Assembly: GCA_015179125.1 (NCBI GenBank)
Contig: WHVA01000145.1
Span: forward strand, 162,936-226,935
DNA length: 64,000 nt
Direction of reading: 5' to 3'
Source of the DNA: Gautieria morchelliformis
Lineage: Eukaryota > Basidiomycota > Agaricomycetes > Gomphales > Gomphaceae
Position 1 is the first letter of the stretch; each line of letters opens with the position of its first letter. The notes below the pieces were generated by a model. That model saw only the letters and a program-made list of their open reading frames with translations. It searched no databases and had not been told where the DNA came from. The translations under genes were made by a program, and so were the position numbers. Positions 1 to 64,000 of the stretch are shown here, in pieces.

Positions 1-41
1 GTGTCGGGGTGCCGAGTCTGGTGCCTGTGCGGTGGCATTAG
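1..41 (+). pseudogene. 3' end of a TF-like gene copy, cut by the window edge
   Basis: Codons from position 9 read VPSLVPVRWH followed by TAG at 39-41. The same C-terminus ends the TF-like copies at 27774 (minus strand), 43222 and 49449, so a fifth copy lies mostly outside the window to the left. Nothing more can be said about its integrity. Confidence 0.6.
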
Positions 42-717
42 GCTATTAGGAAGGCTCGGGATGTGTGGGATGTGTGGAATGCGGGATGCGTGGGTGTATG
101 GATAAGGCGGTATGAGGCGCAGAGCAAGAGCAACGGGCGCTTAATCATGATGTGACGTGCGCTGGGCCCGTATTCGTTTTAGGACTCGGAGGAGAGGGGG
201 GAAAGTGCCGCCGACGCCGCGACATGCGCCGTCACGGTGGGGGGTCGACTAGACTATAGACTATAATGGGTGGGGCCGGGAATGTGGGGCGGGGATCGGG
301 GTCGTGTATCGTGTACCGTGTATTGCGCGGCGACTCGGAGTGCCGCGTGCTGTCAGAACCCGGTGTATTGTGTTATATTCCCGTACTGGTATCTAAGTAT
401 CTCTCTCAGGCTGTCAAGCTTCGTAGGACAGTGCTACGCAATGTCTATATCTCTGCATTCGTATACCCAATACACTAATAGACCAATGCACCAGTACATT
501 AACTAGTACACGAATTCACGAATTCACCCAAACACCCAACTTTGAAATACGCGCTGCTTCCTGCCGCTACCTGAGTCCATTCCAGGCACTACCTAACCTA
601 ATTGTTGGAATTACAAACGCGGGCGGTCAAGGCCCATATTAATGGTGTTAACTATTTTCGGTGCGAGACATCTGTTAACAACTTAACATCTGGTAACTTC
701 GGGTCGAAAGACATTAT

Positions 718-831
718 CGAAAGACAAAGGAGGGTAACACTCGTACTACGTAACTGCCAACAATAAGTAACAAGTCATCTTATTGTTGATCGACTCCGAG
801 AGGCTGTTACGATGGAGTCCTTTGTCTTTCG
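718..831. other. Nested dyad: 14-bp outer and 9-bp inner inverted repeat
   Basis: CGAAAGACAAAGGA at 718 is repeated inverted as TCCTTTGTCTTTCG ending at 831. An inner pair CAACAATAA / TTATTGTTG sits between them. The same nested dyad, 108 bp long, is kept at 26954-27061 and 50163-50270. Conservation of both arms in three diverged copies could mean a structured RNA, a regulatory dyad or an old foldback element; the sequence does not say which. Confidence 0.6.
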
Positions 832-1207
832 CGTTTGGGATTGAATTGTCCGACTAATTCAGATGGTGAGTATACTTAGGTGTCAATTCTCCTTTCGCCA
901 GTCTGCGTCGGATCACACGTACCGCCACCGCCACATCTCGAATGAATCTCGCATCTCAGCGCATCTCGCAACGCTATGCAGTATGTACAGTCGCGGACAA
1001 CCAAAGTCCACCAACTTAGTAGCCAGTGACTGAGAGATTTGGGGGTTAATCTGACTTCAGATTCGGACTCAGGAAGGCAAAATACGTCGAAAAACACTCC
1101 TTTGGAATTTTTCCCACGAGGATTTCAGCCGGCCAAATTTTTGGACAAAAATTTCAAAAATTTAACATATAAAGGGTCATTTATTCGGTGCCTAAAGTAG
1201 GTACGTG

Positions 1208-3880
1208 TCAGTTGCGGCTGACAATTGCATCAAGATGCATCATAGCACTGCGTGAGACTGTACGATGGCCCTTTTGTTTTCTAACAGCCCATGCTGCTGC
1301 CTGCCCTGTCAGGCCAATCCTGTAAGCACTCATGAACCGCCAGGCTCTGTTGATAAAACGTCGGATGACATCCACCGGGCAAGCATTGAGAGCAGCAAAT
1401 GCTGCTTTTTTGGCATCATCGAAGGTTCTCTTGGGCACTTGCCGATATCTGTACTTCACCCACCCCCAATACTTAGACAATGTGAATAAGTTGACAAATT
1501 ACCAATTGAAGTAAAAGTAAATATTACCATTTCAATGGGATTGAGTTCACAGTGGAACTTTGGGAGGAATATGCATTCATGCCCAGCCTCTTTTATGAGT
1601 GTTTCAAGCATAGACACCTGGTTTACAAAGTCATCTTGCTGGCTAAGCAGTCGAGCCATGCAGCACCATTGACTCTCGAATGGACAGACAGGGGAACACT
1701 TTGCCTTGAGACCTTTAATATTAAACCCACGTTCTGTAAGAGTCTGTTCCAGGCCTTTCTGTTGGCCATCATCAGTGGTCATTCTCTGTACTTTGCCACG
1801 GAGTTCAGGTGTGGGATTGTTGTGTGGAATAATTGTATCCTTCTGATGCCGTTGCTTGCCACCATTGCTTTTATTCATTTCAAATGCCTTGAGTGCATCT
1901 GGTGGCAGCGCCGCATGTGCAGATGACTGATCAAATATAAAAAGGGCTTGACAGCCAGGGTGTGCCGCTTCGAATGTTGGAATTGCTGAAGATTTCACTT
2001 GCTCAATGAGTTGAGCACAATCCCAGTATGGATCTGCATTTGAACCAGGAAAGATGACCTTGCGTGCACTGGAGGAAATGCTGCCATCGTCATTGAAAGA
2101 AACCAACCGTCCGTTCACCTCCTCTATGAAGTCTGAGATGTGAATCAGCCGACCATTTCCTTTTTTCTGGAGGATTTGTTCACCCTTCTGTAGCCTGACA
2201 TGGTTGATTAGATTCAAGTATAAGAATTAAATATACATACATACCAGGTAGAACCTTTGAAGTCATTTTGTTGACAGCAGCTCTCATCGTGAAACTCAGC
2301 AATGAGAAGCCTTTCACCTGGCTGAAGTTTGGGTTCAACTTGCTTCAGCTCAGGCCCCTCAAATTTAATCATCCGTTGTTCATATTTCTCCATCATTGGG
2401 AGAAAAACCTCATTCCGATACTTGACAACGTCAGCCCTCTCATGGCCATCCATATACACCCCTTTTCGCAAGATGGTGCGTGTCCAGCCAAGATTCACCA
2501 ACCACCTCCGTGCAGTCCTCTCGCAGAGTGGTTTCTTCAAGGTAATATTCAGGGAGGGGAGAATCTGTGAGTTGAGGGCATGGCAGAAGAGCTGAGGGGT
2601 GATTGAGCCAATGCGCTGTTCTGTAAGCCATGTTCTTGCCGCAACTTTGACAGCCTCATCTTTTAATAGAGACTGTGAGTTCTTGCTGCCACCCCTGGAT
2701 TCAATAGGGAGCTGCTCAAATACTTGATAATGGCGTGCAAGACCTCTGATACGGCGTGCAAAATGTTCGCTGGATCCACCCTGCTTTTCATGCCACTGTG
2801 CTGCAACCTCCCTGCTTGAAGTGATCCAGCCATGACCCTTCAACCGAAGTGTGGCAAAATTACGAAGGATCATTAGCTGGTTGATGTCCTTCAGTGGCAT
2901 ATGTGCATGCTTTTTTTTCAAATCATCTTTGACTTGATCTCGCAAGTCCTTCCAGCCACGAATATTCACCAATGGCCTCACCATGTCTGTAACCTCATCT
3001 TCCCATGGCTCTTCTTCTCCAGCTGTGTCCCCTTCACCTCCTTCTTCACCTCCTTCTCCAGCTGTGTCCCCTTCGCCTCCCTCTTCGCCTCCTTCTCCAG
3101 CTGTGTCCCCTTCACCTCCTTCTCCACCAGCGTCCCCTCCTTCTTCAGCCTCACCATCGCTGCCACTTCCATCCTCTGTGCTTCTCTCCTTTCGCTTTCA
3201 GGACGTTGCAATAGGAGTAAGGTCTTCAAAGGAAAGTGGTGGAGGAGTAAGGGACTCTTGGTGAATCTGGATAGGAGCCGTGGCAGGTGCTTCAGAGCGG
3301 GCCACAACAGGCAGGCACGTCACATAAGTATCAAGAGTTTGCTGACCCTCTAACATGGAACGATAACGACGCCGAGTGCGTTCTGATTTACTGCCGACAT
3401 CTGGGCCTTTGACATATTGTTTGGGACGAGCTGCGCAACAAAGGTTGGCCTATTTTTGAGTGCGGCAGAAACTTATAACTCACCTTTTTTATCCATCAAT
3501 CGCTTCATCCTCTTTCTCTTCGACGCTTCTGGCATCCAATCCTCATCACTCGGATCATCACCATTTGCCACGGCAAATTTCAGGAGTCTCGCATGCAAAA
3601 CATGCTCCTCCTCCCCCAAACCCAGCCATCCAGTGTCAGAATCGACTGACCCATCGTCTTCGTCGTTCGACTCCTCTGATTCCTCCCAGTTTGGCCGCAA
3701 ACTGTCGTTCTGGTGAGGTTCCCAGGCTGGGTCATCTTCCTCTGTGCTGCTGGGATCAGTAGAAAGAGCAGCTGCTGAATGAAGCAGGGACACCTGGGAG
3801 GGTGCATCCACAGGTGAGACAACATGCTGGGCTTGGTTTCGAAGCCCAGTGATATTACGCTTTTGTTTCTTGCCTCGCAT
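1208..3880 (-). CDS. DDE transposase of the Tc1/mariner-like element, four exons, one in-frame TGA
   Basis: Exons on the minus strand are read as 3484-3880, 2245-3430, 1528-2194 and 1208-1471, all with GT-AG introns. The N-terminal part is acidic and includes a 13-residue repeat. The catalytic residues fit a DDE enzyme: FHDES (first Asp), IFDQSSAH (second Asp), CELNPIE (Glu), followed by YWGWVKYRYR. A Cys-rich insert (KCSPVCP..CC) lies between the second Asp and the Glu, so the spacing is far longer than the classic 34 residues; this is typical of an Agaricomycete family usually left unnamed. One TGA near 3206 interrupts the frame upstream of the repeat, and both copies share it. It is either an unrecognised intron or an inactivating change inherited by both copies. 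The catalytic exons are open here, unlike in copy 2. Confidence 0.75.
3014..3127 (-). repeat. 39-bp minisatellite in the transposase coding sequence
   Basis: Three tandem copies of a 39-bp unit encode the 13-residue acidic motif GEGGEEGGEGDTA on the minus strand, just before the conserved PLVNIRGWKDLRDQ segment. The same array with the same copy number is in the second element at 38798-38911. Confidence 0.75.
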
Positions 3881-4270
3881 GCGTCAAGCTGGCCAAATCA
3901 CGTGAGTATGTTATGTAATGTAATATTAAAATAATTATTTCGCCTGCATCCGTCGTGGAAATTTTTTTATTTCTTCAGAATCAGATTCAGCTTGAAGAAA
4001 GCTATCGATTCCGCTATTTTCTATATTTTTAGCTATTTTTTTGGTGTCCGGCCAAATTTTGAAGGGCCAAATTTTCAAATAGCACGTTCTGAGGAATCTG
4101 CTCGTGGAAACCTGCCCGTAAGGACCTAAATAGACTCTATCTAGGCTTAAAAACGATATTCTAATGTGGGTGGGGTGCCCATAACTGGTTAATTTTTTTA
4201 GTGGTCTTTGGTTGTCCGCGACTGTAGTCCCGACTCTCCGAGGCGGTACCGTACGCGCGTACATACAATA

Positions 4271-4935
4271 TAAGGTAGAGGCAGCTAGGAACCGGCACCC
4301 CCTTACATAAGCCTGCAGGCCTGTTCGAAGAAAACCTATAAGCAATTACTCAAGATAGATAATTCATATATTTTGCCTAGAATCCATTCATTATATGTCA
4401 GGCTATCATTTGTTGCAAAGGATTTATTCATTTTCTCAAAGTTGGTAGAGGAGTTGCATTTCCAAAGTTGGAGTGTCAAAAAAATTATATTTTTATTTCT
4501 ACATAGTTTTGGAGCGATTTGGAGCAACTTTCGTTTTTCCAAGGAGATGGATTTTGCGCATCACGTGACCCCACGTGACCTCGGCTAGCCTAAGAAAACT
4601 TAAAAAATTATTTATCTAAATTTATTGCATTTCATTTGCATTTTTAAAACTAGTTTCATTGCGAGTTAACTTTCATAGCAGTATTGGGGGGCTCCCTACC
4701 AAAAGATGTTGATTGGTTCCCAAGCTGTCTGGGCTAACCGGTGGTATCACAGGCACTACATTCTTCCAAACACTATCCTAGATGAACTTCAGAAGGCTGG
4801 GAAGAGATACAGATTTTATATCCTAATTTATATTGCTAAAAAAAAAAAAATTTCCTAAACCCTCAGATTTTGCGCTCACGTGACGTAGGCGCCCATATTA
4901 CATAAGGGTGCCGGTTCCTAGCTGCCTCTACCTTA
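4271..4935. mobile_element. MITE-like element with 28-bp perfect terminal inverted repeats and TA target duplication
   Basis: A 665-bp insertion bounded by TA (4271-4272 and 4934-4935). Its ends are perfect inverted repeats starting AGGTAGAGGCAGCTAGGAAC and continuing through CGGCACCC. The homologous spacer at 50460-50475 runs from GTACGCGCGT to GATTCTGCC without it, so the insertion is recent relative to unit duplication. It carries no transposase. A short open stretch at about 4708-4850 (GSQAVWANRWYHRHY, then ILDELQKAGKRY) may be a relic of a parent gene. Its termini differ from the neighbouring mariner element, so another transposase must mobilise it. Confidence 0.8.
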
Positions 4936-5442
4936 CATGGATTCTGCCAACCCCGCAATTCGAGCTCCTGACTCAGATCACTGGAGCAACAGACGCTGAT
5001 TTATGAAAGGAAGGAAGACATCACACAGCGCGCTGTTGCTGTTGCTGTTATTTGTCGCAGACTCAATGTGTGTAAGTAATTCGGAGCATCATGGCACGGT
5101 GTAATGATGCGCGGCTGACAACTGGCGTTCGTTTTGCGTCTGACTCTGGGTCCCGGAGCCCACGGGCGGGTGCGGAGGGGACATGACAATAATAATTCTT
5201 TTTTTTTCAATCTCAAGTCAAATGTTGGGATGGGAGCGGCGCCACGACCCACCCGGTGGACGCATGCCGCGTGCACGGCGGTCGTCAGACTAGGACCTGG
5301 ACCGCGGGTCGTGCATCGTGCAGCATGCATCGCGACTCCAAGCCATGAGGCCATGAGTCGAGTGCGGGGCTGGAAGTACAGGCTACAGCGGCAGGACACG
5401 CACCGCATGACGATGGCGTCAAGTGCGGCTGTATCACGACTC

Positions 5443-5541
5443 TGTAGAGATTCGAGGTGGGTCGCAGTAGGGACAAAAACGGCAGCATATTACTAAGCAA
5501 CTGTAACTAGCCTAACTAACGAGATTATACTAACTCCAACA
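5443..5541 (-). repeat. Cop-A 3' LTR (99 bp)
   Basis: It matches the LTR at 19589-19687 at 98 of 99 positions (C/A difference near position 74). TG...CA ends and a short purine tract (AAGAGGG on the minus strand) next to it support the assignment. Confidence 0.8.
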
Positions 5542-5564
5542 TACCCTCTTAATCGAGTAACGAG

Positions 5565-6002
5565 TTAGTCGTCTGATGCAGCATAGCACACAAAAGCAGC
5601 CTGAGTAACTTCCTTTACCAATTTCTCCTTTTCCTTTTTCTTCCTCTGCTTCCGGTCCATCTTCTCTTTTCTCTTCTGTTCCTCATCTGGTGAAGTGGTC
5701 GAACCATCGCTAGAGGCTGAGTGGTCGCGTATCCTATCTGGGCAGTCTCCGTGCATGTGGCCTCTCTTTCCGCACCAGAAACAGGTAACATATCGTTTCA
5801 TGGCCTTTCCCTTTGCGTAGAGAACTGTGTCATGATGTAGTTCCACGTCGTTTACCATTAGTTGCCGTGATTCCTTGTTTAGGAGGTGTGTAATGACCAG
5901 GTCAAGGCTGAGTTGGTCATCAGGGGTGGCATCCAGCGTGATACCAAAGTTCTCGATGTCGGTGGCAAACCTAGTGTGAGGACTACGATGGTGTTGTCAT
6001 CC
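5565..6002 (-). pseudogene. Cop-A gag, C-terminal half with CCHC zinc knuckle
   Basis: The minus strand encodes VVLT-GLPP, then after a frame change DATPDDQLSLDLVI and a long basic segment. The zinc knuckle is CFWCGKRGHMHGDC, followed by the Lys/Glu-rich KRKEKMDRKQRKKK, ending YAASDD then a stop 24 bp from the LTR. This is the copia UBN2-type gag. The upstream half lies at 19022-19436, on the other side of the gypsy insertion. In complete copia elements the protease follows the YAAS segment; here the frame stops and the LTR begins, so pol is absent rather than decayed in place. Confidence 0.75.
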
Positions 6003-6007
6003 GTGAT

Positions 6008-6445
6008 TGTAAGGGCAACCCTAGCTGGCTGTGGAGATCACACTACCACACAACTGACAAGGGGAAATCCAAAGAGAAAAGTCTAAGGACCCCCAATGTC
6101 AGCGAGCCGGTATTATACTACGCTCCGCAGCCAGGGACAACACTTGGCACTCACCATCAACTCTGCATCCCCCTGACCCCCCCGACCCTTGATCGACCCT
6201 TGATCGACCCTTGATGCCACCTATTACGCAAGTCGCTTGACTTCCGACACTGTTCCGAGAGCGGAAGTCAGAAATTGAAGTGGAACTGGCAAAGTGAACA
6301 GAACTGGTGGAAGTTCTCCCAGAAGCAGAATCATTTCCGAAAGCGGAGTTGGAGATGGAATCAGAACCGGAAGCAGAGTCGGAAATGGAGTTGGAACTGG
6401 GTGTGGTATAGGAACTGAAAATGGACAACAGGGTGTCCCCTGACA
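6008..6445 (-). repeat. G1 3' LTR (438 bp)
   Basis: It aligns over its whole length with 18598-19021. It carries three copies of a CGACCCTTGAT unit where the other LTR has two, which explains most of the length difference. The plus-strand second half is dense in GGAA-type hexamers. Confidence 0.85.
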
Positions 6446-6797
6446 TCACCCCCCCTCTAGCGGGCTGCGTCCTCAAATCACGGGACACGAGGGATCGAAA
6501 AGCTAGCGAAAGGATCTGGCAAGGGGCACCAGGGTGTGTCCTATAGAACTTGCGGAGTTTGTCCAGAGCAGAAACATCTTGCTCCGGGACCCGCGAATTC
6601 TCCTCATACCCATACCCTTCCCATTTCATGAGGAATTGAAGTTGTCCTCGCACAAACCGGCTGTCCAGGATCCGTTCCACCACATAGTGCTCTTCCCCAT
6701 CTACGATTTCCAGTGGAGGTGGAGGACGAGCCTTCTGACCTGGAATTGGGTCCTCAGGCGCAGGGAGCAACTTCACTATGTTGAAGACAGGGTGGAG
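6446..6797 (-). pseudogene. G1 integrase C-terminus with chromodomain
   Basis: The minus strand reads LHPVFNIVKLLPAPED, then PPPLEIVDGEEHYVVERI, LDSRFVRGQLQFLMKW and EGYGYEENSRVPEQDV. That is the chromodomain typical of fungal chromoviruses, which targets integration to marked chromatin. The N-terminal continuation is at 11462-11543, separated by the 4.66-kb element. The frame is open here and runs on into the LTR. Confidence 0.85.
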
Positions 6798-7194
6798 CAT
6801 CAGGAAAAAGGCATGGTGATACACAGTCCCACGTAGGTGATGTAGGACTTATAGCCCTGTAGGACATTGCCCGTTTATGGAGCGTACCGTAGTTTGGGTG
6901 TAGTGCTGTAGGCCGGTGTAGGCCGGTGTAGCTGTCATGTAGGGCTACATAGCGCGCCCACAAGACTACATTAAGCCCTGTACCTCGATGTAACGGCGAG
7001 GTAGTTGCACTGTAGCACTATCCTGCGCGCCATATTTCTTCAATTTGAGCTATTCTGGGATCAACTTCAATTGTTACATTTTTATGTTTGATTTGAGCTA
7101 GTTAGAGAGAATATATCACATATATGCACGTGTACTATTCGCGACATGGCCCATGGGCAAATAAAGGCAATTGACCCCTCGATCCCCCCCAATT

Positions 7195-10091
7195 TCAATC
7201 CTCGTTGGATGATTCAATGGCCTGCGCGGCCAGGGAGAACTTCGTCATGTTGAATTCTGGCTTCGGGTCATCTTGCAAGATCGGCAGGTGAGCATACAAT
7301 CTAGAGATAGCGCCCCAGGTCAAGGTGCTTTGTGAAGGGTTAATAACACAGAGAGACATACCTGCCATTATCATGCAGATTCTCCTTTAATTGAGCAAGA
7401 CTCTTTGCTGATTTCACGCTAAAAGTTCACCAGGCTTCCAGGGCCCTCGAAATCACGCGCCTTCGGTTTCCCTTTCCTGCTAGGACCTGTCAAGATTGGT
7501 TTTTAGGCATTAATATCATGTATTAGTGAACACAACGAATGCCCAGATAACTTGTGTGAAGAGGTATGCCATTCGGCGGATAAGTGAACCGATGAATGTT
7601 CACGAAACAAAGGGGTTGCCCGAACGGGGCTCCCCCTGTCTACAGTTGTAGCGAAAACAGCTTGCAGCACTTGACGACGCAACGTGCAAGATATTGCGGA
7701 AGGGCTGTCTAAGTTTCGACAGTCCCTTCGCTGGCGAAGGTGCTCCTTAGGAGCCCTTCGCCAACAGCACAGAAAGTAGTTCGAAGGCTAAGGTAACGAA
7801 GATGAAGTATGAGAACTCACCAGTGATGCCTAAGTCCTTGGCTGGTCGAAGATAGAAATATTCAAGGAGAGGCTCAAGACGATGATCACAGCGAGGTCAA
7901 GTTTGCACAAGATGGACGACGTATGATAATTGAACTGGAGAATATACATGCGAATGTAAACTACTTATATCGAATGCTCGTACGGTATCATCGAATAGGA
8001 AAGAGGCCATCACGAGTCAGGGTTAGATAGGGGTGCGCAGTCATGATACTAAGGAGATGGAATAAAAATACAATAGAGTGAGGGAGGGGTGCGAATATGA
8101 AACGACAGAGAGTAAAGGTGGCGAAGGTACTTATGTACGAAACCATGTCTTGGGGCCCGCATACATGTCACCCTGCACAAACTCTTCGTTCACTGGGTCG
8201 ATCCCACACGACCTTCTGAGGGAAAGCTCCGCGAACATACTTTGGCCATATGAAAACCCAAAGGGGTTGGATTTAAGATGATGATGGGGTTAGTGATGAA
8301 TCATCATGCCGGGTAAATGGTACCGATCGTATTTGATGGCGTGCCTTTGTTGGTGAAATGTGCGAGCAGCGAATAGCGGTTCGGCGAAATGCGGCAAAGG
8401 GTGAACGGAGAGGACATAGAGGAGGCGTGGCCGGAGGGAGGGGCGAAGCCGAGCAAACACAGAAGAGGAGTAGCGAACGAGGGAATGGGGGTAACAAGGT
8501 TCAGGAAATACATAGGTCATGGCAATCTGATTTGTCAGAACACCATCGAAGAGGGCCGAGCAGAGGAGGTGGTAGGTCCAACAATGACTGCTAAGTTAGT
8601 CCGAAGACGTCGATCGCTTGTTGACGGCATAACCATGGTCATTGTCGCGAACAGCGAGAATTGGTTGCCGAACATGACAATGGCGATCGAAACGACCATG
8701 GAGATGGGGTGACAAATGGTAAGACAGAGCACCTGAATATGAGAAATAGACGCATCATGACAGGACCCTGCTTCCCCCTCTCCTCCCAGTTGATCTTGTG
8801 CTCGGTCAGTCGCTTGGTTGTAAATGGCTATGTCAACATATCCATATGAAGTATTTGCAAAAATTTTACTTACATGTTTGTCTTGTGAAAGTGAGGTTTG
8901 TTTTTCATGACCGGGCTCCAGACTATTGAGAGTGTGCGGCCGCTTGTTGCCTGACGGCGTGGCATATTCATGCTGACGAACCCCTGGGTGGGTGGATGTT
9001 TGGGTATCAGTGTCAATGAGGTCGTCGTACAACCGTTTGTGAGTTCGGTGTGGCTAGTAGCAATGAATGTTAGACTAGCAAGTGTGCACTCAATAAATAT
9101 CACGTACATCCTCAACATTGTCCTGGTCCACCGTTGCATTGCAGGATGTTGTCTTTGGAGTTCTGTGGGGGCCTTCAGGCCCTGGAGACGAAAGTATCTG
9201 GCGGTGTTTGCCTGGCATAACCTGGGTGATACGGGCTTGGCTCGTAATTGGTGAGCTCTGAGCAACCCCAGGCGGCCTCCGCAAGGTTTGCGAGGCTGAG
9301 GTGGAATAGGTGGTGAGGGGTGTAAACTGCTATTGATGGAAGCTGAGGCTCTCTGGCATGATAAGTGGACACGAACCTCGTCTTCAATAGAAACTCGCAC
9401 TTCATTGATGGAGTCTAAGGAGGGAAATATGAACATGCACATCGTCCCACAGCGAAGCAAATAGCACCTATGCTCTCCCCACCATCCTCTGGGTCTGAGG
9501 AATCTGCGTCAAGATCGTCAAGGTACGCCTGTATGTCCTCAGTACTGAGGCCTGCAGCTATCATGGATTCTATGGCTTTCCGCTGCGTCTGCGATTTCAC
9601 TTGGGCCGCTTCCTTCGCTTCAGCTTCTTTGGTGCATCGTTCTCGTGCTTGTTCAAGTTTCACCATTTGGAGTTCTAGGGACAGGTCAGTGCATTAGAAT
9701 TAGCATAACACACCAGGCACTTGCTCCACTCGCATCCTTTTTCCGTCATCCCGTGAGTCATGCCTTTGGTGCGAGACAAGTCTGCATGCTCAGTGATGGC
9801 AGTGGCATGGGTGCTTGTCTTTGGGGCATTATTCGTGAGGGGAGCTGTGGCCTTACCCATATTCGGCTTTCTGGGGGCTGCACTGCATGTAGGAAGCTGT
9901 CGCAGATCGATTTCTTGAAGGGCTCGGTGTTTCTGCTTCATTGTCATGTGGAATCGAAGGCTGTGGTTTGATGCAAGTTGGCAATGAGGTGGTGGTTTGA
10001 CGCAGGTTGGCAACCGGTCACATGACTGGGGGTGACGGCGATTGTAGACCGAACAACATGACGTATGAAAAAAAATTGTTTTCAATATCAT
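7195..10091 (-). pseudogene. Decayed multi-exon gene inside the TIR element, function unknown (perhaps DUF6532-type)
   Basis: Minus-strand coding traces appear in order. They are MKQKHRALQEIDLRQLP (about 9950), MVKLEQARERCTKEAEAK with an acidic YLDDLDADSSDPEDGG tail (9415-9666), AVYTPHHLFHLSLANLAEAA (9180-9400), GNKRPHTLNSLEP (about 8930), DHRLEPLLEYFYLRPAK (about 7860), KGKPKARDFEGPG (about 7460) and a last exon 7195-7300 ending KFSLAAQAIESSNED. Frames change between pieces and stops intervene. Small GT-AG introns are visible, for example one ending at 7301. The order of a disordered N-terminus followed by a K-x-R-DFEGP segment resembles agaricomycete DUF6532 proteins, but this is a guess. 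It may have been captured by the element. Confidence 0.35.
7732..7763. other. Hairpin with a 15/16-bp stem
   Basis: TGGCGAAGGTGCTCCT is followed after one base by AGGAGCCCTTCGCCA, which pairs with one mismatch or bulge and almost no loop. It lies inside the 4.66-kb TIR element, between coding traces. A transposon end, a recombination relic or a transcription-stop structure are all possible. Confidence 0.4.
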
Positions 10092-10560
10092 CTGACAAGA
10101 CCCAATTATCGCGATTTAGTGGTGATAAAGAAGCCTGGCCTGTCTACATCTCTGTTGGCAACATAGCTAAGTCTGTTTGTCGCCAAACATCAAAATGCGC
10201 CATGATATTGCTTGGCTATATCCCCATTACCAAACTCGAATGCCTCTCCGAAGCCACACGCAAAGACCGTGCATATAGGCTGTTTCACTATTGTATGTCT
10301 TACATTCTCGGACTTTTTTCTGGACTCTCATCTTAGTATATACATGTTCCATATGTGCGATAGCGATTTTGTATTAGAGGACAATACCTGTTTCGTTGTA
10401 ACAAAAGAATGTGCAAGAGGATGGCGCTGCTGCTGACCTGGTAAAAAAAAGTTAGGAAGTGACGAGATCCGTGGAGAAGGGGACGAGGTGGGCATGGGTG
10501 TGGCAGTCTGGGAAAGTGTGATGCTAAATGCGAAGTGATCAAGCTGCGATCATTAGGTTA

Positions 10561-10929
10561 TCAAACGACTGAACTAAATAGGTTTACCAGGGTGGTATGT
10601 ACGGTGGGCCTCTCATATCCATCACCAACCTGCAACACGTACACGACAAAGAAGCCTTCCGGAAACTTCCATGTTGTAGTGTCGAGGATGATCTGGCGGT
10701 TGCGTAAAGCTTCGGCGAGAGCGAGTTGAGCAGCTCGACTGGCGTGCTCCAAATTGGAAATGACGATGATATGCAAGCCAAGTGTTGACAGTACACAGTT
10801 CTGTTCGGGGCTGTGGAAGGTGAGAAGCACTTGGAGGTGGCACAGTACTGTCTGACCCTTCTGTAAAGTGGGTGGAGGGTGGTGGTAGGCTGGTGCAAGA
10901 TGGTCTTCGTTTAGACGAAGACGAACCAC
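10561..10929 (-). CDS. Hypothetical ORF, 122 aa, within the TIR element
   Basis: The reading frame contains QLALAEALRNRQIILDTT and FPEGFFVVYVLQVGDG, which look protein-like in composition. No motif is recognised and no start context or introns can be argued. It could be an exon of the neighbouring decayed gene or a chance ORF. The region 10930-11461 holds no recognisable gene. Confidence 0.2.
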   Translation of the reverse strand: MVRLRLNEDHLAPAYHHPPPTLQKGQTVLCHLQVLLTFHSPEQNCVLSTLGLHIIVISNLEHASRAAQLALAEALRNRQIILDTTTWKFPEGFFVVYVLQVGDGYERPTVHTTLVNLFSSVV

Positions 10930-11461
10930 TGGAAGGGGATACGAAGAGGGATTCCATGAATTCTCCTAGGGGTTGAGGGGAGCGAATGTTAATGCGCTTG
11001 GCTTGCACTCCGAATACTGTGGAGAGAACCTGCGCAACATGGGTGTGAAGATACTTGACCTACCTGTACGATGACCAGTATGATAGTATACGAAAGGCAA
11101 AGTAGATGGGCACCTGGTGCTCATACGGCAGAGAAGGACAAACGCAAAGTCATATACGAGTCACTAGTAGTGGCCATGTGCACATCGCTGTACCCGTTCA
11201 ACAAGCCTATTTGCCATGTTTTCATGTGCAGGAGGCCAGCAACATGGGTAGCATGACAACAACCTGATTGGAGTACCGCGCCTGGAGTGGAATATCATGG
11301 CCTTTGTTAGTGACCCAGCCACATAGACTACGTTGATCTGGCATTAGTACGTTGGCCTACGCAGGCTACATAGGCAGGCCCGAGTTACCTGGACAGCAGT
11401 AGCGCCTGTCGGCCGATGTATTTTTGGGCTCGGTTACCAGGTTTTCAGCGTTTTCCTGATG

Positions 11462-11543
11462 AGGCAGGACATGGAGTTCAGAAGTCGGAGGTGGTATGCA
11501 TTCCGTCCAACCCTCCGCATTACTGTGAAAGGCCCCAGGTAGC
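11462..11543 (-). pseudogene. G1 integrase fragment between two insertions
   Basis: The minus strand reads YLGPFTVMRRVGRNAYHLRL then LNSMSCL. It continues the integrase C-terminal segment from PSQKLAHRY (about 12925) and leads to LHPVFN at 6797. It shows that the solo LTR and the TIR element entered the same small region of pol independently. Confidence 0.8.
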
Positions 11544-12916
11544 TGTATGGGAACCGCTGTTCAACCAGCACTCTACATGGTCTCAGTTCTAGCTGTTCAA
11601 CCAGCTCTCAAATGTCTCTTTATTGTAAATTTGTAGTCTGCATCAAACGCCTTTAAAAATAACCAATTATCGCCCATAAAAAATGTCTACTGTCCTCACA
11701 AGGCCTATTCAAACATCCCTCTAATTATCTATGAATTTTACCTATTTTTCCGAGGCTGTCTCCACTCAAACTCACTTATTTCTGTGCAGCAGAGTTGTGG
11801 ATACACATGTCCCCACAACTCTGTTTCGGACTTCCGATTTCAAACTCCGACCGGACGCTCCCGTCACTCGCGGCTTGTGCACCCGTGGTCACCCACAAAT
11901 CCGGTCAGGTGGCTCCTTCAGACTCAGCCTCTGAGTTTGAAAAGCCTAGTCATTTGCTTGTACAGCCTCAATGACTCAACTGACTCATGCACTCCTTGGT
12001 GAGTCACATGCTCATGACTCACCCAAGCTGTCATGAATCACATGGGCCCAATTAATGACTCATTCCTGACAAATCAAGCCCTGATTGGTGGAAAACCCAG
12101 TGGAGTCACCAGTAGGAGTCATTTCTAGTCACTGTGAGTCATTATGAGTCAGACAGAACCTTCCTACACATTCCAAAAGCTTCTTCGTGACTCATTCCCC
12201 CATTCCATTAATAGATAGAAGGTCCTACCGCTTAGTTAAGCACCTGTACAATACAATATAAAAGGAGGCCCTTTTTGCCTGCCTTTCATCAGCCAATCTA
12301 CCTATCTTCTATCCTACACGTGACCTCGTGTAACTTGCATCTTACTAAGCTGCTAATCCCAGCTAGGGTTATTCACTTACTTTAGTGTCTAATTCCTTGT
12401 TAAGTAGTTACTTTACTGCTTAGCCACTTGGACTAATCCTCCGGGTGTAATTCTACAGAGTGAGTCTGTCAATTGAAAGTCTTGCCATTCGCACTCCAAT
12501 ACCCGAGACGATCTAGTCAGTTGATTTTCCTGATTAGAGACTTTCACAAGTCGCTTTGTTCACAAAACTTGTCCCTCGTTTTATTGCTGTGCGCTGGTAG
12601 ATTATCAGGGCAGTCCATTTATAAACTCGCCTGCTAAGTACATTCCTTTATATTTTGGAATACGCTTGGACCCCGATAGCGTCCTTGAACCTACAGTCTT
12701 TTAGTTTATTGTTCAGTGCTGCTAAGAAACGCATTGCCTTCCATCCATATTAACTTGGACTAGTTCTTACGTGGATTGCAACCAAGGTACAAATATTAAA
12801 TTATTTCCGGAGTTGTGCTGCAGCATTGTTTAATATTCTTTGAGTCTCGTAAACGACACGTTCTGATAGATTGAAGTGTTAGCAATAACACCAAAGTCTT
12901 GAAGGGTTCCAAAACA
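11544..12916 (+). mobile_element. Solo-LTR-like element 1 (1373 bp)
   Basis: It starts TGTATGGGAACC, ends GGGTTCCAAAACA and is flanked by the perfect 5-bp duplication GTAGC (11539-11543 and 12917-12921) in the G1 integrase. A TATAAAAGG box lies at 12257. It aligns over its length with the element at 54875-60883. TG...CA ends with a 5-bp duplication and no coding content indicate a solo LTR of a family whose internal region is absent from the window. Many TGAGTCA-like words recur in its first half. Confidence 0.7.
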
Positions 12917-12921
12917 GTAGC

Positions 12922-14337
12922 GGTGGGCAAGCTTCTGTGAAGGGCATGTGGTTCAGATATCACTTGCATCTAAGTACACCTTGTCTCCAACTTGGTACTC
13001 TGGGGCAGGGACCCGGCGCTGGTTGTAGTACCTTGCCATGTCGTCCTTGGCCTTCGCAAGGGCGGACTTGGCTTCCGAAAGGGTGGAGTCCATGTGGTGT
13101 CGGAACTCATTGACTGTCTCGAGTCAGGACTCTGCCTGGCGCAGCTCGAAGCCCATTCACAGGTGTCATCCGGAGTCGAGCATGAAGGGAGTCTGCTGCG
13201 TGGTGGAATGTACATGGTTGTTGTATTGGAATTCCGCCAGTGGAAGTAGCTCGTCCCATCCATCCTGCCTCTTGTTGACAAAGAGGCGGAGATATTGCTC
13301 CAGCTCCTGATTGACCCATTCCATCTGTCCGTCACCCTGCGGATGGTATGCTGTGGTGGTAGCCAGCTTTATTCCAAGTAGGCGGTAGAGCTCTTGTGTC
13401 AGTTCCGCGACAAACTGTGGACCTCGGTTGGAAACGACTTGCTTTGGGAGCCCATGCAACTTCCAGACATGTGCAAGGAACAGGGGGGCCTCTCCAAGGG
13501 CTGTGATCATTGTGTGTGTCGGAATGAAGTGGGACACCTTGCTTACCAAGTCCACAATGTTCATGATTGGGTCATAGCCATGAGATTCTGGGAGTTCAAC
13601 GATGAAGTCGACACTGATGGTGTCCCAGCGGGATTCGGGAATCGGGAGGGGAACAAGCTCTCTGATGGGTGGGTGTTGCTGTGCTTTGGTCTGGAGACAA
13701 AGGTCACATGTCTTCACATACTGCCCAATGTAGCGGGACATCTGAGGCCACCAGTAATTCTGAGCCACTAAGTCCAGTGTCTTCCACCTGCCAGCATGTC
13801 CTGCGACTTGGGTGCCATGGTGTTGGGACACAATGTGGCGGCGGAGGTCCGCCCCATCCGGAACATAGACCTTGCCCCTGAAGTGGAGCAACCCATTGCG
13901 CTCTGACCACTCCGCTGCCTGTACTGACCATGAATGCCCTTTCCACAGCTCCTCCACCACCTTCACCACCGATTCCTCCATCTCTCCGTTCTCGTACTGC
14001 CTCTGGATGTCCTGGAGCATTTCTGCTTCCGCCCCAACTGCGGTCACTCCTTTGAGGGCACAGATTGCAAAGAGGCTTGGGTGGAGCAATGTCATGTCAG
14101 AATTGTCTCCGCTTCCACTTCCATGATCTGCATGGGGATAGGGCATCGGGTTTGCCCATGGTGCGGCCGGGGCAGTGATGGAGCATGAAGTCACACCGGG
14201 ACAGGTGTAGGGACACCGTGCTTGTCGTCGGTTCAGCTTCTTGGATATGCAGAAGTACTCAAGGTTCTTGTGGTCGGTCCAGATCTCGAACGGACACAGA
14301 GCACCTTTGAGGAAGTGTCGCCACTCCTCCAGTGCTC
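12922..14337 (-). pseudogene. G1 RNase H C-terminus and integrase, with one catalytic Asp changed to Asn
   Basis: The minus strand reads EEWRHFLKGALCPFEIWT, then DHKNLEYF (end of RNase H), then the zinc-binding integrase N-domain (HHGTQVAGHAGRW...CDLC). The catalytic core has SVDFIVELPE (first Asp), VVSNRGPQF where Asp is expected in S-D-RGPQF, and MEWVNQELEQYL with the Glu. The Asp-to-Asn change is a single G-to-A transition and would abolish integration. The frame is open from 14194 to 13166, then degenerates before PAPEYQVGDKVYLDASDI and PSQKLAHRY, where the solo LTR begins. Confidence 0.8.
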
Positions 14338-14342
14338 AGATG

Positions 14343-15361
14343 TTTTAGATTAAAATGTTAATTAGTGCCTTTTTATCAAATGAAATCTGTTGCTTAGTGG
14401 TTGAAACCACTATATTCGCCTCCCCTCTGTGTGCTGACTAAGCTCTTCGGGGTGCGTACAACACTGATGAATGAGGGTCACGTGACCGTGTCGTCAGAAG
14501 AACAGTGTCGATCCAAGGGATAGTCAAATCAAAAGCGTTCGCTTTTAAGGTAGTATAGAGTAAACAGTGATAGTAGACTCTCAACGAAGATTTGGAATAA
14601 ACTGTTAAGAACTGAGCTCTGTAACTATCAAACAAGATTACAGCAATTTCAGGAGGCAGAAAAAATCGATTCTGGATAATTTTGTTCATACATTCGTGCT
14701 AGCTATTTATACTATTTTAGTAGTAAGTACTAGTACTCAAGATACTAGATAAATGGGTCGGGAAGGCTGTTTGTAACTAGGGAGTGACTAATTAATAGTC
14801 ATAATGTCATGGGGTGATGGGGATGATGTTAGGAATCTCTGGGCTTTGGAGCAAGGGTCTATACCTAGTATACAAAGCCCCTGTCAACATAATACTGAGA
14901 TAATAGCCAGTGAGACGTGTCATGGAGCTAGAATAGAGAATGATACTATATTTGCCCTGCCTAGCATAAATGCTAGGCTTGGAGATGGGGCCGCTGTCTC
15001 TGTGCCTCTCTTGTGTGGCAGCTGATTGAGTATATGTGTTGCAGATGACTTTCTCAGGTCATTCCACAACACCCTGTACCCCTGCGCAGTCTACTATTCT
15101 CTGCGGCGTTTGGTGCCCGTACCCCTCGGTACCTATGGCCTGGCGCCTGTCGACGTCATGGCTGATACCATCACCCGATAGGCGCGCCGTCCCTGATCGG
15201 CCGCACGTGGCCGACGCTCGAACTCCTGTATACTACCCAATCTATGGGTAATATAGCGTGTCGTAAGATTCGTGTGATCGTTGTTTGCGCCGACGTCTAT
15301 CGTGAATGTAGTTTGTGTTTCTTTTGATTTTTTTTGTTTTGATTTTCTGTTTATCACAACA
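14343..15361. mobile_element. 1.02-kb insertion of unknown class in G1 RNase H
   Basis: It interrupts the RNase H sequence between HDKEMLAI and LEEWRHF. AGATG is duplicated at 14338-14342 and 15362-15366. The ends are TTTTAGATT and TATCACAACA on the plus strand. Read on the minus strand it begins TGTTGTGATAAAC, holds a TATAAATAG box and ends in AAAA. No coding region is convincing. A solo LTR with eroded end or a small retroposon would both fit. Confidence 0.5.
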
Positions 15362-15366
15362 AGATG

Positions 15367-17684
15367 ATCGCCAGCATTTCCTTGTCGTGGATCTCGTAAT
15401 TCCACTCTACCGGACTAAGGCTTTTGGAGAAGAAGGCAATCGGATGCCACCTGTCACCACCTTCCAATGACTGCTGTGACAAGACCGCTCCAGTGGCTGC
15501 ATCGGAAGAATCTGCCTCGACTCGATAGGGGCGAGAGTCATCTGGAAAGATCAGGACTGGGGCAGAAGTGATCAGCTCCTTGAGTTTGTCAAAGGCGGCC
15601 TGCTCTGGCTCCCCCCACTACCATCCAACATCCTTCTTGGTGAGATCAAAGAGGGCACAGGCATGGCAGGAGAAGTCCTTGATGAACCGCCGATAGAAAT
15701 TGAGAAACCCAATGAAGGACTGGACCTCCTTCTTGTTCCGTGGCACAGGCCATTCCGACACACTGGAAAATTTGACTGGGTCCATTTCCACCTTTCCTTC
15801 CGACACGATCACCCCAAGATACTCTATCCGTGTCCGCTCAAATTCACACTTTTCCAGCTTGAGACACAGGTTGTACTCTCAGAGCCGTTCCAGCACTCTC
15901 TGCACCACCTCCCGATGTTCCGACATTGTTTTCGTGAAGATGAGGATGTCATCGAGGTAGACGCAGACAACCCCTTCTGCTATCATGTCATGAAAGATCT
16001 CATTCATCATCGTCTGGAACGTGGCAGGACTGTTGGTGAGGCCAAAGAACATGACCTGTGGCTCAAAGAGTCCTCGGTTGGTGCAGAATGTGGCCTTCCA
16101 CTCATCTCCCTCACGGATCTGAACATTATTGAAGCCCCAGCGAACATCCAGCTTAGTGAAGTACCTTGCCCCGCAGAGTTGTGTTGGGTGACAGCGGGTA
16201 GACTTTGCAGTTGGTGGGCTTTGACCCAGGCTCCAACTCGATGGCATGGTCCCACAGCTTTCGTGGAGGCAGGGCATCAAATGACTCCTTGGCAAAGACA
16301 TCCTCGAACTCCTGCAGGTACTCTGGAATCTCCATGTCCACCTTATCATTCTTCATGGAGGCTTCTGCGAGGCATTGTGAAACATTTCCGGTGGCGCGGA
16401 GGTGTTCTGCTTCTGGTGGAAGGTTCACGTACAGCAAGCGCTCCCCCTCCACCAGAGTGTCTTCTGGGCCGAGTCAGACAATGTCGGAGTCGGAATCGGA
16501 ATTGGAATCTGAATTGGAATCGGAAGTGGGAGCTGGTTCAAATTCTATTTCCAAATCCTCTTCAGCAAGCAGCGGATGGGGGCCAGAAGGACATGTCTGT
16601 ATGAGCCGCTCGGTCTTCCGCTGCTCGTGGCGCTCCCTCCGCACTTCTGACCGGAACATGTGACACTTGGCTGGGCATTGACTCATCAGCACTTTCCAAG
16701 TCTGCCAGTTGATCTCTGGGTTGCTCCTGCAGCCAGGTAAACTTGAGGATGATGTCTTGCTTCCCCAGGCTGGTGACTGCAAAGGAAGTGCATTCCGTGT
16801 GTCCATCGTAGTGGAGAATTGTGTCTACTATCTCCATGATTGACCCTGCCTCATTGGGGCTTCCATCCACATTGAACACTGGGATTGCACATTGCAACTT
16901 CCGTGTGGTCAGTTGGTTCTTTTCCACATAGCCTCAGTCCATAAACTGACCAGTGGCCCCGCAATCAACAATCGCAGGTCTGGATTTGACTTCCACTATG
17001 TCTGTCATCTGGATCTCCACCTTAATGACCAGTGACTTGGGGCCAGGGGTGGAGGCAACAACATAGTGCTTTGGGAGGCATCTCTCCCAAGGGCAGATGC
17101 AGGATAGGCGGGGTGTTGGATTCGGTTTTTGTGTGACTTTATCCGGTGGGTCCGTATGAAGTGAGGGGAGTGGGGGCTTCTCATTCTCTACTTCAAGACA
17201 GGCAAACCAGTTATGTACAGGCAGCAGGGGCACACATCTCACCCGCTGCGCGTTACAAAATCCGACGCATCTTCCACTTCCGATGCACCATGTTCCGCAT
17301 TTTCGGAAATTTCTTCCGCAGTAGGCACTCTGCTTATGTCTGCCAGTGCGAGGAACTCTGGAAGGAGCTCGAGTCTCTCCTCTGTGGTCATAAGCTGGAT
17401 ATCAAAAGCTTGGGGGCACTCGCAGGCATAGTGGCCTGGCTGGCGGCATCAGAGGCAGGTGACAGTTCCGTTTCCCTTTCCACGCATGCGGTCAACATCC
17501 ATTGGGGCAGGGCCACTCTTCGAGGGAGGGGGCTAGGGTTACTAATAGGAGCAGGCGGAGCAACCTTCAGAAATATTTTCCATGTCGGAATGAATGTACT
17601 TCTGGGTTTTGGCACAGGTGTAGGACAAGTGGAACTGTGTGTCATGTTCCGGTTTGTCTCCACAAAGGCCTCATTTGCTTCCAT
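15367..17684 (-). pseudogene. G1 zinc knuckle, protease, reverse transcriptase and RNase H (broken)
   Basis: On the minus strand: a CCHC knuckle CL*CRQPGHYACEC with an in-frame TGA, a protease site IVDCGATGQFMD (Cys where Ser is usual), and a linker containing a Ser/Asp/Asn repeat. RT motifs follow: YFTKLDVRWGFNN, FFGLTNSPATFQTMM and VYLDDILIF. Then come the connection domain SFIGFLNFYRRFI and RNase H (PYRVEADSSDAATGAVLSQ, then WNYEIHDKEMLAI). Frame changes and stops separate most of these blocks, so no polyprotein can be made. The YLDD catalytic motif itself is intact. The long plus-strand ORF 15663-16604 is its antisense shadow. Confidence 0.8.
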
Positions 17685-17687
17685 GTT

Positions 17688-18608
17688 TCAGGACACCCTC
17701 TGCACAGCTTGGTACCACCCTTCTGGGTAATCAAAATCCAGAGCTCCATCCCCAAGCAGTGCGACTTGGTTCTGGAGTGTCGGATTGAGTCCTCGTCGGA
17801 ATTTGATGACGATTGTCTTGTCATTGTCATACTCCACAAGGTCAATGAGCTCGTGGAAGTGATCGATGTAGTCATCGACCGGATCCTTGGCCTGGTACCA
17901 GCTGGTCCCCTTGAGCTTCGTAAGGGCTGTGAGCTGCTCATTTTTGGGGCAGAACTGGTCAGAAAATGCTTTCTTGAAGGCATCCCAGTCCCAGAAGTAG
18001 TTCCCCTTGCCCTTTGCTTCGTGTCGGATCACCTTGTTTGCAAAATGGGCTGTGTGGTCCGACTTGAAAAAGGGCAGTGCCCAGTGAATCCGAGCCTGGT
18101 TGTTCAGAAAGAGGTCTCCAACAATTGTGAAGTAGATGCTGCATGTGTTGAAGAACGCACATCCCTTCTCCCGATCTCCGTCAAAGTCCACCGGAGTTGC
18201 AGGTTTGACCTTTGCCAACTTGGCAGACATCCTCTCTTCCACTACTTCACCTTCTCTGAAATCCGACTCATCCAGCATTGCATTTCCACCACTTCGTGGA
18301 ATATCTAACTTAGCCGAAATCATTTGTAAGGCTGTTTCAATTGCATCAGTCTTCATCTGGTTCCGCGTCAATTCCTCCTCCATATTCTGAAGACGATCAT
18401 CCAGATTCATGTCAGAAGGAGAAATATGGGATGGTATTTCCGGGGTTGGGAGCTCAATGTAAGAAGAGGGGCTGTCGTACGCTGTGTGTGTGGAAGAGGT
18501 TGCGATCTCCGAGTTGCTATCTCCGATTCCAAACGCACCTATGGTGAATGCAACGTGCAGTATGACTGCCGGTCCTCTAGGGAAGAGACTTTTCTGCTGT
18601 AAGGGCAA
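17688..18608 (-). CDS. G1 gag, capsid-like region, open for 306 codons
   Basis: The frame includes LQNMEEELTRNQMKTDAIE (coiled-coil-like), PVDFDGDREKG, HFANKVIRHEAKG and the retrotransposon gag signature FWDWDAFKKAFSDQFCPKNE with VDDYIDHFHELIDLVEYD. The first Met is inside the LTR (18608), so a downstream Met such as the one before NLDDRLQ is a more likely start. The frame stops shortly before the zinc knuckle, which continues in another frame. It is the best preserved part of G1, but it belongs to a dead element. Confidence 0.75.
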   Translation of the reverse strand: MPLQQKSLFPRGPAVILHVAFTIGAFGIGDSNSEIATSSTHTAYDSPSSYIELPTPEIPSHISPSDMNLDDRLQNMEEELTRNQMKTDAIETALQMISAKLDIPRSGGNAMLDESDFREGEVVEERMSAKLAKVKPATPVDFDGDREKGCAFFNTCSIYFTIVGDLFLNNQARIHWALPFFKSDHTAHFANKVIRHEAKGKGNYFWDWDAFKKAFSDQFCPKNEQLTALTKLKGTSWYQAKDPVDDYIDHFHELIDLVEYDNDKTIVIKFRRGLNPTLQNQVALLGDGALDFDYPEGWYQAVQRVS

Positions 18609-19021
18609 CCCTAGCTGGTGGAGATCACACTACCACACAACTGACAAGGGGAAATCCAAAGAGAAAAGTCTAAGGACCCCCAATGTCAGCGAGCCCATAT
18701 TATACTACGCTCTGCAGCCAGGGACAACACTTGGCACTCACCATCGACCCTGCATCCCCCTGACCCCCGCGACCCTTGATCAACCCTTGATGCCACCTAT
18801 TATGTCAGTCGCTTGACTTCCAACACTGTTCCGAGAGCGGAAGTCGGAAATTGAAGTGGAACTGGCAAAGTGAACAGAACTGGTGGAAGTTCTCCCAGAA
18901 GCAGAATCATTTCCAAAAGCGGAGTCGGAGATGGAATCGTAACCAGAAGCGGAGTCAGAAATGGAGTCGGAACTGGGTGTGGTATCGGAACTGGAAATGG
19001 AAAACAGGGTGTCCCCTGACA
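18598..19021 (-). repeat. G1 5' LTR (424 bp)
   Basis: It pairs with 6008-6445. It begins TGTCAGGGGACACC on the minus strand and ends CCCTTACA, directly before the gag leader. GGAA/TTCCG words recur through its upstream half. Confidence 0.85.
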
Positions 19022-19436
19022 GTGACCTTGAGGCCTGCCTCGGTGAGTTCATGTGCAAGGTGTCTCACAGCAGCGATCCAGGCATGCATCATTTGCATGT
19101 CATCCTTTCTCATTGAGAGGAAGCGTCATCATAGTGACAGATGTGTCGCAAAACCGCAGGCTCAGTGAACCTTCTCAAGGTTTTCCCAAATATCTTTTGG
19201 ATCATTGAAGCACATGTGTGGGGTTCGACTGGAAGGATTATCTCTGCATGTGCTAACCTCTGCTTTTTTATCCATGCCTTAACAGTCTTTGAGGATGTAG
19301 ATCCAGCGGGCCTCTCCTCTGTGCCATCCACAACATCCCATAAGTCCTTTGTAGTCAGGTAGGCCTCCATCTGATACTTCCAGTCAATATAGTGCGAGTC
19401 CAAGAATTTCAAGAATAGTGAGTCGCCAGCGGGCAT
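19022..19436 (-). pseudogene. Cop-A gag, N-terminal half
   Basis: It starts MPAGDSLFLKFLDSHYIDWK and continues YQMEAYLTTKDLWDVVDG and KTVKAWIKKQRLAHAEI, the copia UBN2 gag pattern. A frameshift then moves the reading to CFNDPKDIWENLEKVH and MRKDDMQMMHAWIAAV, then LAHELTEAGLKV, with stops between. It ends at the gypsy LTR and continues at 6002. The Met at 19436 is about 150 bp inside the LTR, as expected for a gag start. Confidence 0.75.
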
Positions 19437-19588
19437 GGTGAAGAATTCGATTCAGCCTGTAGTTGATACAGGGCTTTTATGGTGCAACGGGAGATACCCT
19501 CTCAACCCCAACAAACAACAGGGGAGCATGTCTTACAATCCCAAGGGGCCTATTGTTTAACTAAAGCGAATGGGTGGGGCCCATAACC

Positions 19589-19687
19589 TGTAGAGATTCG
19601 AGGTGGGTCGCAGTAGGGACAAAAACGGCAGCATATTACTAAGCAACTGTAAATAGCCTAACTAACGAGATTATACTAACTCCAACA
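19589..19687 (-). repeat. Cop-A 5' LTR (99 bp) with adjacent primer-binding site
   Basis: On the minus strand it runs from TGTTGGAGTTAG to CTCTACA and is followed immediately by GGTTATGGGCCCC (19576-19588), complementary to the anticodon stem-loop of initiator tRNA-Met. The second copia element uses the same site at 55539. Confidence 0.8.
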
Positions 19688-20305
19688 CACTTGAAGATTG
19701 AAGATAAACCATGACTGTGGACTCGGACACGCCGCGGGCATAGGAACTTTACTTTGGCACGACGTCTGCAGATACTGGTGTGCGTCGAGAATGTACGGTG
19801 CTCTGAGGTCAGCGTGTGGGTATCTTGCAGACAGCCAGACACATGGTGAGCCTATCAGCAGAGAAGTAAGATGTGAGGTCACCAAATTGAAACCTGTTCA
19901 CAACTGAAGCATATGAGAAGATGGCATTGAATTAGTGTCAGGATGACATACTTTATGCGAGGGATTCGGCGTAATGATCTCTAGCAGACATTTAGCAGGC
20001 AGACCCCATTCACTAGTACTGTATTTCTTACCTGCAGCAAAGAAACTTGATGGGTGGAATGGCTCAGAATTTTCATAGTCAACGTATTGATCAACTTACG
20101 GTACAAATCCTAGACCAAAGCATCATGCTCCCAAATGTATGTATTTTCCAAGAGACCTTTCTCCGCTATTTCAGAAGTTGAGACCACTGTGTGGAAAGCT
20201 TCGACATAGCTAGAGAAACGCACTGCCATACATGTCTAAGCTAGTTTCCCAATCCCAGTCTCAGCGCAACACTAATTAGACTATGACAGATGCACAGGTA
20301 CATAC

Positions 20306-20510
20306 CTCCTGGCTTAACGTTATGAGACAGTCAAACACAAGCAACACTGCGGCTACCACTATTGAATTAAATGGCATGCATTCATGCGTGAATAATGAAG
20401 CATTACAAGTCTCAACAATATAGATTCGTACTGGAGGTGTAATTTGTGGTAAGACATTCTGATAAAGCAGTGATCAGGATACTGAATTCTTGAGCCAAGG
20501 GGTTAGACAT
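20306..20510 (-). pseudogene. DUF6533-like membrane-protein gene, N-terminal exons only
   Basis: On the minus strand, exon 20432-20510 starts MSNPLAQEFSILITALSEC. It splices by GT-AG into 20306-20358 to read NYTSMVAAVLLVFDCLITLS, a transmembrane segment very close to the ALLVYDTLLTLPSE signature of the three DUF6533 genes in this window. A donor follows at 20305. The next exon could not be recognised. The rest of the intervening sequence (19861-20305 and 20511-20821) holds further splice-like sites but no clear coding. It is too diverged to be a recent copy of the others. Confidence 0.45.
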
Positions 20511-20821
20511 GTTGGAGCACTTGATGAAGGGAATGAACAAACGCTTGCTCAGCTTGATGCTATATATTCCAGTCTAGTTTCCAGAGAAAGATCTGGATAA
20601 GGCTCAGTAGAGTTGCCATTCCAGCTCACATGTCGATCAGCCAACAAGTATTCTCAGATCTCCAGTCCACCAATCAGATTTGTCAGCAGGGATCCAACAA
20701 CCCTGCTTAGTCAGATTGTGCATACATTGAACAAGTGGTGTATATTGAGGCACACTCATTCCTGAGTGCTTTATCATCCACCCTATCTCTTCAATCTGAT
20801 ATAAAACTCAAGACAATCTTC

Positions 20822-21308
20822 AAGTCGTGATATGGCCGCACTTGACGCCATCGTCACGCGATGCGTGGCCTGCCGCTGCAGCCTGTACTTCCAGCCCCGC
20901 ACTCCGACTCAACTGATGACTCAGAGTCGCGATGCATGATGCAGTCCTAGTCTGACGATGGCCGGGCACGCGGAGTACTGGCATGCATCCACCGGGTGAT
21001 TCATGTCTCCGCTCCCGTTCCAACATTTGACTTGGGATTGTTTTTCATGTGACGCACATCATTGCAGCCGCCCTCCGCCCTGCCCACCAGGATCTGGGAT
21101 CCACACGCAAAACAAATGCCAGGTCTCAGCCGTGCATCATCACTGGCAGTGCGATGCGCATGGTTGCACGACGGTTCCTATTACAGTACGTCTGTTACCT
21201 GTAACAAAACAGATACAGAAATAGTGCGCGCTGTGTCTTCCTTTCATAAATCAGCGTCCGTTTCAGAGTCTGGCGCCCTGCCAGTGATCCGAGTCAGGAA
21301 CTCGAATT
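20822..21308 (-). repeat. Unit U2 spacer, inverted relative to U1
   Basis: Starting at AAGTCGTGATATGGCCGCAC, the minus strand matches the spacer at 50700-51030 and 4936-5440. At about 21308 it jumps straight into the middle of the TF-like gene, so U2 lacks the TF 3' half and the GC-poor spacer present in U3 and U5. Confidence 0.65.
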
Positions 21309-22200
21309 GCGGGGTCACAGGTGCCGATTCTTCTCGAGCTCGCCCGGGGGGCACGCCTCGCACGGGCAGCGCGCGTCCTCCGCGGGGAAGGCGCCGGCAT
21401 CACGGTGGGCGTACGGTGCGTGTCGTGCGAGAAGGAACCGCCGCTCGAGGGACAGGATGGGAAGAGATTCATGAGCTCGTGGTCGGTGGGCGGGAGCCTG
21501 AAAGGCCAGCCGCGGGGTGGGAGGGCGGTGCGGGACGTGAGGGGCGGGAGGGTGGAGCCTAGGGCGCAGCGAGTGGCATTCGGTACGAGATACGAGGGAC
21601 TGGGCAACGGGACGTACCATCGGCTGGGTGGGGTTGTGTCTCCAGACTCTGTGTTCGCGGCTGGGTCTGGGTCATGCTGGCGGATGGATGATAGCGATAC
21701 GTAGTGAAGAAGGCAGCAAACGCGTCATGCAGGATGGACTGCACGTTCATATGCAAAGAGAGATACCGTATACTGTTCCTATTGCTGGCCTTATCTACAC
21801 CCGGCACATACACACACACACACACACCACCGTCCCCTCCAATGGCAGACCGGGTATACGTTCATGTCCGTGGGCGGGAGAATGCGGTGGGAGATACGGC
21901 TGGGAGGGGAGGCTGCTAGTGTTATGTGAGGGGACGTTTGGAGTAGACGGATAAAATGCGTGGTAATGCTGTGAAAGATGAGGGAGTCGACGGTGTGGGC
22001 AGAAAGGACGGGGCGACATGTGCGTACCATGCAACGGCGATGTCAGCGCTTGTCCGTGTCCGTGTCATGCTGCTCGTAACTGCCGGTGTGCATATTCGTC
22101 TTTGTTTGGTTCCTGATGTGGCGTGCTCCTTTCGCTCAGAATTATCAGTATCCGGTCGTCAAGTGTATATGAAACTCGACGGGAATGCGTTGTGTATCTA
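21309..22200 (-). pseudogene. TF-like gene fragment, unit U2
   Basis: The minus strand carries the same blocks as the other copies: DHELMNLFP, a GGSFSHDTH segment, then DAGAFPAEDARCPCEACPPG followed by ELEKNRHL. The upstream low-complexity part has DPDPD-type and PSSF pieces. Frames change between blocks. The region downstream of ELEKNRHL is deleted. It is a relic of the C-terminal half of a Zn2Cys6-type regulator. Confidence 0.5.
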
Positions 22201-23117
22201 GATAATGTCGTTTATGTTTGACTCCGGACCCAACCAGGTTAGCTTGTTGCCGGTGTTCCAAGGGAGCTGACATGATTCACGACAGCTACAAAATTTTCCA
22301 ATCTGAATTATCGAATGACTGCAAACACATACCAGACGTCCGAGACCATTCATTCTTACTAGGTGGCACTGTCACCATTCGAATAATATAATACTAAACA
22401 AAACGGCTGAAAACGCGTCGCAGCTCACCTCAGTAGCTTCCTGCACTTTTCTGGGCTACCAGGCACACCTCTACATCACCGTCACAGCTGATACACCGAA
22501 TACACAATATTGCGGTTACCATGTCGCTGTTTTCCATGTTGAAATACGGTGGTCTCATCATACGACCTCTTCCCACATCGTGCAGGACATGCTGCCAAGA
22601 CGAGAATCGTCTCGTGTCGCCACATCCCGCAACATAGACAGGGGCTGATACAGCCCCAATATCGCTATAGAATGAAACCATCTGCATACTCTGGGGATTG
22701 AGCTGGATATCTCATACCATCTCGCTTCCTCGTGTTCCATCATGGGTAACACACTGGAGATCCGGTCATCTTAGTGCACACATTGAGCTTGGTCGCAGTA
22801 TTTACCTGTGTCGTTATGCTGACACCGCACAATGAGTAGACAATGAGTGCCAAGTGTCCTTACAGGACAACAAGTTTTAAATGCATTCCGCCCAGGGCAA
22901 CCGAAGGTAATAACCCACTCCTGACGAGAAGCCAAGCCTCAATGGCTCGCTCGAGCGGCTAACCATATATGATGCTCCTTTGTTATATTACTACCTTTAA
23001 TTCTTTTACATATCATGCTCTTCCATCAGGCCCATCCGTATTGAAAATTGTGCCATGCCTCGGGAACTGATGGGATGTGAATATCTGTTGACCTGGCAGC
23101 ACCCATAGCCAGAATCT
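22201..23117. repeat. Inter-gene spacer of unit U2
   Basis: It aligns with 29500-30405 and, inverted, with 46816-47720, at clearly lower identity than those two share with each other. Short ORFs are not conserved in frame between copies, so the spacer is best read as non-coding. Confidence 0.55.
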
Positions 23118-23125
23118 TATATATA
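23118..23125 (+). promoter_or_regulatory. TATA box upstream of DUF6533 gene A
   Basis: TATATATA lies 83 bp before the ATG. The equivalent box is kept in the other copies at 30406-30413 (plus), 46809-46816 (minus) and 54249-54256 (minus), at a similar distance from each start. Confidence 0.55.
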
Positions 23126-23207
23126 CACCTTGCGCGATCACTCCAACCCCACATCGCTACGCACAACTTAGTCCATCATCTGCATTCCAGTTTTTCTGTC
23201 TTATATC

Positions 23208-24997
23208 ATGTCTCAGGCGGACCCCTCGGCTGTAATCCAGGTGGCATCAGACACGTACGTTCTTACTACATTGAGTGAGATGCAGAAGAACTTACCTGAA
23301 CTAGGTTTGCGGTCACCTTTACCGTCGTCGCAGCGCTTGGTATGCGTACATGTCCCCTATCTAATTCCATGATTTCCATAGCTTGTTATACAGCACTACT
23401 CGTCTACGACACTGTTCTCACACTGCCATCGGAGATCAAGCACATTTGGTCCAAGACCGTCAAAATCGGCACCATTCTCTATTTACCCACTCGTTACCTG
23501 GCCTTGTGTTTGCTTCTTGTTGATGCATATCTCAGTTTCTCTAACATATCCCTTGAGGTATATTACTTTTATGGTTCTCATATGTAACACCTTACTGATT
23601 GGAACAAGTATCTAGTATGATTTGCATTCTTTATGAAGAACCTAGAGACACATATATTCATAGGAAATGTACTACTATAAGCCACTTAGTTGGTGTTTTA
23701 CAGGTTACTTTGCTGATTGGCATACAGGGTGAGTGATTATACCCATATATTTCTCAGGCAGAAGTACCGACACATTTCATTATCTAGGCCTTCTGCTAGC
23801 TCGCACTTATGCTGTTTCCCTTCCGAATCAAAGAGCATTGGGTGTCCTTGGGCTGCTTATTCTTGGTGCTATTATCGTTCAAGTGGTATGTCCCTGTGCA
23901 GCCTTGGTATAAATAGCATAAATTCATTTCACTGGATATAGTACCAGTCTGTTTTGGACAACTGCAATATCGCTAGTTCACACACTAATACAATAAATTT
24001 GTCAGTATTGACTAGGACTTTCTGGTTAGATTTATACTAACAAATTCTTCAGGTGTAAGATCTAGTGGTCTGTATTTGTCCAATTTGTCTCTGAATACCT
24101 TCAACAGTGGCCACCATCAATAATGTTATTGTAATCCTTTTCGACACTGGAGTTGTGATAGCAACCATTCAGAGCTCAATTGAAACCTTAAAGCTTTGGC
24201 GGAAAGGTGAAATTTTGGATAAGAAATCACTCATTACTTTACTGATATACCAAGGTGAGTTTATACTACATTGCTTATATGTGTGGACATATCACTAATC
24301 TATAGGGAAGGGCTTCTCAGATATGGGTATGGAATATTATTTCTATGATATTTCATATATCTAATTCATATCCAGATTTGTGCTTACAATTACTTTGGCT
24401 GCTACTATCACAGCAAAGGTATGCTTACTTTAAAACTGTTGAGCTTCAGAGTTTACTTGGTGTTCTCACAATTCAGGTGTTCAGGGTATGTAAGGTCTTG
24501 ATCATGATAATAAAGTGACTAATATCAGCGCCTCATGGTATGAAGCCAAGCCTGTCTGCATTCTTAGGCCTTCTTCAGAACAGGTATATTCTCAGCAAGT
24601 TAAGAAGAAAGACATGGTTGTACTGACAGTGCACATACAGCTTGTCAATAATTATTGTCTGCAGGTTCCATCTAACTTTCCATGAGAGACACAGTCAACA
24701 TCACAACCCTTCAATACCCTCTCTTTCATTCTCCAGCTTCCAAGCAGCCAGACAAAGTGTCCACAATGCCATAGTGGCTGAATTTGGGAACCCATGCTTG
24801 AGCCAGGCACTTGACACTGAGACCATGGAGGATAACATAGCTGATCAGGAAGGCCAGCAGTCTCCTGAAGAAGCTGGGTCAGCTGGGATAGAGTTGGATG
24901 AGTTTCCTTGGGCGACTGGATATCCTGAAGATGTAGAAATGGCTGGGCCAAGCGTCACGAGTGAGCAGTTGGCATCTCCTTCAGGCACTGGTTAATG
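23208..24997 (+). CDS. DUF6533-type multi-pass membrane protein gene A
   Basis: The protein begins MSQADPSAVIQVASDTYVLT. The diagnostic DUF6533 segment CYTALLVYDTVLTLPSEIK followed by HIWSKTVKIGTILYL is at 23380-23500. Later exons give a hydrophobic segment VIVILFDTGVVIATIQ with LKLWRKGEILDKKSL (24107-24265). A cytoplasmic-looking C-terminus ends FPWATGYPEDVEMAGPSVTS, then QLASPSGTG and a stop. At least five small introns are implied. The first splice junction could not be fixed, because the exon 1 frame and the MRTCPLSN frame are joined differently in each model. The family is large in Agaricomycetes and its function is unknown. This is the only copy on the plus strand that retains its 3' end. 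Its TF-like neighbour is divergent. Confidence 0.65.
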
Positions 24998-26517
24998 GTT
25001 TGGTAGGATATGGAAGAACAGCAGAGGCGGCATCCAAGCTAATGCATCATAGCCATGATTCCAATCCAAACCCCATAGCAGAGTGACATGCAGCAACTTA
25101 CATCACCCACCTTTCTAATCTATTGCAGCACTTGGAAATTGGTCACCATAGAAGATGTGGCTATCTGTTCACTCTGGCCAACCCATAACATCAAAAACCC
25201 ATAGATACATATATATTCTGTACTATTTTGAATTTGACTGTGTTCAGAATTTATTGTTACTATGTTTCATGAAAATATTGTTTGTGCTTTGCCACTGGGA
25301 GTCAGTGAACTGTGTGCAGATTCGAGAATTGCATCCTGGTGAATATGCAAGGACGGCTTCAGGAACCGAACTGCATGTAGTGTGTGTGCGTGCATGTGCC
25401 TGGGATACTGATCAGTTGTGAAGTACACACTTGGTTATGTTAGTCTGTAAACACTATGAAACAGCATGGGGTATGCCAGATGATTGTCACATTCTTACAT
25501 GTCAAGCCACCTTACATCAGGGCTCAGCATGCATCAGTGTTGACTAATGTCCAACATGCAAGCGCAAATATAACATTGATAATAATGATACACATACTGT
25601 ACATCGAAGGCGGTAGCCTGTCCTATGGGCCAGGATACGGTTGTTAGTCCCTGGGATGCTATTCTGTTCAACAGAAGCATACTCCCAGACCCAGTTTCCC
25701 TGATCCTATATGAAAGTGTGTGGCACACGCCGCACCATCAATGAGAAATCTACTCCGTCCCTCTGGTCGAGTGTTGCCACAGTTCGCGAGGAGAAGGATG
25801 ACAGGGAAGGGTCTCCAGCACACCCCTGGACTCAGCTGTGCGCTGACTCGGCCCATGCATAGATCCCATACTGCGAACGACGGCTTCGAACACCCTTTCA
25901 GACGCGAGTACGCCAGACCCTAGTGTAATGCGCACGAGTATCAGTAGCGTTTGGCCTCGGTGGAGCATGACATCGCATTAAATGAGTTAAACTGGATGCA
26001 CATTGAGTATACTACGTGGATAAGCCAAAACCTGCTAGGCTCGCCGCGTGTCCGGCTGCCTGTCTTCAAGATACCCACGCGCCGACTCGGAGCACCGTCC
26101 ATTCTCGATGCACATCAGTATCCGCAGACGTCGTGCCAAAGTAAAGTTCCTACGCCCGCGGCGTGTCCGAGTGCGCTGTCACAGTCTATCCTCAATCTTC
26201 GGAGTCGTGATACGGCCGCACTTGACGCCACCGTCATGCGATGCGTGTCCTGCCGCTGTGGCCTGTGCTACCACCCAGTCGCGACGCGTAATGCACGATG
26301 CACGCCCCGCGGTCTCGGTCTCGGTCCTGGTCTGATGATGGCCAAGCACGCGGGGCACTGGTGTGCGTCCACCGGGTGGGTCGTGGCTCCGCTCCCGTTC
26401 CGATATATATATGTGCCTTGGATTTTTTTTTCGCGTAACGCGCGTCGTTGCAGTGCAGCCGCCCTCACTCCGCCCCCGCCCCGGGATCCAGAATTCCGAA
26501 CGAACGCCAGTTCTCGG
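24998..26517 (-). repeat. Unit U3 spacer, diverged part
   Basis: The minus strand matches 43310-44936 and 50707-52385. Recognisable landmarks are the AGCATCCCAGGAACTA, GGCAACACTCGACCAGAGG and GGCACGACGTCTGC segments. Identity to U5 falls from near 100% to roughly 90% at 26517, which marks the outer end of the inverted-repeat arm. No conserved coding frame is seen. Confidence 0.6.
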
Positions 26518-26953
26518 CCGTGCATCATCACTGGCAGTGGCAATGCGCATAATTACACCGTGCCATGATTGCTCCGAATTACATACACGCATCGAGTTCT
26601 GCAACAAATAACAGCAACAGCAACAGCGCGCTGTGCTGTGTCGTCCTTCCTTTCATAAATCAGCGTCCGTTGCAGAGTCTGGACTCTGGCGCCCCGCCGG
26701 CGAGTGATCCGAGTCACTGGCAGGAGCTCGAATTGCGGGGGCGGCAGAATCTATGTCCATGCACGCGCGTACGGTACCGCCTCGGAGAGTCGGGACTTAG
26801 TATATAGCGCTGCGAGATGCGCTGAGATGCGAGATTCGTTCGAGATGTGGCGGTGGCGGTACGTGTGATCCGACGCAGATTGGCGAACGAAAGGAGAATT
26901 GACACCTAAGTATACTCATCATCTGAAATTAGTTGGACAATTCAGTCCAAAAG

Positions 26954-27061
26954 CGAAAGACAAAGGACTCCATCGTACCTCGGAGTCGATCAACAATAAC
27001 ATGACTTGTTACTTATTGTTGGCAGTTACGCAGTATGGGTGTCACCCTCCTTTGTCTTTCG
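26954..27061. other. Nested dyad, copy in arm 1
   Basis: Same structure as at 718-831: outer CGAAAGACAAAGGA / TCCTTTGTCTTTCG and inner CAACAATAA / TTATTGTTG. A further half copy (GATAATGTCTTTC) follows directly. Confidence 0.6.
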
Positions 27062-27773
27062 ATAATGTCTTTCGATAATGTCTCAGCACCCGAAGTTACC
27101 AGGTTAAGTTGTTAACAGATGTCTCGCACGGAAAGTAGTTAACACCATTAATATGGGCCTTGACCGCCCGCGTTTGTAATTCCAGCAATTAGGTTAGGTA
27201 GCGCCTGGAATGGACTCAGGTAGCGGCAGGAACCAGCGCGTATTTCAGAATTGGATGTTTGGGTGAATTCGTGAATTGGTGTACTAGTTAGTGTACTGGT
27301 GCATTGGTGTATTAGTGTATTGGGTATACGAATGCAGAGATATAGACATTGCGTAGCACTGTACTATGTACGAGATTCTTAGATACCAGTACGGGAATAC
27401 AACACAATACACCGGGTCTAACTCCGCGCGGCACTCCGAGTCGCGGCGCGATACACGGTACACGGTACACGATACACGATCCCGATCCCCGCCCCACATC
27501 CCCGGCCCCACCGCCACCCCATTATAGTCTATAGTCTAGTCGACCGCCGCCACCGTGACGGCGCACGTCGCGGCGCCGGCGTCGGCGGCACTTCCACTCC
27601 CCGCCCCCCCCTCCGCCCTCCGGGTCCTGAACGAATACGGGCCCGGCGCACGTCACATCATGATTACGCTCCCGTTGCTCTTGCTCTGCGCCTCATACCG
27701 CCTTATCCATACACCCACGCATCCTGCATTCCGCATTCCACACATCCCACACATCCCACGCCTTCCTGATAGC

Positions 27774-29428
27774 CTAATGCCACCGCACGGGCACCAGACT
27801 CGGCACCCCCACGTCAGCCCCAGGACCTACACCAGGACCCACCACGGGACCGACGCCGGGACCTACGCCAGGACCCACACCGGGACCAACGCCGGGACCT
27901 ACGCTAGGACCTACGCCGGGACCCGTAACATCGCGCGGCGCAGCGATGGGGGCGAGCGTGTTCGAGCCGAGGGGAGGCGGCGACCCCGCGGCGGTGTAGG
28001 CGTGCGCGGGCGCGGGCTGCGGCGTGGGCGGGGGCGAGGGGAGCATATGTGCGTGCGCTGGGGGGTACGCGACGGGCGCGGGCGTTCCCGTTCGCGTTCG
28101 CGGAGCCGGAGCCGGGGCCGGGGGGCGTGCGGGGCGGGTTCACGAAGACGCGCTTCGTGTATTTGCCCGCGCGGCGGCGGGGGGGCTTGGGCGGGTCGGG
28201 GAGCGGGGCGGCTATGGCTAGGCCTGTGGCTATGGGTGCGGTGGCGGCGGTGGCGGCGGTGGGGGTGGGAGCGGGACTGGCGGGTGTCGAGGTGGAGGTA
28301 GGGGGCGTATGTGGCGCTGCGGGTGCGGGTGCCGTTGCTGTCGTGCTGGTGGGCGAAGGGTGTGCGTTTGGGGGTGCGGGTGCGGGTGCGGGGAAGCGCC
28401 GTGTGCCAGCGGGGTCGAGGCGCGCACGTGCTCACGTGTGTTGCGCGCGCGGCCGCCCGGCGAGAGGCGCAGCGTTGCTAGCGACGCGTCGACGTCGGCC
28501 GCGCTCTCCAGCCCCAGCCCCAACCCCCTGCGCCGCTTCGCGGGGGGCTCGTCCCCGGGCGGCGTCTTGAAGTGCTCCCGCCGTCTGGGGGGCGTCGGCG
28601 TCGTCGCGCGTGCGTGCGCGCCTTTGAGCACGCGCCCAGCCCCGGCCCCATCCTCCCGCCGAAAAAAACACGCGGTGCTGCACGCCGAATCACGCGGACG
28701 TCCCGCGCCGCGCGCCGCTGCCTACTTTTCTCGAGCTCGCCCCGGGCACACGCCTCGCACGAGCAGTCCCCGGGGAAGCCGCCCGCGTCGCTGTGGGTGT
28801 GCAGGTCGTGCGGAAAGGAGCCGCCATTCGGGGGACTGGTCGGGGAAGGCGTCATGAGCTCGTGGCCCGTGTCCGGGGGCGGGAAGGCCTGCCGGGCGGG
28901 GAAGGGCGGAGCGGGACGTGAGGGGCAGGAGGGTGGAGTCTAGGCGGTCAGAGCCACAAGAGACTGGATAACGGGACGTACCATCCGCCGGGCGGGGTTG
29001 TGCCTCCAGGCTGTGTTTGTGTTTGTGTCTGGGTCTGGGTCATGCTGGCGGATCGATGGATGGCGGGACGTGGTGAAGGCTGGAAACGCGTCATGCAGGA
29101 TGGACACCTCCACCGTCCCCTCCACTGGCAGACACACCGGAAACATCATTAGTGTTGTCTGAGGGAGGTGAACAGACGTTTGGAGTGGACGGGTAAAACG
29201 CGTGAATGCCGTGAAAGATGAGGGAGTCGATGGTGCGGGTAGAATGGACAGGACGACATGTGCATACCATGCAAAGACGACCATGTCCGGGCCTGTTGTA
29301 CTGTCTGTGTCTGTGTCTGTGCGATGCTGCTCGGAGTCGTAACTGCCGAGTCGGTGTGCATGTTTGTCTTTGTTTGGCAGGTTCCTGATCCCGGTAAGAC
29401 GAAAGCTCTCTTCGCTCAGGATGATCAA
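27774..29428 (-). pseudogene. TF-like gene, C-terminal half, unit U3
   Basis: Minus-strand blocks run from low-complexity DPDPDTNT and TGHELMTPSPTSPPNGGS through FPHDLHTHSDAGGFPGDCSC, EACARGELEKSRQ, GAHARATTPTPPRRREHF, AKRRRGLGLGLESAADVD and SLATLRLSPGGRARN. They continue with the basic RRRAGKYTKRVFVNPPRTPP and a VGPG repeat, ending VPSLVPVRWH. The RRRAGKYTKRV motif and HELM..FP segment resemble C-termini of basidiomycete Zn2Cys6 regulators. Frames change at several points, so no full product is expected. The matching N-terminal half may be the fragment at 31317-32713. Extreme GC content creates long antisense ORFs here. Confidence 0.5.
27818..27926 (-). repeat. 12-bp minisatellite encoding (VGPG)n
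   Basis: About nine tandem units of the form GGTCCYGGYGTR on the minus strand encode VGPG repeats just before the TF-like C-terminus. The array is the same length in arm 2 (49297-49405) but shortened to about three units in U4 (43141-43200). Confidence 0.7.
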
Positions 29429-30405
29429 TATCCGGTCGATAAGAGTTTACGAACGATGGGGATGGGTGTGTATCTGGATAATGCCGTCTATATTTAACTA
29501 AGGCACCGGTGTTCCAAGGGAGCCGCCATGATTCGATCACGACAGCTACAATTGTTTCCAATCTGAATTATGGAATGACTGCCAGGCGTCCAATGCCGTG
29601 TATTCTCGCTAGGTTGCACTGTCGCCATTCTAATAATATCATACTACATGTAGACTGCAAACACATCGTAGATCACCTCAGTAGCGTCCTGAGCTTTCCT
29701 GGGCCACCGGGCACAGCTCTACATCACCGTCACCGCGTGTACACCGAATGCTCAGCCTCGTCGATACCATGTGCGCCATCTTGAAATTCGATAGTCCCTT
29801 CATACGACGACCTCTTCTCGCGTGGTACAGGACACGCCGCCAAAATCAGAATCGACTCGTGTCGCCATATCAAACAACGTTGGCACGAACTGATACCTCT
29901 CCTGAGATTATCCAGCATCGCTATAGAATCCCAGCCACGTGCAAACTCTGGGCATTGAGCTGGACAGCCTAGGTCTCTCATATCATCTCGCTTCCTCGTG
30001 TGCTCATCTTCGTAAGCGTAAGTAACACCCTGGAGATGCGACATCTTAATACACATCAGTGAGCTGTGTTGCAGTTGGTTTTCATGTGGTGTTACGCTGA
30101 CACTGCACCGTCAGTCGTCAATGAGTGCCAAGTATGCCTACATGACAAGTTTATATGTCTTGGGAGACCATTCCTCCCAGGCAAATCAGATCTAACGATC
30201 AATTCCTGGCAAGAAGCGAAGCATCAATTGCTCGCCCGCGCCCGGCTAACGCTATCTGATACCTCGACGCTGTATTGACAACTTTAATTCTTTAAATAGA
30301 ATGTTCGTTCATCAGAACCATCTGCCTTGCATACTGTGCCATGCCTCGACGCTGATGGGGTGTTGTGAACATCTGTTGACCTGGCAGCACCCATAGCCAT
30401 AATCC
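29429..30405. repeat. Inter-gene spacer of unit U3
   Basis: It is identical to 46817-47793 inverted and diverged from 22201-23117. The 108-codon minus-strand ORF at 29730-30056 is present in both arms because they are the same sequence, but it is not preserved in U2. No gene is called. Confidence 0.5.
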
Positions 30406-30413
30406 TATATATA
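30406..30413 (+). promoter_or_regulatory. TATA box upstream of the chimeric ORF
   Basis: TATATATA 90 bp before the ATG at 30503, inherited from the DUF6533 gene family. Confidence 0.5.
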
Positions 30414-30502
30414 CAGCTTGCGCGATCTGATCTGGTACACTAATCCCATCGCTACGCAAAGCTTAGTTCCTCGTCTGCATCTCAGTTTTTCTTGCTTCTA
30501 TC

Positions 30503-31179
30503 ATGTCTCAGGCGGACCCCTCGGCTGAAATCCAGGCGCTATCAGACCTGTACGTACTTACCACATCGAATGATATGCAGAAGAACTTACCTGAACTAGC
30601 TTTGCGTTCAACTCTACCACTGTCCATTCATCTCCTCCTGGCAACACCATCGCTCGCAAACACGATTGCATTTGATGAGCTAGTCACTTTTGTTGATCTG
30701 GCTCGACACCTGAAAGCACGCATCCAATGGAATCAACATTCAGATATTAAGGATCCTCCCCACCAACTCCCAATTCATATCCACTATTTCATCCGAGACT
30801 CCATCAGTTTGGACGATGATACGACACGGCTTCTATGGGAATCCTTTAAGTGGATCTCTTGGGAGGTATCTGAGGCAGAACTCGCTGGATTCTACTCCCG
30901 CTCTATAGCTTTGCTCCCTTTATTTCTGCAATTTGGTCCACAAAATGGTGTCGGTTATGTGTCTTTGGTGTTCGCATTATGTTCTATCTTGGTTAACATA
31001 CGACAGTCACGAAACGTAATCGTATCTACGAGCACGGCATCGGGTAAAAGCATCATATACCAGGTCTGTCTGTTAGTCCTCATTTCGAAGTTAGGATCGC
31101 GTTTAAAAACCTTCTGCATGTTAAGGTCCCCCTCCTTCAGTTTCTAGAAGCTGATACGACTGCTACCGCTATACTCATG
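30503..31179 (+). CDS. Chimeric ORF: DUF6533 exon 1 fused in frame to a CxC/KDZ-type segment, then an HRQ1-like helicase piece
   Basis: Codons from 30503 give MSQADPSAEIQALSDLYVLT, as in gene B. At 30624 the sequence leaves the inverted repeat without breaking frame. It continues TIAFDELVTFVDLARHLKA, PIHIHYFIRDSISLDDDT, LLWESFKWISWEVSEAEL and LLPLFLQFGPQNGVG. This resembles the region before the CxC5/CxC6 cysteine clusters associated with KDZ transposases. After an intron-like stretch the helicase exon RNVIVSTSTASGKSIIYQ (31006-31063) follows, then VPLLQFLEADTTATAILM (31126-31179). The open frame runs to 31147 if unspliced. It sits behind a conserved DUF6533 promoter, so expression is plausible. 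It may equally be a passive fusion. Confidence 0.55.
31006..31179 (+). pseudogene. HRQ1: HRQ1-like DNA helicase fragment (Walker A region)
   Basis: Two exons joined by a GT-AG intron (31064-31125) encode NVIVSTSTASGKSIIYQ and VPLLQFLEADTTATAILM. STASGKS is the nucleotide-binding motif I of Hrq1/RecQ4-type helicases, and the following segment is the usual lead to motif Ia. The splice donor after ILM at 31180 is kept, but the next sequence (FPTKAL in the family) is missing and a different gene begins. Only about 36 codons remain of a protein of roughly a thousand. Confidence 0.55.
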
Positions 31180-31316
31180 GTGCGTGGCGTTCATTCTGTC
31201 TTATTTGCGTCCCTGGTTCCTGATTTTCATTCTTTTGCTTTCATCTCTTTCCGCTGCTTTACCCTTTCTCCCCCGCGGTCGCCCGACATGGACACATGCC
31301 CTATCTCCACCCTTAG

Positions 31317-32713
31317 GCAAATGCCTCCAGCGCAACTCCAAATGCACGTACACCAAGGTCTCTGCACGTCGCGCCTCCACTTCCTCCATACCTTCCTCAA
31401 TCTCTTCCATACCTCCGTCGATTGGCTCAATGCCGGTGGCGCCCCCGTCTACATCACTTGTCCGTTCGCACCCACACCCACACACCCAGCGGCACCATGC
31501 CCAACATCCACATCCACATCCCCAACATCCCGCACATCAGCACACCCACGATTTGTTTGTGCCACCCACAGTGCCTTCTATGGCCCCCCGCCCCACGGCA
31601 GGTGCTCCTGCGGGCTCCGGGGGGTTGGTCGTGGTGGTGTGGGCGTAGGCGTCGGGGTATCTGCGAGTGCTGACACGAGCAGCGAGGCTGCGCTGTTTCC
31701 TCAGCCCCTTCATTTCACTATACCGCTGTATCCACAGGCGTTGGACGTGATAAGTAATGGATCGGTAGGTCTAACCTTGCAAAATTCAGTTTGATTTATT
31801 TTTGGTTTTTATTGCCAATATTATCCGCTTTGCACTTCTTTCACTCGATCGTTCACTTTTGTTTTTCGGCGCCTCACCTCACTATGCTGTTATTCACCGA
31901 CTTGCACTTTACAGCCCCAGCACCCTCACGCACCCTTCACCAAGCACGACCACGATCATGCACACTTACATCAGATCCCACATGCGTCACACCTTGCCCC
32001 ATGCCTGGACCCTCCTAATAAGGGCTTCGATGCATTTCTCGCTGGGGAGGGGCCAGATCCGGGAGCCTTCGGCACCTCGGGGTTCTTGTATGATGGGGTC
32101 ATGGGGGGACAACAGCAGCACCAGGGGCATCAGGGACCGCACGGTCAGCTGGGGGAGCAGCAGCAGCAGCACGAGCAACAGCAACAACACGAGCAGCAGC
32201 ACAATAATGTCCACACACACGCTCCAGACTTCGCGTTCGACACCAGCCGAATGTTCCAGTTTAGTGCGTCACCCCAAGCCCAACTACAGCAGCGCGCGGG
32301 GGAGTATACGTTTTCTCACGCACACGCTCCAGTTCGCGGAGGGATCACAGCATAATCATAGTACGCTGCATGGCTCACAGCATGGACAACACCACGACCT
32401 GAGCCTCAGCGCAGGAACGGCGCCCCTCGCCCTGCCCGGAGGTGTCTCTAACGCATTTGGGCTAATGAGTCTTGATGACCCGGTTGTTGCTGCAGAGATG
32501 AACAAGAGCGCTTCGTTCTTTGCCCCAGGGGCCTTGCCAGGCAGTGCAGGTGCAGGGGCTGAGGGTGTTGCGTTTGAGTGTGGGATGGGTGGAGTGAGTG
32601 GGGGGTTAAGCATGGGGGTGGGCGGAGTGGGGATTGGAGAGGGGGCGACGCCTGGAAAGGACGCGAATATTGCTGAGTTGAGGGATTTCTGGAAGGCATT
32701 CAATCCAACTAAG
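31317..32713 (+). pseudogene. Zn2Cys6-type regulator, N-terminal and middle fragment
   Basis: After an acceptor at 31315 the frame reads KCLQRNSKCTYTKVSARR, which fits the last two cysteines of a Zn2Cys6 binuclear cluster. Ser/Pro/His-rich low complexity follows, then ALFPQPLHFTIPLYPQALDV. After an intron come DAFLAGEGPDPGAFGTSGFL, a Gln/His tract and FAFDTSRMFQFSASPQAQ. A frameshift near 32310-32345 leads to LMSLDDPVVAAEMNKSASFF and DANIAELRDFWKAFNPT, ending at a donor (32714). The first zinc-cluster half and everything after DFWKAF are missing. The unit TF-like copies could be the matching C-terminal half of the same kind of gene. Confidence 0.55.
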
Positions 32714-32900
32714 GTACACGGATCAGAAAGCCCCTGGAGACGCGGTCAGCGCCCGCCTGTCGTGCTCGCTATCGCATGGCAACAACATAGCAGCATCAAG
32801 AATATATCGGCAGATGGTAGAAAGCGAGGCATACAATCTAAGGATAGGTATCGAAAGGTAGAGCAGAGCACATCAAGAAATACAGCTGATTGATAATGTG

Positions 32901-33043
32901 CAAGCATGGAAGCATGAGTGGACGTCCAAGAAATAAAGAATTGCAGGATCGTACAATGACAAGAATAAGGCTGAGCAAGCATGGAGATATGAATGGATGC
33001 GCAAGAAATAAAGAATTTCAGGATCACGATGACGAGAATAAGG
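32901..33043. repeat. Two-copy 75-bp tandem duplication
   Basis: CAAGCATGGA...AAGAAATAAAGAATT...CAGGATC...GAGAATAAGGC occurs at 32901 and again at 32976 with about 80% identity. In one frame both copies give a Q-AW-(K/R)-x-EW-xx-KK pattern interrupted by the same TAA, so the duplication may come from a coding exon. Confidence 0.55.
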
Positions 33044-33076
33044 CGAAGTACAGTACCTATAACTCATCGCAATTGA

Positions 33077-33604
33077 TTAGTCTATGACAATGATTTCATT
33101 GCCTTCGGGACTTAATATGACGTTGTCGAACAAGGCCTTCGTCCCTATCGAAAGGTCCTGTTCCTCCTCCTTGATTGTGAATGAACAATGGTCACGTTGC
33201 TCACCCGGGAGGATTCCTTTCCCTTTAGTTGCGCCAGCTTGGATGTCGAACGAGTCCTGATGCTTAGAGCGTACCATGTTCATGTATTCCACATTGACAT
33301 CTTCACCTGCGGTACCCGTTGCAAGAGGATGTATTGCGCCACCCCATACCCAACTAGCGTCGACCATTGCTTTGGCCTCTGAATGAGGACACCCTTCGCG
33401 TTTCTTGACCAATTCCACAGTAACCTCATGAGAAAGCACATATCGAAGGTACGTATGCCTGTCCAAGGGGCCAGGGCTTGATGTGTTGAATAATTCCATC
33501 GTCTTCTGGAAACATAGCTTCCAGAGCTTCCATTTCCTGTGTGTCCTTTTCCAGGACACAAGGTATAACAGCAGCGTCAACCTGCATATGCCCGCTAACG
33601 CCAC
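33077..33604 (-). CDS. Hypothetical 175-aa protein, possibly an RTC4-like domain remnant
   Basis: The frame contains HTYLRYVLSHEVTVELVKKR followed by GCPHSEAKAMVDASWVWGG and AIHPLATG. The alternation VLxHEVxxxLVxxxxGCxxxEAxxxxxxSxxxGxxIHP recalls the RTC4-like domain of agaricomycete proteins often found near KDZ transposons. The identification is weak. The first 35 residues are basic and hydrophobic and may be read-through of an upstream exon. No paralogue exists in the window. Confidence 0.35.
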   Translation of the reverse strand: MALAGICRLTLLLYLVSWKRTHRKWKLWKLCFQKTMELFNTSSPGPLDRHTYLRYVLSHEVTVELVKKREGCPHSEAKAMVDASWVWGGAIHPLATGTAGEDVNVEYMNMVRSKHQDSFDIQAGATKGKGILPGEQRDHCSFTIKEEEQDLSIGTKALFDNVILSPEGNEIIVID

Positions 33605-34010
33605 TTGTTTTTTCTGCTACTATTAATTATACTATATTAGGAAATATAACATCACATAATCATTGTGGGTGCTATGGGCGACCATGCCTCCTAGTGGGTA
33701 CTATGGTAATTTGAGGGCGTCATAGGGTTAGTGGGTCCATGGGTGTGTCCAGGGACCGGTCCGTGGACAAACTTCCGGCGGCAGGGTCTTCCTGGTGTAA
33801 AAGGTACCGAAATCTAATGTCGGAGTTTTCTCCAGTGGCGAACTTTTCAAAGCCGTGTTTATCTCCCATATTAAGCCGTTGATCAGATCCGAAAAGAAAG
33901 CTCAGACGTATAGTAATGTATCTTATCATGGTCTGAATACATGAGGTAAACCTACTCCATATTCCCGCTCTAAGCCAAGCTGTCCTAACCTAGTCGGGGT
34001 TTGTTTTCAG

Positions 34011-34257
34011 ACCCCTAAAACGTGGTGAATGGTTTCTGGATCGACAGGATACTGGTCATTCTCACCGCGTTTTAGGGCTTGGTAATCGTGGTCGGAATAT
34101 GTAGGCTAGTCTGATATAGAAGCGCCAACTCCTAGACATTAGTGGGTACTCGTGATCTACGATGATGTCGGCGCCGCGGACGTCTAAATACCTGGGGCTG
34201 GGTTCAATCTTCTGCAACCCCATGTCCTCAATCTTCAACATAGGATCACGAGTACCC
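34011..34257. other. Two adjacent inverted repeats (16 bp and 14 bp arms)
   Basis: CCCTAAAACGTGGTGA (34013) pairs with TCACCGCGTTTTAGGG (34062) with one mismatch. GGGTACTCGTGATC (34144) pairs perfectly with GATCACGAGTACCC (34244). A third copy of CCCTAAAACGCGGTG occurs at 41533 at the edge of unit U4. No gene is seen between 33605 and 34530. Confidence 0.5.
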
Positions 34258-34535
34258 AGGGTAACCCCACATCGTCGGTTGTCGGATTCTGTCATAGTAT
34301 GGATAAATCAGACCGACGCTTGATCCCGATCAGACTTCAGCCATGTGTGGCCACGCGGCAACACATGCAAGGGCATATGATTGCTCGTTCCCGGGCTGAA
34401 CTTGGAAAAATTTGGAGAGCAGCGACTTAACAATATATTAGTCACTACTAGTACTAGTAGAATTCTCTGAAGTCCTTTCCGATCCTGACCTTATGTAATT
34501 AGAGTACACTCGTTCTTCCTCTTTCACCACCACCA

Positions 34536-34600
34536 CCATGACCGTGATGTGTTTGCCCCATGTGGGCCAGTAGCACTGGGTGGGCACATCACGGTCATGG
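34536..34600. other. Perfect 16-bp inverted repeat
   Basis: CCATGACCGTGATGTG at 34536 and CACATCACGGTCATGG at 34585 with a 33-base loop. It lies just upstream of the DML1 fragment in a His/Thr-codon-like CACCAC context. It could be a breakpoint scar or a hairpin. Confidence 0.55.
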
Positions 34601-34818
34601 CCATGTGTGCTTTTTGCTTTTCGTGCCCCACAGCGCGTGCACACCACACCTCACAGACCACGGTGCGCGGGGGAACGGCGAGAGCGGCGACGGCACAGGG
34701 AAGGGCGCGGGCGCGTGAATGTGCGGGGCCATGTGCGTGTGCACCACCAGGTCCAACGTGTCATTCAGAGAGGGTCTTGCGCCAGATGTATGTCAGCGAC
34801 TACCACCGCCATTCTTAC

Positions 34819-35641
34819 CGATTCTGATGTCCCCCAGGGCTCTACGACCTTCTGCCCCCGCCTCCTCTTGATCGATTACAAGAGTAAATCCAACAGTGCA
34901 TATAAGTATATCTTAACCATCTCAAACACCATACAGGCAAATTTGCCTCTTATCAATGCTCTCAATGTTGGTGAAGAAGATGCCCCGGTCAATTCGACGT
35001 GGTCAGCTCCATTTTTGACATTCGCTCTTCATTTCCAACCTAGAAAACCTCAGGACAGGGCCTGTTTCGGAGCATCTCCAGGACCCTATCCCGCAGAGCT
35101 CATATCACGCCCGCCTTGACGCTGGGGGGGATGAAGAGGATGAAGATGACTTAGATGTGGAAATGGACGAAGGCGAGCACGATTCTGTCCCCGATCTCAC
35201 TTCGTCCATTCGCTTTTGGTTCGACTATTCACGCGTGTTTTACCATCCTCACGGTCTCCACCGCATCCCGGACCATGCAGAGTGGGAGCGCGAAGCCGGA
35301 TGGCCACAGAGTGTCACGTATGATATGGTGCGTTCACTTGACTACCCATATTGAAAAGTTCCATGAGACTGACAAGGGATGCATATACCCAGAATCAGGC
35401 TGTGCTGGAAGACTCCTTCAGACTATTTGCAGAAGAGTGCGACTTGTTACAGGTACGTCTTCTGCCGCAGGCCGCTTGTGCTCATCGCTTAATCGGACAC
35501 ATCCTTAGGGTGTCCAGCTGTGCATGGACGCGCCGTCTTTCGGCTCCTTTACAGTGTCACTTCTTTCCCGGTTCCGTGACGAGTACCCCAAACTCCCTGT
35601 CCTCAGCTTCTGTTCGCTCTTGCGGCATGATCCTGCTGAAG
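34819..35641 (+). pseudogene. DML1: Misato/DML1-family fragment (N-terminal half)
   Basis: Coding blocks in order: SDVPQGSTTFCPRLLLIDYK, LPLINALNV, PVSEHLQDPIPQSSYHARLD, an acidic stretch, RFWFDYSRVFYHPHGLHRIP with EWEREAGWPQSVTYDM, LEDSFRLFAEECDLLQ, and GVQLCMDAPSFGSF followed by RFRDEYPKLPVLSF. This matches the order in DML1/Misato, a tubulin-related protein of fungal mitochondria. Introns at about 34964-35040, 35326-35360 and 35451-35508 have GT-AG borders. The first exon (start with MREI-type sequence) and the C-terminal half are missing, and one splice phase does not fit, so the copy is not functional. Traces at 35880-36050 could be a decayed later exon. Confidence 0.65.
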
Positions 35642-35730
35642 TCAATTTCTCTTACGCAGTTATACGCAGATATGACTTGTATGGAATTACTCTGGACATA
35701 GATTTGGAAAGGGGCTATTCCTATTCGTAG

Positions 35731-36770
35731 AACTTTCCACTTCTCAGCTGGGCCAGGACGAAGCTGATGGCGCCTTTCATAGAACCGTTATTTTGGACAG
35801 TTTATCCTTATCCTGTATATCTTAGGTGAAGCCGTTCTTTCAAAACTGTCATATTTTAATCCCTTCAAAAAGTGTACACATGGCCATCTGCAGTTTCGCT
35901 GAAGGTGAGCTCGCATAGACATGGTACACACCTGGGCCACTGATTCCCCTTCAGTTGTATGTTTCCACTGCTGCCGTACACGAACTCTTTACTCACAGAC
36001 CCTCCGTTTCGGCAGCTGCACCGGTTTACGCTGGTGGGAATCGGGGTTGTAAGTCCAGGGAGCAGTTTTTATCATCAGTTGCCTTTCCTTAATTGGCTAC
36101 AGAGAAGCTGTCGCTATACTCAGCGTGCAGTGTAAGTACAAGTCTCGTATGTCGTTGCAATGTTGATATTTGATGAGCAGGTATCCTGATCACTCACGTA
36201 CATATGTTCTTTGCTTCATTTATTGGGCATTATGCAACTTTGAATTCGTCAGAGTTGGCGGTGGGTTGGGATATGGGTCGCTCGGGTCGTGGTGAACAAC
36301 CCGCATGTTTTCAGGGTGCGGGGAAGGCAGTGGAACGGCTCTTAAGGTAGAAAATAAAATTCTATGGGGCGGTGTGGACGTGATGTAGCTATGATGCATC
36401 GCGTTGAGGTGCTACCTATTAGAGTAATGGAACTAATTTTATCTCCACTGATCTGCCGGGTTTCGAGGGGCTCAAGTATAATTAGATTAGGACTACTTGC
36501 GAGGCTTAAACATGGATGTAGGTAATAACATCGCAAATACACGATATGCGCGGGCACAATTTGACAAGTTCATAAAAGCTTGTGCTCAGAGGAGGCGGGT
36601 CGGTCAGGCTGTGATGAGCTCACGTGTTATGATGCTGAATACCTATATTGTTTGGACCTACGAACGAGGACTAACATCTATGAAGGCATCTAAACTGAAC
36701 GCAAGGCACGCCATATTCATGATCCGAGTACCCCGACTGATCACAGCCCGAGCACCCACTATAACCCCGC
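35731..36770. other. Stretch without a recognisable gene
   Basis: It contains splice-like sites and a short open stretch (LYVSTAAVHELFTHRPSVSA near 35955-36015) that may belong to the DML1 remnant. The ORF at 36497-36814 runs into the mariner terminal repeat and is not supported. Nothing else is seen. Confidence 0.4.
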
Positions 36771-36992
36771 TACAGTTGCGGACAACCAAAGTCCACCAAC
36801 TTAGTAGCCAGTGACTGAGAGATTTGGGGGGTAATCTGACTTCAGATTCGGACTCAGGAATGCAAAATACGTCGAAAAACACTCCTTTGGAATTTTTCCC
36901 ACGAGGATTTCAGCCAGCCAAATTTTTGGACAAAAATTTCAAAAATTTAACATATAAAGGGTCATTTATCCGGTGTCTAAAGTAGGTACGTG

Positions 36993-39664
36993 TCAGTTGC
37001 GGCTGACAATTGCATCAAGATGCATCATAGCACTGCGTGAGACTGTACGATGGCCCTTTTGTTTTCTAACGGCCCATGCTGCTGCCTGCCCTGTCAGGCC
37101 ACTCCTGTAAGCACTCATGAACCGCCAGGCTCTGTTGATAAAACGTCGGATGACATCCACCGGGCAAGCATTGAGAGCAGCAAATGCTGCTTTTTTGGCA
37201 TCATCGAAGGTTCTCTTGGGCACTTGCCGATATCTGTACTTCACCCACCCCCAATACTTAGACAATGTGAATAAGTTGACAAATTACCAATTGAAGTAAA
37301 AGTAAATATTACCGTTTCAATGGGATTGAGTTCACAGTGGAACTTTGGGAGGAATATGCATTCATGCCCAGCCTCTTTTATGAGTGTTTCAAGCATAGAC
37401 ACCTGGTTTACAAAGTCATCTTGCTGGCTAAGCAGTCGAGCCATGCAGCACCGTTGACTCTCGAATGGACAGACAGGGGAACACTTTGCCTTGAGACCTT
37501 TAATATTAAACCCACGTTCTGTAAGAGTCTGTTCCAGGCCTTTCTGTTGGCCATCATCAGTGGTCATTCTCTGTACTTTGCCACGGAGTTCAGGTGTGGG
37601 ATTGTTGTGTGGAATAATTGTATCCTTCTGATGCTGTTGCTTGCCACCATTGCTTTTATTCATTTCAAATGCCTTGAGTGCATCTGGTGGCAGGCCGCAT
37701 GTGCAGATGACTGATCAAATATAAAAAGGGCTTGACAGCCAGGGTGTGCCGCTTCGAATGTTGGAATTGCTGAAGATTTCACTTGCTCAATGAGTTGAGC
37801 ACAATCCCAGTATGGATCTGCATTTGAACCAGGAAAGATGACCTTGCGTGCACTGGAGGAAATGCTGCCATCGTCATTGAAAGAAACCAACCGTCCATTC
37901 ACCCCCTCTATGAAGTCTGAGATGTGAATCAGCCGACCATTTCCTTTTTTCTGGAGGATTTGTTCACCCTTCTGTAGCCTGACATGGTTGATTAGATTCA
38001 AGTATAAGAATTAAATATACATACATACCAGGTAGAACCTTTGAAGTCATTTTGTTGACAGCAGCTCTCATCGTGAAACTCAGCAATGAGAAGCCTTTCA
38101 CCTGGCTGAAGTTTGGGTTCAACTTGCTTCAGCTCAGGCCCCTCAAATTTAATCATCTGTTGTTCATATTTCTCCATCATTGGGAGAAAAACCTCATTAC
38201 AATACTTGACAACGTCAGCCCTCTCATGGCCATCCATATACACCCCTTTTCGCAAGATGGTGGGTGTCCAGCCAAGCTTCACCAACCACCTCTGTGCAGT
38301 CCTCTCGCAGAGTGGTTTCTTCAAGGTAATATTCAGGGAGGGGAGAATCTGTGAGTTGAGGGCATGGCAGAAGAACTGAGGGGTGATTGAGCCAATGCGC
38401 TGTTCTGGAAGCCATGTTCTTGCCGCAACTTTGACAGCCTCATCTTTTAATAGAGACTGTGAGTTCTTGCTGCCACCCCTGGATTCAATAGGGAGCTGCT
38501 CAAATACTTGATATTGGCGTGCAAGACCTCTGATACGGCGTGCAAAATGTTCGCTGGATCCACCCTGCTTTTCATGCCACTGTGCTGCAACCTCCCTGCT
38601 TGAAGTGATCCAGCCATGACCCTTCAACCGAAGTGTGGCAAAATTACGAAGGATCATTAGCTGGTTGATGTCCTTCAGTGGCATATGTGCATGCTTTTTT
38701 TTCAAATCATCTTTGACTTGATCTCGCAAGTCCTTCCAGCCACGAATATTCACCAATGGCCTCACCATGTCTGTAACCTCATCTTCCCATGGCTCTTCTT
38801 CTCCAGCTGTGTCCCCTTCACCTCCTTCTTCACCTCCTTCTCCAGCTGTGTCCCCTTCGCCTCCCTCTTCGCCTCCTTCTCCAGCTGTGTCCCCTTCACC
38901 TCCTTCTCCACCAGCGTCCCCTCCTTCTTCAGCCTCACCATCGCTGCCACTTCCATCCTCTGTGCTTCTCTCCTTTCGCTTTCAGGACGTTGCAATAGGA
39001 GTAAGGTCTTCAAAGGAAAGTGGTGGAGGAGTAAGGGACTCTTGGTGAATCTGGATAGGAGCCGTGGCAGGTGCTTCAGAGCGGGCCACAACAGGCAGGC
39101 ACGTCACATAAGTATCAAGAGTTTGCTGACCCTCTAACATGGAACGATAACGACGCCGAGTGCGTTCTGATTTACTGCCGACATCTGGGCCTTTGACATA
39201 TTGTTTGGGACGAGCTGCGCAACAAAGGTTGGCCTATTTTTGAGTGCGGCAGAGACTTATAACTTACCTTTTTTATCCATCAATCGCTTCATCCTCTTTC
39301 TCTTCGACACTTCTGGCATCCAATCCTCATCACTCAGATCATCACCATTTGCCACGGCAAATTTCAGGAGTCTTGCATGCAAAACATGCTCCTCCTCCCC
39401 CAAACCCAGCCATCCAGTGTCAGAATCGACTGACCCATTGTCTTCGTTGTTCGACTCCTCCAATTCCTCCCAGTTTGGCCGCAAACTGTTGTTCTGGTGA
39501 GGTTCCCAGGCTGGGTCGTCTTCCTCTGTGCTGCTGGGATCAGTAGAAAGAGCAGCTGCTGAATGAAGCAGGGACACCTGGGAGGGTGCATCCACAGGTG
39601 AGACAACATGCTGGGCTTGGTTTCGAAGCCCAGTGATATTACGCTTTTGTTTCTTGCCTCGCAT
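36993..39664 (-). pseudogene. DDE transposase, copy 2, frameshifted in the catalytic domain
   Basis: It has the same four-exon structure as copy 1 and the same in-frame TGA before the acidic repeat. A one-base deletion at about 37695 (GGCAGGCCGC here, GGCAGCGCCGC in copy 1) shifts the frame right after the second catalytic Asp: FDQSSAHAAC... instead of FDQSSAHAALPPDALK. The downstream CELNPIE and YWGWVKYRYR blocks are still present out of frame. The product would lack the catalytic Glu, so this copy cannot be autonomous. Confidence 0.75.
38798..38911 (-). repeat. 39-bp minisatellite in transposase copy 2
   Basis: It is identical in unit and copy number to 3014-3127, so the array did not change after the two elements separated. 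Confidence 0.7.
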
Positions 39665-40100
39665 GCGTCAAGCTGGCCAAATCACGTGAGTATGTTATGT
39701 AATGTAATATTAAAATAATTATTTCGCCTGCATCCGTCGTGGAAATTTTTTTATTTCTTCAGAATCAGATTCAGCTTGAAGAAAGCTATCGATTCCGCTA
39801 TTTTCTATATTTTTAGCTATTTTTTTGGTGTCCGGCCAAATTTTGAAGGGCCAAATTTTCAAATAGCACGTTCTGAGGAATCGGCTCGTGGAAACCTGCC
39901 CGTAAGGACCTAAATAGACTCTATCTAGGCTTAAAAACGATGTTCTAATGCGGGTGGGGTGCCCATAACTGGTTAATCTTTTTAGTGGACTTTGGTTGTC
40001 CGCGACTGTAGATCTCACCTGCTCGTGAGAATTCCCACCACGATTACGAATCGGTAGCGGCGCATTGGCGCCAGTCCCCGACTCCTGGTGGGGCTAAGTA

Positions 40101-40212
40101 TAAACAATCGGTTACATTTCGGTTACATTTATGAATCAAAAACAATGGGTTACATTTCAGATTCTTAAACAAAGGGTTACATTTATGATTCTTAAACAAT
40201 TGGTTACATTTA
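40101..40212. repeat. Short tandem repeat around GGTTACATTT
   Basis: Five GGTTACATTT words alternate with ATGATTCTTAAACAA-type spacers, a degenerate repeat of about 30 bp. It lies between the mariner copy 2 right end and the unidentified gene. Confidence 0.7.
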
Positions 40213-40357
40213 TACCGATACTTGTCATGTGCGGTACGTCTGGGTCATTGTCACCCATCGGTCCGGAGTTGAATCCGGTGAAGCACACGACAAAGGTAGG
40301 TTGTTGCTGGCAGTAATTGAGAAAGGGCCTGGAACAGTAAATCGTTGCTGACATGCA

Positions 40358-41459
40358 TTAACTCGACTCAGGGACACGCAGCGCCCTTTTTGGAGGAGGG
40401 GCCATTTTGTCATTTGAATCGGTCGGAGGATGCTTGTGTTTAGCGGCGGTTTTGCCTCCTCGAGGAGCTGGGGTGGGAGTCAGGGGGGTAAGGGATGACT
40501 CGATAGATTCAGGCGGTGCACGTGAACTAGTCGATTCCGTCGGAGTAGCTGGTGAAGCGTCTTGTATCGTCGGCAGGACTTGCATACACTTGAGAATGAG
40601 CTGGTAAGCCCTGGATCCATTCGGATTCTTGTCATCGGGTTTGATGTGCCACCTTCGTTACAGCGAGTGTCAGCACGTCGACGGCATAGCCCTTTTGGAC
40701 ACGTACATGCGAAGCGTAGTTAGTACATCGACGAGCAATCCATCTGTCAGCGAAGAGTTGTACTGAAGTGGCGTAATCGTAGCCCCTTGTGAATCACGGA
40801 CGGGTGGGATAATGACCGGTACGGAACCCGCGACGTTCTTCATGGATGAGAATCATCCTTGTGGGTCGGGGAAGTCCACCAGAGTAAGTGTTTCTGAAGG
40901 ATACATGACGATAGGCTCCAAGTCAGGCAGCTGCACTTACTTTTCTTCGGCGTCGTAGGTGCATCGTTTGCGGTGGCCGCAGTGTGAGACAAACAATCAG
41001 GCAAGATGCCAGTCGGTGACGCAGCGGCAGGACCTGTAGCTAGGTTAGCAAACACGACAACATTATTAATACCAATCACTCACTTTCAAGTACGCTCCTT
41101 GTTATCTTAACAGGTGATCCGGCACTGGAAAACGGGACTTCGTCGAACAAGTTGTTGGAGTTAACCAAGACGAGGAAAGAGCCGTTTTCGTCGGCATGAT
41201 GATGCCGAGATAACGAGGGCAAGGGCACAACGGTACCATACGATCGGGGAGACCAACTATTAATAAGAACCTGGTGACCAAGGATTATGCAGGGACAAGA
41301 AAATACGGGAAAATGGATTATGAACAAGCGGGAGATTATGATGGGGGAATACAAAAAGGCTGACACGTGCCAAATGTTAGGAGTATCATGACCGCAACAG
41401 GTAACAGATAACGCAGGGAAAAATAAAAAAGGACAAACTTGATCATAAAACATGAACAT
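40358..41459 (-). CDS. Unidentified multi-exon gene
   Basis: Minus-strand exons joined by small GT-AG introns read SWSPRSYGTVVPLPSLSRHH, DENGSFLVLVNSNNLFDEVP and FSSAGSPVKITRSVLE. They continue with GPAAASPTGILPDCLSHTAA, NVAGSVPVIIPPVRDSQGA, ITPLQYNSSLTDGLLVDVL and TTLRM, then WHIKPDDKNPNGSRAYQLIL and KCMQVLPTIQD. The tail is Ser/Pro/Lys-rich and ends KRALRVPESS then a stop at 40358. Introns end at about 40635, 40860 and 41032. Frames stay open across exons, which suggests a real or recently real gene. The family is not recognised. The start is uncertain; the Met at 41459 abuts unit U4 and the true first exon may be lost. Confidence 0.5.
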
Positions 41460-43222
41460 TACAGGTACAGCAGGAATCCTTTACAGGTTGTGTCGACAGA
41501 ACCCTCCCCTCCTTTCAGTCGGAGTCGGGGACCCCTAAAACGCGGTGGATCTGAGCGAAAAGAGGCGTGTCGCACCCACCAAACAAAGACAAACAGCACA
41601 CCGACCCCGACTCGGCAGTTACGAGCAACATGACACAGACACAGACAACAAGTCGGGCATCTGGGCATCGTCGTCTTTGCATGGTACGCACATGTCATCC
41701 CTCCACTCCCTCATCTTTCACGGCATTACCACGCGTTCTACCCGTCTACTCCCCTCCCGGGCTTCATATCTTCCACCGCCCTCTCCGGCCCCCGGACATG
41801 ACGTTGTAATGATGTTTCCGGTGTGTCTGCCAGTGGAGGGGACGGTGGGGTGTGCGCCGGGTGTAGATAAGGCCAGCAAGAGCAACGGGCGCAGTGTGTA
41901 TTTCCCTTTGCATATCACCAGCCCGTCCATCCTGCATGACACGTTTGCTACCCTCTCCACCACGTCTTGCCATCCGTCCATCCGCCAGCATGACCCAGAC
42001 CCAGACACAAACACAAGCAGAGACCCTGGAGTCACAACCCTGCCCGGCGGAGGGTATGTCCCATTGCCCAGTCCCGCGTGGCTCTGACCGAGCGCTGTTC
42101 CTTAGACTCCATCCCGCCCCTCACGTCCCCCACTGCCCCGCCCCCGCCCACGGGGAATCAACTCGTGAAGCTCTTCCCGACTAGTCCCCGAGTGGCGGCT
42201 CCTTCCCACATGACACGCACGCCCACCACGACGCGGGGGCCTTCCCCGCGGATGACACGCGCTGCCCGTGCGAGACGTATGCCCGGGGCGAGCGCGAGAA
42301 GAGCAGGCACCTGGAGAGCGAGTGCGGCCGCTGTGCGTAGCGCGGGACGTCCGCGTGGTTCGGCGTGCAGGAGCGCGCATTTTTGAGGGCCGGTGGGCAC
42401 GAGGGCGTGCGCGTGCTCAAAGGCGGGCGCACGCGCGACGACGCCGATGTCCCCAGATGGTGGGAGTTCTTCAAGGCGCCGTCCGCGGCCGAGCGCAAGT
42501 TTCATGTCGCCGGCGGACGAGCCCCCGTGAAGCGGCGCAGGGGCCTGGGATGAGGCTGGGGCTGGAGAGCACCGCCGACGTCGATGAGTCGTTGGCGACG
42601 CTGGCCCTCTCACCGTGGGGCCGCGCGCGCAACGCACGTGAGCATGTGCGCGCGTCGCCCCCGCCGCCACACCGCACGTCCCCGCACCTCCGCACACACG
42701 CCTTCGCCCACAACAGCAACAAAAACGGCCGCACCCGCAGGGCCACACACGCCCCCCACCTCTAATTCTACACCCGCAAGCTCCCCCTTACCCGCGCACA
42801 CCACCGCCACCGCACCCGCCACCGCACCCTAACTCATACCAGCAGGCCTACCAATACCTGCCCCCGATCCCCCCAACCCCCTGGCCGCCGCGCGGGCAAA
42901 TACACGAAGAGCGTCTTCGTGAACCCGCCGCGCACGCCGCCGGCTCGGGAAACGGCCACGCACCCGCGCCCAACGCGTACCCCCCCACGCACGCACATAT
43001 GCTCCCCCCGCCGCTGCCCATGACCACGCAGCACGCGCACGCCTACCCGGCCGCGCCGCCGCCGCCTCCCCACTCCCGCCCCTCGCACGCATGAACCCGA
43101 ACGCGCTCGCCCCCATCGCAGCGCCTCCGCCGCGGGATGTTACGGGTCCCGGCGTAGGTCCTGGGGTCCATCCAGGGGCTGGTGTGGGGGTGCCGGGTTT
43201 GGTCCCTGTGCGGTGGCATTAG
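41460..43222 (+). pseudogene. TF-like gene, C-terminal half, unit U4
   Basis: Plus-strand blocks: SSFTALPRVLPVYSPPGL, SIRQHDPDPDTNT, NQLVKLFPTSP and GGSFPHDTHAHHDAGAF. They continue with RGEREKSRHLESECGRC, VQERAFLRAGGHEGVRVLKG, PVKRRRGLG, ESTADVDESLATLALSPW, AGKYTKSVFVNPP-like and VPGLVPVRWH. It is more diverged from the other copies than they are from each other, yet in places better preserved: the VQERAF..AGGHEGVRV block fits the ERAFFAQAGKEIVRV pattern of basidiomycete Zn2Cys6 proteins. Stops and frameshifts remain. It ends at 43222 and is followed directly by spacer sequence that elsewhere lies 1.2 kb further on, a deletion private to U4. Confidence 0.5.
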
Positions 43223-44936
43223 GCTATATTGGGAAGTGCTTGGAAAACAGTGCGCTGTTTTTGTTACAGACTTACTGTAAGTGGGACCATCGTGTAGTAA
43301 TACCATCGATGATGCACGGCCGAGAACTGGCGTTGGTGCCGCGTCTGGATCCTGGCGGGCGGGGGCGCAGCCGCGCAGGGCGGGTACAACGTCGAAACTC
43401 CCAAGGCAATGTTTTGAACGGAACCACGCATGGCATGGCGCGAGCCCTCCCAGTGGACGCACGCACAGTGCTCGGCATTCTCGGCCGTCGTCAGACAAGG
43501 AGAGGGACCGCGGTCGTGCATCGTGCATCATGCATCGCGACTCCGAGTCACGAGTCGAGTGAGGGACTGTCAGTGGAAGTACAGCGGCAGGCGGCGCATC
43601 GCGTGACGATGGCGTCCAGTCCGGCCGTATCACGACTCGAAGATTGTAGGTAGACCGTGACGGTGGACACGGACACGCGGTGGGCATAGGGACTTTACTC
43701 TGGCACGACATCCGCGGATAAATGAACGTCAAGACTGTATGGTGCTCTGAGTCGGCGGGCGGGTATCTTGGAGACGGACAGCCGGACACGACGAGCCTAG
43801 GAGCTTTTGGCATATCCGCATATACTCATGAGGCTGTACGGCGCTCGCGTGGAGTATACTATACGATACTATACTCTACGCGTGCGACTGGAATATCAGC
43901 GTCCATCATGGTCGGGTACATCGCGGCCCCACATTTTAATGCGATGTCAGGCTCCACCGAGGCCAAACGCTGCAGAGATTCGTGCGCATTACACTAGGGT
44001 CTCGCGTACTCGCGCTGACAGGGTGTTTGAGACTGTCATGGGCCCACGGCGTTTGCAGCATGGGGCCTATGCATGGGCAGAGTCAGCGCACAGCTGAGTC
44101 CGGGAGTCGGCTGGAGACTCTTCCTAGTCATCTTTCTCCTCGCGGGCTGTGGCAACACTCGACCAGAGGGACGGAGTAGGTTCGGCCTGTGCGACACACT
44201 TTCATATAGGATCAGGGAAACTGGGTCTGGGAGTATGCTTCTGCCCAGCAGAATAGCATCCCAGGAACTACCACCAGTATCCTGGACCATAGGACAGACT
44301 ACCGCCTTTGTTGAATGGTATGTAGATCATTATTATTGATGCTATATTTGCACATATTCACATGTGGGAAATTAGTTGACACTGATGCATGCTGAGCCCT
44401 GATGTAAGCTGGCTTGACATGTAAGAATGTGAGGATGGTATGGTATGCCTGGCCATGCTGTTTCACAGCATTTACAAACTAACATAGCCAAGCATGTACT
44501 TATCACCAGATCAGTATCCCAGGCACATGCAGGCCAAAGCACTACATGCAGTTTGTTTCCTGCAACTGTCCCTGCATATTCCTCAGGATGTAATTTCTTG
44601 AATCTGCACACAGTCCACTGACTTTCAGCAACAAAGCTCAAACAATATTTTCATGAAGCACAGTAATAATAAATTATAAACACAGTCAAATTTGAAATGC
44701 CACAGAATATACATGTATGTATGGGTTTTTGACGGTATGGATTGGCCAGGGTGAGCAGAGAGCCACATCTTCTATGGTGACCAATTTCCAAGTGCTGCAA
44801 TAGATTAGAAAGGTAGGTTGATGTAAGTTGCTGCATGTCCCTCTGCTAGGGGGTTTGTATTGGAATTGCAGCATGATGCATTGGCCTTGGATACTGTCAT
44901 TAAGCCTCTGCTGTTCTTCCAGATCCTACCAAACCA
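43223..44936 (+). repeat. Unit U4 spacer
   Basis: It matches 50690-52385 and, inverted, 25000-26520. The segments GGCACGACATCCGCGG, GGCCTATGCATGGGCAGAG and GGGTCTGGGAGTATG are shared. No conserved coding frame was found. The antisense ORF at 43043-43813 is not kept in other copies. Confidence 0.6.
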
Positions 44937-46719
44937 TTAACCAGTGCATGAAGGAGATGCTAACTGCTCACTGGAGACACTTGGCCCGGCCATTTCTGAA
45001 TCTCCAGGACATCCAGTTGCCCAAGGAAACTCATCCAACTCTATTCCAGCTGACCCAGCCTCACCAGGCAACTGCTGGCCTTCCTGATCAGCAATGCTGT
45101 CCTCCATGGTCTCAGTGCCAAGTGCCTGGCTCAAGCATGGGTTCCCAAATTCAGCCACTATAGCATTGTGAACACTTTGTCTGGCTGCTTGGAAGCTGGA
45201 GAATGATAGAGAGGGTAATGAGGGGTTGCTAAGTTGACTGTGTCTCTCTTGAAGAGTTAGGTGGAAGCGGCAGATAATAATTATTGACAAGCTGTATGTG
45301 CACTGTTAGTACAATCATGTCTTCCTTCTTAAATTGGTGAGAAGATACCTGTTCTGAAGAGGGCCTAAGAAGCCATCAAGGCTTGGCTTCATACCATGAA
45401 GGTGCTGATATTAGTCATTTTATTATCATGATCAATACCTTGCATACCCTTAACACCTGAATTGTGAGAGAACATCAAGTAAACTCTGGCTCAACAAGTT
45501 TATAAGTAAGCATACCTTTGATGTGATAGTACTAGCGAAAGTCAGTGTAAGCACAAATCTGAATATGAATCAGATATACAAAATATCATAGGAAAAATAT
45601 TCCATACCCATATCTGACAAAGCCTTACCAGTAGATTAGTGATATGTTCATATGTATACACAATATGTTGTATGCTCACCTTGGTAAATCACTAGACTAA
45701 TGAGAGATTTCTTATCCCAACTCTCACCTTTCCACCAAAGCCTCAGAGTTTGAATTGAGCTCAGAATGGTAACTATCACAACTCCAGTGTCAAAAAGGAT
45801 TACAGTAACATCATTGATGGTAAGCACTGTCAAATTTATTCAGAGACAAATCAGGCAAATACAGACCCCTAGATCTTACACCTGATGGATCTGTCAGTAT
45901 TAATCTAGCCAGAAAATCCAACTCAGTACTGACAACGTGAGTGTATTAAATTGTGATCTAGTGATATTGCAGTTGTCCACAACAGACTGGTACTATATCC
46001 AGTGAAATGAATTTATGCTATTTATACAAAGTGTGCACAGGGACATACCAGTTCAATGATCATAGTGCTACAAGTAAGCAGCCCAAGAACACCCAGCATG
46101 CTTTGATTCTGAAGGGAAATAGCATATGTGCGAGCTAGCAGAAGGCCTAGATAACAGAATGTGTGATACTTCTGCATGAGAAATATATGGGTATAATCAC
46201 TCACCCTGTACAGCAATCACAGAAGGAACTTGTACAGCATTAGCTAGGTGACTTAAAGTATTACATTTCCTTTGAATATATGAGTCTCTAGGTTGCTTCT
46301 TCATAAAGAATGCAAGTCATACTAGATACTTGTTCCAATCAGTAAGGTGTTACACATGAGAACTATAGATGTAATATACCTCAAGGGGTATGTTAGATAA
46401 CTGCTAACAAGAAAGACACCCAAGGGCAGGTAACAAGCGAATAAATAGAGAATGGTGCCAATTTTGATGGTCTTGCACCAAATATGCTTGATCTCAGATG
46501 GCAGTGTGTGAAGAGTGTCGTAGACGAGCAATGCTGTATAGCAAGCTATGGAAATCGTGGAATTAGACAGAGGGTATGTACACATACCAAGCGCTGCGAC
46601 AGTGGTAGAGTTGAACGCAAAGCTAGTTCAGGTAAGTTCTTCTGCATATCATTCGATGTGGTAAGTACGTACAGGTCTGATAGCGCCTGGATTTCAGCCG
46701 AGGGGTCCGCCTGAGACAT
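44937..46719 (-). CDS. DUF6533-type multi-pass membrane protein gene B
   Basis: It starts MSQADPSAEIQALSDLYVLT at 46719. The DUF6533 core is CYTALLVYDTLHTLPSEIK followed by HIWCKTIKIGTILYLFACYL (46380-46540). A later exon has TVILFDTGVVIVTILSS with LRLWWKGESWDKKSL (45690-45830), and the C-terminal exon ends FPWATGCPGDSEMAGPSVSS, then SPSCTG and a stop. The first 122 bp lie inside inverted-repeat arm 2 and are identical to the start of the chimeric ORF at 30503. Compared with gene A, it and gene C share HIWCKT and GCPGD. A TATATATA box is at 46809-46816. Confidence 0.65.
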
Positions 46720-47793
46720 GATAGAAGCAAGAAAAACTGAGATGCAGACGAGGAACTAAGCTTTGCGTAGCGATGGGATTAGTGTACCAGATCAGATCGC
46801 GCAAGCTGTATATATAGGATTATGGCTATGGGTGCTGCCAGGTCAACAGATGTTCACAACACCCCATCAGCGTCGAGGCATGGCACAGTATGCAAGGCAG
46901 ATGGTTCTGATGAACGAACATTCTATTTAAAGAATTAAAGTTGTCAATACAGCGTCGAGGTATCAGATAGCGTTAGCCGGGCGCGGGCGAGCAATTGATG
47001 CTTCGCTTCTTGCCAGGAATTGATCGTTAGATCTGATTTGCCTGGGAGGAATGGTCTCCCAAGACATATAAACTTGTCATGTAGGCATACTTGGCACTCA
47101 TTGACGACTGACGGTGCAGTGTCAGCGTAACACCACATGAAAACCAACTGCAACACAGCTCACTGATGTGTATTAAGATGTCGCATCTCCAGGGTGTTAC
47201 TTACGCTTACGAAGATGAGCACACGAGGAAGCGAGATGATATGAGAGACCTAGGCTGTCCAGCTCAATGCCCAGAGTTTGCACGTGGCTGGGATTCTATA
47301 GCGATGCTGGATAATCTCAGGAGAGGTATCAGTTCGTGCCAACGTTGTTTGATATGGCGACACGAGTCGATTCTGATTTTGGCGGCGTGTCCTGTACCAC
47401 GCGAGAAGAGGTCGTCGTATGAAGGGACTATCGAATTTCAAGATGGCGCACATGGTATCGACGAGGCTGAGCATTCGGTGTACACGCGGTGACGGTGATG
47501 TAGAGCTGTGCCCGGTGGCCCAGGAAAGCTCAGGACGCTACTGAGGTGATCTACGATGTGTTTGCAGTCTACATGTAGTATGATATTATTAGAATGGCGA
47601 CAGTGCAACCTAGCGAGAATACACGGCATTGGACGCCTGGCAGTCATTCCATAATTCAGATTGGAAACAATTGTAGCTGTCGTGATCGAATCATGGCGGC
47701 TCCCTTGGAACACCGGTGCCTTAGTTAAATATAGACGGCATTATCCAGATACACACCCATCCCCATCGTTCGTAAACTCTTATCGACCGGATA

Positions 47794-49449
47794 TTGATCA
47801 TCCTGAGCGAAGAGAGCTTTCGTCTTACCGGGATCAGGAACCTGCCAAACAAAGACAAACATGCACACCGACTCGGCAGTTACGACTCCGAGCAGCATCG
47901 CACAGACACAGACACAGACAGTACAACAGGCCCGGACATGGTCGTCTTTGCATGGTATGCACATGTCGTCCTGTCCATTCTACCCGCACCATCGACTCCC
48001 TCATCTTTCACGGCATTCACGCGTTTTACCCGTCCACTCCAAACGTCTGTTCACCTCCCTCAGACAACACTAATGATGTTTCCGGTGTGTCTGCCAGTGG
48101 AGGGGACGGTGGAGGTGTCCATCCTGCATGACGCGTTTCCAGCCTTCACCACGTCCCGCCATCCATCGATCCGCCAGCATGACCCAGACCCAGACACAAA
48201 CACAAACACAGCCTGGAGGCACAACCCCGCCCGGCGGATGGTACGTCCCGTTATCCAGTCTCTTGTGGCTCTGACCGCCTAGACTCCACCCTCCTGCCCC
48301 TCACGTCCCGCTCCGCCCTTCCCCCGCCCGGCAGGCCTTCCCGCCCCCGGACACGGGCCACGAGCTCATGACGCCTTCCCCGACCAGTCCCCCGAATGGC
48401 GGCTCCTTTCCGCACGACCTGCACACCCACAGCGACGCGGGCGGCTTCCCCGGGGACTGCTCGTGCGAGGCGTGTGCCCGGGGCGAGCTCGAGAAAAGTA
48501 GGCAGCGGCGCGCGGCGCGGGACGTCCGCGTGATTCGGCGTGCAGCACCGCGTGTTTTTTTCGGCGGGAGGATGGGGCCGGGGCTGGGCGCGTGCTCAAA
48601 GGCGCGCACGCACGCGCGACGACGCCGACGCCCCCCAGACGGCGGGAGCACTTCAAGACGCCGCCCGGGGACGAGCCCCCCGCGAAGCGGCGCAGGGGGT
48701 TGGGGCTGGGGCTGGAGAGCGCGGCCGACGTCGACGCGTCGCTAGCAACGCTGCGCCTCTCGCCGGGCGGCCGCGCGCGCAACACACGTGAGCACGTGCG
48801 CGCCTCGACCCCGCTGGCACACGGCGCTTCCCCGCACCCGCACCCGCACCCCCAAACGCACACCCTTCGCCCACCAGCACGACAGCAACGGCACCCGCAC
48901 CCGCAGCGCCACATACGCCCCCTACCTCCACCTCGACACCCGCCAGTCCCGCTCCCACCCCCACCGCCGCCACCGCCGCCACCGCACCCATAGCCACAGG
49001 CCTAGCCATAGCCGCCCCGCTCCCCGACCCGCCCAAGCCCCCCCGCCGCCGCGCGGGCAAATACACGAAGCGCGTCTTCGTGAACCCGCCCCGCACGCCC
49101 CCCGGCCCCGGCTCCGGCTCCGCGAACGCGAACGGGAACGCCCGCGCCCGTCGCGTACCCCCCAGCGCACGCACATATGCTCCCCTCGCCCCCGCCCACG
49201 CCGCAGCCCGCGCCCGCGCACGCCTACACCGCCGCGGGGTCGCCGCCTCCCCTCGGCTCGAACACGCTCGCCCCCATCGCTGCGCCGCGCGATGTTACGG
49301 GTCCCGGCGTAGGTCCTAGCGTAGGTCCCGGCGTTGGTCCCGGTGTGGGTCCTGGCGTAGGTCCCGGCGTCGGTCCCGTGGTGGGTCCTGGTGTAGGTCC
49401 TGGGGCTGACGTGGGGGTGCCGAGTCTGGTGCCCGTGCGGTGGCATTAG
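47794..49449 (+). pseudogene. TF-like gene, C-terminal half, unit U5
   Basis: It is the near-identical inverted partner of the 27774-29428 copy, with the same blocks (FPHDLHTHSDAGGF, AKRRRGLGLGLESAADVD, RRRAGKYTKRVF, VGPG repeat, VPSLVPVRWH) and the same frame breaks. Shared defects show that both copies were already pseudogenes when the arms were duplicated or homogenised. Confidence 0.5.
49297..49405 (+). repeat. (VGPG)n minisatellite, arm 2
   Basis: 12-bp units GGTCCYGGYGTR, the same number as in arm 1 (27818-27926). Confidence 0.7.
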
Positions 49450-52385
49450 GCTATCAGGAAGGCGTGGGATGTGTGGGATGTGTGGAATGCGGAATGCAGG
49501 ATGCGTGGGTGTATGGATAAGGCGGTATGAGGCGCAGAGCAAGAGCAACGGGAGCGTAATCATGATGTGACGTGCGCCGGGCCCGTATTCGTTCAGGACC
49601 CGGAGGGCGGAGGGGGGGGGCGGGGAGTGGAAGTGCCGCCGACGCCGGCGCCGCGACGTGCGCCGTCACGGTGGCGGCGGTCGACTAGACTATAGACTAT
49701 AATGGGGTGGCGGTGGGGCCGGGGATGTGGGGCGGGGATCGGGATCGTGTATCGTGTACCGTGTACCGTGTATCGCGCCGCGACTCGGAGTGCCGCGCGG
49801 AGTTAGACCCGGTGTATTGTGTTGTATTCCCGTACTGGTATCTAAGAATCTCGTACATAGTACAGTGCTACGCAATGTCTATATCTCTGCATTCGTATAC
49901 CCAATACACTAATACACCAATGCACCAGTACACTAACTAGTACACCAATTCACGAATTCACCCAAACATCCAATTCTGAAATACGCGCTGGTTCCTGCCG
50001 CTACCTGAGTCCATTCCAGGCGCTACCTAACCTAATTGCTGGAATTACAAACGCGGGCGGTCAAGGCCCATATTAATGGTGTTAACTACTTTCCGTGCGA
50101 GACATCTGTTAACAACTTAACCTGGTAACTTCGGGTGCTGAGACATTATCGAAAGACATTATCGAAAGACAAAGGAGGGTGACACCCATACTGCGTAACT
50201 GCCAACAATAAGTAACAAGTCATGTTATTGTTGATCGACTCCGAGGTACGATGGAGTCCTTTGTCTTTCGCTTTTGGACTGAATTGTCCAACTAATTTCA
50301 GATGATGAGTATACTTAGGTGTCAATTCTCCTTTCGTTCGCCAATCTGCGTCGGATCACACGTACCGCCACCGCCACATCTCGAACGAATCTCGCATCTC
50401 AGCGCATCTCGCAGCGCTATATACTAAGTCCCGACTCTCCGAGGCGGTACCGTACGCGCGTGCATGGACATAGATTCTGCCGCCCCCGCAATTCGAGCTC
50501 CTGCCAGTGACTCGGATCACTCGCCGGCGGGGCGCCAGAGTCCAGACTCTGCAACGGACGCTGATTTATGAAAGGAAGGACGACACAGCACAGCGCGCTG
50601 TTGCTGTTGCTGTTATTTGTTGCAGAACTCGATGCGTGTATGTAATTCGGAGCAATCATGGCACGGTGTAATTATGCGCATTGCCACTGCCAGTGATGAT
50701 GCACGGTCGAGAACTGGCGTTCGTTTTGCGTCTGGAATTCTGGATCCCGGGGCGGGGGCGGAGTGAGGGCGGCTGCACTGCAACGACGCGCGTCACGCGA
50801 AAAAAAAAACCAAGGCACATATATATCGGAACGGGAGCGGAGCCACGACCCACCCGGTGCCACGGACGCACACCAGTGCCCCGCGTGCTGGGCCATCATC
50901 AGACCAGGACCGAGACCGAGACCGCGGGGCATGCATCGTGGATTGCGCATCGCGACTGGGTGGTAGCACAGGCCACAGCGGCAGGACACGCATCGCGTGA
51001 CGATGGCGTCAAGTGTGGCCGTATCAAGACTCCGAAGATTGAGGATAGACTGTGACAGCGCACTCGGACACGCCGCGGGCGTAGGAATTTTACTTTGGCA
51101 CGACGTCTGCGGATACTGATGTGCATCGAGAATGTACAGTGCTCCGAGGTCGGCGCGTGGGTATCTTGCAGACAGACAGCTGGACACGCGGCGAGCCTAG
51201 CAGCTTTTGGCTCATCCACGTAGTATACTCAATGTGCATCCAAACTGTACTGCGCTCGCGTGGAGTATAATATACGATACTATACTCTAGGCGTGCGACT
51301 GGAATATCAGCGTCCATCATGATCGGGTACGTCGCGCTCTCCCTCAGTTTAACTCATTTAACGCGATGTCAGGCTCCACCAGGCCAAACGCTGCTGAGAC
51401 TCCTGCATGACAATAGGGTCTTGCGTACTCGCGCCTGATAGGGTGTTCGAGGTCTTCATGCGCCCGTGGCGTTCGCAGCATGGGGCCTATGCATGGCCCG
51501 AGTTAGCGCACAGCTGAGTCCGGGTGTGGGCTGGAGACCATTCCTCGTCATCCTTCTCCTCGGGAACTGTGGCAACACTCGACCAGAGGAACGGAGCACG
51601 TTTCTCATTGATGGTGCGGCGTGTGCCACACACTTTCATATAGGATCAGGGAATGGGTCTGGGAGTATGGTTCTCCTGAGCAGAATAGCATCCCAGGAAC
51701 TAACACCTGTATCCTGGACAGACTACCGCCTGCGTCGGATGGTATATAGATCATTATTATCAATGCTATATTTGTGCATATTTTCACAAGTTGGATGTTA
51801 GTTGACACTGATGCATGCTGAGCCCTGATGTAAGCTGGCTTGACGTGTAATAATGTGACGCTGGTATGGTATGCCCAGCCATGCTGTTTCACCACATTTA
51901 CAAACTAATATAGCCAAGCATGCACTTCACACCAGATCAGTATTCCAGGCACACCCATGCACAAGCACTACATGCAGTTTGTTTCCCATGGCCATCCCTG
52001 CATATTCCTCAGGATGCAATTTCTTGAATCTGCACACAGTTCACTGACTCCCAGCACCAAAACATGATCACAGTTCACTGACTCCCAGCACCAAAACATG
52101 ATCAATATTTTCATGGAGCACAGTAATAATGAATTAAAAACACAGTCAAGTTTGAAACAGGACAGAATATATATGTATCTATGGGGTTTTGATGCTAGAG
52201 GTTGGCCAGAGTGCATCTTCTATGGCGACCAATTTCCAAGTGCTGCAATAGATTAGAATGGTAGGTTGATGTAAGTGGCTGCATGTTTCCCTGCTAGGGG
52301 GGTTTGTATTGGAATTGCGACTATGATGCATTAGCTTGGATGCTGTCATTGAGCATCTCCTGTTCTGCCAGATCCTACCGAACCA
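49450..52385 (+). repeat. Unit U5 spacer, including the pre-insertion sites of the mariner and MITE elements
   Basis: It is the most complete version of the spacer. It includes the ACACYAAT-rich stretch (49900-49950), the nested dyad (50163-50270), the sequence at 50415-50475 that lacks both DNA transposons found in U1, and the segments shared with U3 and U4. A 37-bp direct duplication (CAGTTCACTGACTCCCAGCACCAAAA-type) lies at 52037-52106. No conserved coding frame is seen. Confidence 0.65.
50163..50270. other. Nested dyad, copy in arm 2
   Basis: Same outer and inner inverted repeats as 26954-27061 and 718-831, preceded by two extra ATTATCGAAAGAC units. Confidence 0.6.
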
Positions 52386-54178
52386 TTAACCAGTGCCTGA
52401 AGGAGATGCTAACTGCTCACTAGAGATGCTCAGCCCAGCCATTTCTATATCTCCAGGACATCCAGTTGCCCAAGGAAACTCATCCAACTCTATTCCAGCT
52501 GACCCGGCCTCACCAGGCAACTTCTGGCCTTCCTGATCAGCTATGCTGTCCTCCATGGTCTCAGTGCCAAGCGCCTGGCTCAAGCATGGGTTCCCAAATT
52601 AAGCCACTATAGCATTGTGAACACTTTGTCTGGCTGCTTGGAAGCTGGAGAATGAAATAGAGGGTAATGAGGGGCTGTTAAGTTGACTGTGTCTCTCTTT
52701 GAGAGTTAGGTGAAAGCGGCAGAGGATAATTGTTGACAAGCTATATGTGCACTATTAGTACAATCACATGTCTTTCTTCATAACTGCTGAGAAGATACCT
52801 GTTCTGAAGACAGACCAAGATACTAGCAAGGCTTGGCTTTATACCATAACGCAGCTGGAGTTAGCCATTTTAATATCATGATCAATGTCTTACATACCCT
52901 CAATACCTGAAATGTAATATAACACAAAGTAAGCTGTGAAGGTCACAGGTTTACAAGTAGCCATACCTTCAATGTGATAACACCAGCCAAAGTAATTGTA
53001 AGTACAAATCTGAATATGCATTAGATATATGAAAGATCATAGGAACAATATTCCATACCCATATCTGACAACGCCTTACCTGTAGATTAGTGATATGTCT
53101 GTATATATAAGCAATATGTTGTATGCTCACCTTGGTAAATCACTAGACTAATGAGAGATTTCTTATTCCAAATCTCACCTTTCTGCCAAAGCCTCAGGGT
53201 TTGAATTGAGCTCAGAATGGTTACTATCAGAACTCCAGTGTCAAAAACAATTACAGCAACATCACTGATGATGGCCACTGTCAAAGGTATTCAGAGACAA
53301 ATTGGATAAATACAGGTCCCTAGACCTTACACCTGAAGAATATGTTAGTATAAATCTAAGCAGGAAGACCTAGTCAGTACTGACAAAGTCAATGTATTAC
53401 CCTGTGAACTAGTGGGATCGCAGTTATCCAAAACAGACTCGTACTATATCCAGTGAAATGAATTTATGCCATTTATATGAAGTCTGCACAGGGACATACC
53501 ACTTGACTGATAATAGCACTAAGAATAAGCAGCCCAAGAACACCCAAAACTCTTTGATTCTGAAGGGAAATAGCATAGGTGCGAGCTAGCAGAAGGCCTA
53601 GATAATAAAATGAGTTGATCCTTCTGCCTGAGAAATATATACGTATAATCACTCACCCTGTACACCAATCAGAGTAGGAACTCCTATAGCACCAGCTAGG
53701 TGACTTATAGTATTACATTTCCTTCAAAGATATTAGTCTCTGGGTTGCTTCTTCATAAATAATCCAAGTCATACTAGATAATCATTCCAATCAGTAAGGG
53801 TGCTACACATGAGAGCATTGTTGTAATATACCTCAAGGGACACGTTAGATAAATCGCCATATATGATAACAAAAAACACAATCATGGGCAGGTAACGAGC
53901 AAATAAATAGAGAATGGTGCCAATTTTGACGGTCTTGCACCAGATGTGCCTGATCTCAGATGGGAGGGTGAGGAGAGTGTCGTAGGTGAGCAGTGCTGTA
54001 TAACAAGTTATGGAAATCGTGGAATTAGACAGAGAACAATGCATACCAAGCGCTGCGATGGTGACAGAGTTGATAGCAAAGCTAGTTCAGGTAAGTTCTT
54101 GTGCACCTCACTCAACGTGGTAAGTACGTACCTGTCTGATAGCGCCTGGATTTCAGCCGAGGGATCCACCTGAGACAT
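52386..54178 (-). pseudogene. DUF6533-type membrane protein gene C, with a nonsense codon near the C-terminus
   Basis: It starts MSQVDPSAEIQALSDRYVLT at 54178. The core is CYTALLTYDTLLTLPSEIR followed by HIWCKTVKIGTILYLFARYL (53890-54000), then VAVIVFDTGVLIVTILSS with LRLWQKGEIWNKKSL (53100-53290). In the last exon the codon before FGNPCLSQ is TAA where gene A has GAA (52594-52596), so the tail ending FPWATGCPGDIEMAGLSISS would be lost. The transmembrane core is intact, so a shortened protein is possible. A TATATATA box lies at 54249-54256. Confidence 0.6.
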
Positions 54179-54829
54179 GATATAAGAAAGACGAGGGAGT
54201 AAGTTTTGTGTAGTGATGTGGGATGGGAGTATCTGATTGTGCAAGGTGTATATATAAGAGTCTGTCTATGCGGGCTTCCAGGTCAACAGATATTCACAAC
54301 ATCCCATCGGTGCCCGAGGCATGGCACAATATGCAAGGCGGATGGGTCTGATGAACGAACATTCTATATAAAAGAATTAAAGTTAGCAATACAACGTCGA
54401 GGCATCAGATAGAGTTGGCCTGGCAATGGCGTGTAGTTGATGCTTGGCGTCTTGCCAGGAATTGGCCATTACATCCGATTTGCCTGGGCAGAATGGTCTC
54501 CCAAGATCCATATAAACATGTCATGTAGGCACACTTGGCACTCATTGGCGACTGACGGTGCAGTGTCAGCGTAACACCACATGAAAACCAACTGCAACAC
54601 AGCCCACTGATGTGTATTAAGATGTCACATCTCTAGTGTGTTACTTACGAAGACGAGAACACGAGGAAGCGAGATGATATGAGAGATCTAGGCTGTCCAG
54701 CTCAATGCCCAGAGTTTGCACATGGCTGCAATTCTATATAGATGCCGGGTAACAGCAGAGGTATCAGTTCATGCCAACGTTGTTCGATATGGTGACACGA
54801 GTCAATTCTGATTTTGGCGGCGTGTCCTG
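54179..54829. repeat. Unit U5 5' spacer, truncated
   Basis: It aligns with 46720-47395 and ends after GGCGGCGTGTCCTG at 54829, where 45 bp of unrelated sequence precedes the solo-LTR-like element. The unit therefore breaks off inside the region corresponding to 47395. Confidence 0.6.
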
Positions 54830-55315
54830 TGTTATGAAACCCGAAACGCGTTGATAGCCCTGGACCGACGCCGCTGTAGGGGAACGGCTGTTCAACCAGC
54901 CCTAGTCTTTTCTTTTTGTCTTGACAACATGTAAAAACACATTTAAGGAATTAACAGTATCTGTATGCTGTTAATATAACTGGGGAAAGGCTTTTCAAAC
55001 ATTCCTCTAGTTATCTCATATTTTTCCTTATTTTTCCAAAGTCTCCATGGCTCAAACTACCATTTTTCTGTCATTACAGAGTTGTGGATCCTCTAGCGCC
55101 CACAACTCTGTTCTCGGCGCTCTATTTCAAACTCCGCCGGGCACCTCGGCGGTGGCCGCATTTTCGGACTTTTGGTCACCCAAGCACCCACAAGTCCGGC
55201 AGGATGGCTCTCTCAGTATTTCCAGCTGAGTCCCAAACAGTTGCTATATGCAGCCATAGCAACTGTGCAGCCTGTTTGGCTTCACCAAACAATGGGGATC
55301 ATGGTCAGTCATGAC

Positions 55316-55538
55316 TGTTAGTAATCGGAACGATGACACTGCCGAGGCAGAGCCGGCACGCATTTAGCCGGAGGTTCGAGATCGCTCTCGACCCCGGGTT
55401 GCTGGTGCGCCGGCATCGCATCGGCACAGCAGCTCGAAGGGATTGGTAATATAATGGACATTATAATTTGTATATAAAGGAACGATCTACTTGAGATCAA
55501 TATAGAATATCAGATCATTATATCTCCTTCGTCCCACA
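55316..55538 (+). repeat. Cop-B 5' LTR (223 bp)
   Basis: It starts TGTTAGTAATCGG and ends TCGTCCCACA. It carries a TATATAAAGG box at about 55472 and is identical to 59588-59810. Confidence 0.9.
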
Positions 55539-55617
55539 GGTTATGGGCCCCGCGCATAACTAAACTACTACAAATCTAACTACGCTCCATACTCCAATAA
55601 CTCAATACCGATCAACG

Positions 55618-58600
55618 ATGTCGAGTAGCAATAACACGTACAAGATCGATCCCTTGAACGGGGATAATTACGCGGCGTGGCGCCGGCGGCTCGAGTGGAT
55701 ACTCGATGACTCAGATCTGTGGGACGTGGCTATCGGCAGGGAGACGGAACCGAGACCGGCAGATGCCGACAACGTCACTGCGACCGAACAGCAGGAGATC
55801 GACGATTGGAGAAGGAAGGACAAGAAGGCTAGAAAAGAGATTTGCCTCAGAGTTGCCGATGAACAACTAGTTTACATCAATCAGACGATGTCTGCGTTTG
55901 CTGTATGGACTAGTCTACAAGCAATATTCGAATCTAAGGGAGCAGTGGGGATTGTAAATCTCCGAAGAGATTTCTTCCGGACGCTTGCCGAAGACGGCGC
56001 GAACATGGAGGAGCACGTACGCAAGCTCCGCGGCATTCAACAGGAATTGAATGCACGGGGGCATTACATCAGTGACACCGAGTTCTCGAACACGTTGCTG
56101 ACGTCATTACCAGATTCTTGGTCGGCGTTTATTACGGCAGTAAACGCCAGTGGAGCCGGGACAACAGCTGATATATTAATAGCTCGGGTCCTCGATGAGG
56201 ATCGAGCACGGAAAGCTGGATCGGCACGGCAGACGGCGCTTAAGGCGCAACAACGTCACAGGACCAGGAAAGATGACTCAGGAGCAACAAAGGGAAAGTG
56301 CCGAAATTGCGGCAAAAAGGGTCATTACGTGAAGGACTGTTGGGCGAAAGGTGGCGGCAAGGAAGGCCAAGCACCGAAATGGTTCAAATCAGGGAACAAA
56401 GAAACAGTCAAACAAGCAGAAGAAAAAGACTTCGCATTTGTATCTAAGGAGGTAGCATACAGTGCTATATCCGCATCCGACTGGCTAGCCGATTCAGCGG
56501 CAACAACACATATAGCTCGAAGCCGAAATGATTTCGCTAGCTATGCCGAGGAACCATCGGAAATCGAAGGAATTTCACCCGGCGCGGTACTACATACACA
56601 AGGCCGAGGCACTATATACATGGAATTCAAGATCGGCGCCAAGACGAACACGATCGAGCTACGTGACGTCAAGCATGCACCGGATGCGCCGAACAACCTT
56701 ATCAGCGTAGGGCGTCTGACTGATAAGGGCAACACAGCCACTTTTTCAGGCACCGGCGTCGAATTCAAATCACGCGCCGGAGTTACCTTCGCACAGGGAC
56801 AGAAGCGCGGGCGGCTATTCTGTATGAAGGCACGGGTCACTCGATCAATCGAGGCACGGGACTTTGCCGCAGCGGCAAAGGGACGGTCATGGGACAAATG
56901 GCACAGGATACTCGGGCACGTCAACATAAATTCTATAAAGATGTTGAAATCTAACGATCTAGTCACCGGACTTGAGATCGACGAGTCAAACGAGCCGAGC
57001 CAGTGCAAGGCATGCATACAAGGCAAGCGGCATGTGGAGCCATTCCCCAAAAGAGCCGAGGACACTGTAGAACAGGTCGGTGACCTGACAGTATCCGATG
57101 TATGGGGGCCTGCCCAGACCGAGGGACCATCACGTGAAAAGTACTTTTATTCTTTCACGGACATCAAATCGAGGTACACGGTCATCTATTTTGGGAGCGC
57201 CAAAGATGAAGCGCTCAAACACTTCGAGACGTACAAGGCATTCCTCGAGACCCAAACAGGTCAGAAACTGAAGAGGTTTCGCTCAGATAATGGAGGGGAA
57301 TATGTCAATAAGAATTTCAAGGAATTTTGTGCAAAATATGGCATTATCATGGAAACTACAGCTCCATACTCCCCAGCCCAGAATGGAATTGCCGAACGAC
57401 TCAACCGGACCTTACTCGAACACGCACGGGCAATGATGTTTGCCAAGAACCTGCCTAAAATACTCTGGCCCGAGGCTGTGGCTTACGCGTGTTACATCAA
57501 AAACCGATCACCCACGCGAGCGCTTGGAGATGACGCAACGCCGTTCCAGGCACTATTCGGCAAGAAGCCGAACATAGCACGTCTAGAGGAATTCGGGACA
57601 AATTGTTGGGTTATGGTGCCGGATCAACGACGAGCTAAACTTGATCCAAAGGCAGAAGAACACATCTTCGTCGGAGTAGCAGAACATGCAAAAGCATGGA
57701 GGTATTACAATAAAGCCTCAAAACATGTTCAAATTTCGAGAAATATCACATTCGACGAAAATGACAACCGACTCTACCCTATCCCAGACAACGACGATGA
57801 TGACACGGCACCGCTCGAGGGGGAGCACTCACCGCGCGAGCATGTGCCGGACCCGATCACATCTACCCCACAGACGTCATCACCCCACACGACACCCGTT
57901 CCTGATCCACCTGAACAAGCGCCAGCTCCAGAGATCCGACGGAGCGCGCGTATCACTCAAAGGCCGGATTACCGGAAACTGAATAATTCAGGACGCACCG
58001 AGCAGGTTTACATAACGAAAGAAATCGTCACCGAACCTGAGAATTACAGAGCGGCGGTATCACGTGATGATGCGCCGATCTGGGAGAAAGCGATGGAAAT
58101 TGAGATGGACCAACACAAGACGCTAGGAACATGGGAGCTAACAGAACTACCACCCGGACGAGTAGCTATCGGTTGCCGATGGGTATACGCCGTCAAAACG
58201 CAACCGGATGGACAATTTGATAAGGCTAAAGCAAGGGTCGTGGCTCAAGGATTCACACAGAGGCCAGGAATGGACTACTACGAGATAACCTCACCCGTGG
58301 TCAAATTCGATTCACTACGTGTTCTATTGGCGATCGCAAACACACTCGATTGGGAAATCGAAATGATGGATGTCAAAGGCGCCTACCTCAATTCAACCAT
58401 AGATGAGGAGATCTACATGCGCCAGCCCGACGGATTTGATGATGGATCTGGACGCGTTCTAAGAATATACAGAGCGCTCTACGGACTCAAGCAATCGGGG
58501 CGAGCTTGGCATCAGCGCTTACGCAAATTATTACTCGATCTCGGCTTCCATCAAAGTACAGCCGATGAATGCGTCTACATCAGACAAGATAAGGATTCAA

Positions 58601-58701
58601 TCGAAGTCATATCAGTATATGTGGACGACTTTGGACTATTTGCTAACTCCAAAGGAGGGATGATTAAGCTCAAGGGGAGCTTCATGGAAAATTCCCCTTA
58701 A
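55618..58701 (+). CDS. Cop-B gag-protease-integrase-RT polyprotein, first 1027 codons
   Basis: Domains in order: UBN2-type gag (LNGDNYAAWRRRLEWIL near residue 15); zinc knuckle C228-x2-C231-x4-H236-x4-C241 (CRNCGKKGHYVKDC); aspartic protease with DSAATTH at D292; pre-integrase WHRILGHVN with CKAC; integrase core with D494, D557 and E593 (DD35E, FRSDNGGEY and NGIAERLNRTLLEH). RT follows, with KARVVAQGFTQRPGMDY, MDVKGAYLNSTIDEEIYM and YVDD at 1001-1004. The frame ends LKGSFMENSP because four G residues at 58674-58677 stand where three would keep frame. Gag and pol share one frame, as in many copia elements. The start Met at 55618 follows the primer site by 66 bp. Confidence 0.9.
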   Translation: MSSSNNTYKIDPLNGDNYAAWRRRLEWILDDSDLWDVAIGRETEPRPADADNVTATEQQEIDDWRRKDKKARKEICLRVADEQLVYINQTMSAFAVWTSLQAIFESKGAVGIVNLRRDFFRTLAEDGANMEEHVRKLRGIQQELNARGHYISDTEFSNTLLTSLPDSWSAFITAVNASGAGTTADILIARVLDEDRARKAGSARQTALKAQQRHRTRKDDSGATKGKCRNCGKKGHYVKDCWAKGGGKEGQAPKWFKSGNKETVKQAEEKDFAFVSKEVAYSAISASDWLADSAATTHIARSRNDFASYAEEPSEIEGISPGAVLHTQGRGTIYMEFKIGAKTNTIELRDVKHAPDAPNNLISVGRLTDKGNTATFSGTGVEFKSRAGVTFAQGQKRGRLFCMKARVTRSIEARDFAAAAKGRSWDKWHRILGHVNINSIKMLKSNDLVTGLEIDESNEPSQCKACIQGKRHVEPFPKRAEDTVEQVGDLTVSDVWGPAQTEGPSREKYFYSFTDIKSRYTVIYFGSAKDEALKHFETYKAFLETQTGQKLKRFRSDNGGEYVNKNFKEFCAKYGIIMETTAPYSPAQNGIAERLNRTLLEHARAMMFAKNLPKILWPEAVAYACYIKNRSPTRALGDDATPFQALFGKKPNIARLEEFGTNCWVMVPDQRRAKLDPKAEEHIFVGVAEHAKAWRYYNKASKHVQISRNITFDENDNRLYPIPDNDDDDTAPLEGEHSPREHVPDPITSTPQTSSPHTTPVPDPPEQAPAPEIRRSARITQRPDYRKLNNSGRTEQVYITKEIVTEPENYRAAVSRDDAPIWEKAMEIEMDQHKTLGTWELTELPPGRVAIGCRWVYAVKTQPDGQFDKAKARVVAQGFTQRPGMDYYEITSPVVKFDSLRVLLAIANTLDWEIEMMDVKGAYLNSTIDEEIYMRQPDGFDDGSGRVLRIYRALYGLKQSGRAWHQRLRKLLLDLGFHQSTADECVYIRQDKDSIEVISVYVDDFGLFANSKGGMIKLKGSFMENSP

Positions 58702-59639
58702 CAGATTTAGGAGAAATGAAGAAAATATTGGGAATTAGAGTTGAGAGGAATAGGGATGAGGGAACGCTGATCATGTCTCAAGGACATTACATCGACATCA
58801 TACTCGATCGATTCAACATGACAACGGCTCATTCGGTATCTACACCCCTGCATAAAATGATCAAACTCACGACACCCATGGACTCAACAGGTCCAACTGC
58901 CGAAGTACCCTATGCCAAAGCGATCGGATCACTCATGTATGCAGCACTCAGCACGCGACCTGATTTGGCCTTTACCGTACAACATCTGAGCCAATTCACT
59001 ACTACTTACGGAACCGAGCACTGGACGGCGATCAAACACGCGCTCAGGTACCTCAAAGGGTCACGTGACGACGGCATAACATTCCGACGAGACGCTGGTC
59101 TCGACCTCGAAATATTTGTCGACTCGGATTATGCTAATAGAAACGACGCACTATCTATTAGTGGCTATGTAGCTATGCTAGGAGGAGGAACCATTGCATG
59201 GAGCTCGAAGAAGCAGCGAACGATCGCGCTATCTACCACGGAGGCCGAATACATGGCACTTACCGAGGGCGCCAAGCAATTAATCTGGCTGAGGCGTTTC
59301 ATCGAGGAACTTGGAATCGATCAAACCCAGCCCACGTCACTTCGATCAGACAATCTAGGCGCCATTACACTATCGCATGACGCAACGTATCATGCGCGTA
59401 CCAAACACATCAATGTCGCATATCATTTTATCCGTGAGAAAGTGGCCTCTCACGAGGCATCACTTACATACGTACCGACGAAGGAGAACGTAGCGGACAT
59501 ATTTACAAAGGGATTAGACATGCACCAACATAGGTATCTATTAGGGAAATTAGGATTTTGTCGAAGGGACTTCTCGCTGAGGGGGAGTGTTAGTAATCGG
59601 AACGATGACACTGCCGAGGCAGAGCCGGCACGCATTTAG
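58678..59639 (+). CDS. Cop-B RT end and RNase H, in the shifted frame
   Basis: From the shift the frame reads ELHGKFPLTDLGEMKKILGI, then GSLMYAALSTRPDLAFTVQH. RNase H has IFVDSDYANRNDALSISGYV, WSSKKQRTIALSTTEAEYMA and LRSDNLGAITLSHD, and the C-terminal end is TKHINVAYHFIREKV with VADIFTKGL. The first Met in this frame is at 58716. The stop lies inside the 3' LTR. Everything needed is present, and a single base deletion upstream would restore one polyprotein, so the element may be an assembly error away from intact or freshly inactivated. Confidence 0.85.
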
Positions 59640-59810
59640 CCGGAGGTTCGAGATCGCTCTCGACCCCGGGTTGCTGGTGCGCCGGCATCGCATCGGCACA
59701 GCAGCTCGAAGGGATTGGTAATATAATGGACATTATAATTTGTATATAAAGGAACGATCTACTTGAGATCAATATAGAATATCAGATCATTATATCTCCT
59801 TCGTCCCACA
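59588..59810 (+). repeat. Cop-B 3' LTR (223 bp)
   Basis: Identical to the 5' LTR and directly preceded by the purine tract GAGGGGGAG. Confidence 0.9.
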
Positions 59811-61088
59811 ATGACAACAAGGCTGTACCAGGCTATGCCCAGCTGTGCTAAGCAGTGCTCTTAGTAATTATGGCTACAGAGCCCTAATTGGCTCAGAACT
59901 GCTTACTCAGCTTCTGAGTGCCAAATACATGGTTACTGGAGATACAGCCTCAATGACTCAACCAATCCAGGCACAACTTGGTGAGTCAGGAGTACATGAC
60001 TCAGCCAAGCTGTGCTATGGCACATGACCCTTTTCAGTGAGTCATTCCTGACAAATCAAGCTCTGATTGGTAGGAAGCCTGGTAGAGTCCCCTGGAAACA
60101 GCCAGTTTCTTCCAACCCTTTCTTCCATCTTCCACAAGCTTCTTCCCCCATTCCATTAATAGATAGAAGGTTCTACTTGCTTACTAAGCTCCTGTACATT
60201 ACAATATAAAAGGAGGCCCTTTGCCTGTCCTTTGAGCAATCAATCTACCCATCTTCTATCCTACACAGCTTGTGTGACTTGCACATCTTATCTAAGTTCC
60301 TAACCCGAACTAGAATACTACTCTTGCTTAGAGTAACTATTCTTAGTTAAGTAGTTGCTTTACTGCTTAGCCACTTAGCCTAACACGCTGGGTGAAACTC
60401 TACAGAGTGAGGTTGGCAATCGATTTTCTTGTCAATTAGCACTCCAATACCCGAGACGAGCTGTTCAGTTGATTTTCCTGTTCAGTGACTTTCACAAGTC
60501 AAGTCAAGTTGTGCGCGAAAGCCACTTCACATTACTCTCTCGTTATTGCAGTGCATTGACGTTGGTCGACCCAATCCACTTACAAACTCTCCTGCAGAGC
60601 CTATTCCCTCTTTATTAAAAGGAATACTCTTGGACCCCGATAGTGTCCTTGAACCTACACACTCTTTTAGTTTATTGTTCAGTGCAGCTAAGAAACGCAT
60701 TGCCTTCTATCTGTAATAACTTGGACTAGTTATTACACAGATTGCAACCAAGGTACAAATATTAAATTATTTCTGGAGTTGTGCTGCTGCATTGAATTGG
60801 TATTCTACTAGTCGTGTAAACGACACGTTCTGATAGACTGAGGCGTTAGCAATAACACCAAAGTCTTGAAGGGTTCCAAAACAGCCGCGCGCATACACGC
60901 ACATCGCCCGATTTCCCCACTCCCTTTTGCCGACTGACACTCACCCCATGACCCATTCCCGTTCTCTCACCCCACCTCCATGCGCTCCACTCAGATCGTA
61001 AGTATATACATGTACGCTTAGCTACGCATCAGCCCCATGACTCGACTCCAACCCCGGGCATCCATCCCCGCACATCCCACCGATCGTT

Positions 61089-61707
61089 TGTTACGACCGT
61101 TCATTTCCGACTTCCGACCCTCAGTTCCGCCACTCCTTCCGCCCCTCCAATAGTTCCGCACAACGTTCCGCCCCTCCGACATTTCCGACATTCCGCCCCT
61201 TGTACATTTCCCTTGTTCTTTCGACTCTATTACCCGGACCCACCGGACCCACCTCGTCATCCATCAAAACCTTATATCCGGTCACCCTTGTAGTTCGTTG
61301 TCAGATATGTTTTCCCGACCCCTTGTTCTTTGCCATTGTTCTACCTTACCCTGAACCCCCCTTGTAGTCCCATTGTTCCCAATTAGTTAGTTCCCACACA
61401 TTGTACTCGACTTCCGCTTCCTCCGGAATTTGCTTAGTACAACACCATTACTTGTTGCTCTGCGCTTTGTATAAAAACCCCCTCATGTATGTCTGTTATT
61501 CTGCAATCAGATAATCACCTTCGATACTTGATTTCCTTCGCTCCATCTCCTGTTCTTAGCACAGCGAGTCTAGCAAGATCTCAGTCTCTCTCTCAGCCTT
61601 CCGTCTTCCGCCCTCCGCCTCAGTTCCGACTCAAGTTCCGACCAAACCTCTGGTCCAGTACTTTCCGACTTCCGGCTCATTTCCGAAATACCTAGGACGA
61701 TAGTTCA
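61089..61707 (+). repeat. Probable G2 5' LTR with TATA box and primer-binding site at its edge
   Basis: The right end ...GATAGTTCA is followed by TTGGGGGCGCAACC, a plausible tRNA primer site two bases downstream. A TATAAAAA box is at 61470. The left end is placed at TGTTACGACCG by its TG start and by where the TTCCG-rich composition begins, but without the 3' LTR this is a guess. 60889-61088 is pyrimidine-rich sequence with no recognised feature. Confidence 0.5.
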
Positions 61708-61814
61708 TTGGGGGCGCAACCTATAAGTTGAAGCCGCTGTCCTTTCCAGTTCCGACTTAGTGGAAATCTCGATACGTAACAGTATTATCTGATTCCCACC
61801 CGATAACTATCACT

Positions 61815-63254
61815 ATGCCTCCTCGTACCACAGCTACTTCAGCTCGAGCAGGAGCTGTTGAAGCTCTCTCTTATTTTGGCAATCTTAGATCCGCAGCACC
61901 AAGGCACGCGGAACCCTCCAGCAGCTCTCGTGCCGACGATGAGCTTTCCGATGCTTTTCCGCAACGTTTCGAAGAAGTTCCCGACGCTAATCCCGACGAC
62001 AATCCCGACTACGACGGAAATTCGACGAGTAGCAGCGGCGAACAAACAGCAGCGTCATTCCGACGCCCAGCTCCACCACCACCACCTCCACCAGGACCAC
62101 CTCCAGGCGGCCCTCCAGGCGGCCCTCATGGCGGCCCACCCGGCGGTCCCCCAGGCGGTCCTCCCGGCGGTCCTCCACCTCCAATTCCACCTCAGATTCC
62201 CGCCAACCCAGTTCCGCCCGCGCCAGTTCCGGATCTTGCACAAGCCATCGCCATGCTAGCCGGACAACTCCAGCGCCCGGCCCAAGCACCACCACGACCC
62301 AAGACAAAGGTCCGCGAACCAGATCAGTTCGACGGTTCCGACCCCAAGAAGCTCCAGCCATTTCTGGTTCAGCTTCAACTCAATTTCCGTGATCGTCCCG
62401 ACGCCTTTCCCGACGACGAACGAAAGGTCAATTATGCCCTTTCCTATCTCCGAGGCACGGCGCTCGACTATTTCGAACCCGCCCTCATGGATCCGTTCGC
62501 TCTCGTCGACTGGGCCGACGATTACCCCAATTTCATTTCCGAACTCCGCAGCAACTTCGGACCATTTGATATGGAAGCCGATGCGGAAAACGAACTCGAT
62601 AAGCTTCGCATGAAAGACACTCATAAGATAGCTAAATATATCGTCACGTTTCAGCAGCTCGCTCCTCGAGTCCAATGGGGAGAAGCCGCACTCCGACGCC
62701 AGTTTTACATGGGCTTGCCATCCCGCATCAAGGATGAAATTGCCCGCGTCGGAAAACCCGCCACCCTTACCGACCTCCGCAACCTCGCCCAATCCATCGA
62801 TTCGCGCTACTGGGAAAGACACTCCGAGATTGCTCGTGAAACCTCCGCCCAGAGCAAGAACGACAAGTCTTCCGACAAAAAGTCTGATAAAGACAAGAAG
62901 AAGACCAATTCCGGAAACACCAACTCCGGAAACAACAACAACAACAGTTCCGGATCCAACTCCGGCAACCGGAACAACAACAACACCCCTCGGAACAACC
63001 AGGCCTCTGGTTCTAACACCAACGCCCGGAAGAGTACCCCGGATCTTTCCGACAAACTTGGGAAAGACGGAAAACTAACCCCTGTAGAACGCCAGCGTCG
63101 CATGGACAACAACCTTTGCCTCTTCTGCGGCAAAGGAGGTCACGTCGCTCGCGACTGCACTCGCGCTTCCGCCTCCGCTGCTAAGGCCAAAGGCCGCGCA
63201 GCAAAGACGGAAGAGAAATCCGAAGCGGTTCCCGCTGCGGATTCAAAAAAATAG
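61815..63254 (+). CDS. G2 gag (479 aa)
   Basis: It starts MPPRTTATSARAGAVEALSY. An acidic N-terminus is followed by a Pro/Gly-rich repeat of PPGGPPGG type (about residues 90-130). The retrotransposon gag domain includes KVREPDQFDGSDPKKLQPFL, YALSYLRGTALDYFEP and FGPFDMEADAENELDKLRM. A Ser/Asn/Gly-rich linker leads to a zinc knuckle C435-x2-C438-x4-H443-x4-C448 (CLFCGKGGHVARDC). The frame is intact and stops at TAG 63252, preceded by seven A residues. The protein would assemble particles packaging the element RNA. Confidence 0.85.
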   Translation: MPPRTTATSARAGAVEALSYFGNLRSAAPRHAEPSSSSRADDELSDAFPQRFEEVPDANPDDNPDYDGNSTSSSGEQTAASFRRPAPPPPPPPGPPPGGPPGGPHGGPPGGPPGGPPGGPPPPIPPQIPANPVPPAPVPDLAQAIAMLAGQLQRPAQAPPRPKTKVREPDQFDGSDPKKLQPFLVQLQLNFRDRPDAFPDDERKVNYALSYLRGTALDYFEPALMDPFALVDWADDYPNFISELRSNFGPFDMEADAENELDKLRMKDTHKIAKYIVTFQQLAPRVQWGEAALRRQFYMGLPSRIKDEIARVGKPATLTDLRNLAQSIDSRYWERHSEIARETSAQSKNDKSSDKKSDKDKKKTNSGNTNSGNNNNNSSGSNSGNRNNNNTPRNNQASGSNTNARKSTPDLSDKLGKDGKLTPVERQRRMDNNLCLFCGKGGHVARDCTRASASAAKAKGRAAKTEEKSEAVPAADSKK

Positions 63255-63291
63255 TCAGCAGTCCTCCGGCCTCCGCACGAGCTGAGGGCTG
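63245..63291 (+). promoter_or_regulatory. Programmed -1 ribosomal frameshift site, gag/pol junction
   Basis: The heptamer A AAA AAA (63245-63251) lies in the gag frame as TCA AAA AAA TAG. A -1 slip reads ATA GTC AGC and enters the protease frame, which is open. Seven bases downstream CAGTCCTC (63259-63266) can pair with GAGGGCTG (63284-63291) as an 8-bp stem with one G-U pair. The heptamer, spacing and stem fit the classical -1 signal. Confidence 0.65.
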
Positions 63292-63964
63292 TGTTGACCC
63301 CATTCGTGCGACAAACGAGGTTAAACTCAACGCATCCGCTCTTTCGTCCTCCGACTCTCTCTCTGTTCCGCTCACTTCCGACACAATTTCCGCACCCCCG
63401 TTTACAGCATTGGTCGACTCCGGTTCGACTCATTGTTTCCTCGATTCCGACTTTGTTTTGAAACATAAACTTCCGACCCGCAACATTCCGACTATTCCGC
63501 TCCGCCTTTTCGACGGGTCTTCCAACACGGGAATTTCCCAAGTTGTGGATCTGTCTATCCGTTTCGCTACTGGGGACAACCATGAAGTTACGTTTTACGT
63601 TACTCCGCTAGATGCTAGCTGTTCCGTTGTACTAGGACACAATTGGCTCACCCGATATAATCCGTCGATTAACTGGGCATTGGGTCAAATACAGTTCCGT
63701 ACCCCGGATCAACTTCCATCTATTCCGACGTCTTCTGCAAAGATGGCTCAGGCCTCTTCTGCAACTCCGCTCGTGGATTCAGTTCCGCACTCCGGTCCCG
63801 CTTTAGCACCTCCGCCCCTTGAAGCTCCCCGAATTGCGCTCGTTTCCGCCACCGCTTTCCGCGTATTGCAACGGCAAGATGATACGACCGTTTCCAGGTT
63901 CACCTCTCCGATTCGGCTTCAGTCAAGGCTCGTTCCGCCTCGACTTCCGCCCCGGTCGACATGA
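63252..63964 (+). CDS. G2 pol, protease region, in the -1 frame, with a later frameshift
   Basis: The frame from the slip site reads VSSPPASARAEGCVDPIRAT and leads to the aspartic protease FTALVDSGSTHCFLD (DSG active site), then VTFYVTPLDASCSVVLGHNW with LTRYNPSINW. It stops at 63962-63964. A different frame then carries on with APVDMSSVPEEYRDFPD, the usual start of the RT region in fungal gypsy elements. The switch lies near 63901-63908 (SRFTSPIR versus SDSASVKARSAS), consistent with a single-base deletion. This copy is therefore probably inactive although gag and protease look intact. Confidence 0.75.
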
Positions 63965-64000
63965 GCTCAGTTCCGGAAGAATATCGTGACTTCCCGGACG

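Follow-up and report, generated by a model that had tools for sequence, protein, structure and literature searches.

Evidence for a recent ectopic gene-conversion tract between inverted DUF6533 paralogues of Gautieria morchelliformis

A 4.1-kb inverted repeat in the genome of Gautieria morchelliformis probably arose by recent ectopic gene conversion within a clustered DUF6533 gene family, between two members in inverted orientation. The two sides of the repeat are older paralogues in opposite orientation; outside the arms they differ by 4% in intergenic DNA and by about 15% in gene bodies. One event suffices to account for the identity of the arms, and we regard the repeat as a clear, ordinary example of a known repair process. 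Its value is that a conversion tract in a gene family of a mushroom can be dated cleanly here, the unconverted flank serving as an internal clock. A 500-aa mitofusin stretch on contig C69 of the assembly is 100% identical to the fzo1 protein recorded for this species of the Gomphales, which makes the assignment almost certain. The species is listed among ectomycorrhizal fungi (PMC7550596, in the part available). The analysis is based on the assembled sequence (122 Mb in 1113 contigs). The window, i.e. the whole stretch of 64,000 nucleotides that was analysed, comprises bases 162,936–226,935 of contig C166 (226,935 bp), and its right end is the contig end.

Extent and age of the identical tract

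Self-comparison and base-by-base alignment reproduced the inverted repeat exactly as an earlier note on this DNA had placed it, with positions 26518–30624 (left arm, 4107 bp, + strand) corresponding to the reverse complement of positions 46598–50706 (right arm, 4109 bp, − strand). Both arm ends were confirmed; the first outward difference is at 26517/50707 (G/A), and inward identity stops at 30624/46597. The alignment contained 0 substitutions and the two one-base homopolymer differences that the earlier note had found, C8 versus C9 near 27603/49620 and G4 versus G5 near 28897/48325. Its statement that neighbouring units differ by about 10% or more also held, as these units were 79.9–83.6% identical in BLAST.

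The repeated units are DUF6533 (PF20151) genes. Pieces of R1 (44940–46719, − strand) and R2 (52389–54160, − strand, start approximate) scored 37.5 and 43.8 bits, respectively, against a cut-off of 24.1, and L1 (23208–24992, + strand, start approximate) contains a PF20151 match at C166:186310–186444. From left to right the window contains L1, intergenic DNA, the start of L0 (30503–30624, + strand), which is cut at 30624, mobile elements, intergenic DNA, R1, intergenic DNA and R2. L0 and R1 face each other, and the start of L0 is identical to the R1 start at 46719. Each arm spans one of these genes from its upstream intergenic DNA through its promoter into its first coding stretch; the left arm includes a GC-rich stretch, and the intergenic DNA of the right arm runs towards R2. 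No tRNA was found in the window, nor did any Rfam family reach the gathering threshold there.

Homology between the two sides continues past the outer end of the arms. The left outer flank (25993–26517, + strand) is 4.0% diverged from its partner on the right (50707–51242, − strand), with 21 differences in 523 aligned bases and 4 gaps, and beyond this 525-bp flank the identity of the L1 and R2 genes is about 80–88%. At the divergence of the adjacent flank about 165 substitutions would be expected in 4107 bp, versus the 0 observed. When a related stretch on contig C284 was used as a third sequence, the flank offered 38 three-way variable sites, 21 of which differed between the right and left sides; of 164 such sites in the arm, 0 did (Fisher p = 1.7e-18). 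This comparison covered right-arm positions 48131–50706, as the C284 BLAST match ends at 48131. Thus, the identity of the tract lies far above that of the flanking homologous sequence, as defines a conversion tract, and its outer end lies within continuing homology, while at its inner end homology stops at the L0 truncation. Taking the upper 95% bound of 3 substitutions in 4107 bp and assuming equal rates, our own arithmetic would give the event an age of roughly 2% or less of the time elapsed since the two copies separated.

The arm pair has no equal in the assembly among the matches listed. A genome search with the whole arm gave full-length matches at two places only, both in the window, and the next match was the one on C284 with 88% identity over about 2.6 kb (best 40 of 607 candidates). 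For a 1-kb piece of the arm the next-best identity was 86% (at least 42 matches; best 40 of 383 candidates), and for another 1-kb piece it was 91–92% (at least 49 matches; best 40 of 59 candidates); these match counts are lower bounds in which some matches are pieces of one copy. Across the three genome searches, with the best 40 candidates of each, no other near-identical copy of the arm was found. A 680-bp promoter segment was compared among 25 copies of at least 550 bp (300 pairs). The arm pair had an identity of 1.000, followed by 0.982, 0.963 and 0.936, with a median of 0.831. As the arm pair stands above a next value of 0.982 and this median, we exclude chance as the source of the identity.

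The inner junction and the 16-kb centre

At 30624|30625 L0 is cut and joined to mobile-element DNA, from which we conclude that homology either ended there or repair was finished by end joining. The junction occurs once in the assembly with up to 3 mismatches allowed. The adjoining element, X (30625–33795, + strand), is about 97% identical to a copy on contig C715, and part of it gave a weak DEAD-box match (E 0.0016), whose 18.7 bits fall short of the Pfam cut-off of 26. Relative to the point at which L0 meets X, the C715 copy seems to reach about 190 bp further left, an extent suggested by the likeness of a motif there to the other end of the copy. As far as this copy shows, there is no microhomology at the junction. 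Several orders of events fit the junction: copying up to an end that was already truncated, truncation afterwards, or a single event with a homologous start and an end-joining finish. The single event is made slightly less likely by the missing microhomology. The frame 30503–31147 runs from L0 into X and is open only if the presumed first intron of L0, which we read as 50 nt by eye, is kept. We therefore claim no L0–X fusion gene.

The 16-kb centre contains mobile elements, intergenic DNA and one gene, R1. X is followed by a small repeat (33838–34032, + strand) with 96% identity to a stretch of family copy L024 on contig C330, and then by the multi-copy element Y (34062–36772, + strand), with ends like TCACCGCGTTTTAGGG. 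Y is interrupted by the transposon Z (36771–40011, + strand) and resumes at 40012. Z has inverted terminal repeats within a duplicated TA and is 98.8% identical to positions 986–4227 of the window; in the copy at 986 these repeats read CAGTCGCGGACAACCAAAGTCCAC. The TA insertion site of Z is uninterrupted on contig C559. After Y and Z there is further repeated and intergenic DNA, and then R1. Beyond the 3′ end of R1, the intergenic segment R0 (41800–44250) differs from C166:155.8–158.1, in direct orientation, by 3.5–4.0% substitutions; identity in 300-base windows was 0.91–0.99, with one large gap. The earlier note had also raised inversion of the centre and palindromic amplification, both of which are possible in principle.

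Probable gene conversion and its alternatives

The earlier note had proposed that the arms were duplicated or gene-converted recently. Our results support this proposal and favour conversion, since the outer end of the identical tract sits within older, still recognisable homology. A break on one side would have been repaired by copying from the other, with copying that began near 26518/50707 and stopped where the L0 truncation left no further homology. In a variant of this scheme, a single event would account for both the copying and the truncation, entering by homologous invasion at the outer end and closing by end joining to X at the inner one. The donor arm was not singled out when the unit at C166:155.3–163.9 was compared for the direction of conversion. 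Several features count against conversion. The inner junction is without microhomology, unlike the non-canonical terminations that used microhomology or added bases in the available part of PMC5104497. The 4.1-kb tract is also long; as far as PMC3961182 was available, mammalian tracts are given there as a few hundred bp for the most part and Drosophila tracts as 518 bp on average, with 22 or 53 kb also reported.

An unlikely alternative is template switching, by which the left side, with no arm of its own before, would have gained an inverted copy of the 4.1-kb block on the right. The non-homologous inner junction with its single occurrence would agree with such a de novo duplication, as would the lack of any remainder of L0 in the centre in the self-comparison (E up to 1e-20). 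The outer end, however, is no novel junction; homology goes on for 525 bp at 96% and into the L1 and R2 genes, so that the event there must have used homology, i.e. conversion or break-induced copying. Somewhat less probable still is an assembly artefact in which one true arm was traversed twice, or two arms 96% alike were merged and polished to one consensus. The arms do differ solely in homopolymer lengths, as would result from long-read consensus noise, and the genomes of the set in which this species appears were sequenced with Illumina, PacBio or both (PMC7550596, in the part available). Moreover, a second fzo1 of the same species was found at 89% identity, which makes two mixed haplotypes conceivable; C284 was considered as a possible other haplotype of C166, to which its copies do not correspond simply in order and orientation. 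Against an artefact, the arms are set between different neighbours on both sides within the 226,935-bp contig, the window is without any N, and the assembler separated the adjoining flank (96%) and the gene bodies (80–88% identity). It is hardly credible that a single large mobile element carries the 16-kb centre as cargo and ends in the arms as its long terminal inverted repeats, despite the inverted orientation and near identity of the arms. Inverted homology continues outside the arms and the centre was not found as a unit elsewhere, and we rejected this possibility on these grounds; individual pieces of the centre have their matches on different contigs (best 40 candidates per search). In addition, the alignment contains no direct target duplication, and parts of the arms occur as gene flanks on many contigs.

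Recent gene conversion would place the repeat beside several known systems, each compared here within the parts of the cited papers that were available. Like the inverted repeats of mammalian sex chromosomes, it has inverted arms that are more than 99% alike and contain gene sequence (PMC8981503, PMC6790999), and the identity of those repeats is attributed to arm-to-arm conversion (PMC8981503, PMC6790999). Here, in contrast, one gene copy is truncated and no GC bias relative to C284 was seen in an unpolarised comparison. A palindrome of the mammalian X and Y type would call for arm-to-arm conversion that is repeated over a long time and shown between species; our data come from one species, in which one event suffices. 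With human inverted segmental duplications (PMC3961182) the locus shares inverted paralogues and a high-identity stretch inside more diverged duplications. Those duplications mediate recurrent inversion (PMC3961182), whereas one assembly gives one orientation of the centre. Long-tract conversion with end-joined termination (PMC5104497) has in common with our case kilobase-scale copying, a homologous start and possibly a non-homologous end; it differs in that our junction is without microhomology and the mechanism is proposed from sequence alone.

GC-biased conversion was also considered as the origin of the GC-rich islands and found no support. In the arm, 121 differences between the right side and C284 comprised 52 sites with GC on the right and AT in C284 and 69 of the reverse, i.e. 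no GC excess in this unpolarised comparison, which likewise counts against conversion in the arm.

Divergence and CpG depletion across the gene family

The genome contains at least 150 PF20151 matches (best 150 of 637 candidates), and the subfamily of the arms is expanded, with at least 42 matches listed, some of which are pieces of one copy. The family sets were drawn from stretches around 20 of these matches, further C284 stretches and the window. Similarity to the DUF6533 membrane proteins of Agaricomycetes that include Snowball (snb1; PMC10949477, in the part available) is at the domain level, with PF20151 above the Pfam cut-off here; the difference is that we find a large local subfamily with CpG-depleted bodies. 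In the titles and abstract beginnings of openly licensed papers, we recognised no description of this locus or of CpG-depleted DUF6533 genes.

Among 23 gene bodies of at least 1500 bp (253 pairs), the maximum identity was 0.958 and the median 0.822. Other pairs in the family are also alike by segments, such as R0/C166:155.8–158.1 and L023/L024, which would agree with conversion. R0 and its partner differ by 3.5–4.0% substitutions and their adjoining gene bodies by 14%; L023 and L024 are 1.9% diverged upstream, 7.9% in the body and 2.4% downstream; and the L1 and R2 bodies are 15.5% different next to a flank of 4.0%. The ratio of flank to body divergence is thus near 1:4 in three pairs, which suggests faster change in the bodies and counts against reading these patterns as conversion. 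The segmental pattern elsewhere may reflect such faster change rather than further conversions. Identity profiles were drawn for 13 pairs that we chose, mostly among the most alike. Identity dropped in the body for L023/L024, L017/L022 and R2/L009; body and upstream were about level for L013/L021; and for L027/L011 the body (0.87–0.99) was above the nearest 600 bp upstream (0.90–0.92), as was also the case for L011/L016. The L014/L015 profile was not followable into the body. A run-length conversion test on 23 gene bodies gave p of 0.01 or less for 50 of 253 pairs (300 shuffles each). This test carries no weight, because conserved exons alone could produce such a result.

The gene bodies, including that of R1, are CpG-depleted. 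The observed/expected CpG ratio, computed for segments longer than 500 bp, was 0.10–0.37 in 28 gene-body segments and 0.62–1.14 in 27 upstream segments, the two identical arms being among the latter. For comparison, ratios of 0.82–1.03 were obtained for six GTP_EFTU-matching stretches. Three DUF6533 stretches with no DNA similarity to the window (E 1e-5) had overall ratios of 0.75–1.10, and three that match the window each contain one or more 250-bp intervals, inside the gene, in which the ratio is 0.00; all 12 of the 12 stretches compared are reported. CpG decay was rejected as the cause of the diverged bodies, as CpG-type differences made up just 14 of 314, 10 of 129 and 15 of 252. The depletion may have been inherited by the copies from one ancestor rather than reflect ongoing methylation. 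Fungi are described as having mostly lost gene-body methylation, apart from some exceptions (PMC13297926, in the part available).

It is conceivable, and in our view doubtful, that conversion acts on the CpG-rich intergenic segments and halts at CpG-depleted, probably once-methylated bodies, with methylation as the barrier. If this were true, gene bodies would stay diverse while their flanks are homogenised. Identity is indeed lost near the border of the CpG-depleted zone in the R0 pair, in L023/L024 and in the arm pair; for the arm pair, this is because L0 is truncated there. Against a barrier, two pairs (L027/L011 and L011/L016) have higher identity in the body than immediately upstream and a third (L013/L021) has about the same in both, and the steady ratio near 1:4 is explicable by plain faster change of the bodies. 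Whether CpG-depleted bodies resist homogenisation is a question for which the wider family is a natural testing ground.

As a separate observation, the CpG-depleted bodies of this subfamily may matter more than the inverted repeat. Differences between codon positions were small among the family copies. The reading frame was kept open through two exons in 22 of 23 copies and through the C-terminal exon in 6 of 23, so that part of the protein appears to be constrained and its end does not.

CpG depletion and GC-rich islands of the DUF6533 subfamily

Gene bodies of the expanded DUF6533 (PF20151) subfamily are strongly depleted in CpG, with ratios of 0.10–0.37 in 28 segments, and the edges of the depleted zones are sharp. 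In the window, the CpG ratio marks such gene bodies at 44250–46500, 51750–53750 and 23500–25750; copies of the subfamily in genome stretches L009–L028, L034 and L035 are likewise depleted. Such strong depletion was absent from sequence upstream of subfamily genes (ratio of 0.62–1.14 in 27 segments) and from the comparison stretches, which comprised three other DUF6533 and six GTP_EFTU stretches. GC-rich intergenic islands lie at 27500–29000, 42000–43250 and 48250–49750. These islands reach 79% GC per 250 bases, contain short tandem repeats and have relatives next to other members of the DUF6533 family.

A second pair of similar intergenic segments

A second pair of similar intergenic segments was observed, consisting of 41800–44250 and kb 155.8–158.1 of the same contig. 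The two segments are in direct orientation, separated by about 49 kb, and are about 96% identical when substitutions are counted, with identity of up to 0.99 in individual windows; where the neighbouring gene body begins, the match declines to 86%.

Mobile elements and other genes

Copies of transposon Z (3.2 kb) lie at 36771–40011 and 986–4227. The transposon has inverted terminal repeats and a TA target duplication, and carries a stop-to-stop reading frame of 327 aa in which low-complexity repeats occur. The coding stretch of element X (30625–33795) gave a weak DEAD-box match, under the Pfam cut-off, and by our reading of the sequence contains a putative Walker-A-like motif. The Copia element at 55313–59810 has 226-bp terminal repeats that are 99.6% alike, and contains a 1027-aa frame followed by a 307-aa frame.

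Two fzo1-like proteins with 89% identity are recorded for Gautieria morchelliformis, one on contig C69 of this assembly and the other on another contig recorded for the species. The second protein may be a paralogue or may represent a second haplotype in the assembly.
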